Shown: positions 1 to 64,000 of the stretch, one piece after another
Layout: the number at the start of each line of letters is the position of its first letter
How positions within the stretch are numbered: the stretch's first letter is position 1
DNA from: Fibrisoma montanum
Lineage (GTDB): Bacteria > Bacteroidota > Bacteroidia > Cytophagales > Spirosomataceae
Length of the DNA stretch: 64,000 bases
Direction of reading: 5' to 3'
Assembly: GCF_003583365.1 (NCBI RefSeq)
Contig: NZ_QXED01000010.1
Span: 124,001 to 188,000 of the forward strand
Notes under the pieces: generated by a model
Databases searched by the model: none
The model's input: the letters and a program-made list of their open reading frames with translations, nothing else
Told to the model about the DNA's origin: nothing
Program-made: the position numbers and the translations under genes

Positions 1-119
1 TGGGCTGATGTCGTACAGATGATTCGGTACTGCTTCCGGTATTGTTTGCGCAAATCCTGCTGAACGGCCTGCAGCACTTGCGGGTCATCGTCAATCGAAA
101 GGATGATGGGTAGTTTCAT
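1..119 (-). CDS. Response regulator receiver protein, N-terminal fragment cut by the window edge
   Basis: The reverse strand from 119 reads MKLPIILSIDDDPQVLQAVQ and stays open to the window edge. The hydrophobic strand followed by an acidic DDD cluster is the start of a CheY-like receiver domain, where these acidic residues hold Mg2+. The phosphoacceptor Asp would lie outside the window. In Bacteroidota a receiver beginning this way next to a cyclic-nucleotide-domain kinase is often fused to a thioredoxin-reductase-like FAD domain; that is inference, since only 39 codons are visible. It lies just downstream of the sensor kinase on the same strand (49 bp gap), so the two probably form a two-component operon. 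Confidence 0.75.
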   Translation of the reverse strand, partial: MKLPIILSIDDDPQVLQAVQQDLRKQYRKQYRIICTTSA

Positions 120-168
120 GGGAGCTACTTATATGACTGACTTGTTGAATGATTGAATTAATAGTCAA

Positions 169-1551
169 TCATTCAATCGGTATGCAGACGCTGAATTCGG
201 TATGGCCGGGTTGCGACTGAACTTTAATGGAACCATTGTGGTGTTTGACAATGCCCTTCACAATATCGAGGCCCAGGCCGGTGCCCTGCCCTATGCCTTT
301 AGTCGTAAAGAACGGGTCAAATATTTTATCTTTTACGTCGTCGGGAATGCCGGTACCGTTATCAATTACTTTGGTCAGGACAAACTCCCGGTCGATTTCG
401 CCCGTGATCATCAGTTTACCGCCGTCGGGCAGGGCGTCGATGGCGTTGTCGATCAGGTTCGTCCAGACCTGATTCAGTTCGCCCGGGTATCCGCAAATCA
501 TCGGCAGATCGTCCGGTACGTTCATCTCAACGCTGATGTGCTTGGCTTTGAGCTTGTGATTCAGGAGCGTCAGCGTACTGCGGATGCCTTCGCCTAGCCG
601 GACGTTTTCGCGGCCCGCCCCCCGATCCATGTGGGTATAGTTTTTGATCGATCCCACCAGCGTCGAGATGCGTTTGGAGGCCTCGCTGATGTCCATGACC
701 AGTTTCTCAGTGACCAGGTTATTAACCAGCCAGTTGGTCACTCCGCCGATGTTGTTGTCACCCACCCGGTCGAGTACCCAGTCCAGATCCTCGACCTTAA
801 ACCCATACTCGACCAGTGGGCCGGCCAGATCCAGACTATCGGGTACGTCGTGGTCGTCAAGCCAGTCGGTGAGTTCATCTTCCAGATTGCTCCGCTCAAT
901 CAGGGTCAGGGCCGGAGGGGGCTGATCCAGCCGCCGGAACAGGGCTTCGTTGACGGCGTCCACGTGTTCGTCGCTCAGGTCCAGGCGCATAATGGCTTTG
1001 AACGCATCGGGCGTGGCCCGCATGTGTTCTCTAAGCGTATCGGCCGACCGCACCACGGCCGCTACGGGGTTATTCAGTTCGTGGGCCAGCCCCGCCGACA
1101 GCCTGCCCAGCGACGTCAGCTTTTCATTCTGCTGCACGAGTTTCGTAAAATCACGGACCCGGGTGGTCATCTGGTGGACCAGCGCTTCGGTCAGTTCGTA
1201 GCAGGCAGCGGGCATCTCATGCAGGTGGTTGCGGTGGAGCAGCAGTACGTGCGATGGCTGTTCGGCCACCACCCGGCTTACGGCTTTGACCAGGCGCGAA
1301 AACGGCAGCAAGCCCAGAATGCTATGCGGGTCATACACGGCAATTTCGTCGGCCTGTCCGTTCGGGCCACCGTCGATGCGGATGCGCCCATCGAGTACAA
1401 GCGTCAGGTAATCGATCGGTTCCCCGGGTTTGGTAATGACGTGCTCACGGGGGTACGATTCTTCTTCGGCGCGGTCGAGCAGCCACCGGAGTTGCTCGGG
1501 CGGAACGGCGGAAAAGGCCGGAAACTGCTTCAGGGTTTCGACGGAAGGCAT
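169..1551 (-). CDS. Sensor histidine kinase with N-terminal cyclic-nucleotide-binding-like domain
   Basis: 460-residue soluble kinase. Residues about 8-125 resemble a cyclic-nucleotide-binding (Crp-type) beta roll, with the pattern [17 protein letters not shown]. The dimerisation/phosphoacceptor box is at about 145-165 ([11 protein letters not shown], phosphoacceptor His157). The C-terminal ATPase has an N box ([15 protein letters not shown]), a G1 box (DNGTGIPDD), an F box (DPFFTTK) and a G2 box ([13 protein letters not shown]). There is no membrane segment, so it senses a cytoplasmic signal. Whether the N-terminal domain binds cAMP cannot be read from sequence. It most likely phosphorylates the receiver protein encoded just downstream at 119-1. 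Its start is 106 bp from the divergent SixA-like gene. Confidence 0.9.
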
Positions 1552-1657
1552 ACGATGGGAAAAGGAGTTGGTTAGACCGTAACGAAAACCAGATCTGATT
1601 AGTTACAATTCGCGTTGTGGCTTTACTTGCAGGTAATTTGCTAAAAATCTCCCACTC

Positions 1658-2179
1658 ATGCGCATACTCTCCTTCGTACAATACATTACGGCCGGGCTTA
1701 TCTATCTGATGGCCTCCGGCTGCGCCACCACAACCGTCTATATTGTCCGCCATGCCGAAAAGGTAAACGAAACGGACTCGACCGATCTCACCCCGGCCGG
1801 ACACGAACGGGCCGCAGCCCTGGCCGAAACCTTACGCAGCGCCGGTATCGACTCGATCTTCTCGACGCCGTACCGCCGTACCCGACAAACCGCCGAACCG
1901 CTGGCCAGACAGACAGGCCTTCCGATTGTCAACTATCCGGCGCAATCGACGCAGCGGATCGTTGAGCGGCTCCAACGCATCCGGGGAAAAGACGTACTGG
2001 TGGTGGGCCACAGCAACACGATCCTCGACCTGGCGAAAGGCCTGGGTACCCAGCCGACCCTATCTAAGATTGAGTCCGGCGACTTTGATAACCTGCTGGT
2101 TGTACGCATCAAACAGAAACCGTTCGGCAAATCCGTGTCCCTCGATCAGCGGACGTACGGCCAGCCGACGGCTCCATAA
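1658..2179 (+). CDS. SixA-like histidine phosphatase family lipoprotein
   Basis: 173 residues. A signal peptide ends in a lipobox-like LMASGC, predicting a lipid-anchored exported protein. The mature part starts with IVRHAEK, the RHG-type catalytic signature of the histidine phosphatase superfamily. The expected later elements are STPYRRTRQTAEPLA and a second histidine in VLVVGHSNTI. The size matches the short SixA/phosphoglycerate-mutase-like branch. Export through a lipobox is unlike E. coli SixA, so a phosphotransfer-signalling role should not be assumed; removing phosphate from small periplasmic substrates is equally possible. It stands alone, divergent from the sensor kinase. Confidence 0.85.
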   Translation: MRILSFVQYITAGLIYLMASGCATTTVYIVRHAEKVNETDSTDLTPAGHERAAALAETLRSAGIDSIFSTPYRRTRQTAEPLARQTGLPIVNYPAQSTQRIVERLQRIRGKDVLVVGHSNTILDLAKGLGTQPTLSKIESGDFDNLLVVRIKQKPFGKSVSLDQRTYGQPTAP

Positions 2180-2361
2180 GCCGCATCTGGTAACGCTATT
2201 TACGGCTAACTTCCGAACATCCAACAGGCCTTTCCGTCATCCTGACATCAGAATAGGTGACAGAACTATACTGTAAATCTTTAAATTCATAGATACAGTG
2301 GCTGTTTCAAAAGCCCGTCAGCCATCGTACTTATGCAACAAAAGATGATCTCAGCTTTAGT

Positions 2362-2595
2362 ATGAAAGCGTATCTGCAAACCATTTTCCCATTGAAACGG
2401 CGTCCCCTAAAGATTATCTTGCTCGCGTTGGCTGGGTATGGGGTTACGCGTCTTCATGAGGTAAGCGATCTAGTCAGCCAGGAACTTTGCCTCTGGGTAT
2501 CGGCCGTTTACATGGTGATTGTAATGCCCAATCGCTTGTATACCGCAGTGATGTGGGCCGGCATATTGAGTTTGTTCTACTGGGCTCAATGGTAA
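2362..2595 (+). CDS. Small membrane protein of unknown function
   Basis: 77-residue frame starting with ATG and ending in TAA. The protein has a basic N-terminus (KRRPLK) and then two hydrophobic stretches at about 17-32 and 43-72, so it would sit in the inner membrane. No family is recognised. Codon use is unremarkable, and the frame lies in a gap with no competing gene, which is the main support. It could be a chance ORF. Confidence 0.45.
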   Translation: MKAYLQTIFPLKRRPLKIILLALAGYGVTRLHEVSDLVSQELCLWVSAVYMVIVMPNRLYTAVMWAGILSLFYWAQW

Positions 2596-2645
2596 ACCGA
2601 CCTAATGACTAGATTTTGTTACTTTTTAAAGTCGAACATTCGTAT

Positions 2646-2678
2646 TTATTTACCTTCTTTGTTAGAAGAAGTAAATAA
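2646..2678. repeat. Inverted repeat, hairpin-forming
   Basis: Arms TTATTTAC(C)TTCTT and its complement AAGAAGTAAATAA pair over about 13 bp with one bulged C and a short loop. It is AT-rich and lies between the 77-residue ORF and the lipoprotein gene. It could be a terminator for the former or part of the leader of the latter. Confidence 0.4.
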
Positions 2679-2746
2679 TCTAAAATAAGCCTCTTCAGCG
2701 CTCCCGGGAACAAAGGGTTTTACCAATTGCCTAAACACTTAACAGC

Positions 2747-3253
2747 ATGAAAAAGCAACTGATTATTTTGGGAATTACTCTGTGTGCTGCCTGTAAACAC
2801 GATGCACCAGTCGTTCAACCAGTAGTGGCTCCCGATGCCGCTAAAGTCATTGCAGGCCTTTATACGGCTACTCTATCACGTATCCCCAGTGTGAAAGTCT
2901 ACCCTATCAATGGGAAGACGATAACGTTTCAGATTGAACGCATTTCGTCCGACAAAGTACGAGTTAGAGTGCAAGCTCCAGCTAACGACTTTTACTCACC
3001 CGCCAGAGACACCACTTATGAGAATGTAGATGTGCTGACAAAGCCACAGGGATACTACCTGACGTTGGAAACAGACACCTCACAGCCGAATAATCAGTTA
3101 GGAAGCGAACTTGTTATTGCAGCTCCTTCTGCACCCGATAAGTCTCCGAATTGGGCTGCTTATGTGTTTGCTCCCCCAACTTATACGAGTGGTACGTCAG
3201 AGCTACCAAAATACGTAGCCCGCATGTCAGTCGAGTTCACAAAGACCAACTGA
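2747..3253 (+). CDS. Hypothetical lipoprotein
   Basis: 168 residues. The N-terminus MKKQLIILGITLCAAC is a short lipoprotein signal peptide with the lipobox Cys at residue 16. The mature protein is rich in beta-forming residues with a Ser/Pro/Thr-rich stretch (SQPNN..., APSAPDKS), compatible with a small beta-sandwich anchored facing the periplasm or surface. No family recognised. Monocistronic, with a 278-bp gap behind it in which I see no gene. Confidence 0.75.
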   Translation: MKKQLIILGITLCAACKHDAPVVQPVVAPDAAKVIAGLYTATLSRIPSVKVYPINGKTITFQIERISSDKVRVRVQAPANDFYSPARDTTYENVDVLTKPQGYYLTLETDTSQPNNQLGSELVIAAPSAPDKSPNWAAYVFAPPTYTSGTSELPKYVARMSVEFTKTN

Positions 3254-3532
3254 AGCAGTCTCCGATCTGAATCTCAATTCATGATTAAGGCGATTCGTCG
3301 TTTGGAAGAAAAACCAGTCTCACAAAATCAGGTCTACTTTAAAAACTATACGCTTATTCTCGAGATAGAGCATCGCTGGAACTAACGTAATCAGTCGAGT
3401 TTTGGTAATTCCCGCCAGAAACAAGCGTTTAAAGAGATGTTTGTGCCATGCACAAATTAAGGCCTACCCTATTATAAGCTGGATTGTCGGTCATTAGTTG
3501 ATGCGACTTGGCCCAATACATGTTTTTTAGCT

Positions 3533-4402
3533 GTGGCAGACCCGATCAAAACCTATGATTTCAAGCCTGGTCTTTCGCTTGAAATTGAACTAGTGGCGAT
3601 CTCCACTATTTTTCAAGAGCATAAAGCAAAGGTCATCAAGCCTCACCGAGCCGATTTTTATCATATATTCTGGTTTACCCAGGGTACACCCGTTCATACG
3701 GTGGATTTTATCCCAATTCCAATCCAGCCTGATACGCTATTATTCATCAATAAGAATCGCGTTCACCTTTTTGATCAGTCCGGCCAGTATGACGGATGGG
3801 TGTTGCTATTTACCGACGCTTTTTTCAGCCACACCCCCCAAGATGCCCAGTTTTTGCGCCAAACTATCCTGTTTCACGACCTATTGGATATTCCTACTCT
3901 TCAACTGGGCCAGACGCAAACCGATCTGTCACTTGTCTTTCGGCAATTGCGGGATGAGTTAGTTGTCCCCGCCGACGCGGTTCACGAGCTAGTTCTGAAA
4001 AACCTACTCCATAATCTATTACTGTTAGCAGATCGAGAACGACGCAATCAGGGCTTCTCCGAAATTAAAAAGGGGCCAAGTTTGGATTACACGCTTTTGT
4101 TCAATGAACTGTTGGAAAAGCAGTTTACGAAACAAAAATCGGTTCAGTACTACGTCAATCAGCTGGGCATTACACACCGGCGGCTTCAGCAGGCAACGGC
4201 GGCAACCGTTGGCAAATCACCCAAACAACTTCTAGAGGAGCGGCTCATTCTCGAAGCCAGACGCTTGTTGGTGCACACCCATCAGTCCATCAAAGAAATT
4301 GGATTCGCGCTTGGTTTCGAGGAGCCGACCAATTTCACCCGCTTCTTTCGGCAGAAGCTCGGCCAGACACCGGCTGAATTTCGAAAAGCATTCGTTAGGT
4401 GA
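3533..4402 (+). CDS. AraC family transcriptional regulator
   Basis: 289 residues. The first ATG-like codon of the open frame is GTG (MADPIKTYDF...). An ATG at 3520 is out of frame, so either a GTG start is used or the gene is slightly longer through another alternative codon. Residues about 20-110 form a cupin-type sensor domain (KPHRADFYHIFWFTQG). The last 100 residues hold two helix-turn-helix motifs: SVQYYVNQLGITHRRLQQAT and SIKEIGFALGFEEPTNFTRF, the second being the classic AraC signature. It sits 107 bp upstream of the SnoaL-like lipoprotein gene on the same strand and may regulate it (inference). Confidence 0.9.
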   Translation: MADPIKTYDFKPGLSLEIELVAISTIFQEHKAKVIKPHRADFYHIFWFTQGTPVHTVDFIPIPIQPDTLLFINKNRVHLFDQSGQYDGWVLLFTDAFFSHTPQDAQFLRQTILFHDLLDIPTLQLGQTQTDLSLVFRQLRDELVVPADAVHELVLKNLLHNLLLLADRERRNQGFSEIKKGPSLDYTLLFNELLEKQFTKQKSVQYYVNQLGITHRRLQQATAATVGKSPKQLLEERLILEARRLLVHTHQSIKEIGFALGFEEPTNFTRFFRQKLGQTPAEFRKAFVR

Positions 4403-4509
4403 GCAAATTTCGCGTTTTGATCATTCTTTCTCTCATTTCTATCTTTTCCCAGGCGGCTGGGTGAATGACCTTTGCATTGTCAAAAGAAAACGACAAATCG
4501 CTAACTGTC

Positions 4510-5361
4510 ATGAATTTATCACAAGCCGCGGTAGGGCTATCCCTCGCTATTGGGCTAGGCATAAGCACCACTAGTTGCGCGCAAAAAGAAGTAACACGTA
4601 TGAGCCAGAAAGATCAGACACTCGCTTTGCTAAAAAGTATCGAAACGGGCCAAGCGGGCCCCGTTGCCGTTATCAACCCTGCTAAGTACATCCAACACAA
4701 TTTAGGGGCCGCTGACGGGCTGGCAGGCTTCGGGGCATTACTGGCGCAGTTACCGAAAGGATCGGCTAAGGTTAATACGGTTCGGACTTTTGAAGATGGC
4801 GCCTATGTGTTCACCCATACCGATTATAATTTTTTCGGCCCTAAAATTGGGTTTGATATTTTCCGCTTTGAGGACGGGAAAATCGTAGAGCACTGGGACA
4901 ATCTGCAAGGAACACCAACGGCGGCCAATCCCAGTGGCCACACGATGACCGATGGCCCTACCCAAGCTATCGATCAGGCTAAAACGCAGGCTAACAAAAC
5001 GCTCGTTCGTTCCTTTGTCGATGACATCCTAGTCAACGGACGTATGGAAAAGCTCGCGGGTTATTTCAATAGTGACAGCTACATCCAGCACAACCCTCAA
5101 ATTGCCGATGGTCTATCAGGATTAGGCAAAGCCTTGGAAGCAATGGCGAAGCAGGGTATCACCATGAAATACGACAAGATTCACTTAGTGCTTGGCGAAG
5201 GCAACTTCGTGCTGGTGCAGAGCGAAGGAAGCTTTGGTGGAAAACCCACCTCGTTTTATGATTTGTTTCGCGTGGAGAACGGCAAGATTGCCGAGCATTG
5301 GGATACCATCGAGACCATTCCGGCCAAGTCAGAGTGGAAAAACAACAATGGTAAGTTCTAA
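4510..5361 (+). CDS. Two-domain SnoaL-like (NTF2 fold) lipoprotein
   Basis: The best start is the ATG at 4510, giving MNLSQAAVGLSLAIGLG and the lipobox STTSC; upstream codons of the open frame have no role in a signal peptide. The mature protein is two tandem SnoaL-like units. Each contains YIQHN, then ADGL, an aromatic strand, and a closing FRxExGKIxEHWD motif (residues about 60-145 and 170-275, numbered from this start). The family is small cone-shaped cyclases or epoxide-hydrolase-like enzymes and binding proteins; the substrate here cannot be told. The C-terminal tail NNNGKF closely matches that of the next gene's product. A strong hairpin terminator follows the stop. Confidence 0.85.
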   Translation: MNLSQAAVGLSLAIGLGISTTSCAQKEVTRMSQKDQTLALLKSIETGQAGPVAVINPAKYIQHNLGAADGLAGFGALLAQLPKGSAKVNTVRTFEDGAYVFTHTDYNFFGPKIGFDIFRFEDGKIVEHWDNLQGTPTAANPSGHTMTDGPTQAIDQAKTQANKTLVRSFVDDILVNGRMEKLAGYFNSDSYIQHNPQIADGLSGLGKALEAMAKQGITMKYDKIHLVLGEGNFVLVQSEGSFGGKPTSFYDLFRVENGKIAEHWDTIETIPAKSEWKNNNGKF

Positions 5362-5378
5362 ACGGTAATCATTTGCTA

Positions 5379-5415
5379 AGCCCCTTCACCAATCAGACCG
5401 ATTGGTGAAGGGGCT
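5379..5415 (+). terminator. Rho-independent-like terminator hairpin
   Basis: A perfect 16-bp stem, AGCCCCTTCACCAATC with its complement, closes a 5-nt loop and is followed by TTTAA. It lies 17 bp after the stop of the two-domain SnoaL protein and 15 bp before the next gene, so the two SnoaL genes may be separately controlled. Confidence 0.75.
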
Positions 5416-5430
5416 TTAACCAAACGGCCT

Positions 5431-5814
5431 ATGAACATGATTGAGCAAAACAAACAAACGGCAGTTGCCTTCTACGAACTGATGTTCAACGAGTGTCAAC
5501 CCGCTCAAGCAGTCGCCCGCTATGTGGGCGATACTTACATTCAACATAACCCGCATGTAGCCGATGGGAAGGAAGGCTTCATTGCTTACTTCGAGCGTAT
5601 GGCAGTGGAGTATCCGGGCAAGCGTGTCACCATCAAGCGCGTCATAGCCGAAGGTAATCTAGTCGTGCTTCATTGCTTTCAGCAGTGGCCGGGCGATTCA
5701 GATTACGCCGGTATTGACATTTTTCGATTTGATAAAATCGGCAAGATTGTCGAACATTGGGACGTGTTGCAGATCATCTCCGGCGAGTCTGCCAACAATA
5801 ATGGACTTTTCTAA
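5431..5814 (+). CDS. SnoaL-like (NTF2 fold) protein, cytoplasmic
   Basis: 127 residues, no signal peptide. It carries the same motifs as each unit of the upstream lipoprotein: [12 protein letters not shown] near residue 40, then [19 protein letters not shown] near 100. It resembles the single-domain predicted aldol-condensation or ester-cyclase-like SnoaL proteins common in Bacteroidota. Two possible starts are ATG 5431 and ATG 5437. The upstream gene looks like an exported, duplicated version of this protein, suggesting local duplication followed by fusion (inference). Substrate unknown. Confidence 0.8.
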
Positions 5815-5849
5815 CAGTCCTCACAAAAACGGCCCTTAGCTTTACTACT

Positions 5850-6275
5850 ATGGCATTACAACGATTCATGGAAGCCGACCTAATGACACATCTTCTATTC
5901 TTAGTGGGACTTACCACTTTGGCTTGTATGGTCTTGCTAGAAGCCAGAAATCAAACTAAGCAGCTCACCAGTTGTAACCTGAGTGATGAAGTGATAGGCT
6001 TGTATTATCAGTTAGAGAGCGGTGTCGATCTGTTTATTTGTAAAGCTAGTCGAGACAACGCCAGGCTGATAGTAGGTTTGATTAAAGCACTTGAGAAGCG
6101 TTCTGCTGATGTAAGGGTAAAGGCTATAGTAGATATTGACGCGTTCCAAAAGGCTTGTGGGGAAGCCTTTAATCCTGCTAGGCTGTACACAAAATTAATT
6201 TCATCGACTACCAATCCCTATCTCATCTATCATAATACTGGCATTATCGTAAGCGGCTCCGGTACCAAGAATTGA
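5850..6275 (+). CDS. Membrane-anchored protein with a degenerate phospholipase-D-like half
   Basis: 141 residues (or 130 if translation starts at ATG 5883, MTHLLFLVG). One N-terminal membrane segment lies at about residues 14-30. The rest reads like one half of a PLD-superfamily domain: a strand (VDLFICKAS), a helix (LIVGLIKALEKR), a VRVKAIVD strand and a final HNTGIIVSGSGTKN. In active PLD proteins the last motif is HxKxxxxD...GSxN; here Lys is Thr and Asp is Ser, so it would be inactive. Family membership is my inference from this pattern only. It stands next to a decayed insertion sequence. Confidence 0.5.
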   Translation: MALQRFMEADLMTHLLFLVGLTTLACMVLLEARNQTKQLTSCNLSDEVIGLYYQLESGVDLFICKASRDNARLIVGLIKALEKRSADVRVKAIVDIDAFQKACGEAFNPARLYTKLISSTTNPYLIYHNTGIIVSGSGTKN

Positions 6276-6353
6276 TTACTTAACTGATATAATGCCAGTG
6301 GCTCTTGCAAAAGTCTGGGAATAACTAATTCAAGCAACATACAGTGGTGCAAT

Positions 6354-6660
6354 TTAGAATAATACCAGCCGACTGCGAAACTGTATTTTCTTCCCCTTTG
6401 TACCCTCAATAGACCATTGGGCTGGCGTCTGGTAATCCAGCGACTGGTGTTTGCGGCTATAGTTATAAAAATGAAAGTACCTGGCTAAACCGCGCTCAAA
6501 AGCTAAGCCATCTGGGTAAGCCTGCAAACAGATATGCGTTGGCCATCGGAATGTACGGTATATCCGTTGACCACATATGGTTAGGCGCTTCAATGGCTAC
6601 ACCGTCTAACAAATAGGAGTAAATCTGTCTATCTATCAGCGGACCGCTCTGGCATTTATC
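6354..6660 (-). pseudogene. IS3-family transposase remnant
   Basis: Reading leftward, one frame gives DGVAIEAPNHMWSTDIPYIP, the start of the rve integrase core with its first catalytic Asp (WSTDI). A second frame then gives GLARYFHFYNYSRKHQSLDY followed by QTPAQW, the extreme C-terminus of IS3/IS150-type transposases. The two pieces are joined near 6535 with a frame change, and roughly the whole middle of the DDE core is missing. No terminal inverted repeats were recognised. It is a dead remnant left by internal deletion. Confidence 0.8.
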
Positions 6661-6772
6661 CGAAATTCACGATATACTAAGCAACAAATAAGAGAATGAT
6701 AGGCCAGGTACTCGAATGCTAGAACTTCCCTCGGTTAAAAGCGGTTTCAAACTACGTTCATCGCAGGAGGAA

Positions 6773-7363
6773 ATGATTACGGTTTTCGAAAAATACATGA
6801 AAGCGCAGGGTATCGCCTTGTCTGATGAGGAGATCAAACTGATCGGCGCGGCTGCGACGGAAAAGACCGTCCCCCGAAAACAAACGTTGTTGCAGGCAGG
6901 CGAAATCTGCCGCTTTAAACTCTTTGTCATCACTGGTTTTTTGCGAACCTATCGGATAGGTGCCGACGGCAACGAATACATCATGAAGTTTTCGCCGGAA
7001 CTGACCTGGACGACCGAAGGCGAAAGCTATACGAACCGTATCCAATCGGCTTACTACATTGATACCCTGGAAGACAGTCAACTCATGATGTGGAGCAGAG
7101 ATCAGTTTGACGCCCTACACAACCAGATTCCGGCCCTTAAAACGTTCTCCGATCAGCTCATCTCCCGAAACCTGTATTCCAGCCAGAATCGCCTTTATAA
7201 AGTCATTAGCTCCACCCCGGAAGAGAAATATGAGGATTTCATAAAGACCTACCCCGGCATTCTGTTACGTGTACCGTTGCGCATGGTGGCATCCTACCTG
7301 GGCGTTTCCGTCAAAACCCTCACCCGCATCCGGCAGTCGCAGCTTCAGCGTTCCTTAAAATAG
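6773..7363 (+). CDS. Crp/Fnr family transcriptional regulator
   Basis: I start this at ATG 6773 because a clear ribosome-binding site (GGAGGAA) sits directly before it, although the open frame extends upstream. That gives 196 residues. The N-terminal half is a cyclic-nucleotide-binding-like beta roll (PRKQTLLQAGEICRFKLFVI). The C-terminal helix-turn-helix is RVPLRMVASYLGVSVKTLTR. This is the common short Bacteroidota Crp-like type that lacks the ligand-contacting residues of E. coli CRP, so cAMP binding is unlikely. It lies 134 bp upstream of an NAD-dependent epimerase-like gene on the same strand, its probable target (inference). Confidence 0.85.
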   Translation: MITVFEKYMKAQGIALSDEEIKLIGAAATEKTVPRKQTLLQAGEICRFKLFVITGFLRTYRIGADGNEYIMKFSPELTWTTEGESYTNRIQSAYYIDTLEDSQLMMWSRDQFDALHNQIPALKTFSDQLISRNLYSSQNRLYKVISSTPEEKYEDFIKTYPGILLRVPLRMVASYLGVSVKTLTRIRQSQLQRSLK

Positions 7364-7497
7364 GGACAAATGTCCTCGTTTGCCGCCCGCCTACGTATCA
7401 ATTTTGGCCGATGAAATAAGGGTGCCGAGAAAACCTCAACCTGATCACAGGTACAGGATGGCGCGGCATCCGGTCAACAACCAAATCATTGATAACT

Positions 7498-8382
7498 ATG
7501 CGTGTATTCGTAACAGGAGCCACAGGCTTCATCGGCTCGGCCATTGTACAGGAACTATTACGTACAGGCCATCAGGTTATAGGGCTTGCTCGTTCAGAAG
7601 CCTCAGCTAACTCACTCACGGAGGCTGGTGCTGAGGTTCTATTGGGCAATCTGGAAGACCTTGACAGTTTAAAAAAAGGGGCTACAGAGGCAGATGGCGT
7701 GATTCATACGGCCTTTGTTCACGATTTTGCCAACTATCTGGCGGCTGCCGAAACCGACAAACGGGCTATTGAGACCCTTGGCTCCGCTCTGGCAGGGTCT
7801 ACCCGTCCGCTTGTCGTTACCGGCGGCATACTGGGGTTACGAACCGATGGCATTCCCGCCACCGAAGATGATCCCGCACCCGACTTCCCGCGTGCCTCAG
7901 AAGCAACGGCCATGTCGCTGGCGGAAGCCGGAGTTCATGCGTCGGTCATTCGGCTACCTCCCTCGGTTCACGACAGAGGTGATTTCGGCTTTATGCCGTA
8001 CATCATCAACACGGCCAGGCAGAAAGGCGTATCGGCCTACGTAGGCGATGGCAGTAACCGCTGGCCCGCTGTACACCGGCTTGATGCGGCTCATCTGTTC
8101 AGGCTGGTGCTGGAAAAAGGAACGGCCGGGAGCCTGTACAACAGCATCGGTGACGAAGGCATCCCCATTCGGGAGATTGCGGAACTGATCGGCAAACATC
8201 TGAACCTGCCCGTGGTTTCGATCTCCCCTGAAGAAGCGGTCAGTCACTTCGACTGGATGAGCCGATTTATTCAGTTCGATGGTCCGGCATCCAGCGAAAA
8301 AACCAGGGAACAACTGGGCTGGCAGCCCACGCACCCCGGCCTGATTGATGACCTCAACGCGGGCCACTATTTCGAGCACTGA
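7498..8382 (+). CDS. NAD(P)-dependent epimerase/dehydratase-like SDR (extended type)
   Basis: 294 residues from ATG 7498; a TTG nine bases earlier is a weaker start. The N-terminus MRVFVTGATGFIGSAIVQEL has the Rossmann glycine motif GATGFIG of extended short-chain dehydrogenases. The usual YxxxK pair is not evident: the region TGGILGLRTDG and later SEATAMSLAEAG resembles the atypical SDR branch that lacks it. The C-terminal half holds substrate-binding segments (VPIREIAEL-type and LGWQPTHPGL). Such proteins are often annotated as sugar epimerases or NAD-dependent reductases of small carbonyls; the substrate is unknown. Confidence 0.85.
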   Translation: MRVFVTGATGFIGSAIVQELLRTGHQVIGLARSEASANSLTEAGAEVLLGNLEDLDSLKKGATEADGVIHTAFVHDFANYLAAAETDKRAIETLGSALAGSTRPLVVTGGILGLRTDGIPATEDDPAPDFPRASEATAMSLAEAGVHASVIRLPPSVHDRGDFGFMPYIINTARQKGVSAYVGDGSNRWPAVHRLDAAHLFRLVLEKGTAGSLYNSIGDEGIPIREIAELIGKHLNLPVVSISPEEAVSHFDWMSRFIQFDGPASSEKTREQLGWQPTHPGLIDDLNAGHYFEH

Positions 8383-8396
8383 TTTACTCAATTCCG

Positions 8397-8436
8397 CAAG
8401 TGCCCGGATACGTACCTCTACGTGCCCGGGCACTTG
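8397..8436. terminator. Hairpin terminator candidate
   Basis: An 11-bp perfect stem (CAAGTGCCCGG with its complement) contains a second 5-bp stem ACGTA/TACGT closed by a CCTC loop, separated only by a 2-nt internal loop. It begins 14 bp after the SDR stop codon. No U-tract follows, so it may be a processing or protective structure rather than a classic terminator. Confidence 0.6.
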
Positions 8437-8620
8437 TGTATAACGACATGGCCAGTATAGATTGACCAAACATAGTTGTAAATAAATGGGCGTTTTAGGG
8501 AACAGTACGAATCCATTAACTGGCGCAAGATAGATAGTTAGCCCCCCTTGATTTCCGGACCACTTTATGCTAAACAAAGCGGATAGTAGTCGGTTTTTTT
8601 TAAAATTTCCGGAATAACTG

Positions 8621-10642
8621 ATGGATACACCCGGACCACAAACCGAAGCGCTGCTTTCGGTCTATCGCACAGCGTTTAAGCATAGTTTGCAGAGCTTTTG
8701 TTTGCTGGAAAAAATAGATAATCCAGTTGGGACGGCCACTGATTTTCGGTTTTTGTTGACCACTTCAGCCTTTGAACAGCAACTCGGCATACACCAGCCA
8801 GAGGGCAAAACCATTCGGCAACTAGTACCTCCGGTCGAACCCCAACTTTTCGAACACTATGAGCGGGTGGCCTTGACGGGGCAACCCACCCACTTTGAGC
8901 ACTATGTAGCAGCGCTCGATTGTTGGATGGCCGTTAGTGTGTTTCGAGTTAAGCAGGAAGCCCCCTACTGGATCGGTGCCCTGTTTGACAATATCACCCA
9001 ACGCAAAAAAGCAGAAAACCAACAGGCCTATCTGTTGACGTTGAGCGATGCGCTACGGCCGCTGGCGGACGCCGAGCAAATTCAGCGGGCGGCCCTGCAT
9101 TGCCTGGGCCAGCACTTACAGGTAGACCGCGTGTTATATGCCGAAGTAGAGCCCGACGAGGCTCATTTTGTCATTTCCGCCAATTATGTGCAGCCCCCCT
9201 TTCCCCAAATGATTGGCTGCTTTCAGTTGAGCGATTTTGGAAAAACGCCGGACTCGCAACGCTTGGGCCAAACACTGGTGTTAGCCGACATCCATCAGGT
9301 AGACGAATCCGATGAGCATTTGCGGTCGTATCTGGCCGCTGGAGTCGTTTCCATTATCGGTATCCCCTTGCGAAAAGGGGGGCGCTGGGTAGCTAGCCTA
9401 ACCGTGCATCATGGTCAGCCTCGCCAGTGGACGGCTCAGGAAGTGGCCCTGGTCGAGGAAACGGCGGAGCGGACCTGGGCAGCCCTGGAACGAGCCCGCG
9501 CCGAGCAAGCCCTGCGGGAGGAAGATCGTCGCAAGGATGAGTTTATGGCCATGCTCGGTCATGAATTGCGTAACCCATTGGCTGTCGTAACCAATACCTT
9601 GCTGCTATTGGAACTAACCCAGGGAGCCGATTCGAGTTTATCGTATGACAAAGCCGTTAGGCTCATGAGTCGGGAAACCCGTCATCTCAAACGAATGGTC
9701 GATGACCTGTTAGATGTGGGCCGCATCCGACAGGGTAAGATCAAGCTGGAGCGAAAACGAATCGACCTGGGTGAGCTCGTTGGCCAGACGGTCGAAGGGG
9801 CTCAGCCACTTTACCAGGAAAGCAACCGCCAGTTACTGGCTCACTTGCCTTTTGAGCCCTTGTACGTAGAAGGCGATACTACTCGGCTGGCTCAGGTGGT
9901 GATGAATCTGTTGACCAATGGGGCTAAGTACACGCTGGAAGGGGGGCACGTCTGGGTAAGTCTGGAAGCTCAGGGGCCGAATGCCCTGCTGCGCGTGAAG
10001 GATGATGGCATAGGCATTCCTGAAGAGGAACAAGCGGCCATATTCGAGGTCTTTGTTCAGGGCAACACCTCGCTGGATCGTCCGCAGGGTGGATTGGGTC
10101 TAGGCCTGGCCGTGGTCAAGCAATTAGTGCAGGGACATGGCGGTAGCGTTGCGGTTTATAGTGCGGGACCTGGCCAGGGGAGTGAGTTTCGGATTGAGCT
10201 GCCGTTGACCAGAGTATCCGCGCCACCAGCCCAACGGCCAGCCCAAACGCTGTCTGGCTCATCCCGTGGCCGCGTGCTGGTGGTGGATGATAACAAAGAC
10301 TTAGCCGACATGACCGCTCGGTTGGTCGAGATGAATGGCTACGAGGTGCACGTGCGGTATGGTGGTCCCGAGGGTCTGGAAGCGGCCGAATCCTTACGGC
10401 CGGAGGTGATCCTGCTGGACATTGGTATGCCTACTCTGGATGGCTATGCCGTCAGTCGGCGCATTCGTTCTCAGCCTTGGGGCGATCACATCACAATTGT
10501 GGCGATAACGGGCTTTGGTCAGGAAGCTGATATGCAACGCAGTCGGGCGGCTGGCTTTGATGAGCATCTGCTAAAACCGGTGGATTATAGTCTACTTCTA
10601 GAGGTGTTAGCCAGAAGCATACCCGGTGGGCATACCGCTTAA
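8621..10642 (+). CDS. Hybrid sensor histidine kinase/response regulator (PAS-GAF-HisKA-HATPase-REC)
   Basis: 673 residues, no membrane segment. Domain order: PAS-like sensor (about 15-130), GAF-like sensor (about 135-290), HisKA with MLGHELRNPL (phosphoacceptor His314), HATPase with VVMNLLTNGAKY (N box), KDDGIGIPEEE (G1) and GGLGLGLAVVK (G2), and a C-terminal receiver (RVLVVDDNKD, phosphoacceptor Asp600 in LLDIGMPTLDG, conserved Lys in LLKPVD). No output domain follows the receiver, so phosphate is probably handed to an unlinked partner. It is monocistronic and preceded by a 240-bp region. The signal is unknown; PAS plus GAF suggests a small cytoplasmic ligand, redox or light. Confidence 0.9.
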   Translation: MDTPGPQTEALLSVYRTAFKHSLQSFCLLEKIDNPVGTATDFRFLLTTSAFEQQLGIHQPEGKTIRQLVPPVEPQLFEHYERVALTGQPTHFEHYVAALDCWMAVSVFRVKQEAPYWIGALFDNITQRKKAENQQAYLLTLSDALRPLADAEQIQRAALHCLGQHLQVDRVLYAEVEPDEAHFVISANYVQPPFPQMIGCFQLSDFGKTPDSQRLGQTLVLADIHQVDESDEHLRSYLAAGVVSIIGIPLRKGGRWVASLTVHHGQPRQWTAQEVALVEETAERTWAALERARAEQALREEDRRKDEFMAMLGHELRNPLAVVTNTLLLLELTQGADSSLSYDKAVRLMSRETRHLKRMVDDLLDVGRIRQGKIKLERKRIDLGELVGQTVEGAQPLYQESNRQLLAHLPFEPLYVEGDTTRLAQVVMNLLTNGAKYTLEGGHVWVSLEAQGPNALLRVKDDGIGIPEEEQAAIFEVFVQGNTSLDRPQGGLGLGLAVVKQLVQGHGGSVAVYSAGPGQGSEFRIELPLTRVSAPPAQRPAQTLSGSSRGRVLVVDDNKDLADMTARLVEMNGYEVHVRYGGPEGLEAAESLRPEVILLDIGMPTLDGYAVSRRIRSQPWGDHITIVAITGFGQEADMQRSRAAGFDEHLLKPVDYSLLLEVLARSIPGGHTA

Positions 10643-10768
10643 GAAAACAACGTCCACTATGTAATCACCGTTTTAGTTATTCTCTTAAAAAGACTCTCCA
10701 ATATAAGACGGGAAAGTTTTCATGACCAGTACGTTCTTTTAAACCGCTTCGCCGGATCGGGTACCGCT

Positions 10769-11341
10769 ATGTTGTTTGGTTATGCACGCGTATCAACACA
10801 GGACCAAACTTTGTCCCTGCAATTGGATGATCTGGAAAAGACTGGCTGTGAGAAAATCTTTCAGGAAAAGGTGTCTTCGGCTAAGGTACGACCGCAGCTA
10901 CAGAAAATGCTGGATGTGCTTAGGGAAGGAGACACCATCGTTTGGAAGTTGGATCAATTAGGCCGGTCCCTTAAGGAGCTTTTTACTTTGGGGACTTCCA
11001 GAGCAGAGATATTGGATTCCGCAGTCTGAATGATGCCGCGCCACGGTGGCCATCGATACTACCACCACCCAAGGCCGCTTAGTATTTAATCTATTTGCTT
11101 CGCTGGCCGAGTTCGAACGTGACCTGATTCGGGAGCGAACCAAAGCTGGACTGGCTGCCGCCCGTGCACGAAGATGAATTGGCGGCCGTCCTGAAGGTCT
11201 CACTCCAGAAGCTCAAATAAAAGCACGAGCGGTTAAGACCATGTATGCCAATAAACTAAACACGATTGCTGGATCGGCCAATCATTTCACATAAGTCGAG
11301 CGACGGTTTACCGGTATTTAGCTTGGCAAGAAGGGAAATGA
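10769..11341 (+). pseudogene. Serine recombinase (Tn3-type resolvase), decayed by frameshifts
   Basis: The first frame starts MLFGYARVSTQDQTLSLQ, with the catalytic Ser of the YARVST motif, and runs to KLDQLGRSLKELFTLG. The protein then continues in another frame as FQSRDIGFRSLNDA (from about 10998), and in a third as AIDTTTTQGRLVFNLFASLA then EFERDLIRERTKAGLAAARA. A TGA interrupts at 11175-11177, followed by IGGRPEGLTPEAQIKARAV. A last frame shift near 11288 leads to the C-terminal helix-turn-helix ISRATVYRYLAWQEGK and a stop at 11339-11341. The whole coding length is present but carries at least three frame shifts and one stop. It is a fossil of a transposon or invertase system. Confidence 0.9.
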
Positions 11342-11547
11342 CCGTTATTCATGAAGGACGTTGTTTCTCAGAATGGGCGTTTTTCGCGACACTTTTCTCA
11401 CCAGTCATCCTTTGCAAATCAGCATTGGAACAGCTTCCTTTTGGTTCTTTCGTTTCGTCGTAAAAACGTATCCGTATTCTGTTGTTTTGTATAAGGAACA
11501 CGGGTAGTTAGCCGGGTAATTTTGTCTCATCAAAAATAGAAGAGGCA

Positions 11548-12372
11548 ATGGCTAAGACAATTTTTATTACCGGGGCATCCCGCGGATTTGGCAGAATTTG
11601 GGCGGAAGCGTTTTTAGAGCGGGGAGACCAGGTCGTGGTTACCTCCAGAAAAGCCAGCGCACTAACCGAGTTGGTCGAAAAGTATGGCAACGCAGTGCTG
11701 CCCCTGGAACTGGATATAACCGACAGGGCCGCCTGCTTTTCGGCTTTGGAAAAGGCAAAAGCTCAGTTTGGGCGGGTAGATGTGGTCATCAATAATGCTG
11801 CGATGGGTGTGGTTGGCATGGTGGAAGAACTCAGCGAGCAGGACTCGAGGGACATTATTGAAGCCAACCTGTTTGGTTCACTCTGGGTTACCCAGGCGGC
11901 CTTACCCATTCTAAGAGCACAAGGCAGCGGCCATATTCTGCAACTATCCAGTGCACTGGGTGTGTATACGTTTCCTTCCGTGGGTATCTACAGCGCCAGT
12001 AAATTTGCGGTTGAAGGCTTTAGTGAAGCCCTTTCCCTGGAAACTAAAGACATGGGTATTCATGTCACGATCATAGAGCCCAATGGATTTGCTACCGACT
12101 TCACGGCATCCACGATTCAAAGTAAGCCTATTGCCGCCTATGACCAGGTCCGGACCGCACTCTATTCAAATCCAGCCATGACCGAAAGCGATACCTACGG
12201 CGATCCCACTGCAACGGCGGCAGCAATCCTGAAACTGGTAGATGCAACCAATCCTCCGCTGCGCCTGTTTCTGGGCAAAAAAGCGCTCCCACTGGCCAAA
12301 GCGGTTTATCAGCAGCGCCTGGCTAACTGGGAAGAGTGGAATATCGTTGCTAGAGAGGCACATGGCCTTTAG
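11548..12372 (+). CDS. Classical short-chain dehydrogenase/reductase
   Basis: 274 residues with every hallmark of classical SDRs: the cofactor-binding TGASRGFG at about 8-15, NNAAMG near 88, the active-site Ser in LQLSSALG, and the catalytic YSASK near 153. The residue after the first beta strand (TSRK) suggests NADP(H) preference. Close relatives are annotated as generic oxidoreductases of the SDR family. The downstream AraC regulator on the same strand (74 bp away, across a hairpin) is a likely functional partner. Substrate unknown. Confidence 0.9.
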   Translation: MAKTIFITGASRGFGRIWAEAFLERGDQVVVTSRKASALTELVEKYGNAVLPLELDITDRAACFSALEKAKAQFGRVDVVINNAAMGVVGMVEELSEQDSRDIIEANLFGSLWVTQAALPILRAQGSGHILQLSSALGVYTFPSVGIYSASKFAVEGFSEALSLETKDMGIHVTIIEPNGFATDFTASTIQSKPIAAYDQVRTALYSNPAMTESDTYGDPTATAAAILKLVDATNPPLRLFLGKKALPLAKAVYQQRLANWEEWNIVAREAHGL

Positions 12373-12403
12373 TGGCCTGACGTAGTCGTTCGTTGATAAC
12401 CGG

Positions 12404-12429
12404 TCAGCCCACACCTGTGCGTGGGCTGA
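12404..12429. terminator. Hairpin terminator candidate
   Basis: A 9-bp perfect stem TCAGCCCAC/GTGGGCTGA with an 8-nt loop lies 31 bp after the SDR stop and 18 bp before the AraC start. It lacks a strong U-tract, so it may be an attenuator-like structure between the two genes. Confidence 0.5.
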
Positions 12430-12446
12430 TCTTACCATTTACTAGG

Positions 12447-13334
12447 ATGCATTTTAAAAGCCTGAGTGATGTACATGCCTGCAATAAGTATCCAGGCCCG
12501 GAAAATCCGCTACTGACGCTGTTTACTTGCAACCCGTTGCGGAACGTATTCAGCTATGAAGTGACAACGGATTTCTATATTATCGCCTTAAAACAACTTC
12601 GCTCTGGGGAGATCCGTTACGGCCGGACACGCTACGACCACCAGAGCGGATCGATGTATTTTTTGAAACCGCAACAGGCCATTCAACTGAAGGACATCGC
12701 TTTGGAAAGTGATGGCTTCGAGATCTGGTTTCATGCCGATTATCTAAGCGGCCATTCGCTGCATACGGCCATCAAGAAGTACAGCTATTTCAATTACGAA
12801 CTGAATGAGGCACTCCATGTATCCCCTAAGGAGCAGCAGATTATCTGGGAGCTTTTCAGGAAAATAGAGACTGAATATACCAACAACCAGGACGAGTTCA
12901 CCCGGGACATTATTCTGGGCCATATTGAATCGATGCTCAACTACTCCCAGCGATTTTATAAACGGCAATTCCTAAACCGTACGATTGGCTCGGGAACAAC
13001 AGCCACCAAGTTCAATGCCATTTTATCAGCGTACCTGGAAGAAGGCTCTTTATCCGAAAGAGGATTACCTACAGTGGCCAAACTTGCGGCTGAGCTGAAC
13101 ATGTCGGCCCGGTACCTGAGCGATCTTTTGAAGCAGGAAACGGGGAAAACTGCCCTGGAGCTCATCCACATCACCTTAGTCTCGGAGGCCAAGAATTTGC
13201 TCAATAGTGAGGATTATACCGTTTCGGAGGCCGCCTACCGACTTGGTTTTGACAACCCCCCTTACTTCTCCCGCTTATTCAAGAAGCAGACCGGGATCAG
13301 TCCCAACCAGTATAAAAAGCATCAGTTGAATTGA
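12447..13334 (+). CDS. AraC family transcriptional regulator
   Basis: 295 residues from ATG 12447 (MHFKSLSDVHACNKYPGP); the open frame before it has only a TTG and crosses the preceding hairpin. The N-terminal 160 residues form a cupin-like arm typical of Bacteroidota regulators (GSMYFLKPQQAIQL). The C-terminal 100 residues carry the two helix-turn-helix units, LPTVAKLAAELNMSARYLSD and TVSEAAYRLGFDNPPYFSRL. This type commonly sits beside the oxidoreductase it controls, here the SDR just upstream (inference). Confidence 0.9.
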   Translation: MHFKSLSDVHACNKYPGPENPLLTLFTCNPLRNVFSYEVTTDFYIIALKQLRSGEIRYGRTRYDHQSGSMYFLKPQQAIQLKDIALESDGFEIWFHADYLSGHSLHTAIKKYSYFNYELNEALHVSPKEQQIIWELFRKIETEYTNNQDEFTRDIILGHIESMLNYSQRFYKRQFLNRTIGSGTTATKFNAILSAYLEEGSLSERGLPTVAKLAAELNMSARYLSDLLKQETGKTALELIHITLVSEAKNLLNSEDYTVSEAAYRLGFDNPPYFSRLFKKQTGISPNQYKKHQLN

Positions 13335-13900
13335 ACATCTTCGTGCCGTTGGCCTGTTCTAGGAGTAGACCGCGTGGTCGGTACCGGCTCCCCGGCAGGG
13401 TCGGAGCGGAACCACTGGACAGTTTTAATTGAAAACATTCTTACAAAAGGCTCTTTCTGAAGAAGGAATATAGCAGTCTACGAACAATCAACGAACCTGA
13501 TCTTAGTTCTTCAACACTCATCATAAAAGTACACACTACCGGCCAGTGGCCTGATTGCACTATTGTAAGAACGAGTGGACGGCAAACTAGCCCTTATAAA
13601 GCAGCAACGAACCACTTCGTAAATGTGCTCCCTTCCATTCGGGCAAATGCCAGCGGTTGTAACCTGCTGCTGACCAATCTCCCCTGACAAAATAAGGCGG
13701 CCTCCTGACCGACCCGAACCGCCCGGTCCGCGACAATTCAGTACGCTTTAGGCATCCGGTTCTCCGGTTCATGATTTGATAATGACAAATCATGCAAATG
13801 CAGTATTGCCCCCACTATTACTCGCTGATACCTTTGTCAACGAGCGTTACGGTCCCCTCCGCAACGGATCCACCTGAACCACCCAATCAACCAGTCCCGT
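13335..13900. other. 566-bp gap without a recognisable gene
   Basis: No frame in either strand has convincing coding character; the open frames are short and low in complexity. A 25-bp dyad at 13770-13794 is the only structure I can point to. The gap follows the AraC gene and precedes the secreted protein and protease pair, so it probably holds the promoter of the latter. Confidence 0.5.
13770..13794. promoter_or_regulatory. Operator-like perfect dyad
   Basis: CATGATTTG and its exact complement CAAATCATG flank a 7-nt spacer (ATAATGA). Nine-base half-sites with centres 16 bp apart fit a dimeric regulator binding adjacent turns of the helix. It lies 106 bp upstream of the secreted protein gene at 13901. 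A short hairpin is the alternative. Confidence 0.4.
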
Positions 13901-14380
13901 ATGCAACGCCTGTTCTACACGTTCCTGATTGCTTTACTCGTCACCGCAGCCGGTGCTCAATCAACCGGCACCGTACCGGTAACGGTTCGCAAAACGTCGG
14001 CGACCAAAACCCCGGCTACGTACTCGGGCCGGCAAATCATGGTCGGCACAGGCGGTGGCTTCACCGGCGAATCGACAACGTATTACCTGCTCGATAACGG
14101 CAGGCTGTTCGGAAAGCGCGGCCAGGATTCGGGGTTCCGGTTCATTGGTCAGCAAACGGCTGCCAACACCAAACGGGTATTCACCGCCCTGGAAAACGCC
14201 TGCAAAATCAAGTCGACCCGGTTCGATAACCCCGGTAACACCTACACGTTTGTCGGCTGGAAAAAAGGGCGGCAAACGTATAAAGTCACCTGGGGTGCTC
14301 CCGATACCGCCGTTCCCGGCGCTTATCCACGCTTTTATACCTCATTCATGGCCATGATCCCGGCGTCATCGCGGCTGTAA
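13901..14380 (+). CDS. Small secreted protein of unknown function
   Basis: 159 residues. Residues 1-19 (MQRLFYTFLIALLVTAAGA) are a signal peptide with an AxA-type cleavage site. The mature part has a glycine-rich segment (MVGTGGGFTGESTTYYLLDN) and a WKKGRQTYKVTWG strand, compatible with a small beta-sheet fold. I recognise no family. It ends 17 bp before the M4 metalloprotease gene on the same strand, so they are very likely co-transcribed; an inhibitor, chaperone or substrate-binding partner of the protease is a reasonable guess only. Confidence 0.8.
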   Translation: MQRLFYTFLIALLVTAAGAQSTGTVPVTVRKTSATKTPATYSGRQIMVGTGGGFTGESTTYYLLDNGRLFGKRGQDSGFRFIGQQTAANTKRVFTALENACKIKSTRFDNPGNTYTFVGWKKGRQTYKVTWGAPDTAVPGAYPRFYTSFMAMIPASSRL

Positions 14381-14397
14381 CGCTATCCAGTAACCAC

Positions 14398-17300
14398 ATG
14401 AAACCACATCTACTCCCGTTCACCTTCCTTTTATCCTCTGCCGTACTGGCCCAGCAACCGGGTCTGACGCAGCCACATTCAACCACTCAGGGCTTTACGC
14501 ACAAGTACAAGACCGCGGCCCCAACGCCCGGCCTGGCCGAAAAACTGGGTGCCGACATAGCGCCCCTGCCCAGCAGCCGGTTGGGTGGGCAATCTCTGAT
14601 GGCCAACGGGCGGCAACTGGTCAGCCAGCCCCTGCGGTTACGCGTGGTTCGCGATACGGCCACGGGTCTGCCGGTTTTCATCGAGCGTAAGCCATCCGCC
14701 AAATCGCCCGGCCGGACCAACCGGAACGCCCGCGTCAGCGCGACGGCGGCAACGTACCAGTTTCTCGGGCAGGTCCGCACCCTGCTGAACATCGACAATC
14801 CCGAAGCCAGCTTCAAGGTGATGCGCTCGGAAGCCGACGACCTGGGGCAGACCCACGTGCGCCTGACCCAAACCCACAAGGGACTGCCCGTGCTGGGTGG
14901 CGAACTGGTTGCTCACCTGACCGATGGCGAGGTAACCGTACTGAACGGCCGTTACCAACCCGTACCGACTACCCTGTCCACGAAGCCTGCACTGTCGCTG
15001 AGCGACGCCGGCAGCCGCGCCCTCAAAGACGTTGGCAAAGAAGCCCTTGTTCGTACGTTCGGGGCGAATCTGTTCGACATGAAACCGGTGGAGGGCGAAC
15101 TGTGCGTCTTTACATCGGAGAAAGGAGCCGCCCTGGCGTATCAACTGACCGTCAGGCCCAACCTGCTCGAACGCTGGGAGTACGTGATCGACGCCCGGAC
15201 AGGAGCAGTACTGGACAAATACAACCATACCTGCTCACTCGACGGGCCATCCAAAGCAACGGCCCGGGACCTCAACGGCGTTTCGCGTACCTTCCAGACC
15301 TATCAGCACGAGGGTGGCTACTACCTGATTGATGCCTCACGGCCCATGTTCAACGCCAAAGGGTCGACCATGCCGGGCAGCCCAACGGGGGCCATCTGGA
15401 CGCTGGATGCCCGCGAAACCTACGGCGATAACGAGAAAACGTACCAGATTACGTCTACCAACAACACCAACTGGAACGCGACCGCCGTATCGGCACATTA
15501 CAACGCCGGAATCGCCTACGACTACTACCGCACGACCTTCAGCCGGAACGCGCTCAACGGCAACGGGGGCACAATCATATCGGTTATCAACATCGTCGAC
15601 GACAAAGGTAAAGGTGTCGACAATGCGTACTGGAACGGCAAGTTTATGTCGTACGGCAACGGGAACGTAGCGTTCAAACCGCTGGCCGGGGCGCTCGATG
15701 CCGCCGGTCACGAAATGACTCACGGCGTCATTCAGAACACGGCTAACCTGCAGTACAAGAACCAGTCGGGGGCCCTCAACGAGTCGTTTGCCGACATTTT
15801 CGGGGCGATGATCGACCGCGACGACTGGACCCTGGGCGAAGACATCGTTAAAACGCAGGTCTATCCGTCGGGCGCGATGCGGAGCCTGTCGAACCCCAAC
15901 CAGAACGGTCAGGGCACCCGTGGGTACCAGCCCAAAACGATGGCGCAGTATAACAACACGACCGACGACAACGGCGGGGTACACAGCAACAGCGGCATCA
16001 GCAACTATGCCTTCTACCTGTTTGCCACCAACAACAGCGTCGGCAAAGACAAAGCCGAGAAGGTCTACTACCGGGCGCTGACGAATTACCTCGTCCGGAC
16101 GTCGCAGTTTCTGGACCTGCGGCTGGCGGTGATCAAAGCCACGGGCGATCTGTACGGAGCCACCGGCGCGGAAGTAGCGGCCGCCAAAGCCGCCTTCGAC
16201 GCCGTGGGCATTACGGAGAACACGCAGAATCCTGACCCCGGCAAACAGCCTGACGTACCGGTAGCCAACGGCCGCGACCTGCTCCTGCTCACCGATACGG
16301 AAAGCCAGAACCTGTACTCGACGGACGTAGCCGTGACACCGGCCAAATTTGATAAGAAAACGGCAACCTCGCTGCTCCACCGGCCGAGCGTTACGGACGA
16401 TGGTCAGTTTGCGTACTACGTATCGTCGGACAACTACATCCGGGCTGTTAACCTGACCGGAACCCCGAAAGAAGAAAAGCTGACGGATCAGGCCGTTTGG
16501 GACAACGTCACGATTTCGAAAGATGGGAAAAAGCTGGCGGCTCTGACCAACGAGAAAGACGCGTCGATCTGGGTGTACAGCTACGACCTGAAGAAATGGA
16601 AGCAGTTCAAACTGTATAACCCGACCTATACCGAAGGCGTAGAGACCGGCGATGTTCAATATGCCGACTCCTTTGAATGGGATTTCTCCGGCGAATACGT
16701 CGTGTACGACGCGTATAATGAACTGACCAAAGCCGATGGTAATCCGCTTGATTACTGGGACGTGGGTTTCATTCATGTGTGGGACAAAGCCGCCAACAAC
16801 TTCGCCGATGGCCAGATTGAGAAGCTGATTCCCAGCCTGGACGAGGGCGAAAGCATTGGTAACCCGTCGTTCTCAAAGAACTCACCCGACATCATTGCGT
16901 TCGATTACTTCAACGAAAACGACGACACCTACTACGTCCTCGGGGGCGACCTCAGCAAAGGCAACCTGAAGGTGATGTACGAAAACAATACGCTGGGCTT
17001 CCCGAGCTTCTCGCGTCTGGACAACCGACTGGTATTCAGCACCGAAACCAGTGGTCGCGAAGACGTAGCGGGTATTAATCTGGCCGCTGACAAGCTGAGT
17101 GTGGTCGGCAATGCTACCGTGCTCTACACCGACGCCAAATGGCCGGTCTGGTACACCCAGGGCCAGCGGGCGGTAACGAAAACCAGCCAGACGATCACCT
17201 TCGACGCCATCACCGACCGCTATACCGATCAGGGCGACGTAACGCTGAAAGCCACGGCCTCGTCGGGTCTGCCGGTTACGTTCACCGTACGCAGCGGACC

Positions 17301-17694
17301 GGCTCAGATTACCGGTACCAAACTCAAAATTACGGGACCGGGTACCGTGACGATCCGGGCCTCGCAGGAAGGCAACACAACGTTCAATGCCGCCACACCG
17401 GTTGACCGTACGTTTACGGTGCTGGCTGTTCTGGGGCTCGAACCGACGCTGGCCGACCAGTTGAAGGTGTACCCCAACCCCGCCGGCAGCACCCTGACCG
17501 TGGAATTGCCGACGACCGCCCCGATCCAGACCCTCACGCTGACGACCCTGAGCGGTTCAACGGCCGTGCAGACAACGCCCCGCAGCCGCACCAGTACGGT
17601 AACGCTCGATCTGGGCCAACTGAGCAAGGGCCTGTACCTGCTCCAGGTCCAGACACCAAGCGGTGTCGTGAACCGGAAGGTGGTCAAGGAATAA
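14398..17694 (+). CDS. Secreted M4 (thermolysin-like) metalloprotease with beta-propeller and type IX sorting domain
   Basis: 1098 residues. Signal peptide at 1-18; FTP/PepSY-type inhibitory propeptide at about 60-280; M4 catalytic domain at about 290-610. The zinc site is AGHEMTHG (His438, Glu439, His442) with the third ligand Glu462 in NESFADIFG, exactly the 24-residue spacing of thermolysin. A PD40/TolB-like propeller (about 630-925) follows, with repeated SxDGKxxA-type blades. Next is an Ig-like strand-rich segment containing FDAITDRYTDQGDVTLKATA. Last is a Por-type sorting domain (about 1020-1098: VYPNPAGSTLTVELP ... GLYLLQVQ) that directs export by the type IX system. The propeller insertion is unusual for M4 enzymes, which normally carry P-domains or PPC domains. 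It probably binds polymeric substrate. Confidence 0.92.
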   Translation: MKPHLLPFTFLLSSAVLAQQPGLTQPHSTTQGFTHKYKTAAPTPGLAEKLGADIAPLPSSRLGGQSLMANGRQLVSQPLRLRVVRDTATGLPVFIERKPSAKSPGRTNRNARVSATAATYQFLGQVRTLLNIDNPEASFKVMRSEADDLGQTHVRLTQTHKGLPVLGGELVAHLTDGEVTVLNGRYQPVPTTLSTKPALSLSDAGSRALKDVGKEALVRTFGANLFDMKPVEGELCVFTSEKGAALAYQLTVRPNLLERWEYVIDARTGAVLDKYNHTCSLDGPSKATARDLNGVSRTFQTYQHEGGYYLIDASRPMFNAKGSTMPGSPTGAIWTLDARETYGDNEKTYQITSTNNTNWNATAVSAHYNAGIAYDYYRTTFSRNALNGNGGTIISVINIVDDKGKGVDNAYWNGKFMSYGNGNVAFKPLAGALDAAGHEMTHGVIQNTANLQYKNQSGALNESFADIFGAMIDRDDWTLGEDIVKTQVYPSGAMRSLSNPNQNGQGTRGYQPKTMAQYNNTTDDNGGVHSNSGISNYAFYLFATNNSVGKDKAEKVYYRALTNYLVRTSQFLDLRLAVIKATGDLYGATGAEVAAAKAAFDAVGITENTQNPDPGKQPDVPVANGRDLLLLTDTESQNLYSTDVAVTPAKFDKKTATSLLHRPSVTDDGQFAYYVSSDNYIRAVNLTGTPKEEKLTDQAVWDNVTISKDGKKLAALTNEKDASIWVYSYDLKKWKQFKLYNPTYTEGVETGDVQYADSFEWDFSGEYVVYDAYNELTKADGNPLDYWDVGFIHVWDKAANNFADGQIEKLIPSLDEGESIGNPSFSKNSPDIIAFDYFNENDDTYYVLGGDLSKGNLKVMYENNTLGFPSFSRLDNRLVFSTETSGREDVAGINLAADKLSVVGNATVLYTDAKWPVWYTQGQRAVTKTSQTITFDAITDRYTDQGDVTLKATASSGLPVTFTVRSGPAQITGTKLKITGPGTVTIRASQEGNTTFNAATPVDRTFTVLAVLGLEPTLADQLKVYPNPAGSTLTVELPTTAPIQTLTLTTLSGSTAVQTTPRSRTSTVTLDLGQLSKGLYLLQVQTPSGVVNRKVVKE

Positions 17695-17752
17695 CTGGTG
17701 CGGTAAATTCCCATCCAACGAAAGAATTTCGTTACAAACACAGAGTCAAAAG

Positions 17753-17777
17753 CCCCTCTCCTTCAAAAGGAGAGGGG
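17753..17777. terminator. Bidirectional hairpin between convergent genes
   Basis: CCCCTCTCCT pairs with AGGAGAGGGG over 10 bp with a short loop. It lies between the stop codons of the convergent protease and DUF5694-like genes, so it can end transcription from either side. The same CCCCTCTCC...GGGGTTGGGGTGAGG wording is common in Bacteroidota intergenic repeats, so it may also be a copy of a dispersed element. Confidence 0.6.
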
Positions 17778-17804
17778 TTGGGGTGAGGTTAGTCAATCCA
17801 GCCC

Positions 17805-18854
17805 TCACAACGAATTCAGCTCATGAACGGTCACTCCCGGAGTGGCCTTAAAACCGTCGACCATGATTTTTCGGTGGTTTGCGCCGACAAACACAACCAC
17901 CCGTTTTGCGCCGGCTTTGCGAGCCCGTTCAACGGTATTGCGTACCATGTCGTCGTTGCGGTTTTGCCATTGGGCGAGCATGGCCTCAACCTCCTTCTCA
18001 GGAAACCCTTTGGTACCAAATAACCGCCGGGCACCGTAGAAATTCACAATATTGAGGAGTTCGTCGCCGTCGGGTGAGTTCATATACCACGTTTCTTTCC
18101 CCGCAAGGCCCGCTTCCTTGTCGGCCTTACCCAGCGCTTTCGTTCGGGCGATCAGCGCGGCATACCGCCGGGCATCGGCCGAGGTCGTATCGTCCATCGT
18201 TTTCTCCCAGGTACGAAATAAAGCATCTGCTTTGTCCCAGGCGGCTTGCCAGGCCAGATCGTGGCGTTGGCTGTCCATCGCGCCAAGCTGATCGATGGCG
18301 AGTTTGTCCATCAGCGGAAACACCAGGTTGTGGTATTCGTTGGAGCGATTGCTGTACAACGAATCCGGTACGCCCAGAATAGCCTGGTAAGCCGCCACTT
18401 CCTCCGGGCCAAAGTTCGGCCGGGCTTTGTCCAGCCGGTATAGTTGGTACCGGGCATTGGCAATGTCGTGTTTGAGGTACAACGCCCGCGCCAGTTTCAT
18501 CCGATCCTGATGCAGGTTCGGGTGTTTGCGCAGCCGTTCAAGCGTTTGCCGGATGAACCGATCCGGGTTGGCGGGCGTCGGATAGTTGAGACTGTTGAGA
18601 TAGGCAAAACGTTTTTCAGTTGCCTTCTTATTCCAGTACTCCTTGATAGCGTCGTAATCCTCGGCCGACAGAAATTCGCCAAATACGGCATCGGGTTTGA
18701 AAGCAGCGATCTTGTCGATGAGTACGTCGAATTTCTCAACGGGCTGCTTGCCGTAGCTGTGCGATGTTCCTACCATCAATACGTCGAGGGGTTGGTTCTG
18801 GGCGTTGGCAAAGCAGGCGAAGAGAAAGAGAGCGAAGGTGATGAACGTTTTCAT
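17805..18854 (-). CDS. Exported DUF5694-like protein
   Basis: 349 residues when started at the ATG at 18854 (MKTFITFALFLFACFANA), a clean signal peptide; the open frame has 12 extra codons upstream that would spoil it. The mature protein begins with PLDVLMVGTSHSYG and ends with VVFVGANHRKIMVDGF. These paired motifs (GTxHS near the start, GANH near the end, PDAVFGEF between) resemble the TraB/ChaN/erythromycin-esterase-like fold and the family labelled DUF5694. The conserved His and Glu suggest a metal site or hydrolase, but no activity is known to me. Convergent with the protease and divergent from the LytS-type kinase gene. Confidence 0.75.
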   Translation of the reverse strand: MKTFITFALFLFACFANAQNQPLDVLMVGTSHSYGKQPVEKFDVLIDKIAAFKPDAVFGEFLSAEDYDAIKEYWNKKATEKRFAYLNSLNYPTPANPDRFIRQTLERLRKHPNLHQDRMKLARALYLKHDIANARYQLYRLDKARPNFGPEEVAAYQAILGVPDSLYSNRSNEYHNLVFPLMDKLAIDQLGAMDSQRHDLAWQAAWDKADALFRTWEKTMDDTTSADARRYAALIARTKALGKADKEAGLAGKETWYMNSPDGDELLNIVNFYGARRLFGTKGFPEKEVEAMLAQWQNRNDDMVRNTVERARKAGAKRVVVFVGANHRKIMVDGFKATPGVTVHELNSL

Positions 18855-19110
18855 GGGGTTGCGTTTTTTGTTGTGCGATTGATGACACAAAAGTGAAGCA
18901 GCCCCCTGGCAGTCAACGACTCAATTCGACCAACCCGCCGGTTTAATCGTCCAACACCTGACGAAAGTGCGGGGGCTGTTGGTCGGCAAAAAAAGGGAGT
19001 TGGTCGAACGGCGTTGGGATTCCGTTCCCCAGGTCAGACGTTTGTATCATGCCAGAATAGCCGTTTACAACAGGTATTCCGCTCCTTCTTTCGACTTTAC
19101 AGCAATACCC

Positions 19111-20184
19111 ATGACTGTATCCCTTCGACCCAACCGCGCCCGCGTTCGCAACTTGTTGTATGTCGGGCTTTTGTTACTACCCATTTCGCTGAACCTCATC
19201 AACCCCAGCCAAACGGGCTACCAGTATAGTTTATTTGGGATCACCTTCAACCTGGTCTTTCTGCTCACGGCCTGGTTCGAGCATGTCGTTATCCTGAATC
19301 GTTTCCTGGACCGTCGACAGTATTGGGCGGCTCTTGTCGGCTCGGTCGGGGCGCTGTTTTTTTTCGTCGCGGTTCGTTACCTGATTGAGCAGCAACTGGC
19401 ATCCATCCTATTCAATTCTATCAATTATGACCCCAGCAACCTGACGATTAGGTACTACGTTCAGGATAATCAATACTACGCCTTTACCGCCGTTGGGCTG
19501 GGCATCCTCTTCAAGTTGATCGAAGATTGGTTTGTGCATCAGCAGGAGCGACAGGCGCTGGTCAGCGAGAAAACAACGGCCGAACTGGCGTTTCTGAAGT
19601 CGCAGATTAACCCGCATTTTCTGTTCAATACGCTCAACAACATCTACGCACTGGCCTACACCAAGTCGGATGCCGCACCGGGCGCTATCCTGAAGCTGTC
19701 GGACCTGATGCGCTATATGCTCTATGAAAGTACCGGCCCCGCACCAGCACCAACCGGCAACGGCTCCGTTTCCCGAGAAACAGCCCACAAAGTCCCGCTC
19801 ACAAAAGAGATTCAATACGTGCAGAATCTGGTTGATCTGGAAAAGCTTCGGGTCCCCAACGCGCAGGTACAGTTTGACGTTGAGGGCAACACCGACCTGT
19901 ATCGTATAGAACCGATGCTACTCATTTCGTTCGTGGAAAACGCCTTCAAACACGGTGACCTGACCGACCCTAAGCAGCCCCTTGTCATTCACCTCAGCGT
20001 ACGGCAGGGGCAGCTACAGGCGGACATTCTAAACAAAAAAAGCCACCATCAGAAAGATACTACGGGGGGCATTGGGTTGCCGAATGTGCGCCGACGCTTA
20101 GATTTGTTGTACCCCAACCGATACACGCTGCACATTGACGACGATGAGCAGACCTACGCCTGCCGGCTTGCGGTACGTTTGTAG
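19111..20184 (+). CDS. LytS/YehU-type sensor histidine kinase
   Basis: 357 residues from ATG 19111 (MTVSLRPNRARVRN); the 48 codons of open frame upstream are rich in Arg and lack a membrane segment, so I leave them out. Four hydrophobic segments fill about residues 13-140. The His_kinase signature is LAFLKSQINPHFLFNTLNNI (phosphoacceptor His169), followed by a compact ATPase with SFVENAFKHG and GGIGLPNVRRRLDLLYP. This family pairs with LytTR response regulators, and the gene for one starts 93 bp downstream on the same strand. The membrane part may sense a peptide or envelope state; the signal is unknown. Confidence 0.92.
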   Translation: MTVSLRPNRARVRNLLYVGLLLLPISLNLINPSQTGYQYSLFGITFNLVFLLTAWFEHVVILNRFLDRRQYWAALVGSVGALFFFVAVRYLIEQQLASILFNSINYDPSNLTIRYYVQDNQYYAFTAVGLGILFKLIEDWFVHQQERQALVSEKTTAELAFLKSQINPHFLFNTLNNIYALAYTKSDAAPGAILKLSDLMRYMLYESTGPAPAPTGNGSVSRETAHKVPLTKEIQYVQNLVDLEKLRVPNAQVQFDVEGNTDLYRIEPMLLISFVENAFKHGDLTDPKQPLVIHLSVRQGQLQADILNKKSHHQKDTTGGIGLPNVRRRLDLLYPNRYTLHIDDDEQTYACRLAVRL

Positions 20185-20277
20185 GTTTACGGCGCGAGGC
20201 AGTACCGGTTGACTGATTGTGCCTATTACTGAGTTGTTCATCCCCTAAACTTCCAATACAACATTCACCTATTCGCC

Positions 20278-21012
20278 ATGCTCCGTACTATAGTCGTTGA
20301 TGACGAACCGCTGGCGCTCACGATCCTGGGTGATTACGTGGGTAAAGTGCCGTTTCTTGAGTTAGTTGGCACCACAACCAGCCCTATTGCGGCTTTGCAG
20401 CGTGTGCAGGCCGGTGAGGTGGACGTAGTACTGCTGGATATCCAGATGCCGGAGCTAACGGGGATTCAGTTTCTTAAGATTGTTGGTAACCGTTGCCGTA
20501 TTATCCTGACCACCGCCTACTCGGAGTACGCTCTCGACGGGTACGAACACGACGTAGTGGATTATCTGCTGAAACCCATTTCATTCGAGCGATTCTACCG
20601 GGCGGTGCAGAAGCTCCTCCCTGGCCCGGGTGCCGTTTCCCACCCGGAACCGCGTCAACCTACCGAGGTAGCCCCGGCGGCTGAGGGTATACCCGACTTT
20701 ATCTTCGTTAAAACGGAATACCGGCTCCAGCGAGTCGATCTGAGCGACGTTCTCTATGCCGAGGGGCTGAAAGACTACGTTTCGCTGTACACGGGCCAGC
20801 CTGCCAACCCCACGCGCCTGCTGACCTTGCAGACCATGAAGCACCTGGAAGAGAAACTACCAGTCAGTCGCTTTGTGCGGGTGCATAAATCCTACATCGT
20901 CGCCCTCAACCGAATTGAGTCCATCGAGCGCAACCGAATCTATATCGGTAAGGCGGTGATCCCTATCGGCGATACGTACCGCGACGAGTTTTTTCGTCGG
21001 GTAGATGGGTAG
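20278..21012 (+). CDS. LytTR family response regulator
   Basis: 244 residues. Receiver domain at 1-120 with the acidic pair VVDDE (Asp8/Asp9), phosphoacceptor Asp54 in LLDIQMPELTG, and Lys99 in DYLLKPIS. A proline-rich linker at about 120-140 leads to a LytTR DNA-binding domain (about 145-240), recognisable from KTEYRLQRVDLSDVLYAEGL and the closing RVHKSYIVALNRIESIE. It is the cognate partner of the kinase directly upstream. LytTR proteins bind direct repeats; the targets are not apparent here. Confidence 0.93.
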   Translation: MLRTIVVDDEPLALTILGDYVGKVPFLELVGTTTSPIAALQRVQAGEVDVVLLDIQMPELTGIQFLKIVGNRCRIILTTAYSEYALDGYEHDVVDYLLKPISFERFYRAVQKLLPGPGAVSHPEPRQPTEVAPAAEGIPDFIFVKTEYRLQRVDLSDVLYAEGLKDYVSLYTGQPANPTRLLTLQTMKHLEEKLPVSRFVRVHKSYIVALNRIESIERNRIYIGKAVIPIGDTYRDEFFRRVDG

Positions 21013-21056
21013 TTCCGGCTTTACAGAATCAACAATAACACTCCAGCCGGTCGATC

Positions 21057-21965
21057 TCAGACCAGTTCCTTTTTCGCGTACTTTTCCTGCATCGTTTTGA
21101 TAAACGGCAGGCCCTTTTCGGCGATGTGCCACGGGTCGTTGTATTCGCGCCAGACCCCGATTGAATTGGCAAAATCAACGTCGTTGCGCGTGAAGGCTTC
21201 TATCGTCATCCAGCCCGTATAGTTCACCTCAGCCAGCGTCCGGAACGTTTCGTCCCAGGGAATGTGGTCGTCGCCGGGCGTACCGCGGTCGTTGGCACTG
21301 ATGTGGACGTGGGCCAGCACCGGCGCAATGGTACGTATGGCGTCCGGGAAGCGTTTCTCTTCCATGTTGGCGTGGTGCGTGTCAAACATGGCCCGTACGT
21401 TCGGGTGGTCGGTCAGCCGGATCAGATACTCCAGTTGTGCCATGGTGTTGCACAGGTAACACTCAAAGCGGTTGAGCGCTTCGGGTGTCAGCACGATATT
21501 GGCCTGTCTGGCGTACTCACCCGCGGCATGAAGTACTTCGGCACTGCGGGCGTATTCGTCCTGCTGCGGCTCCCGTCGACTGAAAGTTGCGAAGGCCGAG
21601 TGCATAGGTCCTGCGATCAGCGTGGCCCCCATGGCGTGGGCTCGGTCGATGGCCCCTTTCAGGTACGTAACGGCCTTCTCCCGAACCAAAGGCGATTCGC
21701 TCACCGGGTTCTCGTCCGGCCCGATCACCATCACGGTCGTGCTCCGCAAGCCAAGCTGATTCAGGTGATCGCCAAATTGCCGATATGCGCTGACGTCCTG
21801 GTTGTCGATAAAGCATTCGATGCCATCGTAGCCTATGGTTTTGAGCCGTTCGGTAATGGGATGCATCTTCTCCGATATCGATGCCGACCAGGCTAACAGG
21901 TTGAAGCCGATGGGTGAGCGTTGTGTTGATTCAGTTGCTGAAGGCATAGGAAACTGGTTTGACAT
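21057..21965 (-). CDS. TIM-barrel sugar phosphate isomerase/epimerase-like protein
   Basis: 302 residues starting at MSNQFPMPSATES (ATG at 21965); an ATG seven codons upstream is possible. It belongs to the AP-endonuclease-2-like TIM-barrel family. The metal-site regions are recognisable: TPEALNRFECYL (Glu), MFDTHHANMEE (Asp and His), HVHISANDRGTPGDDH (His) and WMTIEAF (Glu). Family members isomerise or epimerise keto sugars and inositol derivatives. It is the last gene of the leftward sugar locus, separated from the cytochrome fusion gene by a strong hairpin. A second paralogue lies at 31263-32324. Confidence 0.85.
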   Translation of the reverse strand: MSNQFPMPSATESTQRSPIGFNLLAWSASISEKMHPITERLKTIGYDGIECFIDNQDVSAYRQFGDHLNQLGLRSTTVMVIGPDENPVSESPLVREKAVTYLKGAIDRAHAMGATLIAGPMHSAFATFSRREPQQDEYARSAEVLHAAGEYARQANIVLTPEALNRFECYLCNTMAQLEYLIRLTDHPNVRAMFDTHHANMEEKRFPDAIRTIAPVLAHVHISANDRGTPGDDHIPWDETFRTLAEVNYTGWMTIEAFTRNDVDFANSIGVWREYNDPWHIAEKGLPFIKTMQEKYAKKELV

Positions 21966-22102
21966 GTTACGTGTCAAGGTCAACATTCCAACTTAAACGT
22001 CAGCCGGGCTGACAAGCTGAACCTGAAACCCTGACCCTGAAGCAACATGAATTATGGATGCTAGTGAGGTAATAACTTGTTAGCTAAGCCATTGATTCAT
22101 TG

Positions 22103-22138
22103 TTTCTGTCATCCCTTCTGTCGTCGGGATGACAGAAA
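22103..22138. terminator. Hairpin terminator candidate
   Basis: A perfect 13-bp stem TTTCTGTCATCCC/GGGATGACAGAAA with a 10-nt loop lies 48 bp beyond the stop of the SGNH-cytochrome gene in the reading direction. It is well placed to end that transcript before the isomerase gene. Confidence 0.6.
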
Positions 22139-22186
22139 TCCGCTGATTTTGATTCCGTATCATTGGCTATAATTCACGGCACAGTA

Positions 22187-25100
22187 TTATCGGGCCGACA
22201 CATCTTTTTCCATCGGGTGTTCCTTAAGCAACTGCTCAGGAGTGTAAAAATCCTTTTTGCTTTCGATAGTCGCCCGGACTTTCTTTACCTTATCGGGGTA
22301 GACCGGCGCGGCCTGATTACCGAAGGCATTCCGCACGTACGTCAGCACGGCGGCTACCTCGCGGTCGTTCATCAACCCGCCGTAGGGTGTCATGGGAACC
22401 TGACCGGGGTAGGTTTTTCCATTTACCTCAATCGGTCCCATCAAGCCTTTCAGCACAATTTTGATCAGCCGCTCTTCGTCGCCCAGCACCCATTTGGTAC
22501 CCGACAACGGCGGGAAGCCGGATGCGGCCAGCCCCTTGCCATCGGGCTGGTGGCAGGTGATGCAATACCCTTCCTTGGCAAAAAGCTGCTTACCGAGCGT
22601 GTGCAGCGCCAGGTCTTCGCCCCGCAGATTCGAGGTCGTGGCAATCTCCTTTTCTTTCTTGACCGGTTCGCCTTTGAGGTGCGCCACAGCCGCTTCATGG
22701 GCGTGTACCATCCAGTCGTCCAGTGGCTTCTTCTGAGCTTCGGCCAGAATCGGCAGCCCTTTTTCCGGGCCAAGCCAGGAAGCGGCCACGATGGCCATCA
22801 ACCGAACCCGGCTGTTGTCGTCCCGAGCCGCCTGCATCAGCAGATTAGCCTGATCCGCCACCTGGTGACCGGTGTAACGTACGACCTGAACAGCCGCGGC
22901 TCTGGCCCGGTAATCCTTTGCGTTCAGCAGTTGGCGCAGGAGTTTCTGATCCACTTTGTTCAGGCCCCAGCTCACCCACAGCCCTTCGAGCAGGTGGTGT
23001 TCGTAGCGCGGGTCGTTTTTGTCGAGCTTCGCCACCCACGTATTCAGCTTCGCCAACACCTCATCTGTGTTCCGGCCGCGCAGTTCGCGACGGGTACGGT
23101 AGCGGGTGCGGTATTCGGGTAGTTTCAGATTGTCCAGCAGTTCGTCAATCGATGCACCGGCGACTTTGGCGGGCTGCACCAGCGGCCGCGACGGGTACGT
23201 AATTCGGTACACCCGTCCGTGCATGTGGTCGCGCAGCGGGTCGCGGGCGTTGTGCTGCATGTGCCCGATCAGGATGTTATGCCAGTCGATGACATACAGC
23301 GAGCCATCCGGCGCAAACTCCATGTCCACCGGCCGGAAGTTCCGGTCGTCGCTCACGATCAGATCCATCCGGTGGCGGCTCTTGTAACCTGTGCCCTCGT
23401 CTTCGAGCGTGTGCATTTTGGTACCCAGGAAACCGATGGTATTGTTGATCAGAAAATCGCCCTGTACCTCGTCCGGGAAGTGGCGGCTCGATACAAACTC
23501 GACCCCGGAGGTTGGTCGCACACGGTGGGCTTCCTCGATCAACTGCTTCGATTTGTGCGTCGATTCACCGTAGCGCGGCAGCACCGTACCGGGCAGCATC
23601 CAGCGGAAGTCGGGGCTCGACGTTTCAGCAAAGAAGGGCTGGCCCCACTCGTCGAAGGCAATACCCCAGGGGTTCGGGATGGCCAGCTGCGCGGTACGTT
23701 CCAGTTTTTTAAGCTGGGGGGCGTAGCGGTAGAAGCCGCCGTTGGTAGCCCGAACGGGGCCGTACGGTGTTTCTACGTTCGTATGCAGGAACACGCCTTC
23801 GCCGGAATAGATGGCTCCTGATGGATCGGTGGTGAACGCGTGGCTGTTGTGGTGGGTATCGTGATCATCGAAGCCACTCAGCAGGATCTCACTCTTATCG
23901 GCCCGGTCGTCGCCGTTGGTATCGACGTACAGCTTCAGGTTCGTACCCTGCGATACGTACACGCCCTCCGGTGCAATTTCGAAACCCAGCGGCAGGTGCA
24001 GTTTATCAGCGAAAACCGTTTCCTTGTCTGCTTTGCCGTCGTTGTTGGTATCTTCCAGAATGATGATCTTATCGTCCGGCTTCGGATCACCCGGCTTGTA
24101 GTGCGGGTAACTCGGCATGCAGGCCACCCACAACCGGCCTTTGTTATCGAACGACATCTGCATCGGTTTAGCCAGGTTAGGAAACTCCTTCTCCGACGCG
24201 AACAGTTCAATTTTATAACCCTCCGGCACTTTCAGTTTGCTGAGCGCATCCTGCCCGTAGAGATACGTCAGGCTACCGTTTTTCTGAGGGTTGTAATTCG
24301 TTTTTACTTCGGGCAATTGCCGGGTCCGGGCATCGGCGGCAGCCAGGTCCATTTTTTGCCCTTTGGCAGCCGCCAGCCAGATCGCGGTATCCCGGTTCGC
24401 CGTCATCTCGCGAATCTTCTCGATCTCTGCCGGGTAGTTGTCCGGCCCGAACGGGTTGTAGCGACGGCCGTAGACGTGCACACCATTCGGGATTTTGATG
24501 TCGTTGTGCCACATCCAGTCTTTCTCGATAACGGCGTCGTACACCAGCTTGCGGTTGGCTTCTGCCTTGACCGGCACCTTGCCGAAGACCTGGTCGGCCA
24601 GCAAAACGCCCAGCTTTTTGTAGCCTTCGTTGTTCAGTTGAAAGCCGTCGATGGTCAGCGGTTCTTTGCTGTCCTGGTACCACTTCTGCGAGGGCGTGAA
24701 CGCATCGACATAGATGACCGTTCCGGCGTTCCGGTTGTTCTGATCGGCCACTTCCTTCATGGCTTTGGCGTACAGTGCCAGGTTCACGTTTTCTTTTTTA
24801 CCGTTCGGCAGGTCATACATGGCCGACAAATCCTCGAACGCAATCGGCGAAACAAGCGCGAGTTGCGGGGGCGTCGTGCCGTTGTAGGGCTGCTTCAGCG
24901 TATGCTTAACAAACGCATCGAGTTCAGCTTTGTAGTTGGCCAGCCCGGCCGGTCCCTGAAACGATTCGTTGTAGCCGAAGAAGGCGATGATCACATCCGG
25001 TTTCAGGCGGGTAAGCCACTGGTCCGGCGAGTCAAAATGTCCTTCACTCTCGGAAGGCGTAGCCAGCTCGGTCTGGAATTTCTCGGCGCCCGGAAAAGCC

Positions 25101-25390
25101 CAGGGTGAAAACCGGCTGGCGTGGGGCCGGAACCCCGGCGTATCGCCCCCGTCGCACATGTTACGAATGTACAGCTGACTATCGGGGTAGCGCAGGTGCA
25201 TCTCGGTCTCGAAATGATCGTAATTCATCATCCGGGAGCCCAGGTTGTTGCCCAGCAGGACAATACGGGCGCCCTGCTTCACCTGCAGCGTCTGGGCGCT
25301 GTAGAACCGGAACGCACTAAATCCAATGACCAGGGCCAGGACGACGAGCAGACCGTAGATATTTCTTTTCTGGAGAATAAGCCGCTTCAT
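22187..25390 (-). CDS. SGNH-hydrolase / PVC-type membrane-bound dehydrogenase / cytochrome c fusion
   Basis: 1067 residues from ATG at 25390 (MKRLILQKRNIYGLL); the nine codons upstream overlap the neighbouring stop and are dropped. One N-terminal membrane anchor or signal. Residues about 35-270 form an SGNH/GDSL-type domain (RIVLLGNNLGSRMMN, then FFGYNESF). Residues about 380-730 form the beta-propeller of PVC-type dehydrogenases (LAKPMQMSFDNKGRLWVACM, DGSLYVIDWHNILIGHMQHN). HEAT-like helices follow (about 760-900). A cytochrome c domain carries heme motif CITCH (Cys943, Cys946, His947) and later MTPYGG for the Met ligand. Proteins of this build sit in the periplasm and oxidise sugars. It begins 4 bp after the ThuA stop, so the pair is one transcript. 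Confidence 0.88.
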   Translation of the reverse strand: MKRLILQKRNIYGLLVVLALVIGFSAFRFYSAQTLQVKQGARIVLLGNNLGSRMMNYDHFETEMHLRYPDSQLYIRNMCDGGDTPGFRPHASRFSPWAFPGAEKFQTELATPSESEGHFDSPDQWLTRLKPDVIIAFFGYNESFQGPAGLANYKAELDAFVKHTLKQPYNGTTPPQLALVSPIAFEDLSAMYDLPNGKKENVNLALYAKAMKEVADQNNRNAGTVIYVDAFTPSQKWYQDSKEPLTIDGFQLNNEGYKKLGVLLADQVFGKVPVKAEANRKLVYDAVIEKDWMWHNDIKIPNGVHVYGRRYNPFGPDNYPAEIEKIREMTANRDTAIWLAAAKGQKMDLAAADARTRQLPEVKTNYNPQKNGSLTYLYGQDALSKLKVPEGYKIELFASEKEFPNLAKPMQMSFDNKGRLWVACMPSYPHYKPGDPKPDDKIIILEDTNNDGKADKETVFADKLHLPLGFEIAPEGVYVSQGTNLKLYVDTNGDDRADKSEILLSGFDDHDTHHNSHAFTTDPSGAIYSGEGVFLHTNVETPYGPVRATNGGFYRYAPQLKKLERTAQLAIPNPWGIAFDEWGQPFFAETSSPDFRWMLPGTVLPRYGESTHKSKQLIEEAHRVRPTSGVEFVSSRHFPDEVQGDFLINNTIGFLGTKMHTLEDEGTGYKSRHRMDLIVSDDRNFRPVDMEFAPDGSLYVIDWHNILIGHMQHNARDPLRDHMHGRVYRITYPSRPLVQPAKVAGASIDELLDNLKLPEYRTRYRTRRELRGRNTDEVLAKLNTWVAKLDKNDPRYEHHLLEGLWVSWGLNKVDQKLLRQLLNAKDYRARAAAVQVVRYTGHQVADQANLLMQAARDDNSRVRLMAIVAASWLGPEKGLPILAEAQKKPLDDWMVHAHEAAVAHLKGEPVKKEKEIATTSNLRGEDLALHTLGKQLFAKEGYCITCHQPDGKGLAASGFPPLSGTKWVLGDEERLIKIVLKGLMGPIEVNGKTYPGQVPMTPYGGLMNDREVAAVLTYVRNAFGNQAAPVYPDKVKKVRATIESKKDFYTPEQLLKEHPMEKDVSAR

Positions 25391-25394
25391 ACCG

Positions 25395-26288
25395 TCACGA
25401 TTTTTTAGGGTGGCCATACGGCACGTTGATGTTCATTTTACCTTTCCACCGCTTCGGCACCGGCTGGCCCAGCTCCCAATGAATGGCATTGATAACCAGG
25501 CGCTGCACCGGCTCTTCCCGGAAGTCTTCGGGGTGGCCCAGCGTGGTCAGAAACGCCTTACCGCCCCACTGGTTCTGCCAGGTCCAGGCCACTGGATTCT
25601 CAGTAGCCTCCTTGTCGGGATTAACCGCTTTGCCCATCAGCAGGGGCACCGCCCCTTTGGGTGGGTAGTCCGGCTTGACCCGATACAGCCACGAGGCTGC
25701 GTGAAAGCTCGGCTCAACGCCGGTCAGGATGGGGTGTTTGGCGGCTTCGGGTATGACCGTTACGTCGGTGGTGCTGTTGTGGCCGTAGTGCGTATGCTTG
25801 GCCGCACCGCCCCAGCCCGGAGGACTCCCAAACGCAAACTCTCCGAAGGCATTCCACCGCCGACGGTCGTCGCCTTCCGGGTAGTTGAACGCGTGGGTGG
25901 TCGTGCGGAAACCCATCACCGGCTTACCGGATTTCAGGTAATTCTCGATGTGATTGAGCTGCTCCTGGGGCAGCAAGCGCCACCGCAGGAAAAACACCGC
26001 CAGGTCGGCCTCTTTCAGGACTTCGAGACCGGGAATGTCTTTTTCGCCGTTGTAGTCCGGCACCGACTTCAGGACAGTTGTCCGCATGCCGTAGTTTTTT
26101 TCCAGTTCGGCAGCAAACAGCGGCATTGTTTCTTCACTGCTGTATTCATGATCGCCGGTTACGAACACGACGTACGGTTTATTGGCATTGCTCGCCGAAG
26201 CGGCAACGGAATCCGTCCAGGTCGACAGGCCGCCTACCGCCAGTAAGCTGGCAGCCTGTTGTAAAAAATCTCGGCGTTGGGTTTTCAT
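25395..26288 (-). CDS. ThuA-like domain protein, Tat-exported
   Basis: 297 residues. The start MKTQRRDFLQQAASLLAVGG has the twin-arginine export motif (QRRDFL), so the folded protein goes to the periplasm. The body is a ThuA (trehalose-utilisation) type, class-I glutamine-amidotransferase-like fold: FVTGDHEYSSEETMPLFAAE, DLAVFFLRWRLLPQEQ and a closing FLTTLGHPEDFREEP. Biochemical roles of ThuA are poorly settled; related proteins accompany 3-keto-sugar pathways. It follows the sugar-binding protein gene after 70 bp and precedes the SGNH-cytochrome gene by 4 bp. Confidence 0.88.
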   Translation of the reverse strand: MKTQRRDFLQQAASLLAVGGLSTWTDSVAASASNANKPYVVFVTGDHEYSSEETMPLFAAELEKNYGMRTTVLKSVPDYNGEKDIPGLEVLKEADLAVFFLRWRLLPQEQLNHIENYLKSGKPVMGFRTTTHAFNYPEGDDRRRWNAFGEFAFGSPPGWGGAAKHTHYGHNSTTDVTVIPEAAKHPILTGVEPSFHAASWLYRVKPDYPPKGAVPLLMGKAVNPDKEATENPVAWTWQNQWGGKAFLTTLGHPEDFREEPVQRLVINAIHWELGQPVPKRWKGKMNINVPYGHPKKS

Positions 26289-26358
26289 GAAGGCAGGTTT
26301 AAGTCAACTGATAGACTATGAAGAAAAGACGAATTTTTCCCGAATTTACCCGGTTCGG

Positions 26359-27306
26359 TTAGTCGGGCTTTTTCATAAACTGAGCCACGTTGGTTTTCGT
26401 GACCAGCTGAAACGGGATCAGCGTTTCTTTCTCAACCGACTGGCCTTTAGCCAGTTTTACGGCAGCCTCGATGGCTTTCGACCCCTGCTGTTCGGCGTTC
26501 TGAAACACCGTAGCGTCCAGCGTTCCTTTCTGAACGGCCTGCAATGCATCCGGAATGGCGTCGATGCTGACAACAATGACTTTGGTTTTCAGTCCGGCGT
26601 CGGTCAGGGCTTTTACGGCACCCATACCCATTTCGTCGTTGTGCGCAAATACGGCGTTGATTTCGGTCCCGTAGGATTGAATCCAGTTTTCCATGAGGCT
26701 CATGGCCTTGGCCCGGTCCCATTCGGCGGTCTGGTGGGCGATGAGCTTCAGGCCGGGATACTGTTTCAAAATTTCCCGGGCGCCCTGCTCCCGTTTGATC
26801 TGGGCAGCCTGCCCCATGTACCCGTGCATCATCACGACGTTCCCTTTTCCGCCGAGTTTTTCGGCAATGAACGTCATCGCCATGCGGGCGGATTCCACAT
26901 CGTCGGAACCGACAAAGGCCGACGGTTTGGTGCTGGTTTCGGAGTTTACGTTGATGATGGGAATCTTCGCGGCCAGGGCTTTTGCTACGGCCGGCGAACT
27001 GGCCTCCACTTCGCAGGGGTTCATGATGATAGCGTCGACTTTCTGGGCGATGAAGCTTTCCACCTGCTCGACCTGCTTCAACGCCGACCGCTCCGCATCC
27101 ACGGTGATCAGATCAACGCCGGCCTGCTCGGCTTTCCTGGCCATTTCGTCGTTGACATTGACGATAAACTCGTTTTGCATGCTGAGCATGGTAGCCCCCA
27201 CAACGAGTTTTTTGCCCCCGTCGCCCTGGCTGTTTTCGGTGGATTGGTTACTACAGCCGGTAAGGAGTGATGCCGTGATAACTAAGGTCAGGACTGTCGA
27301 TTTCAT
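26359..27306 (-). CDS. Sugar ABC transporter substrate-binding lipoprotein (RbsB type)
   Basis: 315 residues. The lipobox LLTGC ends a signal peptide at about residue 18, followed by a Ser/Asn/Gly linker. The mature part is a type-I periplasmic binding protein of the ribose/galactose class, with LVVGATMLSMQNEF, VDAIIMNPCEVEASSPAVAK, SAFVGSDDVESARMA and NAVFAHNDEMGMGAVKAL. It would capture a monosaccharide or cyclitol and hand it to the permease at 27398-28375. The ligand cannot be told; the aromatic residues that stack on sugar rings are only partly conserved with RbsB. Confidence 0.92.
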   Translation of the reverse strand: MKSTVLTLVITASLLTGCSNQSTENSQGDGGKKLVVGATMLSMQNEFIVNVNDEMARKAEQAGVDLITVDAERSALKQVEQVESFIAQKVDAIIMNPCEVEASSPAVAKALAAKIPIINVNSETSTKPSAFVGSDDVESARMAMTFIAEKLGGKGNVVMMHGYMGQAAQIKREQGAREILKQYPGLKLIAHQTAEWDRAKAMSLMENWIQSYGTEINAVFAHNDEMGMGAVKALTDAGLKTKVIVVSIDAIPDALQAVQKGTLDATVFQNAEQQGSKAIEAAVKLAKGQSVEKETLIPFQLVTKTNVAQFMKKPD

Positions 27307-27316
27307 GGTATTGTCT

Positions 27317-27383
27317 GGGCCAGGCTCCAGCTTGGCCTTAGTAGTACAGCTTTACATTAACAGGCCAAGCTGGAGCTTGACCC
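27317..27383. repeat. Long inverted repeat between permease and binding-protein genes
   Basis: Arms at 27317-27337 and 27363-27383 pair over 21 positions with two mismatches, and contain the core AAGCTCCAGCTTGGCC on one strand. In the reading direction it lies between the permease stop and the binding-protein start. Such a stem can stop part of the transcript or protect upstream mRNA and so set the ratio of permease to binding protein (inference). Confidence 0.65.
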
Positions 27384-27397
27384 AAAGATGGCCCGGA

Positions 27398-28375
27398 CTA
27401 CTTCCGGTTCACACTATCCAGCACAACGGCACCGATGATGATGACGCCCATCACAACCTGCTGGTAATACGACGATACGTTGAGTAAATCCAGACCGTTG
27501 CTGATGACGCCGATCAGCAAGGCGCCAATCAACGTACCCGTCATGGTTCCGGTGCCGCCCGACGTACTGGTGCCTCCGATGATGGCCGCGGCAATGGCGT
27601 CGAGTTCAAACCCGGCTCCGGCGTTGGGCTGGCCCGTCGTGATGCGCGAGGTCAGGACAATCCCGGCCAGAGCTGCCAGCAGGCCACTCATGGTGTAAAC
27701 CGCCATTTTGATGTTGCTAATCTGGATACCCGACGCTCTGGTTGCCTGCTCATTGCCTCCCACGGCGTACATATAGCGCCCCAGTACGGTCTTTTTCAGG
27801 ATGACAGAGCAAACCGCGAACATACTGATCAGAATGATGATCGGCATGGGTACGCCCAGCACCTGACCGCCCCCGATAAAATTAAATGAGTCGGATAAGT
27901 TAGAGATTGGTCGGCCTTTGCTCAGGATCAAAGCCAGCCCACGCCCGATGGTCATGGTGCCCAGCGTAACGATAAACGGCGGGACTTTGCTGCGGGTAAT
28001 CACGAACCCGTTGAAAGCCCCGAAGAGCACACCACTCAGCAATCCGGCCAGAACGGGCACGATCACCGGATACGTATCCTGGCGGGCGAACAGGGCTGCG
28101 ACTACGCCCGTTACGGCCACCATTGAACCTAGCGACAGATCGATGCCACCGGTGATGATAACGAACGTAACTCCGAACGCCAGCAACGCATTGATCGATA
28201 CCTGCGTCACGATAATCATCAGGTTCGGGACGGTCAGAAAGCGGGGTGTGACCAGCGAAAGTATAACACAAATCACGATGAACGCCACAAAAATCCCGGC
28301 TTTTCCAAGGCGGCTGACGCGGGTTTTGTACGACTCCCGCACCGGTTTGAAGTAGGTATCGATCGCGTTTTTCAT
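27398..28375 (-). CDS. Sugar ABC transporter permease (RbsC type)
   Basis: 325 residues with about eight to ten membrane helices. It shows the signature regions of the BPD_transp_2 family: PNLMIIVTQVSINALLAFGV, GGIDLSLGSMVAVTGVVAAL, PPFIVTLGTMTIGRGLALIL, and DAIAAAIIGGTSTSGGTGTM, which contains the contact loop for the ATPase. It would form a homodimeric channel in the inner membrane. The start codon is 4 bp after the ATPase stop, so translation is probably coupled. Confidence 0.93.
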   Translation of the reverse strand: MKNAIDTYFKPVRESYKTRVSRLGKAGIFVAFIVICVILSLVTPRFLTVPNLMIIVTQVSINALLAFGVTFVIITGGIDLSLGSMVAVTGVVAALFARQDTYPVIVPVLAGLLSGVLFGAFNGFVITRSKVPPFIVTLGTMTIGRGLALILSKGRPISNLSDSFNFIGGGQVLGVPMPIIILISMFAVCSVILKKTVLGRYMYAVGGNEQATRASGIQISNIKMAVYTMSGLLAALAGIVLTSRITTGQPNAGAGFELDAIAAAIIGGTSTSGGTGTMTGTLIGALLIGVISNGLDLLNVSSYYQQVVMGVIIIGAVVLDSVNRK

Positions 28376-28379
28376 GGGT

Positions 28380-29879
28380 TCAATAGTGCATGGCGTACGC
28401 CATAATGGTTTCCTGCGTCGCTTCTTCCCTGGAAAGCATCGCCGTTTGTTTTCCTTTTGTCAACACCAGTATCCGGTCGCTTAATCCCAGGATCTCCGGC
28501 AGTTCGGACGAGATGATAACGATGGCGATGCCGTTGGCTTTCAACTGGTTGATGAGTTTATAAATTTCGGCTTTAGCGCCAATGTCAATACCGCGGGTGG
28601 GCTCATCCAGGATGATCACGTCCGGCGAAGCCAGCAAGACCTTTGCGATGACTACCTTCTGCTGGTTGCCACCGCTCAGATACATCACTTCCTGATCCGG
28701 GCCGGCCGTTTTGATGCGCAGATCGGCAATTAGTTTGGTAGCGGCCTCGGTTTCGCTCTTCTCCCGAATCAAAAGTCCGCTGGCGTAGGTTTGCAGGCTG
28801 GCTAACGTAATATTCTGCTTTACCGACAACCGTGGTACAAAGCCCCACCCCTTCCGGTCTTCGCTAACGTAGCCAATGCCGTGCTGAATGGCATCCTGTG
28901 GTGACCGTATCGTCACCGGCTGGCCTTTGATCCGGATTTCACCGCTGCTGATGCGATCAAGCCCAAAGATAGCACGAGCAATCTCGGTCCGGCCGGCCCC
29001 CATCAGCCCGGCGATGCCCAGCACCTCGCCTTCGTGTACCGTGAAACTCACGTCCGAGAATACCCCCGCCCGACTGAGCTGACGAACGGCGAGGACTTCT
29101 TTCCCTGTGCGGATAGTCGACTCCGGAAACAGGCTGTCAAGCTGCCGGCCAACCATCATGGCAATCAACGTATCGATGTCGAGTTTGGCGGCTGGTCTGG
29201 TACCGATGTACTGGCCATCGCGCAAAACCGTGATGGTGTCGGCAATCGTAAAAATCTCGTCCATCTTGTGCGAGATGTAGATGATGGCCACGCCCTTTTG
29301 CTTCAAGTCCCGGATGATACCGAACAGCGTAGTGACTTCCTTGTCCGACAACGCCGACGTTGGTTCATCCATGATAATGACGCGGGCGTCGTTGGAAATG
29401 GCCCTCGCAATTTCTACCATCTGCATCTCGGCCACACTCAGGTACTTCATCTGCGTATCGGGGCGAATGCTGACGCCTATCTGGTCGAGGAGCTGCTTTG
29501 CCTGCTGGTTCAGGCGGTTGTCGTTCAGCCAGCCGAACAGGCCGCCCGTCGTTTCGCGCCCCAGAAAAATGTTTTGCGCTACAGTCAGTTCCGGCACCGC
29601 CATAATCTCCTGGTGGATCATGGCTATGCCGCGCTTCATGGCTTCGTTGACGCTGCCATTTTTCAACGCCTGCCCTTCGAGCGTAATCTCACCCGAGTCG
29701 GGGCTTAACAAGCCCATCAGAATTTTCATCAGGGTAGATTTGCCGGCCCCATTCTCCCCCATCAGTGCATGGACTTCGCCTTCCCGCACGGTCAGTTCGA
29801 CGTTATCCAGCGCCTTCACGCCCGAAAACGTTTTTGTTAAGCCACGGATAGTGAGCAGGTAGTCCCGGTCAGAAAGCAT
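28380..29879 (-). CDS. Sugar ABC transporter ATP-binding protein with two ABC domains (RbsA type)
   Basis: 499 residues holding two nucleotide-binding domains. The first has Walker A GENGAGKST, signature LSVAEMQMVEIA and Walker B VIIMDEPTSAL. The second has a degenerate Walker A (GLMGAGRTEIARAIFG), signature LSGGNQQKV and LDEPTRGIDIG. That asymmetry is normal for RbsA/MglA-type subunits, where only one site hydrolyses ATP. It starts the importer operon (ATPase, permease, binding protein). Confidence 0.94.
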   Translation of the reverse strand: MLSDRDYLLTIRGLTKTFSGVKALDNVELTVREGEVHALMGENGAGKSTLMKILMGLLSPDSGEITLEGQALKNGSVNEAMKRGIAMIHQEIMAVPELTVAQNIFLGRETTGGLFGWLNDNRLNQQAKQLLDQIGVSIRPDTQMKYLSVAEMQMVEIARAISNDARVIIMDEPTSALSDKEVTTLFGIIRDLKQKGVAIIYISHKMDEIFTIADTITVLRDGQYIGTRPAAKLDIDTLIAMMVGRQLDSLFPESTIRTGKEVLAVRQLSRAGVFSDVSFTVHEGEVLGIAGLMGAGRTEIARAIFGLDRISSGEIRIKGQPVTIRSPQDAIQHGIGYVSEDRKGWGFVPRLSVKQNITLASLQTYASGLLIREKSETEAATKLIADLRIKTAGPDQEVMYLSGGNQQKVVIAKVLLASPDVIILDEPTRGIDIGAKAEIYKLINQLKANGIAIVIISSELPEILGLSDRILVLTKGKQTAMLSREEATQETIMAYAMHY

Positions 29880-29965
29880 ATCTGGGGTATAATTCAGAAG
29901 TGCCAGCCATTCACATGACTGGCACTAATATATTGATTATTAATGCATTATAATTAATATACCTA

Positions 29966-30051
29966 TTTTTGTCATGCTGACGGAGGAAGCATCTTCGGAT
30001 GAGCCATTTAGTTAGTTACCCGAGATGCGTCCTTCGTCAGCATGACAAAAA
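29966..30051. repeat. Large palindromic element upstream of the importer operon
   Basis: TTTTTGTCATGCTGACG at 29966-29982 pairs with its exact complement at 30035-30051, and further matching runs (AAGCATCT, GATGC) continue the stem inward with a few mismatches. It lies between the oxidoreductase stop and the RbsA start. The GTCATGCTGACG wording is typical of dispersed intergenic palindromes in these bacteria; it may terminate the upstream transcript. Confidence 0.65.
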
Positions 30052-30063
30052 TCAAGAAATCAC

Positions 30064-31236
<1,173 letters not shown>

Positions 31237-31262
31237 GTTGCGTATGATGGTTGACGTTCAAA

Positions 31263-32324
31263 TTACACTGTGCCTGCGGCTACTTCCTCCTGCTGGTGCC
31301 AGCCGTGCCGCTGGCGCACCTTAATCATGGTAGCCAGAATGTCGTTCCAGGTTTGCTGGTTGGTCATAACGGCATTGGGGAACATACAGCCATCCCAGCA
31401 GATGTGCTTGAACGCTTTGGTCAGTTCGCCGTTCTCGTCGCGGAGCCACAGGCCCGCATCGGTCACGATGTCGAGCTTGCCATTAGGGTCCGTAGCCTGG
31501 CAGTGGCGACCGGTTTTGTCGTGCGAGCCGGAGCCAAATACGGTACCGTCGTTCTGAGCTACGTGGAAGTCGATGGTCCAGGGACGTAGCGCCCGGGTCA
31601 GGGTCTTGAGGGCTTCGGTGAACGTAGCGCGGTCGTTCCAGTCGAAGTTTTCGGGCAGAATACGGTCCTCCGGATGGTTGTAGCCCATCAGGTACAGCAG
31701 CGTGTGAGCCATATCCGCCTGGAAGCCCATGTTCTGACGGTCTACGGCTTCGAGGGTTTCGACCATTACCCGCCAGCTGTGCATACCCCCCCAGCAGATT
31801 TCGCCCTCAGCGGCCAGGCGCTCACCAAAATCGGCGGCTACGTCGCAGGCTTGCTGGAAGGTCTCTACAATCAGTTTAGAATTACCCACCGGGTCTTTTT
31901 CCCACTCCTGCGGGGAACTGGCCGAATCGATGCGGATAACACCGTAGGGACGAACCCCCAGTTCGCGCAGGCGCTGACCAATCTCGCAGGACCGGCGTAC
32001 CATGTTGACAAACATAGCCCGGTCGTCTTTGCTGCCCATGGCGGGGCCTCCCCAAATGGGCGCTACCATGCTGCCAATGTTCAGGTTTTTGGACGCAACT
32101 TTATCTGCCAGGCGTTTGATGTCGTCATCCGTCATGGTGTCGACGTCGAAATGGGGAGGCATCAGCCCAATATCGATACCGTCGAACTTTACACCGTCCA
32201 CCTCGGCGGCAGCGGTCATGTTCAGCATGTCATCAAACGAAATAGGCGGCTCCGAATTTTCGCCTTTCCCAACGAGCCCTGGCCAGGTAGCGTTGTGGAG
32301 TTTGGGGAAATTGTTGTCGTTCAT
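31263..32324 (-). CDS. TIM-barrel sugar isomerase/epimerase
   Basis: 353 residues of the xylose-isomerase-like TIM-barrel superfamily, longer than the paralogue at 21057-21965. Metal and substrate regions include [35 protein letters not shown] (Glu), [20 protein letters not shown] (Asp and His) and [12 protein letters not shown] (Asp, His). It probably converts the keto sugar imported or made by this locus. It starts 168 bp from the stop of the cupin gene, across a perfect inverted repeat. Confidence 0.85.
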
Positions 32325-32372
32325 GAGAGGTTATGGTTTTTAAGGTTTGTGGTTTGTTCCGGGCGGTTTGTG

Positions 32373-32469
32373 GTTTGTAGTTCGTGGTTTGTAGTTGCTG
32401 CGCAAGAGCCAGGATGCGACAATAACTACAAACCTCCCGGCGGCCCGGCACAAACCACGAACTACAAAC
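32373..32469. repeat. Inverted repeat of the GTTTGTGGTTTGTAGTT family
   Basis: Arms of 20 bp at 32373-32392 and 32450-32469 are perfect complements, separated by 57 bp. The wider region is built from repeated TTTGTGG and TTTGTAG heptads on one side and their complements on the other. Further members lie at about 33725-33777 and 63358-63423. Confidence 0.75.
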
Positions 32470-32492
32470 TACAAACCACCCAGCACAAATTT

Positions 32493-33716
32493 TTATAGAA
32501 CTAGGTCAGGGTTGCCCGGTCCGAAGTGTTTGAGCATTACGATTGGGTCGGTTGTCGACGGGTTCGTGATGGTTACGCCTTCCGTAGCTGCCTGCTCACT
32601 GACGAAAAACTCGTCGTTGGTCAACTGACCGTAGCGGATCAGGGCGGGCGTTTCGATGTCCCATACGCCCATTTTGCCGTGGCCCTGCATCATGATGAGT
32701 CCATAGGCGGCACTATCCCGAATCGTTACCGTTTTGCCCGGCAGTACGGTCAGTTCCTTGGCACTGAAGGCATCCGACTTGTAGCAGACCCATTTTTCAA
32801 TGTAGCCTTCGGCTTCCATCTCGGCCATGTCCTTCACGGGCTTCGGTACCATATACCGGTTCGCCATCATGTTCGGGTCGGTGTTGAGTTCCCAGTCAAT
32901 GGCTTCCATGAGCAGGTCATAATCGCCGATGCGGTCCTGGGGGGTACCGTTCCAGAGCAGTTCTTCAGGAACAATGGCCTCGTTCACCAGCGACTGGTAC
33001 ATGGCAAAAATATCGGAGGCTTTCTGCGGTTCGTAGGTACACAGACTACCCGGCGCGTGGAGCAGTCCCGGCGGAACGTCCCAGCCTGTACCCGGCTCAA
33101 GCCGATACGCTGACGAGTAATTGGTGATCTTGTTGTCGCCTTTGGTAAAATTCATCAGGCACTCGCGGATTTGTTCTTTCGTGGTGCCGGGCGCGATGCC
33201 GAAGAAGGTGTACGGATAGTCTCCGCCGTGGTTGTTAAGTTGCGGTGGGAAATAATACGCTTCGGGTTTGCCTAACTGACCGGTCAGGGCGGCCTGCTCG
33301 TCGTTGTGGTGCACGTGGTGCGGCAGCGGCCCCATGTTATCGAAAAACTTGGAATACATGGGCCAGCTCTGGTACTCATTCCACAGCCGTTCGCCAATAA
33401 TCGCGCCCTGCAACTCGTCAATGGCATCGCGCAGCAGGAATTGTACTTCCTGACCACCGTCGTTGAAGACGATCATGCTTAAGCCCTCGTTCTCGCCGGT
33501 GAGCGGCCCGTTTTTGGCAGGGGTTGTTGACGACAACCAGCGTTCATCGATACCACCGCGGACTCCGCCGAGTACGTAGTAATCGTCGGGGTGCAGCTTG
33601 ATACGTCGACCCGGTACGCAGAATGACCGGGGTACCCAGGTGGGGGCCAGCCGCAGGATGCCTTTGCCTTGTTCCAGCGCTTTTTCCGCCAAGCTTACGT
33701 TCGTCGTTGTTTCCAT
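32493..33716 (-). CDS. Phosphomannose-isomerase-like cupin protein
   Basis: 407 residues. The middle shows HHVHHNDEQAALTGQLGKPE followed by YYFPPQ, which matches the QxHPxxxxA...GKxE metal-binding layout of type-I phosphomannose isomerases with His in place of Gln. It is followed by PYTFFGIAPGTTKEQIRECL, and by WDVPPGLLHAPGSLCTYEPQ, the usual PxGxxHA...ExQ segment. The C-terminal 80 residues form a second cupin barrel (VLPGKTVTIRDSAAYGLIMM). It is probably a metal-dependent sugar isomerase or a binding variant. It is flanked by GTTTGTGG-type repeats on both sides. Confidence 0.7.
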   Translation of the reverse strand: METTTNVSLAEKALEQGKGILRLAPTWVPRSFCVPGRRIKLHPDDYYVLGGVRGGIDERWLSSTTPAKNGPLTGENEGLSMIVFNDGGQEVQFLLRDAIDELQGAIIGERLWNEYQSWPMYSKFFDNMGPLPHHVHHNDEQAALTGQLGKPEAYYFPPQLNNHGGDYPYTFFGIAPGTTKEQIRECLMNFTKGDNKITNYSSAYRLEPGTGWDVPPGLLHAPGSLCTYEPQKASDIFAMYQSLVNEAIVPEELLWNGTPQDRIGDYDLLMEAIDWELNTDPNMMANRYMVPKPVKDMAEMEAEGYIEKWVCYKSDAFSAKELTVLPGKTVTIRDSAAYGLIMMQGHGKMGVWDIETPALIRYGQLTNDEFFVSEQAATEGVTITNPSTTDPIVMLKHFGPGNPDLVL

Positions 33717-33724
33717 TAAGGACT

Positions 33725-33777
33725 CGTGTTTGTGGTTTGTCGTTTGTCGGCAGCAACTTAACTACTACCACAAACGG
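33725..33777. repeat. Imperfect inverted repeat of the GTTTGTGGTTTGTAGTT family
   Basis: GTGTTTGTGGTTTGTCGTTTG is mirrored by CCACAAACGGCAAACGG about 15 bp further on. It is a diverged copy of the element at 32373-32469, in the gap between the DUF4432 and cupin genes. Confidence 0.55.
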
Positions 33778-33785
33778 CAAACGGA

Positions 33786-34856
33786 TTACAAGTTGATTGA
33801 TTTCTGTTTAGTGAACTGGTTGATCTGAGCCTGATTGTGCAGCACCTCAATGTCCAGATCGTAGCTGCGACGTTCGCCCGGTTCCAGAAATAGGAGCGAT
33901 TGGTCAGCCCTGGCTTTGGCCTGCCCAATGGGCGGATGAGTGCCCGGCTCCACGCCCGTTACGTACTCACCCCTGCCCCAGTGCTGCCAGTTGGTGAGCC
34001 ACGGTAGCTGGCTTTTCTGGAATCGCAGGGCCACCGCAAAGCCTGCTTTTTCATTGTACAAGCCGGCCGCGCATTGACCGGCGTCGTCGGGCGCGGGGTC
34101 GATAAATGCTACGGCTTCGCCCGTACCGCTGTGCGCATCGAGCGGAGCCGGGCACGTACGGAAGTCGTAATCGTCGCGGAAAATATCGCCGTTAATCCCT
34201 CCCTCACGAGCCTGCCACTCACCCTGCCAGATGATTTTCGTACCCTCGTCGGCCAGTGGCCAGCCAAAATTGACGTGGTACAGCAGCATGTGCGGAGCCA
34301 TTGCGTTGCCTCGGTTTACTACCTCGTCGTGAATCCGAATCACCGGCTGCCCGAGTGTTCCCGAAATGGTTCGTTTCAGTTCCAGACTCGGGCCGAACAC
34401 GGTCGTTTCCAGCATCCGGCCGGTTATGCTGAAGTCGAGTTTGCCAATAGCTGGATCGGGCTGGATGATGGATTCTATCTCAGCTGGGGTGTTGCTGATG
34501 TACCCATGCAGGCCCCGCTCGCCGTATTCGTCCTGTTCAGGACCACCCACGTGCGACAGGCCACAGGTCGTCAGCAGCCCCCCGCCAAACGTCCGGAGCC
34601 AGTTAATCCCCCGCTCAGTAAATGGCTGAGGTGACGTAGTACCGGAGTGACTGAGCCACGCCAGACTATGCTGGTTGTAAAACGCTTCGGCAATGTCCAT
34701 GGCCCGGTCTAGCACCACCTTGTAGCGCAGGCCCGTGCCGGTGTTGATCCAGGCGATCCGGACGCCCCGCCCAGCGCCATTGTCGAGCACCGACGTTTCG
34801 ATGCCGCCCAGTTGAGCCGGGTTCGATACTTTGTCTTTCCAGGGATACTGTGTCAA
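33786..34856 (-). CDS. DUF4432 / aldose-1-epimerase-like protein
   Basis: 356 residues of the galactose-mutarotase-like beta-supersandwich. Family markers include GRGVRIAWINTGTGLRYKVV, DRAMDIAEAFYNQHSLAWLS, RTFGGGLLTTCGLSHVGGPE and LLYHVNFGWPLADEGTKI. This group (DUF4432) is repeatedly found in sugar catabolic clusters and is thought to interconvert anomers or epimers; no specific reaction is proven to my knowledge. No signal peptide, so it acts in the cytoplasm on the imported sugar. Confidence 0.85.
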   Translation of the reverse strand: MTQYPWKDKVSNPAQLGGIETSVLDNGAGRGVRIAWINTGTGLRYKVVLDRAMDIAEAFYNQHSLAWLSHSGTTSPQPFTERGINWLRTFGGGLLTTCGLSHVGGPEQDEYGERGLHGYISNTPAEIESIIQPDPAIGKLDFSITGRMLETTVFGPSLELKRTISGTLGQPVIRIHDEVVNRGNAMAPHMLLYHVNFGWPLADEGTKIIWQGEWQAREGGINGDIFRDDYDFRTCPAPLDAHSGTGEAVAFIDPAPDDAGQCAAGLYNEKAGFAVALRFQKSQLPWLTNWQHWGRGEYVTGVEPGTHPPIGQAKARADQSLLFLEPGERRSYDLDIEVLHNQAQINQFTKQKSINL

Positions 34857-34957
34857 AATTCAAGTCTGCCTAACCCCCATACTGCCTGAACGTGACGGTT
34901 GAATCCGAATCGTATCGTGCCAAATTCGCCCCTCAGGCTGATTAGGGGTAATATGAA

Positions 34958-35743
34958 TTACAACTGCTTTATCTTCAGATTCCGGTACTGCACTTTCATC
35001 GGCGGCCCTACGTGTACCTGAACGCCAAGCAACCCTTTACCTTTGCCGTTGACGGTATCTTCGTCAACGACATCGCTCATCAGCACGCCGTTGATGTAGT
35101 GCTGAAGGTGATTGCCTTTCACAATCAGGTGAAACGTGTTCCAGTCCTCACTCTTAATTAAAGTCTTCAGGGAGTCAGAGTTACCCAATGAACCTACTAC
35201 CGTGCGGCCGTTCCACGCATTCCTGTTCACGTTGGCCCTGACGCCCTCGGGCGTTGACGGTCCGTCGTACGCGTTGATTTTTGCCTTTTCGCCACGATAA
35301 GCAAGCGTAGTCCGCTTACGTTCCTCGTAGTTTTGACCGGTATAGCGGTTCTTTCCATCGATATCGGCCTGATACCCCCGGAGCGCAAAAGGTACGTCGG
35401 TCAGCTGTTCGCTCCGGTAATTGATGCCGGAGTTACCCGCTTCGGTGATGTTGAACTCACCTTTAAACTCAAAATCAGCGGGTTCGCCACCCCGCCAGAT
35501 GATGAACGAATTCGTTTTCAGGAGCGTCGCGGGCGTAATTTCGCCGACCAGATTGCCGTTTTCAACCCGCCAGTACGTTGGATCACCGTCCCAGCCTTTC
35601 AGCGATTTACCGTCGAATATCTGCACGAACCCCTCTTTATCCTTTTTGCCCTGAGCCCGGCCGTCGGTAATAAATCCACCGATCAGTACGGCAGCCAGAA
35701 TGAGTAGTAATTGTATGGACGCGGGTGCTTTTCTTTCAATCAT
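34958..35743 (-). CDS. DUF1080 (3-keto-disaccharide hydrolase-like) exported protein
   Basis: 261 residues. An N-terminal signal peptide (IQLLLILAAVLIGGFITDG) is followed by the concanavalin-like DUF1080 fold: FVQIFDGKSLKGWDGDPTYW, EFNITEAGNSGINYRSEQ, WNTFHLIVKGNHLQHYING and closing GLLGVQVHVGPPMKVQYRNL. DUF1080 proteins include enzymes that cleave 3-keto-glycosides without classical glycosidase chemistry. Together with the dehydrogenases here this is the best clue to a 3-keto-sugar route. It is separated by about 200 bp from the upstream cytochrome gene. Confidence 0.9.
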   Translation of the reverse strand: MIERKAPASIQLLLILAAVLIGGFITDGRAQGKKDKEGFVQIFDGKSLKGWDGDPTYWRVENGNLVGEITPATLLKTNSFIIWRGGEPADFEFKGEFNITEAGNSGINYRSEQLTDVPFALRGYQADIDGKNRYTGQNYEERKRTTLAYRGEKAKINAYDGPSTPEGVRANVNRNAWNGRTVVGSLGNSDSLKTLIKSEDWNTFHLIVKGNHLQHYINGVLMSDVVDEDTVNGKGKGLLGVQVHVGPPMKVQYRNLKIKQL

Positions 35744-35868
35744 TTTATTGACCGGAGTATGGTTGATAGCCTCTCTCTGTGATGTACGACCCGGTAAGTT
35801 TCAGGAGCCTGCCGGGTCAGCTCTGCTAGGCGGTTCAGTACGTATGCTTTACAAATGCAGCCAGGCTG

Positions 35869-35909
35869 TGTCAAGTGCAGTGGGGTGTTGAATCCGACCG
35901 CACTTGACA
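35869..35909. repeat. Inverted repeat between dehydrogenase and DUF1080 genes
   Basis: TGTCAAGTGC and GCACTTGACA (10 bp, perfect) flank a 21-nt spacer. It is in the gap following the 902-residue dehydrogenase gene, and could be a terminator or an operator for the DUF1080 gene. Confidence 0.45.
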
Positions 35910-35942
35910 TAGCTTCACGCTACGGTATTCGGAGGCATGTGT

Positions 35943-38651
35943 TTACTTGCCCTTCGCGCCACCGTCTGTGCTCTTATACACCTCGTGGCTCTGGTTCCCG
36001 CCCGACTTCAGATACGCCATCAGGTCGCGTAGTTCGTCGGGATTCAGGCTGTTGATCAGCCCCGGCAGCATGATCGACACGGTCGAATACTTCTTCGATG
36101 TTACGTCCTTCTTCGGAATCTTGCGTAGCTGATCCGGCGCGAACGGGTTCTGTGAAATCGAGTAATTCACTTTGTCTTCGCTTACCAGCCGCCCCAGCAC
36201 CGACTGACCGTTTTTCAGCAAGAAAATGGTCGACGCATACTGGTCTGATACGGCCTTGTCGGGATGAATAATCGCTTCCAGCATGTCTTTATTCGAGAAG
36301 CGCGTACCCAGCTGGGTCAGGTCCGGCCCGATGTCTCCGCCTTCGCCCCGCATCGAGTGGCAGCGGCTGCACAGCACGGCCGAATAGATTTTTCGACCCC
36401 GATCGAAATCCCGACTCCCCATAGCACTGTCCACTATGGCCACCGCATTGTCGAGCTTCCAGGGACGGCCCGGTCCTTTGGGCGTATAGTCCAGGGCCAG
36501 ATCATTGCCGGACTTAGTCAGCAGCTCCCCACCCGATAGCTTATCGTACCGCGCAACCTGGTCTTTGGGCACATGAGCCATGGCCAGTTTGCGGGCTCTG
36601 TCGATGAAGCCGACGTAGCTGCGGCCACCCTGGTATTTGAATGCATTGGCAAACCAGGTAAAGTATTTGTTGCGGAGTTCGGGCGTCCAGCCGGTTTCCT
36701 GACGGCTCAGCATAACGGCGTAGAACGTCTGCTGCAGCGGTGGTACCTTCTCCAGCATCTTGGCGATGTCCAGCCCATACTGCGGGTTGCGCAGAATCAG
36801 ATCCGACGAGGCCGTAGCGGTTTCGAGCCCAAGATCCTTGCTGCCCGGTTCATCCTTCAGGTCCATCAGCGCCAGCGTTTTCGACACGACGCCCGGTGCT
36901 TCGAGGTAAATTAACACCCGGCTCAGGCCCCGGTTCATCAGCGCAGTTTTAGCTGGATAGCGTGGATTCAGGTAAGCAATCACCTTTTCTTTGTCGGCCG
37001 GGTCGGGCATACCCATGCGCGTAAACACCAGTTCAAACGCCCGCACCAGATCAAACTGCTGCGCTTCGGACAACGAACCCATGTTGATCTTCATCAGGGC
37101 ATTCAGCAGTTTGCCCTTCAGAGCGGCATCTCCATGCCGGGCGAGTGCAATGATTGCCTGCGTTGCCCGTTGCGGATCGGTTTCCGTCAACGCCTTGTCC
37201 TGCCACTGGCTCACGGGCTGGTGTTCAACGGCCAGCCGGGCTGCATACCGGACAAACCGATCCGGGTGGTTCAGGTTAGGCCAGGCGGCTGCCAGAGCTG
37301 CCGGATTGGGTTTGCCGTGGTATTGCTCCAGTTCCGTTCTGAGTTGGCGCTCTTTAGAAGAAGCCGGCGCTTTGGCAACGGCCTGGGTCGACTCAGACCC
37401 GCCGTAGTACACCCGATACAGGTCCGATTCCAGCCGACGACCACCCGTCAGGAAGTACAGGGCGCCGTCCGGCCCGATGGCGCCATCCGTCAGGGGTAGT
37501 GGCGACCCCGATACGAATTCTTCGCGCTCAGCTTCATACGAAGCGCCTTTCGGTTTCAGATAAATGGAATAGATGATGCCGAAGCTCCAGTCGAAGGCGT
37601 ACAGCGACTGGCGATATTTTTGCGGAAACCGGGCGTTCTGGCCGTAGAGCAGGTTGGTTGGCGACCCCTGTCCGATGTTCAGCACCGGAGGCAGGTTGTC
37701 GGGATTAGCCGGCAACCACTTGCCGTTACCCGTACGCCAGCCAAATTCACTGGCGCTGGTCGCGTGGCAGATACGCGTAGGCCGGTACCAGGGCAAACCG
37801 AAATCCCACTCCATGTCCGAGTCATAGGTAAACATATCCCCGGCCTCGTTGAACGCAATGTCGAATGCGTTGCGGTAGCCGGCGCTGACCAGCTCCCAGC
37901 GTTTGCCCTCGGGATCGATGTTGGCAATCCACCCTCCGGGCGCGTTGCGGGTGGCGGCATGACCACGCGGATCCGTAATTTTGGGAAACAGGTTATCGTC
38001 CTGCCAGTTGGCGGGCAGCCGGTACGCATCCATTTCCGGAACGTCGGTATGGTTCCCGCAGATCACGTAAAGCGACTGCTTGTCGGGCGACAGCACGATG
38101 CTGTGCGGCCCGTGTTCGCCCTCCCCTTTCAGGGCTTTCAGCAGCGTTACTTTGTCGAACTGGTCGTCGCCGTTGGTATCCTGCAGGCGATACAACCCAC
38201 TGCTCTTTTCAAAGTTCTTGTTCTCCCGGTTGTTCACCATGACGTACAGGCTGTTGAAGGCGTACAACAGACCCTGCGCGTAGCCCATGCCTACTTTTGA
38301 ACTCGTATCGCCGGGCTGCACAGCCCCTATCTGAAGCTTTTCGATTTTAGGCTGTCCACCCGACCCGATCGGCGGCATTTCGAGCCGGTACAGGAACCCG
38401 TACTGGTCGGAGGTGATCATCCGGCCTTTATCGTCGAATGCCATCGCCACCCACGACCCCTGTTTGTTGTCGGATGGGCTATACAGGTGTTCGGCTTTAA
38501 AACCAGGGAGTAGTTTTAGTTTATCCAGCTTAGGATTGTCGGGCGCTGATTTCGCCGATTCCGAGCTCTGCATGCTAATCCAGGACGTTCCGATCAGAAC
38601 GAGGGCCACGACGGCTAATCCGAGTTTGGCCTTGTTGACTTTAGAAAACAT
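35943..38651 (-). CDS. PVC-type dehydrogenase with HEAT-like region and cytochrome c domain
   Basis: 902 residues from ATG at 38651 (MFSKVNKAKLGLAVVALVLI), a signal peptide or anchor; 28 upstream codons are dropped. A beta-propeller occupies about residues 30-410 (SWVAMAFDDKGRMITSDQYG, GPHSIVLSPDKQSLYVICGN, DIAFNEAGDMFTYDSDMEWD). A helical repeat region runs at about 430-690. The C-terminal heme domain has CSRCH (Cys761, Cys764, His765) and GDIGPDLTQLGTRFS, ending with PDELRDLMAYLKSGG. It would oxidise a sugar in the periplasm and pass electrons to the respiratory chain. It lacks the SGNH domain of its counterpart at 22187-25390. Confidence 0.9.
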   Translation of the reverse strand: MFSKVNKAKLGLAVVALVLIGTSWISMQSSESAKSAPDNPKLDKLKLLPGFKAEHLYSPSDNKQGSWVAMAFDDKGRMITSDQYGFLYRLEMPPIGSGGQPKIEKLQIGAVQPGDTSSKVGMGYAQGLLYAFNSLYVMVNNRENKNFEKSSGLYRLQDTNGDDQFDKVTLLKALKGEGEHGPHSIVLSPDKQSLYVICGNHTDVPEMDAYRLPANWQDDNLFPKITDPRGHAATRNAPGGWIANIDPEGKRWELVSAGYRNAFDIAFNEAGDMFTYDSDMEWDFGLPWYRPTRICHATSASEFGWRTGNGKWLPANPDNLPPVLNIGQGSPTNLLYGQNARFPQKYRQSLYAFDWSFGIIYSIYLKPKGASYEAEREEFVSGSPLPLTDGAIGPDGALYFLTGGRRLESDLYRVYYGGSESTQAVAKAPASSKERQLRTELEQYHGKPNPAALAAAWPNLNHPDRFVRYAARLAVEHQPVSQWQDKALTETDPQRATQAIIALARHGDAALKGKLLNALMKINMGSLSEAQQFDLVRAFELVFTRMGMPDPADKEKVIAYLNPRYPAKTALMNRGLSRVLIYLEAPGVVSKTLALMDLKDEPGSKDLGLETATASSDLILRNPQYGLDIAKMLEKVPPLQQTFYAVMLSRQETGWTPELRNKYFTWFANAFKYQGGRSYVGFIDRARKLAMAHVPKDQVARYDKLSGGELLTKSGNDLALDYTPKGPGRPWKLDNAVAIVDSAMGSRDFDRGRKIYSAVLCSRCHSMRGEGGDIGPDLTQLGTRFSNKDMLEAIIHPDKAVSDQYASTIFLLKNGQSVLGRLVSEDKVNYSISQNPFAPDQLRKIPKKDVTSKKYSTVSIMLPGLINSLNPDELRDLMAYLKSGGNQSHEVYKSTDGGAKGK

Positions 38652-38802
38652 GGTGATGTTGCATAAGGGGTTGACAGAATTCCATTGGCCCGAGTTCTTG
38701 TCTGATTTATAGCCGCAGTTGGCTTTTTCAGGCATTACTAAGAGATAGATACCCGGCTTATTCTACTGATTAATTTGCGGGCACGAACCAAAATATCGTT
38801 TA

Positions 38803-38850
38803 CCAGCAGTCCTTCCGGCGGCTTAATCGAGCCGCCGGAAGGACTGCTGG
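38803..38850 (-). terminator. Perfect 21-bp hairpin directly after the SusD stop codon
   Basis: Arms 38803-38823 and 38830-38850 are exact complements (core CTTCCGGCGGCT) with a 6-nt loop. The stem starts at the base after the SusD stop codon in the reading direction. No U-tract follows. It can end most susCD transcripts or stabilise their 3' end, separating high SusCD expression from the enzyme genes. Confidence 0.75.
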
Positions 38851-40377
38851 TCAGAAGTTTGGAGTCAGCGCAGCTTCAACGGCCGGCAATGGATAATACA
38901 CCTCCAGATTAGTGAACGCGTTCGGTGGGGGCACCGCACCGCTTGGGAAGTAATACTCCTGCGGGTTGGCCTTGATGCGGGCGCCGTAGGCGGTGATAAT
39001 TTCGTTAACCCGACCGGTCCGGACCAGGTCATACCACCGCTTATTTTCAAACGCCAGCTCAACGCGTCTTTCTCTAAAGATGGCTTCACGTAGGCTGGCC
39101 TGCGAACCAGCCGCAGCAGCCGTCAGCCCCGCCCGGCTGCGCACCTGATTCAGGAACGGGACAGCCTCGGCCGTTTTACCCTGCTCGTTCAGGGCTTCGG
39201 CCAGGAACAGCAGTACCTCAGCGTACCGATACACCGGCCAGTTCTGACCCGTATTGTTGTGCTGCGAGTGAGGCCGGGCGTACTTCTTGATGTACGGGTA
39301 GGTTTTATTAGCCCGTAAGCTCTGGCTCAGCGTCACGGTACCGATGGATATGTCTTTCCGCTTATCGCCCGGCTCGTAGGCGGCAATGATATCCGGCGTC
39401 GGAACGTTGTTGTTTTCGCCGGAGATTGCCTGCGGGTTCGACGTACCGGTAATGGGCCTCAGCTCATCGGCCGTGATCGGTGCCGGAATAAACCGGTAAA
39501 TCTGGTTCCCGTTCAGACCGGCCGGCCCTTCGATGTATTGCACCTCAAAGACCGACTCCCGGTTGTTTTTGTTACCCGTCGTGGTCGAGAAGGCATCATT
39601 GTAATCGGGCAGCAGCAAATACTCCCCGCTGGTGACGATCTCCCGGAGCAGGGTTTCGGCCTGGGGCCATTTCTTCTGAACCATGTACAGGTTGGCCAGC
39701 AGCATTCGGGCGGCCCCCGAGGTTGCCCGTCCCCCTTCCTGATCCTTCTTCAGCGGCAGCAGTTTGATCGCTTCCGCAACATCCTTTTCCACCTGCGCGT
39801 ACAACTCAGTCGCTTGTGCCAGGGGCTTTGCCGCCCCTTCGCGGTCGGCTACCGGGGTCAGGTGCAGGGGCGCTTTGCCGAACAACTGAGCCAGCTTGAA
39901 GTACGCAAAACCCCGGAGAAAATAGGCCTGTCCCTTCAGGTTATTCTTCGAGTCGGTACTTCGCTGATCGGTGCCAAACGACACATTATCAATCAGAGCA
40001 AGCACCTGATTAGCCCGCGCAATGATCTGGTAGTTCAGACGGTATATGTTCAGAATAATCGTATTGGCGCTGAGCCCGCCGGCATTCAGTATGGCAAAGT
40101 CGGCCAGATTCTGGGTGTTATCCACCGCCCCAAACAGCACGTTCCGGGCGTAGTAGGTATTGTCGGAGTGCATCTCCTCCAGAGCCCAGGCCGCTTCGTT
40201 GTACATCGGCCGCAGCGGTACGTAAATGGCGTTCACCGCCTGCTGAAAGTCGGCTTCTTTGGTAAAGAAAGTAGCCGAGCTCAACGCGGTCTCGGGCACC
40301 ACGGTGAGAAACGTATCGTTGTTGCAACTCGTCACAGACAGGCCGATCAGACTTGCTAAAAGGATTTTCTTTTTCAT
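38851..40377 (-). CDS. SusD/RagB-type nutrient-binding outer-membrane lipoprotein
   Basis: 508 residues. Lipobox LSVTSC near residue 18, then the SusD-like N-terminal region (ATFFTKEADFQQAVNAIYVP), a tetratricopeptide-like helical core (LKGQAYFLRGFAYFKLAQLF, EGGRATSGAARMLLANLYMV) and the C-terminal SusD domain with FLAEALNEQGKTAEAVPFLN and ERRVELAFENKRWYDLVRTG. It caps the SusC barrel encoded 39 bp upstream and binds the external ligand. Ligand specificity cannot be read. Confidence 0.95.
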   Translation of the reverse strand: MKKKILLASLIGLSVTSCNNDTFLTVVPETALSSATFFTKEADFQQAVNAIYVPLRPMYNEAAWALEEMHSDNTYYARNVLFGAVDNTQNLADFAILNAGGLSANTIILNIYRLNYQIIARANQVLALIDNVSFGTDQRSTDSKNNLKGQAYFLRGFAYFKLAQLFGKAPLHLTPVADREGAAKPLAQATELYAQVEKDVAEAIKLLPLKKDQEGGRATSGAARMLLANLYMVQKKWPQAETLLREIVTSGEYLLLPDYNDAFSTTTGNKNNRESVFEVQYIEGPAGLNGNQIYRFIPAPITADELRPITGTSNPQAISGENNNVPTPDIIAAYEPGDKRKDISIGTVTLSQSLRANKTYPYIKKYARPHSQHNNTGQNWPVYRYAEVLLFLAEALNEQGKTAEAVPFLNQVRSRAGLTAAAAGSQASLREAIFRERRVELAFENKRWYDLVRTGRVNEIITAYGARIKANPQEYYFPSGAVPPPNAFTNLEVYYPLPAVEAALTPNF

Positions 40378-40416
40378 TCTGTAGTCGGGTAAGGATGAAA
40401 GACTGATTGCCGGAAC

Positions 40417-43400
40417 TTAGAAATTCAGGTTAACACCAACGGTGAACGTACGCGGAACCGGGTAGTTCGACAGGTCGACCCCCTGGCTCAGGTTACCGCC
40501 ATCACCCTGGCCATCGTTCTGAGCGCTGGTTTCGGGGTTCGGGCCACCCGTGTACTTCGTGAACACATATACCTGCTGAGCCGAAGCGTACACCCGGGCC
40601 GAATTGAAAAATTTCCTCAGAGCGCCGAAGGTATAGCCCAGCGTGATGTTCCGGATGGTGAAGAACGAGGCATCGGCTACAAAAAGCGAACTGGGCCAGT
40701 CGCGCTCGATGCCGGTGAAGTTACCACCGCCGTTGGTGGCCCCGAACATCCCCTTGCCCGGTGTGATCACATTGCCCCGGCTATCCACCCGGAAGCGGTC
40801 TTTTACGCCGGCCACCATGTTGAACACGCCATCCAGGTTCGCCGTACTGTACAGGTGACGCACCCACAACTGGTTACCGTAGGAACCGGAACCCGTAATC
40901 GACATATCCCAGTTGCCGTAGCGCAGGTCGTTCACAATCCCGTACGTGAACTTCGGGAAGGGGTTTCCAATGATGGCCCGGTCGTCGGTATCACCACCGA
41001 ACGTGATTACGCCATCGCCGTTCACGTCCCTCAGCTTGATCGTACCGACCGCCGAACGGCCGGGGATAACGGGCGAACTTCTCAGCTCCTCGGCGCTCAT
41101 GTAGAAGCCGTCCTTGACCAGCCCGTAGAACTGACCAAAAGGCTGGCCTACCTGCGTGATGTGGAATAAGCCATACACCCGGTCGATGCCGGGAGCCAGC
41201 GCTACCACCTGGTTCCGGTTGAAGGAGATATTGGCGTTGGTATTCCACTTCAGCTTACCGGTGGTATTGCGGGTGTTCAGCGCGAACTCATGACCCCAGA
41301 ATTTAATCTCACCAATGTTGTCGTTGAAGTTCGTGAAGCCCGACTCCTGCGGCAATTGAACGGCATACAGCAGGTTGGTAGTCCGCTTGGTATAGAAGTC
41401 GTACACAAAACTGATGCGGTCGTTCAGCAGGCCCAGGTCGAGACCGAGGTCGAGCTGCTTGGTGGTTTCCCAGCCCAGGTTGGGGTTGGCAATGGAGGTA
41501 ACCACCGCTCCCGGCGCAACCGTGCTGCCAAACGCTGCGTTCACCGTATTATTCACCAGCGCGTACTGGGTGTAGTTACCGATGTTGTTGTTACCAATGA
41601 TTCCGTAGCTGGCCCGCACTTTGGCAAACGAAACCGGGGTAAAGGTCTTCATGAAATTTTCGTCGGAAATTACCCAACCTGCTGAAACCGACGGGAAGGT
41701 ACCCCAGCGGTTGTTAGCCCCAAAGCGCGACGAACCATCGGTCCGGATAGCTGCCGTAAACAGGTATTTGCCCTTGTAGTTGTACGTCAGGCGCGAGAGA
41801 TACGATAACAGGCTCCACTGGTTTATGGCATTGGTAGAACCCGCACGGTTTATGTTCAGCCCCCCCTGAATGGTCGGTAGCCGATCATCGGCGTACGTAT
41901 CGGCCTGAATACGGGTTATATCCTGACTATAACGCTGCTGCGTAAAACCGGCGAGTAACTCGAAGTTATGCGCATCGTTAAAGCTCCGGGTGTACGTAGC
42001 CAGGTTCTCGTTCAGCCAGGAGATGTCTTCCCGGTTCTGGCGGATCGAAACGGCCAGCGTCGGAATGGGCACGTTGATCTGGCTGGTTGCCGTCGATGGG
42101 TTGAAGAAGAAGAACCGCGAGTTCAGGTATTCGACGTTGATGGTCGACTTCAGCGTCAGGCCCGGAATCGGTGAATACTGCGCATAGGCGTTGGCAAGTA
42201 GGTTCGTATTCTTGGTCTCGTTGGTCAGCTCACTGGCGGCCCGTACCCAGTTCGGATACGAAAAAATGTTACCCGTGCTGCCAGGGAAGCGGTTCACCAG
42301 CGTCAGATTACCCTGGTCGTCCCGGATAGGCATCACCGGCCAGGTATGCAGGGCGTTGAACAGAATACCCGTACCGCGGTCACCGTCGGTCCGGGGCGTA
42401 TTGTCAAATACGTACGAAGGCGCTACGTTGAAACCAACCGTGATTTTGTCAGACAGGTTGTAGTTGGAGTTCATCCGCAGCGAATAGCGCTTGTACTTGT
42501 TGTTGATCACTACGCCATCCTGGTTAAAGATACCGGCCACCAGCGATGTATTTGAGCGCTCGGTGTTACTGGAAATCGTCAGGTTATAGCTCTGAATCGG
42601 TGCATCCCGCAGAACGGCACCATACCAGTCGTTGTCTTTGTCGGCCCAGCTTGCCGGATTCTGGAACTCAGTCGGTACGGCCTGGCCCTGATCTTCGTAA
42701 TACTCTTTCTTGAACTGCGCAAATTCCTGAGCGTTCAGCATCTTGATTCGGCCGCGTTCCGGAACCTGCTGCGTACCAGCGAAGGCGTTAAAGCTGATGT
42801 TGGTCTTACCGCTTTTTCCTCTTTTGGTCGTGATCAGTACTACGCCGTTGGCCGCCCGCGATCCGTAAAGCGAGGTCGAAGCGGCATCTTTCAGAATAGA
42901 AATGTCGTCAATTTCGTCGGGGTTCAACTGCGCGATGTTACCCGTAATCGGGAACCCATCGACCACATACAGCGGATCGCTACCGGCCGTTACCGAAACC
43001 TGTCCCCGAACCCGGATGTTGATACCCGCTCCCGGCCGGCCGGTGGTCTGGTTGATCTGTACCCCGGCTAACCGGCCCTGCAGTTTCTGACCGACCTGCG
43101 ACACGGGAATGTCTTTGATCTCCTGCGCGCTCACGGTCTGTACGGCACCCGTCACTTCTTTTTTCACCTGGCTACCGTAACCGACGACCACCACCTCGTT
43201 CAGCGTCTGATCGTCCGGAACGAGCCGGATGTTGAACGTCGTCTGCGTACCAACCACCGCTTCCTGCCGGCCGTAGCCCACGAAGCTGAAGACCAGGGTT
43301 GCGTTGGTGTTAGGCACCGCCAGCCGGAAACTCCCCTGGCTGTCGGTTGTGGTTCCCTGCGACGTACCTTTCACCACCACGCTTACGCCCGGAAGGCCAT

Positions 43401-43611
43401 TGCCCTGCTCATCGGTCACTTTGCCCGATACAGGAATTTCGGCGACAGACGTACTCTTATTTTGTTCGGGCTGCCTGCGTGTATTCATGGCAACCTGCTG
43501 CCCGTCCTGGCGTGTAAGAGCCGGTTGTCTGTTACTACTTTGTCCATGAACAAAGCCTGTGCAGAAACCGGCCACCATACTAACGGTCACAACCTGATAG
43601 ATACGTTTCAT
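40417..43611 (-). CDS. SusC/RagA-type TonB-dependent outer-membrane transporter
   Basis: 1064 residues. Signal peptide at about 1-24. A carboxypeptidase-regulatory-like domain (about 56-140: VSGKVTDEQGNGLPGVSVVV) is followed by the TonB-box-like NEVVVVGYGSQVKKEVTGAV. The plug domain contains DPLYVVDGFPITG, then the SusC signature DDISILKDAASTSLYGSRAA followed by NGVVLITTKRG. The rest is the 22-stranded barrel, ending in FTVGVNLNF with the terminal aromatic residue needed for barrel insertion. It imports the substrate captured by the SusD partner using TonB/ExbBD energy. No sigma/anti-sigma pair is adjacent. Confidence 0.96.
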   Translation of the reverse strand: MKRIYQVVTVSMVAGFCTGFVHGQSSNRQPALTRQDGQQVAMNTRRQPEQNKSTSVAEIPVSGKVTDEQGNGLPGVSVVVKGTSQGTTTDSQGSFRLAVPNTNATLVFSFVGYGRQEAVVGTQTTFNIRLVPDDQTLNEVVVVGYGSQVKKEVTGAVQTVSAQEIKDIPVSQVGQKLQGRLAGVQINQTTGRPGAGINIRVRGQVSVTAGSDPLYVVDGFPITGNIAQLNPDEIDDISILKDAASTSLYGSRAANGVVLITTKRGKSGKTNISFNAFAGTQQVPERGRIKMLNAQEFAQFKKEYYEDQGQAVPTEFQNPASWADKDNDWYGAVLRDAPIQSYNLTISSNTERSNTSLVAGIFNQDGVVINNKYKRYSLRMNSNYNLSDKITVGFNVAPSYVFDNTPRTDGDRGTGILFNALHTWPVMPIRDDQGNLTLVNRFPGSTGNIFSYPNWVRAASELTNETKNTNLLANAYAQYSPIPGLTLKSTINVEYLNSRFFFFNPSTATSQINVPIPTLAVSIRQNREDISWLNENLATYTRSFNDAHNFELLAGFTQQRYSQDITRIQADTYADDRLPTIQGGLNINRAGSTNAINQWSLLSYLSRLTYNYKGKYLFTAAIRTDGSSRFGANNRWGTFPSVSAGWVISDENFMKTFTPVSFAKVRASYGIIGNNNIGNYTQYALVNNTVNAAFGSTVAPGAVVTSIANPNLGWETTKQLDLGLDLGLLNDRISFVYDFYTKRTTNLLYAVQLPQESGFTNFNDNIGEIKFWGHEFALNTRNTTGKLKWNTNANISFNRNQVVALAPGIDRVYGLFHITQVGQPFGQFYGLVKDGFYMSAEELRSSPVIPGRSAVGTIKLRDVNGDGVITFGGDTDDRAIIGNPFPKFTYGIVNDLRYGNWDMSITGSGSYGNQLWVRHLYSTANLDGVFNMVAGVKDRFRVDSRGNVITPGKGMFGATNGGGNFTGIERDWPSSLFVADASFFTIRNITLGYTFGALRKFFNSARVYASAQQVYVFTKYTGGPNPETSAQNDGQGDGGNLSQGVDLSNYPVPRTFTVGVNLNF

Positions 43612-43671
43612 AGAATTAGGATTAAGGGTTCAGGTAAATGAACTATAAGCGTTCAGTAAGCAATAGCGAGT

Positions 43672-43698
43672 CAAATATTATCACATTCCGATACTCAA
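43672..43698 (-). promoter_or_regulatory. Candidate Bacteroidota-type promoter for susC
   Basis: On the minus strand TTG (43698-43696) is followed after 16 bp by AATATTTG (43679-43672), one base off the Bacteroidota -7 box TAnnTTTG. Transcription would start about 55 bp before the susC ATG. Spacing is slightly short, so this is tentative. Confidence 0.35.
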
Positions 43699-43947
43699 CT
43701 TTCCTATACTTACCTGCTTTTGTAAATATTTTTATAAATACTTTCAGCTTTCCCACATATGAATGAGCCTTCTGACACGTATTGTGTAACTAATAATCAG
43801 AAAACGACACGTTGCAGCCGAAGGAAAACCGGGACAGGGATGAGCCGGAACAACCGTTTACTAAGAACAGGGCCGCAAAACATGACGAACACTACTTTTG
43901 ATCGTCATTAGTGTAGAGAATTAAATAACGTAAAGACGGATAATGCG

Positions 43948-43979
43948 AAAAGCCCGCCAGATACCTGACGGGCTTTTTT
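43948..43979. terminator. Bidirectional Rho-independent terminator
   Basis: AAAAGCCCGCCAG pairs with CTGACGGGCTTTTTT (13 bp, one mismatch, 4-nt loop), flanked by A-runs and T-runs on both sides. It lies 30 bp past the stop of the last M56 gene in the reading direction. Confidence 0.85.
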
Positions 43980-44008
43980 GTATGCCTTACCTGGTTAGAG
44001 TCCGCTTC

Positions 44009-45418
44009 TTATTCTTTTGTTGTGATTGATACAACCCCTCTTTCTTTGTCGACATCCATACGCTCAATTGTGTTGGGGTCCAGATTGAGTTTTTGATAGG
44101 CTTCGTTCGTGTATTCTTTCCCGTCAATGATCCACAGTTTCACACCGGATTGACTTGCTTGACCTTCACCTGTCGACGGCTTGGCAGCTTTTAACTGGAA
44201 ATTGATTGGCAAGTTAAATCGCACATTCACCGGCTCTCCACTCTGCGAACCCGGTTTCCAGCGCGGCATTTTCTGTACAACGCGAATGGCCTCCTCGTCA
44301 GCCCCGAAGCCGATTCCTTTTAATAGCTTAACATCGGCAATATCACCTTCTTTCGTGACAACGAAATTGACGAATACCCTTCCCTGCACGTTGGCGCGTT
44401 CGGCCGCAGCTGGATACCGTATATTCTTACTGAGGTACTCCATTAACCCTTCCATGCCGCCGGTAAACTCCGGCTGATTTTCTACTACCGTGTAAATTTC
44501 GCCGTCAACACCAGCTTGCCGGGCGGGTTGGTTCACCTCAATGGTTTCTCCCTTCTCAGAGGTCAGTTCGGTGTCTTTCTGGGTACACATCCAGAGCAGT
44601 GTTGCCGGGATCAGCACGGCCGCGTAGCTAAGCAAAGCCCGGCGGTGCGTTGCAGGTTTCTGTAACATATGGATTCGTTGTTTGAGGTTACTAATTGATA
44701 CAAAAGCGGTAGTCAGGGCGGCCACCGGTACGTTGAGCGAGTAGGCTACCAGCGTCCGGGCGTAATCCGACGAGCTCATAAGTCGGCTGGCAGCCTGGTC
44801 GGCGAGGTATTCGTGCACCTGCTGCAGCGATCGTTTGTACAGCCACAGCACCGGATTGAACCAGAACGCGGCCCGCATGAATTCTACAAGCAGTACATCA
44901 ATTGTATGCATCTGTTGAATGTGGGCTTCTTCGTGACGTAGCACAGCCTCGTCGGCCGCCAGGGCATCACTGCGATTCAGCACCAGATACGGGCCAAACG
45001 AAAACGAGCTAACTACATCATCAGGCAAACGTATACCTATATACGTCGACACACTGTGTCGTTGGCCACGATTTATGATCTGATGCACCCACCAGACGTT
45101 ACGTCCAAGCTGAAAAAGCATAAAAACGACACCGATGCCGTACACCAGCCACAGCAGCATTGGCAGCGAAACTAAATCCAGTGATTCGGTGGTTGCCCCT
45201 ACCGAAATCGTCGGCAGCGTCATTACGTTTACCGTCAGTGTCTGACTGGCCTGATTCGGAACGTCAATCCACGGCAAAGCCAACGAAGCGACCAGTGATG
45301 CCAGCAAATACATCCGGTTCAGCCCAAAGAACGTGTGCCGACGTAGCAGCAGCCAGTAGCAGCCGTAGAACAGCAGCAGGAACAGGTTGGCCTTGAGGAA
45401 ATAATCGAGGGCGCTCAT
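44009..45418 (-). CDS. M56 (BlaR1-like) membrane peptidase with TonB C-terminal and plug-like tail
   Basis: 469 residues. Membrane helices lie at about 8-25, 35-50, 83-105 and 265-280. The zinc-protease motif is RHEEAHIQQMHTIDV (His162, Glu163, His166). After the last helix comes a periplasmic TonB-C domain (about 320-410: LSKNIRYPAAAERANVQGRV, VVQKMPRWKPGSQSGEPVN). The tail (about 425-469) reads KLWIIDGKEYTNEAYQKLNL and then ends in GVVSITTKE, which mimics the end of a SusC plug. No penicillin-binding domain is present, so the signal is not a beta-lactam by the known route. It overlaps the upstream gene by 4 bp (ATGA). Confidence 0.9.
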   Translation of the reverse strand: MSALDYFLKANLFLLLFYGCYWLLLRRHTFFGLNRMYLLASLVASLALPWIDVPNQASQTLTVNVMTLPTISVGATTESLDLVSLPMLLWLVYGIGVVFMLFQLGRNVWWVHQIINRGQRHSVSTYIGIRLPDDVVSSFSFGPYLVLNRSDALAADEAVLRHEEAHIQQMHTIDVLLVEFMRAAFWFNPVLWLYKRSLQQVHEYLADQAASRLMSSSDYARTLVAYSLNVPVAALTTAFVSISNLKQRIHMLQKPATHRRALLSYAAVLIPATLLWMCTQKDTELTSEKGETIEVNQPARQAGVDGEIYTVVENQPEFTGGMEGLMEYLSKNIRYPAAAERANVQGRVFVNFVVTKEGDIADVKLLKGIGFGADEEAIRVVQKMPRWKPGSQSGEPVNVRFNLPINFQLKAAKPSTGEGQASQSGVKLWIIDGKEYTNEAYQKLNLDPNTIERMDVDKERGVVSITTKE

Positions 45419-46944
45419 GATTTCTTCGTGGTTATGATGACAACACCATTTTTTGCTTTTGCACCATACGTAGTCGAAAAATTAGATTTGATCACCTCAA
45501 CGCTCTGAATGTCTTTCTGATTGAGGCTCTTCAGCGTATCGGCCGTAGTATGAACGCCGTCTACAATGTACAACGGATCTTCCCCGAATGGACCAAGGCC
45601 CCGGATTCGTATGCTGGCTCGCCCTTTATTGAACATTGAATCGACAGCAGGATACGAACGCGGCCTTTCGTTAACGAGTAAGTACCTGGCGTTAGGGCTA
45701 TTGTCATGTATGGCGGTAAACTGCGGTTTTCTCGAACCTGACGGTGAGGGTGCCACCATACTTGTCCGTTTGTCCTGCTGCTTTTCCGGGTTTTGTCGGT
45801 TCTTTGTACTACTGCCCTGACCCACTTTCTTCTGCTGAAGAGCCAGTTGCACATTGATCACCGTCCGGTTGTTTACGGGCACTTCCTGGTTTTTAAAACC
45901 AACGAAACCTACGACCAGCGTGTCTTTTCCAAACACATGGGAGAACACGTATCGCCCCTGCAGATCAGTGGATGTGCCACGGGTAGCTCCTTTTACCTCA
46001 ATAGTTGCTCCTGGCAACGGTTTACCATCAGGGGCGGTTATACGGCCAGAAATTGTAATGAACTTATCAGCGGGTTCATCCACAATTGCCACGACTTCCT
46101 CCGGCACGCTGGTCATGGCTAACAGACCAAGCGCCAGCGGCAGCACGAGCGCATATTTACCCAGTGCCCACCGGCTCGTTGCCCGCCGACCCAGCATCCG
46201 GAGCCGTTGCCGCAGCAGTGACGGATTGAAGAAGCCATTGACCAGGGAGTCGGGCTGAACCCCAAACGCGTACGCCACCAGAAAATGAGCGTAGGTTGTC
46301 GTTTGCGCAGCCGCCTGATCCGCCTGAAACTCGTGTATCTGACGGATGGCCCGGTCGTATAACCACAGCGCCGGGCACAGCCAGCACACGGCCCTCAGCA
46401 TTTCCAGCGCGAGTATGTCGGCGCTATGCCACTGTCGAACGTGCACCAGCTCGTGACGCACGATCAGTTCGTTGTGCTCATCGGCCGGGTTCAACACTAC
46501 GTAGCGAAAGAACGAAAACGTAGGCAACTGTTCGTCACTCGGCCGAACCAGTACAAAGCCGTCATGCGACTCCCGTGGCGATCGGCGAATGAGACGAACC
46601 AATCGATACAAACGAGCGCCCAGCCGCACGAGCAGCAGCACCGCCACCACTACGTACGCCCACTGGCCTATCTGCTCCCAATTTGTTTCTACAGGAGCCT
46701 GTACGGAAGCCGCCGGTGCTGCTTCAACCATTGGCAAGGCAATGACGCCCACCGGAACGGGAATCGTCTCGGCAGCCTGGCCAGGCAGTTTAGCCAACGG
46801 CAGCAGCAAGGATGTTGCCACTGCGCCGAGCAGATACGCCCGGTTCAGCCCAAAGAATGTATGCCGACGTAGCAGCAGCCAGTAGCAGCCGTAGAACAGC
46901 AGCAGGAACAGGTTGGCCTTGAGAAAATAGTCGAGGGCGCTCAT
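45415..46944 (-). CDS. M56 (BlaR1-like) membrane peptidase with carboxypeptidase-regulatory-like and TonB-plug domains
   Basis: 509 residues. Four membrane helices surround the zinc motif VRHELVHVRQWHSAD (His164, Glu165, His168). The periplasmic part is a carboxypeptidase-regulatory-like fold (about 295-370: ISGRITAPDGKPLPGATIEV) followed by a basic linker and a SusC-type plug half-domain (about 440-509: DPLYIVDG, QSVEVIKSNFSTTYGAKAKN, VVIITTKK). Its first 35 residues are almost identical to those of the next gene. It overlaps both neighbours by 4 bp, so the three genes are translationally coupled. Confidence 0.9.
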   Translation of the reverse strand: MSALDYFLKANLFLLLFYGCYWLLLRRHTFFGLNRAYLLGAVATSLLLPLAKLPGQAAETIPVPVGVIALPMVEAAPAASVQAPVETNWEQIGQWAYVVVAVLLLVRLGARLYRLVRLIRRSPRESHDGFVLVRPSDEQLPTFSFFRYVVLNPADEHNELIVRHELVHVRQWHSADILALEMLRAVCWLCPALWLYDRAIRQIHEFQADQAAAQTTTYAHFLVAYAFGVQPDSLVNGFFNPSLLRQRLRMLGRRATSRWALGKYALVLPLALGLLAMTSVPEEVVAIVDEPADKFITISGRITAPDGKPLPGATIEVKGATRGTSTDLQGRYVFSHVFGKDTLVVGFVGFKNQEVPVNNRTVINVQLALQQKKVGQGSSTKNRQNPEKQQDKRTSMVAPSPSGSRKPQFTAIHDNSPNARYLLVNERPRSYPAVDSMFNKGRASIRIRGLGPFGEDPLYIVDGVHTTADTLKSLNQKDIQSVEVIKSNFSTTYGAKAKNGVVIITTKKS

Positions 46945-47333
46945 TGGTCTTTCTCTTTGTTCAGGAGTTGAATAATCTCATCGGCTTCCTTCAGGCTCAG
47001 GTTCTTCTCCCTGACGAAAAAAGACACCAGCTTCTTCAGCGATCCATCGAAATAGTTGGTCATCAGTTGCTCGGTCTGGAAACGCCGGTACTGCTCCTCC
47101 GTAATCAACGGATAATACTCGTGTGTTTTGCCGTAGGCCGTGTAGCCCACCAGCCCTTTCTTCTCCAGAATCCGGACAATCGTCGACACGGTGTTGTAGG
47201 CCGGTTTAGCCGGTCCGTCGGTACGGTCCGACTCCGGCAACTCGGCCAGTATGTCCTTCACGAAGCCCTTCTTAAGCTTCCAGAGGACGCGCATAATTTC
47301 TTCCTCGGCTTTGGTAAGTTCACGGAGCTGCAT
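46941..47333 (-). CDS. BlaI/MecI/CopY-family repressor
   Basis: 130 residues: winged helix (LTKAEEEIMRVLWKLKKGFV, then TVSTIVRILEKKGLVGYTAY) and a C-terminal dimerisation helix region (MTNYFDGSLKKLVSFFVREK). In the known systems the M56 partner triggers cleavage of this repressor, releasing the operator. The gene is first in a three-gene operon with both M56 genes, and two putative operators lie 32-65 bp before its start. Confidence 0.93.
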   Translation of the reverse strand: MQLRELTKAEEEIMRVLWKLKKGFVKDILAELPESDRTDGPAKPAYNTVSTIVRILEKKGLVGYTAYGKTHEYYPLITEEQYRRFQTEQLMTNYFDGSLKKLVSFFVREKNLSLKEADEIIQLLNKEKDQ

Positions 47334-47354
47334 ACGGTCTGTGCTTTAGCGAAC

Positions 47355-47385
47355 GAAAGGTATGACTAATGATTTAGTTTCACAA
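47355..47385 (-). promoter_or_regulatory. Candidate promoter of the BlaI-M56 operon
   Basis: On the minus strand TTG (47385-47383) and TACCTTTC (47362-47355, one base from TAnnTTTG) are 20 bp apart, the expected Bacteroidota spacing. One predicted operator lies between the two boxes and the other overlaps the upstream box, so repressor binding would block polymerase. Confidence 0.55.
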
Positions 47386-47398
47386 CTAATGCTTTAGT
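47365..47398. promoter_or_regulatory. Tandem BlaI-type operators
   Basis: ACTAATGATTTAGT (47365-47378) and ACTAATGCTTTAGT (47385-47398) differ at one base. Each has inverted ACTAA/TTAGT arms. Their starts are exactly 20 bp apart, two helical turns, so two repressor dimers would sit on the same face. They lie in the divergent region between blaI and the MarR gene. Confidence 0.75.
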
Positions 47399-47467
47399 TA
47401 TTTTGTTTATTTTTTTATCCGCCCGGTTTTGTACTTTCGCCGGAAGAACCATTCAGCCCCCGTCGTT

Positions 47468-48124
47468 ATGAAAAATTACCAGCTCATTCAGGACCTGATC
47501 GGTCACCTGGAAAGCTTTGAGCACCAACAGCCCGACTCCGATCAGCAAACGCTGTTCAATTTTGTAGCCTGGTTGAATCAGCACCTGATCACCTCGGCCG
47601 CCGAACACGCTCAGCATAGCGACTATACCCACGATGCGTACCAGACACCCGACGTTTACATCGGTATCATGATCGGATATCTGTATCGCTACTCACGGGT
47701 GTATGCCCGCAAAGGCCTGGAAAATACGCCCCTGGTTACCTACGACGATTTTACGTACCTGGCAACTTTGTGGCAACACCAGCCTATGACCAAGATTTCG
47801 CTGATCGAGCGCAATATTCACGAGAAAACCACCGGCACCGAAATCATCCGGCGATTGCTGGCCAACGGGCTGGTGGAGCAGTATGCCGATGAAACGGATA
47901 AGCGCAGCAAACGACTGCAACTGACCCCCAAAGGACAGGAACTCCTGATGGGCATGTGGCCGGTCATGGGGCAGATTGCCGTTCTCATGGGTGGTAACCT
48001 GACTACTGCCGAGAAAATGGTACTGGTCGGCCTACTACAAAAACTGCACACCTTCCATAATCCTATATTCCTGAATGACCGCGACAACTCGATTTCAGAT
48101 TTAATTCAAAGCAACGTTATTTAA
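47468..48124 (+). CDS. MarR family transcriptional regulator
   Basis: 218 residues from ATG 47468 (MKNYQLIQDLIGHLESFEHQ); the 13 open codons upstream fall in the promoter region. The winged helix-turn-helix spans about 85-165, with FTYLATLWQHQPMTKISLIE, EIIRRLLANGLVEQYADETD and KRSKRLQLTPKGQELL, the wing of MarR proteins. The N-terminal 60 residues are an unusually long helical region. Divergent from the BlaI operon; the TspO-like gene follows after 96 bp and may be a target. Confidence 0.88.
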   Translation: MKNYQLIQDLIGHLESFEHQQPDSDQQTLFNFVAWLNQHLITSAAEHAQHSDYTHDAYQTPDVYIGIMIGYLYRYSRVYARKGLENTPLVTYDDFTYLATLWQHQPMTKISLIERNIHEKTTGTEIIRRLLANGLVEQYADETDKRSKRLQLTPKGQELLMGMWPVMGQIAVLMGGNLTTAEKMVLVGLLQKLHTFHNPIFLNDRDNSISDLIQSNVI

Positions 48125-48220
48125 TACCATATCATATCACATCAATTAATTAAGTACAAAATTGAACAAAATACAAGCGGTTACGTTGTTTTCATAATGT
48201 CTGAATAACCAGCAGTCGCT

Positions 48221-49093
48221 ATGAAAAACAACCAGCTTGAACGCTACGCTACAGCCGCTTTTGTGATCGGCAGCATCATCGGTACTTTCTTTTTCAGTCG
48301 GCCAAAACGGGGGGCTTTCCGCACAGACATAGCGGACGAACAGCAACGGGAACTGGACTTAAACCTGACTACACCCGCCAACGCTACGTTTGGGATTGCC
48401 TGGCCGGTTATCTACACCGGCACCATCGGTCTGGCGGTCCACCAGGCCCTTCCGTCGCAGGCCAATAACCCTCGCTATGCCAAAGCCCGGCCCTGGCTCT
48501 GGGCCAACTACGTATTGAATCTGGTGTTTGGCTACTTCTTTTCAAAATCCGATTTGTCCAGCCGGGTAGGCGGTGGGTTAACCACCATTTCGTTGCTGCC
48601 CCTGTCATTGGGCCTGCATCGCCAGCTGGAAATTGGCCGGACGGCAGTACCGGAACCGGAAAATACATTGCGTAAATCGATTAGCCTGTATACCGGCTGG
48701 TTAACGGCAGCTACGGTCGTCAGCGGGGCTAACCTACTGCTTCAGGCTGGTTATCGCGTGTCGCCCGCAACGGCCCGGCGTTGGGCATACGGTATTTTAT
48801 CGGCTACCGGCGGATTGGGAATCGTTGTCTCAAAACGACTGAATGATCCGTACTACCTCGTTACGCTCATCGCGGCCTTCGTTGGCATTGCGGCTAAGCA
48901 GCGCGGCCGTAACGATGACGTTGCCGCTGTGGCCGCTGCCTGGGCCGTAGCGCTGGCCGGCGTTTTCGTCCAGCGGCTCCGGGATGCGCAGACCACTGCT
49001 CAGCAGGCACCGGCGACTGATGCTGCCGACCAATCGTCTGAATCACCTGCCGAGCCAGCGACCCCAGCCCTAGTCGAAGCCGATAAGGGGTAA
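48221..49093 (+). CDS. TspO/MBR-like integral membrane protein
   Basis: 290 residues with about seven hydrophobic segments. The region TPANATFGIAWPVIYTGTIG, with its aromatic/proline pattern, and the following YAKARPWLWANYVLNLVFGY resemble the tryptophan-rich sensory protein (TspO) family, but conservation is weak and an extra pair of helices follows. The C-terminal 30 residues are an Ala/Pro/Glu-rich cytoplasmic tail. TspO proteins bind porphyrins and modulate envelope or stress responses; this is only a likely relationship. Confidence 0.6.
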   Translation: MKNNQLERYATAAFVIGSIIGTFFFSRPKRGAFRTDIADEQQRELDLNLTTPANATFGIAWPVIYTGTIGLAVHQALPSQANNPRYAKARPWLWANYVLNLVFGYFFSKSDLSSRVGGGLTTISLLPLSLGLHRQLEIGRTAVPEPENTLRKSISLYTGWLTAATVVSGANLLLQAGYRVSPATARRWAYGILSATGGLGIVVSKRLNDPYYLVTLIAAFVGIAAKQRGRNDDVAAVAAAWAVALAGVFVQRLRDAQTTAQQAPATDAADQSSESPAEPATPALVEADKG

Positions 49094-49512
49094 CCGCCTA
49101 ATCACGCCCCACGGCCTACGATCAGCCCGGCCAGGTTTTGACGAATCTGGTCGGGCGTCCGCATTTACTCTAGTCAATAACTATTGTATTGGCTTAGATT
49201 TTGCTGGCTGACCGCTGCGTTGACAAGGCAATTGATCGCCGATTACCGATTTGTTGGCTGGTTTATGAGCAAACCGACCCGAAACAGGGCCAGTAAAGCG
49301 GATGAGGCCAATTAAAAATTTTTACGGCTACAATACATTTCTGTTAATCAATTTGTTATACCCCTCGACTAACCCGCTGACTGCCTTTAGCTAATCCACA
49401 CGCATTGACTGGCCTGCTTATTGCATACGACTACGTACAGACGCCCGGAATAACCAACTCAGTACCTATGCACGAATCCGGACGCATACGTAACCATTAA
49501 GTAAGCAGCGCG
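49094..49512. other. 419-bp gap without a recognisable gene
   Basis: It holds a hairpin close to the TspO-like stop and an AT-rich tract around 49310-49370 that is the likely promoter area of the acyl carrier protein gene. No credible coding frame. Confidence 0.5.
49125..49156. terminator. Hairpin terminator candidate
   Basis: GCCCGGCCAG pairs with CTGGTCGGGC over 10 positions (one G-U) with a 12-nt loop, 31 bp after the TspO-like stop codon. No U-tract. Confidence 0.5.
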
Positions 49513-49803
49513 ATGATAAATGATTTTGACATGACCGACCCAATGAATGCCCCTGTGCGACGGATGCTACGGGAAATGGGAGTTCGTCAGGATGCGCTCT
49601 CCAACGAAGCCGATTTAACCCTCGATCTGGGTCTGGACTCCCTGGACCGGATTGACCTGTTGGTACAGCTGGAAATCCGCTACGGTATTCGCATCGTTGA
49701 TCAGGACTGGCACCGGCTCCATACCATCCGGCAGATGGAACACTACGTGGCCGAGCAGATTGGCCGAAAGCTCTGCCTGGGGCAGCCGGTTGGTCAGAGC
49801 TGA
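49513..49803 (+). CDS. Stand-alone acyl carrier protein-like protein
   Basis: 96 residues. The phosphopantetheine site is LGLDSLDRIDLLVQLE (Ser43), with the acidic helix II expected of acyl carrier proteins. It differs from housekeeping AcpP in a longer N-terminus and a basic tail. No ketosynthase, adenylation or fatty-acid gene is nearby, so it is likely a specialised carrier acting with unlinked enzymes. The DUF819 gene starts 52 bp downstream on the same strand. Confidence 0.85.
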   Translation: MINDFDMTDPMNAPVRRMLREMGVRQDALSNEADLTLDLGLDSLDRIDLLVQLEIRYGIRIVDQDWHRLHTIRQMEHYVAEQIGRKLCLGQPVGQS

Positions 49804-49855
49804 TCTGGAAAGAGGTGGGTAACGCCATTGGCAGTCGGCAGAAAATGAGTAGATT

Positions 49856-51061
49856 GTGGCAATCATCTACCCACTGCAAACCGCCACCTTCTTGACTGAT
49901 TCCCTATTTATCCTCTTCGTTCTTTGCCTGAACGTAGTTATCTGCGAATGGCTATGCCAGCGCCGGTTCTTCCGGCACCTCGGTACGGCCCTGCTGATCA
50001 TTGTCCTGACGGCCCTTGAAGCCAACCTGCGCCTTATTCCAACGACCGAAACGCCGGTATACGACGGCATTTTCAGCTACGTTGCTCCATTTTCGCTGTT
50101 TCTGCTCCTCCTCAGCGTCAACCTGAAAGACCTTCGCCGGGCAGGCCTGCCCATGCTGACCATGTACCTGACGGGCTCGGTGGGGGTTGTTATCGGCGTA
50201 CTGACGAGCGTATGGGTATTCGCGGCTCCGCAGACCGTGGGTGAACTGCACTACGCCCTGGCGGGGATGTTTACCGGCACGTACATTGGCGGCAGTATCA
50301 ACTTCCACGCGGTTGCCCTGCATTACAACGTATCAAAAGCCGGCAATCTGTTCATTGCCGCTACGGCCGCCGACAACATCCTGACGACGCTCTGGATGAT
50401 GGCGACCCTGGCCCTGCCGCGTCTGCTCCAGCGCCGGTTTCCGCGCCAACAGCCTACGGCCGTGGCTCCGGCCCCGCTGGCAACCACCTCGGCCGGATTG
50501 AAAGACGGGTCGGCTCCTCAGCCGCTGTTCTCCGATGCCGAAACCATCCGCCCGACTGATCTGGCCCTGCTGCTGGCAATGGGGTTCGCGGCTATCTTCC
50601 TCGCAAAACAGGTAGCCGCCTGGTTTCCGGCCCTGCCGTTCGTTCTTGTCCTGACTACCCTGGCCCTCGCCCTGGCGCAGTTCCGCGTCGTCAACAAGCT
50701 GAGTGGCAGCCGTCTATTGGGTCTGCTCGGCATCTACGTTTTTCTGGCCGTGATCGGAGCCTACTGCGACGTTGCGGCCCTGCTCCGCGACGGTGAACTG
50801 GCCTTAGTACTCTTTGGGATGATTCTGCTGCTGGTACTGATTCACGCCGTTCTGCTGTTTGGGGTCGGGGCGCTGTTTCGGCAGGACTGGGATGTGCTGG
50901 GTATTGCATCCCAGGCTAATATCGGGGGCGCTACGTCGGCGCTGGCGCTCGCCCGGAGCATGAACCGGGCGGATCTGCAACTGCCGGCCGTCCTGGTCGG
51001 TACGCTCGGCAACGCCATCGGAACGTACCTGGGCATTCTGGTCGCGGAGATGCTGCGCTAA
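49856..51061 (+). CDS. DUF819 family integral membrane protein
   Basis: 401 residues with about ten membrane helices. The only in-frame start at the 5' end is GTG 49856. Family regions include YVAPFSLFLLLLSVNLKDLR, GMFTGTYIGGSINFHAVALH, AATAADNILTTLWMMATLAL, and near the end IASQANIGGATSALALARSM followed by GTLGNAIGTYLG. The symmetric glycine-rich re-entrant-like loops suggest a secondary transporter with two inverted halves. The substrate is unknown. Confidence 0.85.
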   Translation: MAIIYPLQTATFLTDSLFILFVLCLNVVICEWLCQRRFFRHLGTALLIIVLTALEANLRLIPTTETPVYDGIFSYVAPFSLFLLLLSVNLKDLRRAGLPMLTMYLTGSVGVVIGVLTSVWVFAAPQTVGELHYALAGMFTGTYIGGSINFHAVALHYNVSKAGNLFIAATAADNILTTLWMMATLALPRLLQRRFPRQQPTAVAPAPLATTSAGLKDGSAPQPLFSDAETIRPTDLALLLAMGFAAIFLAKQVAAWFPALPFVLVLTTLALALAQFRVVNKLSGSRLLGLLGIYVFLAVIGAYCDVAALLRDGELALVLFGMILLLVLIHAVLLFGVGALFRQDWDVLGIASQANIGGATSALALARSMNRADLQLPAVLVGTLGNAIGTYLGILVAEMLR

Positions 51062-51068
51062 CGGGTTC

Positions 51069-52715
51069 TCAGCCTAGCTTCGGTTCAAGCCAGAGCGCGG
51101 TCAGGCAACTCAGCAACAGCACCAGCCAGACCCAGTTTGGCACCGAATTATCCGTTACAGCCTCGGCCACTTCCCGGCCCGCCAGGTAGGTAGTCTGAGC
51201 CCGGACGTACTGACTCAGCAGCCGGTTGCCGGCCACCGTGGCTATGCGTTGCGGATCGTAGGCATACACATCCACCGAATCCTGAATCGTATGCCAGCCC
51301 GGCCGACTGAACCGATACCTGGTTTCCGCCGACAGGTTATTGATGGCTGAATAGGCCAGTGTCGCCGTATCGCGGCCTACAGACAACGCAGCAGGTCGGG
51401 CCGGTACGTTGTTGACCTGCAAATCCGTGGGCAGACCAGCCACCACCGGGGCATCGACGGTTACGTTATTGAGGCCGGGGGGTTGCAGAGGGGCCAGAAT
51501 GGCCGTCCAGATCCGGTCGTACGCAACGCTGTCGCCACTGAGTTTTAGCGGGTACGTTTCACTAATCAGGCTCAGGCCAATCCTGCCCACTCCCTGCTGC
51601 ACCGCTACCGGGTAGCCGGCCACCGGAAACTGATTGACCGTGCTGGTGATGGCATACGGCAGCGCGGTCAGGCCATTCCCAACCGACACGGCAGACTCCG
51701 TCGAAATCTTCCGGACCCGCCAGCTACTGCCCACCGCCTGATTGATGCGTCGGGCTTCGCTTTCGGGATCGGTGGTGTTAATAAACAGAACCGACTGCCC
51801 CCCGGCAACCGCCCGCCGAACCAGCGGATCGGCCGCATTACCGGGATCGGTGATAACAACATCGGGTTTAGTGGTTTTGCGGCTCCCTTCGTTAAGTGCC
51901 AGGCTGCTGCTGATGTCTTTCGAAAGGGTACTGGTCACCCGAACAGTGTGCCCCTGTTTACCCAGCCAGTCGGCCAGTGTCCGGCTTTCAAAATCAGGAC
52001 TGCTCAGCACAAACTGGTACGTTAGCGGAACCGGCGGGCGGGCAAAGAAGCGGATTGTATCGAGTGGCGCGTCACCTAATAGCAGGGTGACCTCCGTTCG
52101 TCCCTGCACAAACGCCGGGAATTGCAGCGTGAACGTATTGGTGCCTTCGCGCAACGCCAGGCTGTCCAGCGTTCGATTCCCATACCGGACCGTGAGCGCC
52201 TGCTTTCGTGAAGAAACAAGACGGCCCGTTACCCGCTGCATTTCACCCCGACGCACAATGCCTTTCCATTGGATCGTCTGCACCTGATCGGGTTGCTGAT
52301 ACGGTAGCCAGCGTACTGCCGACCGGCTCAGCCGGCCAAGTACCTCCGGTGGAAACTGTTGCCCCAGCAGCGTCACCGAATCAAACTCCCCTTTGAACGT
52401 ACCGGCCGTGAACCGCCGGCGAACTCCGAGGCTGTCCTGCACCTGCCGACTAAAAGTCGAAGGCACCTCCTCCCCAACGATCAGCGCATGGGTAGTCCGT
52501 GCACTTTCCCGCCAGACCGGCTGCACGACATATCCCAGCAGCACCAGCCACAGCAGACCGTTCAGGGCCAGCCGAACCCGTTTTCGTCCCGCCGAAAGCT
52601 GGGAATTTCTTAAAACCAGCCAGACCTGCATGCCCAGGAGAGCAGCTAATCCGGACAGGATAAACCAGTTAACAGGATCAGACCAGTTGATAGTTACGTC
52701 AATCATGTACGTCAT
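51069..52715 (-). CDS. Hypothetical membrane protein of the MoxR/BatA cluster
   Basis: 548 residues. Two membrane helices near the N-terminus (about 16-32 and 49-65) and one at the very C-terminus (VWLVLLLSCLTALWL) frame a large periplasmic part rich in beta strands. A segment resembling a von Willebrand or class-I amidotransferase-like fold (TKPDVVITDPGNAADPLVRR) is visible. It has the layout of the last gene in BatA-type clusters, but I cannot name a family. It overlaps the upstream gene by 4 bp (ATGA). Confidence 0.75.
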   Translation of the reverse strand: MTYMIDVTINWSDPVNWFILSGLAALLGMQVWLVLRNSQLSAGRKRVRLALNGLLWLVLLGYVVQPVWRESARTTHALIVGEEVPSTFSRQVQDSLGVRRRFTAGTFKGEFDSVTLLGQQFPPEVLGRLSRSAVRWLPYQQPDQVQTIQWKGIVRRGEMQRVTGRLVSSRKQALTVRYGNRTLDSLALREGTNTFTLQFPAFVQGRTEVTLLLGDAPLDTIRFFARPPVPLTYQFVLSSPDFESRTLADWLGKQGHTVRVTSTLSKDISSSLALNEGSRKTTKPDVVITDPGNAADPLVRRAVAGGQSVLFINTTDPESEARRINQAVGSSWRVRKISTESAVSVGNGLTALPYAITSTVNQFPVAGYPVAVQQGVGRIGLSLISETYPLKLSGDSVAYDRIWTAILAPLQPPGLNNVTVDAPVVAGLPTDLQVNNVPARPAALSVGRDTATLAYSAINNLSAETRYRFSRPGWHTIQDSVDVYAYDPQRIATVAGNRLLSQYVRAQTTYLAGREVAEAVTDNSVPNWVWLVLLLSCLTALWLEPKLG

Positions 52716-54931
52716 CTCAGGCGCTTCCAGAAGGCCTGCTCCAGTTTGCGTTCGCTGGTGTACGAACGGTTCGTCCGAACAACAACGCCCGTCAGCTCAG
52801 CCAGCTTGGTTTTCAATTGCGCGTCTTCCAGTTCGGAAAGCGACCGCCCCCCGGCCAGTTTCTGCAAACTGCTCAGAACCGACCAGTTGCGCAGACCGCT
52901 GTTCATGACCCGATCCGCAAGGGCAGTACCCAGTTGCTGCACGACCTGGCGTTGGGCGGTATTGAGTTCATGGGTTTGGTCCAGATAGCCCAGCACTTCC
53001 GCAGCCAGTGGCCCGACTCGCTGCTGGTCGTACGTGCGCTGCTGACTGAACCGGGGGTTCACGTTCTTCAATTCCCCCGTCAGGCGTTTTTCCTGTTCCT
53101 TGATGGGGGGCGGATCGAAGCTGGTTTTCTTAACGAACGTCCGCGCTTTCTGCTGAGCGGCTTTCAGAAACTCCAACGCCTTTTTCTCGTACGGCAAGGC
53201 TTTTTCGGGTTCGTACAGCCGCAGATGAAGCTCCGATTGCCACATCTGCTCAAGCGCCATTTTCAGCAGGCTCCGCGTCGATTGCTCGTAGAAGGTGTTT
53301 GCTTCGCCGTCGTCGTGCGAGTGAACGTACTGCTCCATCATGGCCGCAATCGGATCTTTCTCGTCGGCCGGATTCTGAGTGCCCCCATGCGAATGCCCAT
53401 GATCATGCGGCTCCTCGTGCGATTCGTGCTTGTCGTCGTGATCGTGGTCATGCTCGTGCTCCCCCTCGCCTGAATCGTGCTTGTGCATGAACCCCTCCAG
53501 CGGATCGCCATCTCCGCCCCCTTCAGGGCCGCCGTGCCCACCGATGGACGTTTCAAATTCTTCGCCTAGGTATTGCCCGTAGCGCAGCCGCAGGACTTTC
53601 TGATCGAAGCCAATCTCGTTGGACGTACTGTTAAAAGGCTTGGCCGGTATCTTATTCCGTTTGGCAATCAGCTTTTCCGTATCAATGATGATTTGCCGCT
53701 GGCTTCGGAAGTACTCCGGCATAACGTTGACGGCCATCGTCGCCAGTTCGGCTTCGTCCATCTTCGTTGTGTCTTTGTACACGATGAAATACGTATCCGA
53801 TTTGGCGAAGTTTGGCTCGGGCTGCCGGTTATCGAGCGCGGCCCAGTAGTAGTACAGCTCGTCGCCGGGCGCAAAATTGAGCGCTTTCAGGTCAATGCTC
53901 TTGGTGATACGCGACTCCTTGAAGTTGGCTTGCCCGAGGGGTAGCTTCACTTCCCTAAACTTGACGTTCTCGCCCGATCCCCGCGCCACCGTAGCGACAA
54001 TAAATGCCTGACTGACCAGGAAATCGTCGCTGAATTTGGCCGTTACGCGGATCGTTTTGGGGTCTTTCAGGAAATGATACTGGTACAATTCTTTGGAAGC
54101 GGGTTCGATTTTTGGCGCCAGATCGGGCTGCGCTTCCAGGCGATAGAAGTCGGATTGGTAGATCAGCGAATCTTTCCAATAGGCCTTGATGGCATATAGA
54201 CCTGAACTGACAACCCGGTCTGTATAGGTAAACCCATCGGCGACCTGACCGAACGGCCGCTCTTCACCCCGGCTGTTGGCCAGCCGTACCGTCATGTCCT
54301 GGCCGCTCGACAACTGCACCTGCCACGTCAGTTGTGACCCGCTGATGGCTGTTACGTTCAAATCGGTCGAGCGCCGTTCGGGCAGTCGGGTGTAAGCAGG
54401 CGGCTGCACCCGAACCGACGCTGACTCAAACGCGGGGATTGTCGGCTGGTTATCGTTTGGCAGCACCGCCCGATTCCCCGATCTCGTCGGTGGGGGCGTC
54501 TGACCGGGTTTAAGCAATGGGTAAGTTAAATGTACGCCAACTGCGGCAACCAGTACCAGGCTATACAAACCCAGTCTGGAAAAGAGAACAGTCGGTACCG
54601 ACACCTGCTGAATCCGGTCGTTCAGGCGTTCCAGTTGCAGTTGTTCGGCCATATTCAGTTCCGGCTTATCGAGTAGCGGCAGACTGTACTCCACATCGCC
54701 CACGGTCCGGTGGATAATCGAAATGGCCTTCGGTTTTTGATTTTGGTAGGGTTTGCTCACCATAGCACCCGCGCCAAAAGCCGCAGCCGCAGCCAGCCAT
54801 GCGCCTACTGGCGATTGGGTGAACGTCAGCACGAGCAGATAGGCTGACGCGGCCAGCAGCAGACACACCAGCAGCGCGTTGGTATACAGTTGGTAAACAA
54901 CCGACGATATGGCTTTTCGTAACTCGTTCAT
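52712..54931 (-). CDS. DUF4175-like membrane protein with histidine-rich insert
   Basis: 739 residues from ATG at 54931, chosen because it overlaps the BatA-like stop by 4 bp. Membrane helices lie at about 15-50 and 120-145, then a long extracytoplasmic part with beta-sandwich strands (QLTWQVQLSSGQDMTVRLAN) and coiled-coil helices. Around residues 480-516 is a stretch with 12 His among Asp/Glu (HEHDHDHDDKHESH), a likely metal-binding linker. It resembles the large DUF4175-type member of MoxR clusters. How it works with MoxR is unknown. Confidence 0.75.
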   Translation of the reverse strand: MNELRKAISSVVYQLYTNALLVCLLLAASAYLLVLTFTQSPVGAWLAAAAAFGAGAMVSKPYQNQKPKAISIIHRTVGDVEYSLPLLDKPELNMAEQLQLERLNDRIQQVSVPTVLFSRLGLYSLVLVAAVGVHLTYPLLKPGQTPPPTRSGNRAVLPNDNQPTIPAFESASVRVQPPAYTRLPERRSTDLNVTAISGSQLTWQVQLSSGQDMTVRLANSRGEERPFGQVADGFTYTDRVVSSGLYAIKAYWKDSLIYQSDFYRLEAQPDLAPKIEPASKELYQYHFLKDPKTIRVTAKFSDDFLVSQAFIVATVARGSGENVKFREVKLPLGQANFKESRITKSIDLKALNFAPGDELYYYWAALDNRQPEPNFAKSDTYFIVYKDTTKMDEAELATMAVNVMPEYFRSQRQIIIDTEKLIAKRNKIPAKPFNSTSNEIGFDQKVLRLRYGQYLGEEFETSIGGHGGPEGGGDGDPLEGFMHKHDSGEGEHEHDHDHDDKHESHEEPHDHGHSHGGTQNPADEKDPIAAMMEQYVHSHDDGEANTFYEQSTRSLLKMALEQMWQSELHLRLYEPEKALPYEKKALEFLKAAQQKARTFVKKTSFDPPPIKEQEKRLTGELKNVNPRFSQQRTYDQQRVGPLAAEVLGYLDQTHELNTAQRQVVQQLGTALADRVMNSGLRNWSVLSSLQKLAGGRSLSELEDAQLKTKLAELTGVVVRTNRSYTSERKLEQAFWKRLR

Positions 54932-56118
54932 GCGTTCTTTCTCAAGGCAATCCATCGCTCTACGCCGATCAGAACGACCAACAGAGCGGTTAATAGTTGC
55001 TGCACTCGTTCCTGATGCTTCGTATTTTCCCGGGCCGACGGTACAAATAAGCCAGCCAGTTGTTGCCGACTCAGGGGCACTTGCACCGAATGAAGCCCGA
55101 AATGCCGGACAAATTGCTCACCCAACCATTCCGGCAGCTGTCCGGCGGCTACGCGTTCGGAGGTCTGGGGCGTCAGCGATTCAGTAGTATACACTACGTT
55201 GGGCAACACCGGCTCCCGCTGCACACCCGAAACAACATACAGCGCCTGGGATGAAGGCCGGGCAGGCAGCTGATCCGTCAGCACCCAATCGAACGGTTTG
55301 GCAGCACTCCGTGCAAGTTCAACGGCCAGATCAAGACCATACACATCGGCCAGCGCCTTCAGGGCGGCCACAACGGTTTGCCGTTCAACGGAATTGCGGT
55401 AATCGACCAGTACGGCCAAACCACCCGTTCGTACCGGTGTTGGCCTGAACCGGCCTTCTGTCGGCAGCGCGGCACTGCTGGTCAACTGGTTGGCTGCGTT
55501 TACGAAGAGCTTTTTATTGCCTCCGTCGAGGTAAGCCTGCACCGGTCGCCGGGCCGAATCAGCTACCGCATGAAGCCGAAACCGGGAGGGCACGTAAATA
55601 GCCGGTACCTCCGCCCACTGCTGCTGGTTGAGTATGTACAGGTGCAGTTCGGCTTCGTTCGTTCGAATGCGGTTTATGGCCGTTTGCAGGATTAACGGGT
55701 TGACATTGCTCAGCGTCGGCAGTGATGTAAGCGCTGACATTGTGGGGATTTCCTGGCCGACCCAGTACACCGGTTCGCCTTTTTTCAGCGCGTCTTCCAG
55801 TTCAAACCGAAAGTTATTGACCAGAAACTGGTCGGGTTGTACCAGATGGATGCGCTGCACCGTGTTCGATACATTCAGCCCGTTTAAGATCGGCTGGCTC
55901 AGCAAAAACGCGAGTAGCATGAGCAGCAAGCACCGCACCACTAACAGCAACAGGTTTTCAAGCCGGAGCCCCCGGTGCTGTTGCTGTTCTTTCTCAATCA
56001 GCCATTGGGTGGCCGCCCAGGGCAAAAGCTGCCCTTTTTTCTGATGCCAGAAGTGAATCGCAATCGGAATCACAACGGCCAGCGCCCCCCACAGCAAACC
56101 CGGTTGAATGAACTCCAT
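54928..56118 (-). CDS. BatA-type N-terminal membrane domain protein
   Basis: 396 residues. The N-terminus MEFIQPGLLWGALAVVIPIA and IHFWHQKK is the BatA/aerotolerance N-terminal membrane signature (normally followed by L-H-x-x-x-x-K/R). A second helix (LLLLVVRCLLLMLLAFLLSQ) follows, and a C-terminal helix (LLTALLVVLIGVERWIAL) closes the protein. The intervening periplasmic domain lacks a vWA MIDAS motif. It overlaps the DUF58 stop by one base (TGATG). Confidence 0.85.
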   Translation of the reverse strand: MEFIQPGLLWGALAVVIPIAIHFWHQKKGQLLPWAATQWLIEKEQQQHRGLRLENLLLLVVRCLLLMLLAFLLSQPILNGLNVSNTVQRIHLVQPDQFLVNNFRFELEDALKKGEPVYWVGQEIPTMSALTSLPTLSNVNPLILQTAINRIRTNEAELHLYILNQQQWAEVPAIYVPSRFRLHAVADSARRPVQAYLDGGNKKLFVNAANQLTSSAALPTEGRFRPTPVRTGGLAVLVDYRNSVERQTVVAALKALADVYGLDLAVELARSAAKPFDWVLTDQLPARPSSQALYVVSGVQREPVLPNVVYTTESLTPQTSERVAAGQLPEWLGEQFVRHFGLHSVQVPLSRQQLAGLFVPSARENTKHQERVQQLLTALLVVLIGVERWIALRKNA

Positions 56119-56984
56119 CAGACGTTTCGTTTGGCTAAAAACTCCCGCAATACCATGGCTATGGGATCACTGAGCTTGACGCGAATTAACTGAACATGCG
56201 GTAGCCGCAGGGCTTCGTCCAGGTTCTGCAAGTACTGCGCGGCCGTTTCCCGGAACGTCTGCCGGACATTTTCGGCCTGCAACTCAATTTCCCGCCCGGT
56301 TTCCAAATCCTGAAACCGGTAAAATCCGCTCAGGTCAAACGCCAGTTCCTGATCGCCCAGGACCTGAAAAATGACGATCTCCCGGCGCGGACTGGCCACG
56401 CTCCGAATCAGACTTAACCACTCATCGCCAACCTGCAAAAAATCCGACACCAGTACGACGAGTTCTTTCTGCTTCTGATAAAACTCCGGAAATCTGGGTG
56501 AGGTGTTGAGCCACTGACCGGCCGCCTGCGCGTTCTGCAACGCGTATAAAATCTTTTGAAAGCCCTGCGCTCCTGCAGGTACGAGTGTCTGTAAAGTGCC
56601 GTTCTGAAGGGCATACAGACTCATCTGGTCACTCTGCCGATAACCCAGGTACGCCAGCGAGGCCAGCAGAATTTTGGCGTAGTTCAGGCGGGTCACATTC
56701 TGTTCCGCGTAATTCATCGACCCCGACAAGTCCAGCAGAAACCGGATTTGCAGATTACTCTCCGTCGCCGACTCCCGCACCAGGTGCTTATCCGTCCGGG
56801 CAAACAGCTTCCAGTCAATTCGTTTCGGATCGTCGCCGGGCTGGTAGTGGCGGTACTGCTCAAACTCGGTCCCCGTTCCCGAGCGTTTGCTGGGGTGAAT
56901 GCCCAGCAACAGCTCATCGCTGACCAGTTTCCCGGCCAGTTGCAGGTTGTTAAGTTTAATCAGGTCCGTGGCCAGTTGTGCCAT
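56118..56984 (-). CDS. DUF58 family protein (vWA-like)
   Basis: 288 residues. Family start GIHPSKRSGTGTEFEQYRHY, then PGDDPKRIDWKLFAR, and a degenerate vWA fold with the metal-site motif LLDLSGSM (Asp-x-Ser-x-Ser). DUF58 proteins are the usual client or adaptor of the MoxR ATPase. It lies 87 bp downstream of moxR and is coupled to the BatA-like gene. Confidence 0.93.
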   Translation of the reverse strand: MAQLATDLIKLNNLQLAGKLVSDELLLGIHPSKRSGTGTEFEQYRHYQPGDDPKRIDWKLFARTDKHLVRESATESNLQIRFLLDLSGSMNYAEQNVTRLNYAKILLASLAYLGYRQSDQMSLYALQNGTLQTLVPAGAQGFQKILYALQNAQAAGQWLNTSPRFPEFYQKQKELVVLVSDFLQVGDEWLSLIRSVASPRREIVIFQVLGDQELAFDLSGFYRFQDLETGREIELQAENVRQTFRETAAQYLQNLDEALRLPHVQLIRVKLSDPIAMVLREFLAKRNV

Positions 56985-57071
56985 ATCCGTCTGAGTGTCG
57001 TTTAGTTTCGAGTGGCGTCCGTTTCAAAACCCACGTGTCAGGTTCCTGAATCCGACATCACGTCATCCAGG

Positions 57072-58055
57072 CTATTTGACTGTTTTCAGCAGCTCCTGAA
57101 TTACCTGATCGGTCGTTACGCCCTCCGCTTCAGCGCGGAAGTTCAGGGCCATGCGGTGGCGCAGAATAGGATACGCCAGCGTTTGAATATCCTCCGGGAC
57201 CACCGAAAAACGTCCGCTCAGAACGGCCCGGGCTTTGGCACAGAGAACCAGCGCCTGCCCGGCCCTCGGCCCGGCACCCCAGTCACACCATTGCTTGACA
57301 AAGGCCGACGGACTGCCATCAGGCCGGGTTGCCCGTACCAGCCGGTTGATGTAGCTGATCAGTTCGTCGCTGATGTGTACCTGCCGGGTCAGGCTTTGCA
57401 GTTCGATGATGTCCTGATCGGTCAGGACAGTCTGCAGTTGCGGCCGGTTGGTGCCGGTTGTGCTTTTCAGTACGTCCAGTTCCTCCTGTTCCGATGGGTA
57501 GTTGAGCCGGATGTACAGCAGGAACCGGTCGAGCTGGGCTTCGGGCAGCGGATACGTACCGGCCTGTTCGATGGGGTTCTGGGTCGCGATAATCAGGAAC
57601 GGCCGGGGCAGTGGGTAGTCCGAGCCGCCGTACGTGACCTTGTATTCCTGCATGGCTTCGAGCAAAGCCGCCTGCGTTTTGGGGGGCGTCCGGTTGATCT
57701 CGTCGGCCAGGACAACGTTGGCGAAGATCGGCCCGTAGTTGAACTTGAAGAATTTTTTACCGGTTTCGTGGTCTTCTTCCAGAATTTCGGTGCCCACAAT
57801 ATCGCCGGGCATGAGGTCGGGCGTAAACTGAATGCGCTTGAAGCTCATGTCGAGGGCTTCGGCCATCGTTTTGACCATGAGCGTTTTGGCAAGGCCCGGT
57901 ACGCCTTCCAGCAGGCAATGCCCACCGGCCAGCAGGGCGATCAGAATTTCGCTGACGGCCTCCTGCTGACCGACGATTACCTTCCCGATCTCACTGCGCA
58001 GCAACGGGAGCTTGGCGACTAATGTTTTGTAATGCGTCAGTTCCTGTGTTTCCAA
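57072..58055 (-). CDS. MoxR family AAA+ ATPase
   Basis: 327 residues. Walker A GGHCLLEGVPGLAKTLMVKT, Walker B VVLADEINRTPPKTQAALLE, sensor region IATQNPIEQAGTYPLPEAQL with the arginine finger in DRFLLY, and the C-terminal lid with ILRHRMALNF. MoxR proteins act as chaperone-like ATPases that load metal or mature periplasmic proteins with the neighbouring BatA-type and DUF58 partners. Confidence 0.95.
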   Translation of the reverse strand: METQELTHYKTLVAKLPLLRSEIGKVIVGQQEAVSEILIALLAGGHCLLEGVPGLAKTLMVKTMAEALDMSFKRIQFTPDLMPGDIVGTEILEEDHETGKKFFKFNYGPIFANVVLADEINRTPPKTQAALLEAMQEYKVTYGGSDYPLPRPFLIIATQNPIEQAGTYPLPEAQLDRFLLYIRLNYPSEQEELDVLKSTTGTNRPQLQTVLTDQDIIELQSLTRQVHISDELISYINRLVRATRPDGSPSAFVKQWCDWGAGPRAGQALVLCAKARAVLSGRFSVVPEDIQTLAYPILRHRMALNFRAEAEGVTTDQVIQELLKTVK

Positions 58056-58075
58056 ATCAAGTTCAGGTTTGTTTG

Positions 58076-58141
58076 ACGCAGAGGTGTAGAGATAAGCGCA
58101 GCGAACACAGAGTTTATTAAGTTACTCTGCGACCTCTGCGT
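58076..58141. repeat. Inverted repeat between DUF4159 and MoxR genes
   Basis: ACGCAGAGGT (58076-58085) and ACCTCTGCGT (58132-58141) are exact complements around a 46-bp interior that itself contains CGCAG and CTCTGCG runs; the CTCTGCG heptad recurs again at about 58154. It occupies most of the 117-bp gap and may stop or slow transcription from the DUF4159 gene. Confidence 0.6.
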
Positions 58142-58172
58142 TTAGCTATGCCTCTCTGCGTTTCAGGTGTAT

Positions 58173-58793
58173 TCATACGGTTGTCAACGCGTAGGTCACG
58201 ATGTTGACACCAAACTTGGTATTGTCTTCGGCCAGAAAGCGTTTGTTACGAAAATCGTAATCCCACTCACAGCCATAATCTTTATTACTGTACAGCACCC
58301 CAATCCGCCCGTTGACGACGATCGCCTTGAGATAGTCATGCACGAGGTCGTCGCCCCAGCCGTTCAGTTCAAACGACGTAGTCGGCGGCCCCTCCTCGAA
58401 CTTAAAAAAACAGGTATACAGCGGGTGCGTATTCGGTATGCGCTGCAATGCCTTCGGGCCGAACGTCCGGGCCATTTCCTGCTCAAACGATTTCGCAAAC
58501 AGGCCGTCGATGTCGTGGTTGCAGTCGTCGACAAACACAAAGCCGCCGTTCTGAACGTAGCGCTGAAAATGGTCCCGCTCCTGACTCGAAAACTCCACCA
58601 GTTTATGCCCGCTCAGGTAGCAGAACGGACTCTTGAAAATCTCGTTACTGCTCAACTGCACCACCTTTTCCTTCTGATCGACCGGAATCGTGGTATACTC
58701 CACCAGCGAGTGCAGCAGATTGGTCGGCATCCGCTGGTCGGTGTCCCAATCGCCGGAGGTATACTGAATGCGGGTGAAGATAAACGGTCTCAA
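58173..58793 (-). CDS. DUF4159 family protein
   Basis: 206 residues. Starts MRPFIFTRIQYTSGDWDTDQ and contains PFCYLSGHKLVEFSSQERDH, GGFVFVDDCNH and RIGVLYSNKDYGCEWDYDFR. The GGFVFVDDC region is the class-I amidotransferase-like core of DUF4159. No signal peptide visible. This family regularly precedes MoxR genes in Bacteroidota; its role is not known to me. Confidence 0.88.
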   Translation of the reverse strand: MRPFIFTRIQYTSGDWDTDQRMPTNLLHSLVEYTTIPVDQKEKVVQLSSNEIFKSPFCYLSGHKLVEFSSQERDHFQRYVQNGGFVFVDDCNHDIDGLFAKSFEQEMARTFGPKALQRIPNTHPLYTCFFKFEEGPPTTSFELNGWGDDLVHDYLKAIVVNGRIGVLYSNKDYGCEWDYDFRNKRFLAEDNTKFGVNIVTYALTTV

Positions 58794-58815
58794 TTTGACT
58801 GACTGAATAAGTGGG

Positions 58816-59493
58816 TTATTGCGCGGGCTTTGCCATCAGCGCCTGCAATGTCTCCATATTTGCTTTTTTGTCGAAAATAGCCCGTACCGGAATGCGAAAA
58901 CCCGGCACAGTCACCGCTTCCAGCGTGTCATCTACGTATAGAACAGCTTCCGACGCGAACGCCATGGTTGATTCGTCCAGTTTATACTGCTCCACCGATT
59001 TCCGAACGGGGTCGATGATCCAGTATTCGCCAACGCCGTGAGCCGCGTAGTCTTCGAACTTAACCCCTCGGTCGCGGCCAACGGTGCTCTTTGATAAGAC
59101 TTCAACGATTAAGTCTGGCGCTGGATGCTCCATCTGCTCATCGTCGAATGAAGCGGCCGTTTCGCTATTCCAGAAGCAGATATCCGGCTCGTAATCATTA
59201 CGAGTCAACCCAATAAGCGCCTTTTCGGAGTCGACTGCACCTAGATCGTGGAGCATTACAAAGTTCAGCAATAGATTTTGCAGGTACTTCGTCGCATCCA
59301 AATGCCTACGCTTCACGGGCGAGTGCATAATGACTTCTCCGTTTATGAATTCAGCCTTCACATCATCGCGCAGCCACTCCCGAAATTCGCGACGGCGTTG
59401 GGCTTCATCAGCGAGAATGGCCTGCGCCCGTTCGATGACCAGTTTGGCATCAGGAGCTTCTAACAGATCGGCTACGCGGGTTTCGAGCATCAT
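58816..59493 (-). CDS. Uma2 family (DUF820) nuclease-like protein
   Basis: 225 residues. The PD-(D/E)XK-type core is visible: AEFINGEVIMHSPVKRRHLD, NDYEPDICFWNSE (Asp), PDLIVEVLSKSTVGRDRGVK (Glu-x-x-Ser...Lys) and GVGEYWIIDPVRKSVEQYKL. Proteins of this family are abundant in cyanobacteria and Bacteroidota. The restriction-like residues are intact, but no function is established to my knowledge. It is 22 bp from the DUF4159 start on the same strand. Confidence 0.88.
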   Translation of the reverse strand: MMLETRVADLLEAPDAKLVIERAQAILADEAQRRREFREWLRDDVKAEFINGEVIMHSPVKRRHLDATKYLQNLLLNFVMLHDLGAVDSEKALIGLTRNDYEPDICFWNSETAASFDDEQMEHPAPDLIVEVLSKSTVGRDRGVKFEDYAAHGVGEYWIIDPVRKSVEQYKLDESTMAFASEAVLYVDDTLEAVTVPGFRIPVRAIFDKKANMETLQALMAKPAQ

Positions 59494-59642
59494 ACGATGG
59501 AGTTTGTCTTTTTCGTCGCATCAGCGACCTACTATCTATAGCAATCAGTCGGCATTATTTGTTCCTCCGTCACCTGACAATCAACCGATGAACGCACAGT
59601 TGATTGTCAGGCGGCAGGGCTTACTCCGGCTCATTTTCAACA

Positions 59643-60992
59643 CTATACCGCATCCGACAGACTCGTGAACGTAAACTCGCGAATCTTCATCGGCGGAATG
59701 AGGTAGTTGTTATCCGACTCAGTACTCACTACCCGCTCCGGCTTACCCAGCGCTTCGAGGTTGTTGAGCATAATGACCGGACTTTCGTTGAAGCGGAAGT
59801 TCTTGACCGGGTATTTTATCTGGCCGTTCTCGATGTAAAACGTTCCGTCGCGGGTCAGGCCGGTCAGGAGCAGTGTTTGCGGATCGACGGAACGGATGTA
59901 CCAGAGCTTGGTTACGAGGATGCCCCGCTGGGTGCTCTTGATCATGTCGTCCAGCGATTGCGTCCCCCCGGCCATAATGACGTTGTTGGGAAACGGTACT
60001 GCTTTCACGCCCTTCTTCTGCGCCCAGAACCGCGAATAGGCCAGGTTTTTGACAACACCCTTGTCAATCCAGTTTACTTTTTCCTGCGGCCGACCGTCGC
60101 CCGACCAGGGCGACGCCGGCAGATCGGGGTTTGTCGGATCGGAGTAGATCGTCACTCGCTCGTCCACTATCTTTTCACCCAGCTTGGTTTTTCCGCCCGG
60201 CTTGCTCAGGAACGACCGGCCTTCATCGGCGCTCCGGGCATCCATGCTGAAGAAGATGTTTTCGAGCAGCACGGCTCCGGCCGTTGGCTCCAGAATGACC
60301 GTGTATTTTCCGGGCTCCAGCGCCCGCGCCCCAACTGAGCCCACGCACTTCTGAATGGCCACCCTGGTAGCGTCGGCCGTATCCAGTTTGGCAAAATCGC
60401 TATAGCCCCGCGTTACGTAACCCGACCCTTTTCCATCGTCGGTGCGGACGGTCAGCGAGAAGTTGACGTTCGTATCGGGGTAATAGGCAAACAGCCCTTT
60501 GGAATTCATCATGGCTGTGTAGCCCCGCCGGTCGTCCAGAAAGCCGGCCGCCGTCAGTTTGGCATTGCTCCCGCTCTCGCGGGTTAGTTGCAGGCTTTTC
60601 GCCACCGCTTCCGCCCGGGCCGCCGGATCCACTTTAGCCGTTGACTCAAAAAAACCATTTGTTTTCAGGTACTGCTGCGGACCGAGCATCCCAACGTATT
60701 CGGGATTTTCGGGCGCCAGCCGCGCCAGTTCTTCCGATCGGCGCACTACCTTTTCGAGCGAAGCATCATCGAACTCGTCGATGGTCGCTACGCCCACCTT
60801 TTTACCAAACGCTGACTGTACCTGCAGGTTCTGGTTGATGAGCGAACCACTCGTCGATACTTCGTTCCGGGCGTAGCGCAGGTTGCCCCGCTCTTCGCCG
60901 AGCAGGTTCACCTCGCATTCGTCCGCCTTTGAATAGCTCAGGACTTTTTGCAGGAGCGTTTTTGCTTCTGCCTCAGTGAGTATGATGGACAT
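59643..60992 (-). CDS. TldE/PmbA-type subunit of a TldD/E protease
   Basis: 449 residues from ATG at 60992 (MSIILTEAEAKTLLQKVL); 17 upstream codons run into the toxin gene and are dropped. It has the PmbA/TldE architecture: DECEVNLLGEERGNLRYARN at the start, then YTVILEPTAGAVLLENIFFS where TldD would carry HExxxH, and the C-terminal FNESPVIMLNNLEALGK. Lack of the zinc motif marks it as the non-catalytic partner of the TldD protein at 61644-63284. TldD/E complexes cleave unfolded or modified peptides, including microcin B17 and antitoxins in E. coli. Confidence 0.88.
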   Translation of the reverse strand: MSIILTEAEAKTLLQKVLSYSKADECEVNLLGEERGNLRYARNEVSTSGSLINQNLQVQSAFGKKVGVATIDEFDDASLEKVVRRSEELARLAPENPEYVGMLGPQQYLKTNGFFESTAKVDPAARAEAVAKSLQLTRESGSNAKLTAAGFLDDRRGYTAMMNSKGLFAYYPDTNVNFSLTVRTDDGKGSGYVTRGYSDFAKLDTADATRVAIQKCVGSVGARALEPGKYTVILEPTAGAVLLENIFFSMDARSADEGRSFLSKPGGKTKLGEKIVDERVTIYSDPTNPDLPASPWSGDGRPQEKVNWIDKGVVKNLAYSRFWAQKKGVKAVPFPNNVIMAGGTQSLDDMIKSTQRGILVTKLWYIRSVDPQTLLLTGLTRDGTFYIENGQIKYPVKNFRFNESPVIMLNNLEALGKPERVVSTESDNNYLIPPMKIREFTFTSLSDAV

Positions 60993-61008
60993 AACTGTAT
61001 GAATTCGT

Positions 61009-61443
61009 TTAGTTAGCCAACCGGTCCTTGTAGCGTTCCTCAAATTGAGCTAACCTGATCCAATTGACTTTAGGAAATTCAATCTTCTTTAATACCTCAA
61101 AATGCTTATCGTTCGAAACAAGATAGTCGGCATCGGCAGCTATGGCACAATCGATAAATTTGTTATCGTCAGGATCATCGGTAATAAGATCAAAGGCGTA
61201 GAAGATCTCTATCCGTTCGGTTGTCGGCATTACCGTGATAAAGTTGATCACGTTTTCTGCTACGTCAACGCCATTTTTCTGCTCCATGATCTCACGGTAT
61301 TCCATAAGAATATCAGTTGTAACACAGAGGGCAACCTTACCTGCAATAATGCTATCGAAAAGCCAGCGATAGGGTGATAGCCGACCAATTATGGCGACGA
61401 GAAGATTAGTGTCAAGGACGATGCGCAGCACGGTTGTGTTCAT
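61009..61443 (-). CDS. PIN-domain toxin (putative toxin-antitoxin component)
   Basis: 144 residues. PIN catalytic acids appear in RIVLDTNLLVA (Asp11), ILMEYREIME (Glu), DDPDDNKFIDCAIAADADYL (Asp pair) and VSNDKHF. It belongs to the PIN family branch labelled as putative TA toxin components, which act as metal-dependent RNases. Its start overlaps the upstream 72-residue gene by 32 bp, and its stop lies 16 bp before the TldE gene. Confidence 0.88.
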   Translation of the reverse strand: MNTTVLRIVLDTNLLVAIIGRLSPYRWLFDSIIAGKVALCVTTDILMEYREIMEQKNGVDVAENVINFITVMPTTERIEIFYAFDLITDDPDDNKFIDCAIAADADYLVSNDKHFEVLKKIEFPKVNWIRLAQFEERYKDRLAN

Positions 61444-61630
61444 TCGTCCAGTTCACCATATCCTGTTCCGTTAAGCCTTGATCGGTCCAGACTTTATCCA
61501 TAGCGTCAGATGCTTTCTCAGCAAAATAATGAGCCAGCATCATCTTGATTTCCTGAAGTTGTTGATCAGGTAAGTCGTTGGCATACAACTTTAACAACTC
61601 TACCTGAAGATTACTCAACTTTGTGGCCAT
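61412..61630 (-). CDS. Cognate antitoxin-like small protein
   Basis: 72 residues, strongly helical (LSNLQVELLKLYANDLPDQQ, LQEIKMMLAHYFAEKASDAM). Its tail has the WTDQGLTEQDMVNWTNEHNR pattern seen in small partners of PIN toxins in Bacteroidota and cyanobacteria. No DNA-binding domain is obvious, so autoregulation may use another protein. Position directly before and overlapping the toxin is the main evidence. Confidence 0.75.
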   Translation of the reverse strand: MATKLSNLQVELLKLYANDLPDQQLQEIKMMLAHYFAEKASDAMDKVWTDQGLTEQDMVNWTNEHNRAAHRP

Positions 61631-61643
61631 AACCGTGACTGTA

Positions 61644-63284
61644 TTATATCTTCCTTGCCGTATTAATCACATTCACGCCGTTAAAACGGGTGGTGGCGCT
61701 GCCGTGCGACACGGCGCTGACCTGCCCCGGCTGCCCTTTCCCGTCGAAGAACGAGCCCCCTAACCGGTAGTCGCGATCATCGCAGATCTGAGCGCAGGAG
61801 TTCCAGAATTCCTGCGTGTTCGACTGATACGCCACGTCCTTGAGCATCCCGGCAATCTTACCGTCTTTGATCTCGTAGAACAGCTGCCCGCCAAACTGAA
61901 AGTTGTAACGCTGCTGGTCGATGGAAAACGAACCGTCGCCGATGATGTAAATACCTTTCTTGACGTCCTTGATCAGTTGGTCGACCGAGAGCGGTTGCTT
62001 GCCGGCCGCCAGCGATACGTTCGCCATCCGCTGGAACTGCACCGACCCCCAGTTGTCGGCGTAGCAGCAGCCCTGCGACTCTTCCTCGCCGATGATGTGT
62101 ACCTGATCGCGGATGGCCTGGTAGTTAACCAGCGTACCGTCTTTGACCAGATCCCACTTTTTGGTCTTCACGCCCTCGTCGTCCCAGCCGACCGCTCCCA
62201 GTGAACCCACCTGCGTTTTGTCGGCGAAAAGATTGACGATGTTGCTGCCGTAGTTGAAGTTTTTCGACTGCCACTTGTCCAGCGTTGCGAAAGACGTACC
62301 GGCAAAATTGGCTTCGTAGCCCAGCACCCGGTCCAGTTCGAGGGGGTGTCCCACCGATTCGTGAATGGTCAGCCAGAGGTGCGACGGGTCGAGAATCAGG
62401 TCATATTTACCCGCTTCGACCGATTTGGCCGTTAACTTTTGTTTCGCCTGTTTAGCCGCAGCCACTACGTCCTCCAGCATATCGTACCCTTTGTTGTAGC
62501 GGGTCGTGATGCCGGTCACCTTATCGGTGGGGTTAGCCTGCAGGTACTCATAACTCATGCCCATCGGCGCACTCAGCGAGTCGCGGGTTTCAAACTTACC
62601 AGACTTCGGGTCGATGGCCGTAACGGTAAAGGTCGGCCAGATGCGGTGCACGTCCTGGTCGACATACGAGCCGTCCGTCGACGCAAAATACTTCTGCTCG
62701 TTCACCATGAACAGGACGGAGTTAACGTAGTTGGCTCCGTTTTTCATGGCAGCTGCGTTTACGGTAAGCAGCAGGTCGGCCTTTTCTTTAATGGGTACCT
62801 CGAACGCATTTTTTTTGATCGGGGTCTGCCAGCTAACCTCACCGAAGCCTTTCTGCGGAGCCAGTCGCACCGGCTCTTTCATCAGCTTCGCGTTGGCTTT
62901 GGCAATGGCCACGGCATTTTCGGCCGCTTTGGCGGTGTCGCTCTCGTTTTTAGCGTCGACCACGGCGGCAAACCCCCAGCATCCGTCGGCGATAACGCGT
63001 ACCCCTACGCCGAACGACTCGGTATTGACAATATTCTGCACCTTGTCTTCGCGCGTAATGACAAACTGCCGCAGGTATCGGCCAATCCGAACGTCAGCAT
63101 AGGAAGCACCTTTCGATTTGGCCGCATTCAGCGCGGCATCCGCCAGGCGCTTCTTGACGGCTACGTCTATACCCGGCTCCAGCAAGGCTTCGGGAGCCAC
63201 GGGACGGCCCCAGGCCGACAGGTTGGGCAGCATCACAGCCCCGGCTCCCATACCCGTTAATTGAAGAAAATCGCGACGATTCAA
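61644..63284 (-). CDS. tldD: TldD-type zinc protease, Tat-exported
   Basis: 546 residues when started at TTG 63284 (MNRRDFLQLTGMGAGAVMLP), which yields a twin-arginine signal; the 42 codons of open frame upstream are inside a palindromic repeat and are unlikely to be translated. The catalytic motif is TIHESVGHPLELDR (HExxxH, His308, Glu309, His313). Other TldD regions are GASYADVRIGRYLRQFVITR and the C-terminal KDGKIAGMLKDVAYQSNTQE. Export is unlike cytosolic E. coli TldD. It would pair with the TldE protein at 59643; two small toxin-antitoxin genes sit between them. Confidence 0.85.
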   Translation of the reverse strand: MNRRDFLQLTGMGAGAVMLPNLSAWGRPVAPEALLEPGIDVAVKKRLADAALNAAKSKGASYADVRIGRYLRQFVITREDKVQNIVNTESFGVGVRVIADGCWGFAAVVDAKNESDTAKAAENAVAIAKANAKLMKEPVRLAPQKGFGEVSWQTPIKKNAFEVPIKEKADLLLTVNAAAMKNGANYVNSVLFMVNEQKYFASTDGSYVDQDVHRIWPTFTVTAIDPKSGKFETRDSLSAPMGMSYEYLQANPTDKVTGITTRYNKGYDMLEDVVAAAKQAKQKLTAKSVEAGKYDLILDPSHLWLTIHESVGHPLELDRVLGYEANFAGTSFATLDKWQSKNFNYGSNIVNLFADKTQVGSLGAVGWDDEGVKTKKWDLVKDGTLVNYQAIRDQVHIIGEEESQGCCYADNWGSVQFQRMANVSLAAGKQPLSVDQLIKDVKKGIYIIGDGSFSIDQQRYNFQFGGQLFYEIKDGKIAGMLKDVAYQSNTQEFWNSCAQICDDRDYRLGGSFFDGKGQPGQVSAVSHGSATTRFNGVNVINTARKI

Positions 63285-63357
63285 GGGTCGTATTGTGGTT
63301 TTAGGTTGGTAATTCGTTTGATAAAAGATGTAATTCGGCGTGTCGGCGTTGCATGCA

Positions 63358-63423
63358 TGGTTTATAGTGTGTGGTTTGTAGTTGCGCTGCTCGATCGAAC
63401 TACAAACCACACACTATAAACCA
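63358..63423. repeat. Perfect 26-bp inverted repeat of the GTTTGTGGTTTGTAGTT family
   Basis: Arms 63358-63383 and 63398-63423 are exact complements with a 14-nt loop; they include GTGTGTGGTTTGTAGTT. A further TTTGTGG-type copy continues to about 63440. It lies between the M3 peptidase stop and the TldD start. Confidence 0.8.
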
Positions 63424-63434
63424 CGAACCACAAA

Positions 63435-64000
63435 CTACAACGTCTTATCCAGCCCCCTCCGCCGGAGCAACGGCCGGATGTCGGGTTCGGCACCGCGGAA
63501 ATTCTGGTACAGCTTCATCGGCTCGTCGGTACCGCCCTTCTCCAGTATATTTTTCCGGAACGACAAGGCCGACTTCTGATCGAAAAGTCCTTTCTGTTTG
63601 AACACCTCGAACGCATCGGCATCCAGCACCGCCGACCAGATGTAGCTATAGTAGCCGGCCGAATACCCTCCCGCGAAGATGTGCTGGAAGTACGTGCTCC
63701 GGTAGCGGGGCGGAATCTGATCAATCAGGCCAATTTTGTCCATCGACTGCTTTTCAAACGCCAGTACGTCTTTCGGTGCCTGACCCGGTGCCAGGGTATG
63801 ATACTCCATGTCCAGCAGCGAAGCGGCCAGGTATTCGGTCGTGGCAAAACCCTGGTTGAACAGGCTGCTTTTCTTTACTTTTTCGATGAGTGCGTCCGGA
63901 ATAACCTCGCCGGTCTGGTAATGCTTCGCGTAGAGCTTCAGCATCTCAGGCTCCTCGGCCCAGTTCTCCATGATCTGCGACGGTAGCTCCACGAAGTCGC
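63435..64000 (-). CDS. M3 family oligopeptidase, C-terminal part (cut by the window edge)
   Basis: The visible 188 residues open toward the window edge (ELPSQIMENWAEEPEMLKLY is the region after the active site in Dcp and oligopeptidase A). Then GGYSAGYYSYIWSAVLDADA carries the conserved Gly/Tyr loop that contacts substrate, followed by FRGAEPDIRPLLRRRGL, the standard C-terminus. The HExxH zinc site lies before the window. A dipeptidyl-carboxypeptidase or oligopeptidase role is expected. Confidence 0.9.
   Translation of the reverse strand, partial: DFVELPSQIMENWAEEPEMLKLYAKHYQTGEVIPDALIEKVKKSSLFNQGFATTEYLAASLLDMEYHTLAPGQAPKDVLAFEKQSMDKIGLIDQIPPRYRSTYFQHIFAGGYSAGYYSYIWSAVLDADAFEVFKQKGLFDQKSALSFRKNILEKGGTDEPMKLYQNFRGAEPDIRPLLRRRGLDKTL

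What the first reader, a model, noticed from the sequence alone, without database searches (positions are those of the whole stretch)
21057..43611. Co-directional sugar locus: SusCD, two cytochrome-c dehydrogenases, DUF1080, Gfo/Idh/MocA, TIM-barrel isomerases and an RbsABC importer
All genes from 43.6 kb down to 21.1 kb point the same way. The gene kinds seen form a complete route: outer-membrane uptake (SusCD), periplasmic oxidation (two PVC-type dehydrogenases with CxxCH), non-classical cleavage of a keto-glycoside (DUF1080), an inner-membrane importer (RbsABC) and cytoplasmic isomerisation/oxidation (two TIM-barrel proteins, Gfo/Idh/MocA, DUF4432, a PMI-like cupin). No glycoside hydrolase, polysaccharide lyase or sugar kinase was recognised. 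Established knowledge: DUF1080 and Gfo/Idh/MocA proteins take part in 3-keto-sugar pathways. Inference: this locus degrades a glycoside or cyclitol oxidatively.
Basis: partly seen in the sequence, partly recalled or inferred. Interest (0 to 1): 0.8.

Follow-up and report, generated by a model that had tools for sequence, protein, structure and literature searches.

The report
Conserved oxidative sugar-breakdown gene cluster
Fourteen neighbouring genes of a Bacteroidota bacterium look like one pathway that takes up a sugar compound and breaks it down by oxidation rather than by ordinary hydrolysis; a core of the same genes stays together in many related bacteria, but the sugar it uses is still unknown.

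Summary
None of the 14 matched a glycoside hydrolase, lyase or kinase family. The cluster is real: in 52 named relatives with at least 8 kb on both sides, the cupin gene has DUF4432 nearby in 50, TIM2 in 49, Gfo in 51, DUF1080 in 49 and PVC2 in 37. SusCD, RbsABC, TIM1, ThuA and the second PVC protein recur but are optional. The 407-aa cupin has no Pfam or NCBIfam family, only a weak profile link to mannose-6-phosphate isomerase with matching metal-site residues. The PVC2 head folds like PQQ sugar dehydrogenases but loses two arginines of that site; PqqC and PqqE were not found above cut-off. Gfo is nearest to levoglucosan dehydrogenase at half its cut-off. Best reading: periplasmic oxidation plus DUF1080 cleavage, then import and cytoplasmic keto-sugar salvage. 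Substrate, oxidised carbon and direction of the Gfo step are inferred. Relatives with inositol-like or aldonate genes keep two rivals open.

The parts
40417..43611 (-). SusC-type TonB-dependent outer-membrane transporter (1064 aa)
   Evidence: TIGR04056 846 bits, cut-off 368; in 22 of 52 full loci
38851..40377 (-). SusD-type lipoprotein (508 aa)
   Evidence: PF07980/PF14322; 22 of 52 full loci
35943..38735 (-). PVC2: beta-propeller, HEAT-like part and cytochrome c (930 aa, CSRCH); candidate periplasmic sugar oxidase
   Evidence: TIGR02603 94 bits (cut-off 68), TIGR02604 74 bits (below 122); propeller model matches PQQ sugar dehydrogenases; hhalign 93.6% to GSDH; 37 of 52 full loci
34958..35743 (-). 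DUF1080 / 3-keto-disaccharide hydrolase family, signal-like N-terminus by eye (261 aa)
   Evidence: PF06439 121 bits, cut-off 26.8; family cluster in 49 of 52 full loci
33786..34856 (-). DUF4432, aldose-1-epimerase-like (356 aa)
   Evidence: PF14486 325 bits; PDB 3ty1 E 1.4e-23; 50 of 52 full loci
32493..33716 (-). UNK407: unannotated PMI-like cupin, candidate isomerase (407 aa)
   Evidence: no Pfam/NCBIfam; profile to 1qwr E 8e-4 with E152 and H220 on its GKxE and VPxGxLHA motifs; full-length copy at 75% identity or more in 63 of 291 order genomes, own included
31263..32324 (-). TIM2: deviant xylose-isomerase-like TIM barrel (353 aa)
   Evidence: PF01261 40 bits; fold model and Foldseek; candidate metal ligands E173 or E175, D204, H254, D311 invariant in 39 sequences (assignment mine)
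30064..31236 (-). Gfo/Idh/MocA dehydrogenase, nearest to levoglucosan dehydrogenase (390 aa)
   Evidence: NF052479 345 of 650 bits; PDB 4h3v 346 bits, 6a3f 281 bits; best of 38 matches in the genome
28380..29879 (-). RbsA-type ABC ATPase
   Evidence: 23 of 52 full loci
27398..28375 (-). RbsC-type permease
   Evidence: 22 of 52 full loci
26359..27306 (-). RbsB-type sugar-binding protein, lipobox-like start by eye
   Evidence: PF13407; 21 of 52 full loci
25395..26288 (-). ThuA-domain protein, twin-arginine-like start by eye (297 aa)
   Evidence: PF06283 60 bits; 15 of 52 full loci; overlaps the next gene by 23 nt
22187..25417 (-). PVC_GDSL: GDSL-like stretch, DUF7133 propeller, HEAT, cytochrome c (1076 aa, CITCH)
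   Evidence: PF23500 245 bits; TIGR02604 229 bits over cut-off; GDSL 26 bits, below 32.9; 9 of 52 full loci
21057..21986 (-). TIM1: ketose-3-epimerase-like TIM barrel (309 aa)
   Evidence: PF01261 138 bits, D-psicose 3-epimerase model 141 of 300 bits; 21 of 52 full loci

Best explanation
One pathway, split by the inner membrane. SusCD brings a small glycoside or similar sugar compound into the periplasm (inferred). PVC2, a propeller of the sugar-dehydrogenase fold joined to cytochrome c, oxidises it and passes electrons to the respiratory chain (inferred). The DUF1080 protein cleaves the resulting 3-keto-glycoside by elimination or hydrolysis (inferred from its family). RbsABC imports the keto-sugar or glycal (inferred). 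In the cytoplasm DUF4432 (anomer or epimer change), the PMI-like cupin (aldose-ketose type isomerisation), TIM2 (isomerisation, epimerisation or hydration) and Gfo (NAD-linked redox step, probably reduction of the keto group) turn it into a common hexose; no kinase is encoded here. ThuA, PVC_GDSL and TIM1 form a second, optional sub-module. Shown: gene content, clustering, predicted folds of PVC2 head and TIM2, kept metal-site residues. Inferred: every reaction, their order and the substrate.
For: Clustering: DUF4432 50, TIM2 49, Gfo 51, DUF1080 49, PVC2 37 of 52 full loci, nearly all on the cupin's strand, in several orders. UNK407 (at least 74% identity) and TIM2 (at least 68%) occur in the same 10 of 395 phylum genomes; TIM2 also in G420. 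PVC2 head: PDB ranks 1-20 are soluble PQQ-type glucose/aldose/sugar dehydrogenases or AA12 (best E 7e-14, TM 0.56-0.62, 11-19% identity); hhalign to GSDH 93.6%, E 2e-7, with H149 and R229-N230 on the GSDH His and Arg-Asn. DUF1080 proteins are tied to 3-keto-trehalose and 3'-keto-lactose hydrolysis, and a Caulobacter locus with a transporter, two epimerases and a reductase is a precedent (PMC9007349, passages). TIM2 folds with ketose 3-epimerases, 3-keto-glucoside 4-epimerase and 2-hydroxy-3-keto-glucal hydratase.
Against: PVC2 loses the Arg-x-Arg pair of the PQQ site (P355/T357), and neither PqqC nor PqqE was found above cut-off (no control genome passed the cut-off either, so absence is not proven). 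PVC2 is not seen in 15 of 52 full loci. TIM2 and TIM1 occur with no DUF1080, DUF4432 or UNK407 in the 20 kb of L206 and L208, next to inositol-like or aldonate genes. A GH130-family protein is near the core in 7 of 93 loci, so classical enzymes are not absent everywhere. No equivalog cut-off is passed by any of the five cytoplasmic enzymes.
Confidence: 0.45

Rival explanations
1. Cyclitol pathway: an inositol isomer or methyl-inositol is imported, oxidised by Gfo (inositol/inosose dehydrogenase), and isomerised or opened by the TIM barrels and hydrolase-like partners.
For: Gfo hits scyllo-inositol/L-glucose dehydrogenase (160 bits); the relative L206 carries TIM2-Gfo beside an IolM-like dehydrogenase (144 of 450 bits) and an IolG-like Gfo (111 of 355 bits); TIM1 hits IolO (109 of 300 bits) and c12 hits IolE (72 of 290 bits); RbsABC-type importers carry inositols (recalled).
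Against: Gfo is closer to levoglucosan dehydrogenase (345 bits) than to IolG (130 bits); DUF1080 is in 49 of 52 full loci and I know of no role of it with cyclitols; none of these matches reaches a curated cut-off.
Confidence: 0.17
2. Aldonate pathway: the periplasmic PQQ-like propeller oxidises an aldose at C1 to a lactone; the acid is imported and processed.
For: Soluble PQQ sugar dehydrogenases (top folds) oxidise C1 (recalled). In L208 the PVC_GDSL-ThuA-TIM2-TIM1-c12-c13 block sits next to a GntP permease over cut-off (304 against 293 bits) and a dihydroxy-acid-dehydratase-family protein just under the L-arabinonate dehydratase cut-off (854 of 882 bits); c13 of L170 resembles an enol-lactonase (121 of 256 bits).
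Against: No aldonate dehydratase is among the 14 window genes or among the recurrent unlabelled neighbour families whose representatives were scanned (10 representatives; six further recurrent families were not scanned); a 3-keto-linked family (DUF1080) is nearly constant.
Confidence: 0.14
3. Anhydrosugar pathway of the levoglucosan type: Gfo makes 3-keto-levoglucosan, a TIM barrel eliminates it, another hydrates it.
For: Gfo is the best of 38 NF052479 matches in its genome (343 bits; next 186) and shares LQDW with 4h3v and levoglucosan dehydrogenase 6a3f where scyllo-inositol dehydrogenase 5ya8 has DEDY; the published route is Gfo + TIM + TIM + Gfo with an ABC importer (PMC7676230 part 1 of 4, PMC10066097 parts 1 and 3 of 5).
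Against: 345 bits against a curated cut-off of 650; SusCD, DUF1080 and PVC2 have no place in that route, and the cupin and DUF4432 are not named in the parts of those papers that I read.
Confidence: 0.1
4. Several independent small operons that merely adjoin.
For: Four gaps of 168-200 nt, three of them with inverted repeats; SusCD, RbsABC, ThuA and TIM1 are optional.
Against: All five core partners stay with the cupin in 33 of 52 full loci from 24 of 33 groups, in more than one order; 12 of 93 loci hold these plus SusCD and RbsABC; PVC_GDSL, ThuA and TIM1 lie with TIM2 in L206 and L208 even where UNK407 is missing.
Confidence: 0.06

Closest known systems
3-keto-glycoside catabolism with DUF1080 (Bacteroides BT2157 and neighbours, Caulobacter lac locus)
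   Same: DUF1080 protein with a secreted-type N-terminus, Gfo/Idh/MocA enzyme, TIM-barrel epimerases, a transporter (PMC9007349 passages; the BT2158-2160 roles are recalled)
   Different: No LacABC-type or BT_2158-type oxidase among the 14 genes; the candidate oxidase is a propeller-cytochrome fusion; extra DUF4432, PMI-like cupin and the deviant TIM2; no activity known
Levoglucosan (LgdA/B1/B2/C) pathway
   Same: Nearest curated family of the Gfo; TIM barrels and an ABC importer
   Different: Gfo at half the curated cut-off; outer-membrane and periplasmic oxidative parts; cupin and DUF4432
PQQ-dependent soluble aldose dehydrogenases / AA12 pyranose dehydrogenases
   Same: Fold of the PVC2 head; histidine and Arg-Asn motif aligned
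   Different: Two arginines of the site not kept; joined to HEAT-like part and cytochrome c; PqqC and PqqE not found above cut-off in the genome
Class I mannose-6-phosphate isomerase
   Same: Weak profile match to UNK407, metal-site Glu and His kept
   Different: No kinase in the cluster; own family, with 34-51% distant members, two of which lie beside an FGGY kinase (L093) or tetritol-type genes (L105)

Membership tests
Levoglucosan dehydrogenase (NF052479) | score over curated cut-off 650 bits | tested here: not met
   345 bits, 343 in genome search
Levoglucosan dehydrogenase (NF052479) | oxidises levoglucosan at C3 | not testable with these tools
   needs an enzyme assay
DUF1080 / 3-keto-disaccharide hydrolase family (PF06439) | Pfam domain over gathering score | tested here: met
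   121.4 bits against 26.8
DUF1080 / 3-keto-disaccharide hydrolase family (PF06439) | activity on 3-keto-glycosides | not testable with these tools
   family-level knowledge only (PMC9007349 passages)
PQQ sugar dehydrogenase (GSDH, PF07995 / AA12) | Pfam GSDH match of the PVC2 head | tested here: not met
   4 of 27 heads match, best E 0.069; the window's own head does not
PQQ sugar dehydrogenase (GSDH, PF07995 / AA12) | sugar-dehydrogenase propeller fold | tested here: met
   predicted model only; other propellers (HHIP, strictosidine synthase) follow from rank 21
PQQ sugar dehydrogenase (GSDH, PF07995 / AA12) | PQQ-site residues (His, Arg-Asn, Arg-x-Arg; residue roles recalled) | tested here: inconclusive
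   His and Arg-Asn aligned and invariant in 27 sequences, Arg-x-Arg lost
PQQ sugar dehydrogenase (GSDH, PF07995 / AA12) | PQQ available (biosynthesis genes) | tested here: inconclusive
   no PqqC match; 3 PqqE-like matches, best 66 of 381 bits; no control genome over cut-off in either; uptake possible
Mannose-6-phosphate isomerase class I (UNK407) | curated family match | tested here: not met
   no Pfam or NCBIfam family at E 0.001
Mannose-6-phosphate isomerase class I (UNK407) | metal-site residues | tested here: met
   GKxE and VPxGxLHA align with 1qwr, invariant in A4; the site roles are recalled
D-psicose/ketose 3-epimerase (TIM1) | score over curated cut-off 300 bits | tested here: not met
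   141 bits
Polysaccharide utilisation locus (PUL) | SusCD pair with carbohydrate-active enzymes | tested here: inconclusive
   SusCD present; no glycoside hydrolase or lyase family among the 14; DUF1080 is the only glycan-cleaving candidate
Inositol catabolism (Iol) | IolG/IolE/IolO equivalogs over cut-off | tested here: not met
   130 of 355, 38 of 290 and 109 of 300 bits; an IolM-like protein only in relative L206

The most novel reading that the evidence does not exclude
A widespread, uncharacterised Bacteroidota pathway for non-hydrolytic glycoside breakdown in which the oxidant is a new kind of heme-linked sugar dehydrogenase (a PQQ-dehydrogenase-fold propeller with an altered cofactor site, wired to its own cytochrome c), followed by a four-enzyme cytoplasmic salvage line (DUF4432, PMI-like cupin, deviant TIM barrel, LGDH-like Gfo), members of which have no assigned function.
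Probability: 0.35. Interest if true: 0.75.

Novelty: new variant of a known kind. Interest (0 to 1): 0.52.

Why it matters
Hydrolases dominate the picture of sugar use in Bacteroidota (general knowledge). It gives concrete, testable proteins for three poorly known groups: PVC-type cytochromes, DUF4432 and the unannotated cupin.

Tried and rejected
Levoglucosan pathway proper: rejected as membership because the Gfo scores 345 of 650 bits. No genome of 148 in the order passes the cut-off, but that search used a limit of E 1e-150, scored only part of the candidates in many genomes and rang in no control, so it is weak. PQQ biosynthesis: PqqC and PqqE not found above cut-off, kept as inconclusive; LacABC-type dehydrogenases elsewhere in the genome were not searched. 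PVC-type genes beside DUF1080 elsewhere in the genome: 3 of 17 DUF1080 loci within 12 kb against 0.71 expected, P 0.033 by uniform placement, and the window's own pair is one of the three: weak. Mutual exclusion of PVC2 and the c12/c13 pair: 4 both, 33 PVC2 only, 12 c12 only, 3 neither of 52 loci (p 3e-6), but p 0.02 at group level (4, 23, 4, 2 of 33 groups), so not relied on. Promoters: no TTG-N17-22-TAnnTTTG motif (recalled Bacteroidota consensus) on the minus strand of 20.9-44.5 kb. Plasmids: UNK407 one hit (Arthrobacter, 34%), TIM2 none. Paper searches: searches gave mostly unrelated listings; any two of PVC-type heme-binding, ThuA and DUF1080 found 0 papers; DUF4432 with sugar found 1, unrelated by its abstract. 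So 'uncharacterised' rests on these searches of one open-access library only. The 2024 Nature work on a broad-specificity glycan pathway is recalled only; the levoglucosan dehydrogenase structure paper is not held.

Full report
What is there. The window lies in a 7.79 Mb genome; in the one scan of named species genomes the best cupin match is Fibrisoma limi, 96% identical (records very near the window may be left out there). Fourteen genes run on the minus strand from 43611 to 21057: SusC, SusD, PVC2, DUF1080, DUF4432, UNK407, TIM2, Gfo, RbsA, RbsC, RbsB, ThuA, PVC_GDSL and TIM1. They add ThuA and the DUF7133 domain (with a below-cut-off GDSL stretch) of the second cytochrome. None of the 14 matched a glycoside hydrolase, polysaccharide lyase or sugar kinase family. 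Reading the N-termini by eye (no predictor run), SusD and RbsB have lipobox-like starts, DUF1080 and PVC_GDSL a hydrophobic start, PVC2 one behind an internal Met29, ThuA a twin-arginine-like start, and DUF4432, UNK407, TIM2, Gfo and TIM1 none.

Is it more than a chance run? UNK407 was searched in 291 genomes of the order: 79 match at E 0.001 or better; by my count of the list 63 (own included) hold a full-length copy at 75% identity or more, 2 hold copies in pieces and 14 only weak PMI-like hits. In 395 phylum genomes 29 match: 10 at 74% or more, 1 at 51%, 8 at 35-40%, 10 weak. Neighbouring ORFs of these 80 and of 13 hand-picked unnamed loci were grouped by single linkage (35% identity, 70% length). 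Fifty-two of the 80 have at least 8 kb on each side of the cupin. In these its partners are DUF4432 50, TIM2 49, Gfo 51, DUF1080 49, PVC2 37, SusD 22, SusC 22, RbsA 23, RbsC 22, RbsB 21, TIM1 21, ThuA 15 and PVC_GDSL 9. The 28 shorter loci were dropped from that count; over all 80 the first five are 76, 64, 63, 59 and 56. Thirty-three of 52 have all five, from 24 of 33 genus-level groups (labels typed from titles). With P, D, M, U, T, G for PVC2, DUF1080, DUF4432, UNK407, TIM2, Gfo, the orders are PDMUTG 18, DMUTG 13, PMUTGD 10 and eight other strings 11 in all, some of which only lack a gene or an ORF call. The middle M-U-T-G block is thus rarely broken, while P and D move. Same-strand counts are 50 of 50, 49 of 49, 51 of 51, 46 of 49 and 35 of 37 for the five partners. 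The 80 were the best-scoring hits, so they lean towards close relatives.

Independent phyletic test. TIM2 at 68% or more occurs in 11 of the 395 phylum genomes: the same 10 that hold UNK407 at 74% or more, plus G420; five others hold TIM2 at 52-57% (the shared handles show the same draw). Against strict coupling, these six lack a close UNK407. I fetched five of the six (G653 left out) and read them. In L206 (G420) TIM2-Gfo lies with an alcohol dehydrogenase, an SDR, a second Gfo and PVC_GDSL, and with TIM1 and ThuA on the other strand. In L208 (G492) TIM2 lies with SusCD, PVC_GDSL, ThuA, TIM1, c12, c13, a GntP permease and an L-arabinonate-dehydratase-like protein. In L207 and L209 PVC_GDSL-like and other cytochrome genes lie upstream of TIM2 on its strand (Pfam on L207 only). 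In L210 the script labelled nothing; one search places a TIM2 match there, so my ORF caller probably chose another frame. So the ThuA-PVC_GDSL-TIM1 end of the window is tied to TIM2 independently of UNK407 in two genomes, and the chemistry around TIM2 varies.

What the parts are. UNK407: no family; profile match to mannose-6-phosphate isomerase 1qwr, E 8e-4, with GKxE and VPxGxLHA aligned; mean column identity 86% over 32 sequences. Distant members sit in L093 beside an FGGY kinase, an aldo-keto reductase and glycoside hydrolases, in L092 beside a GH31, and on an Arthrobacter plasmid beside dihydroxyacetone-kinase-family, RpiB and TPI-family genes. An aldose-ketose isomerase role is likely but not shown. 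TIM2: model with mean pLDDT 82, with weak stretches at 177-180 and 265-271; Foldseek puts it with ketose 3-epimerases, 3-keto-glucoside 4-epimerase YcjR, 2-hydroxy-3-keto-glucal hydratase AtHYD and xylose isomerase, at 15% identity or less in the 50 rows shown, so only the class is assigned; a sequence profile found no convincing PDB relative (best E 0.62). E173, E175, D204, H254 and D311 are invariant in 39 sequences and lie at or just after the strands where this fold holds its metal (my placement). Gfo: 345 bits to the levoglucosan dehydrogenase model, cut-off 650; 346 bits to 4h3v, 281 to levoglucosan dehydrogenase 6a3f, 160 to scyllo-inositol dehydrogenase 5ya8; it shares LQDW with 4h3v and 6a3f, where 5ya8 has DEDY.

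PVC2. A model of residues 60-455 (27 sequences, pLDDT 80) was compared with the PDB: ranks 1-20 are soluble glucose/aldose/sugar dehydrogenases of the PQQ type or AA12, with E from 7e-14, TM 0.56-0.62 on the query and 11-19% identity; hedgehog-interacting protein and other propellers follow. hhalign against three GSDH proteins of the same genome gives 93.6%, E 2e-7 (shallow profiles). The GSDH histidine and Arg-Asn align with invariant H149 and R229-N230 of the cut-out head; the Arg-x-Arg pair does not (P355, T357). Residue roles are recalled from the Acinetobacter enzyme. Pfam GSDH matches 4 of 27 heads, best E 0.069. PqqC has no match and the 3 PqqE-like matches are below cut-off; in neither search did a control genome pass the cut-off, so absence is not proven. 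The protein may use scavenged PQQ or another cofactor, or not be a dehydrogenase.

How it probably works. DUF1080 proteins are linked to 3-keto-trehalose and 3'-keto-lactose hydrolysis, and a Caulobacter cluster with a transporter, two epimerases and a reductase is proposed to use the keto-sugar (PMC9007349, passages). The levoglucosan route shows Gfo oxidation, TIM-barrel elimination and hydration and Gfo reduction of a keto-sugar (PMC7676230 part 1 of 4, PMC10066097 parts 1 and 3 of 5). A 3-keto-C-glycoside lyase with a divalent metal acts by the same elimination (PMC13273386, part 1 of 3 and passages). I therefore place oxidation (PVC2) and cleavage (DUF1080) in the periplasm and the four core enzymes in the cytoplasm. 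The DUF1080 presence in 49 of 52 full loci is the main support for keto-glycoside chemistry over a cyclitol; this genome alone has 17 DUF1080 genes over cut-off, so the family is common. PVC2 is not seen in 15 of 52 full loci, 8 of them Dyadobacter by title. Five of those 15 (L124, L163, L169, L170, L176) carry Gfo2, with a Tat-like start by eye; Gfo2 is nearest to the BT_2158 glycoside 3-dehydrogenase model (139 of 750 bits). It would be a plausible replacement oxidase, but L085 and L162 hold both it and PVC2, and nothing was tested.

Against a purely non-hydrolytic picture, a GH130-family protein lies near the core in 7 of 93 loci (Pfam on one representative).

Verdict. The unit is real and well conserved; the oxidative reading is the best of several; the substrate is open. 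It is a new variant of known oxidative sugar catabolism, with two or three orphan proteins that make it worth a bench test.

Noticed in passing
window 32353-32489, 29965-30052, 38802-38851, 27316-27384, 35865-35913: Five gaps inside the run hold inverted repeats (20-40 nt arms, 85-100% complementary). A 17-base part of the 29965-30052 palindrome recurs: 14 sites with up to one mismatch in the genome, several as facing pairs about 60 bp apart, 0 in the reversed control. REP-like dispersed elements.
   Followed up: partly
window 44009-47333: BlaI-type repressor plus two M56 (BlaR1-like) proteins; one carries a CarboxypepD_reg and a TonB plug domain (SusC-like end on a sensor peptidase), the other a TonB C-terminus.
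   Followed up: no
L208:4742-17542: PVC_GDSL, ThuA, TIM2, TIM1, c12, c13 in a row followed by a GntP permease, an L-arabinonate-dehydratase-like gene and an FAA-hydrolase-family gene: an aldonate-linked version of the module.
   Followed up: partly
L105 (Arthrobacter plasmid): A 34%-identical relative of the cupin, annotated hypothetical protein, stands at the end of an Rbs-type ABC / dihydroxyacetone-kinase-family / RpiB / TPI-family gene run that looks like tetritol catabolism (the tetritol reading is recalled).
   Followed up: no
L093-L097: A second, similar context of the distant cupin in five loci; in L093, the only one scanned, it has GH10-like, alpha-amylase, GH2, aldo-keto reductase and FGGY kinase genes.
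   Followed up: no
L100, L103, L114, L141, L147, L159, L161 and others: A PSCyt1/DUF1549/DUF1553 protein and a DUF1501 protein are adjacent in 10 of 93 loci; the DUF1501 gene stands directly before PVC2 in 8 (Pfam on one representative each). Another orphan pair tied to this pathway.
   Followed up: no
L124, L163, L167, L169, L170, L176, L184: A GH130-family protein (cluster c21, Pfam on L170 only) lies upstream of DUF1080 in these seven loci, all Dyadobacter by title.
   Followed up: no
window 18967-21012: A histidine kinase and a LytTR response regulator on the plus strand converge on the end of the run; no sign that they belong to it was looked for beyond the one query.
   Followed up: no
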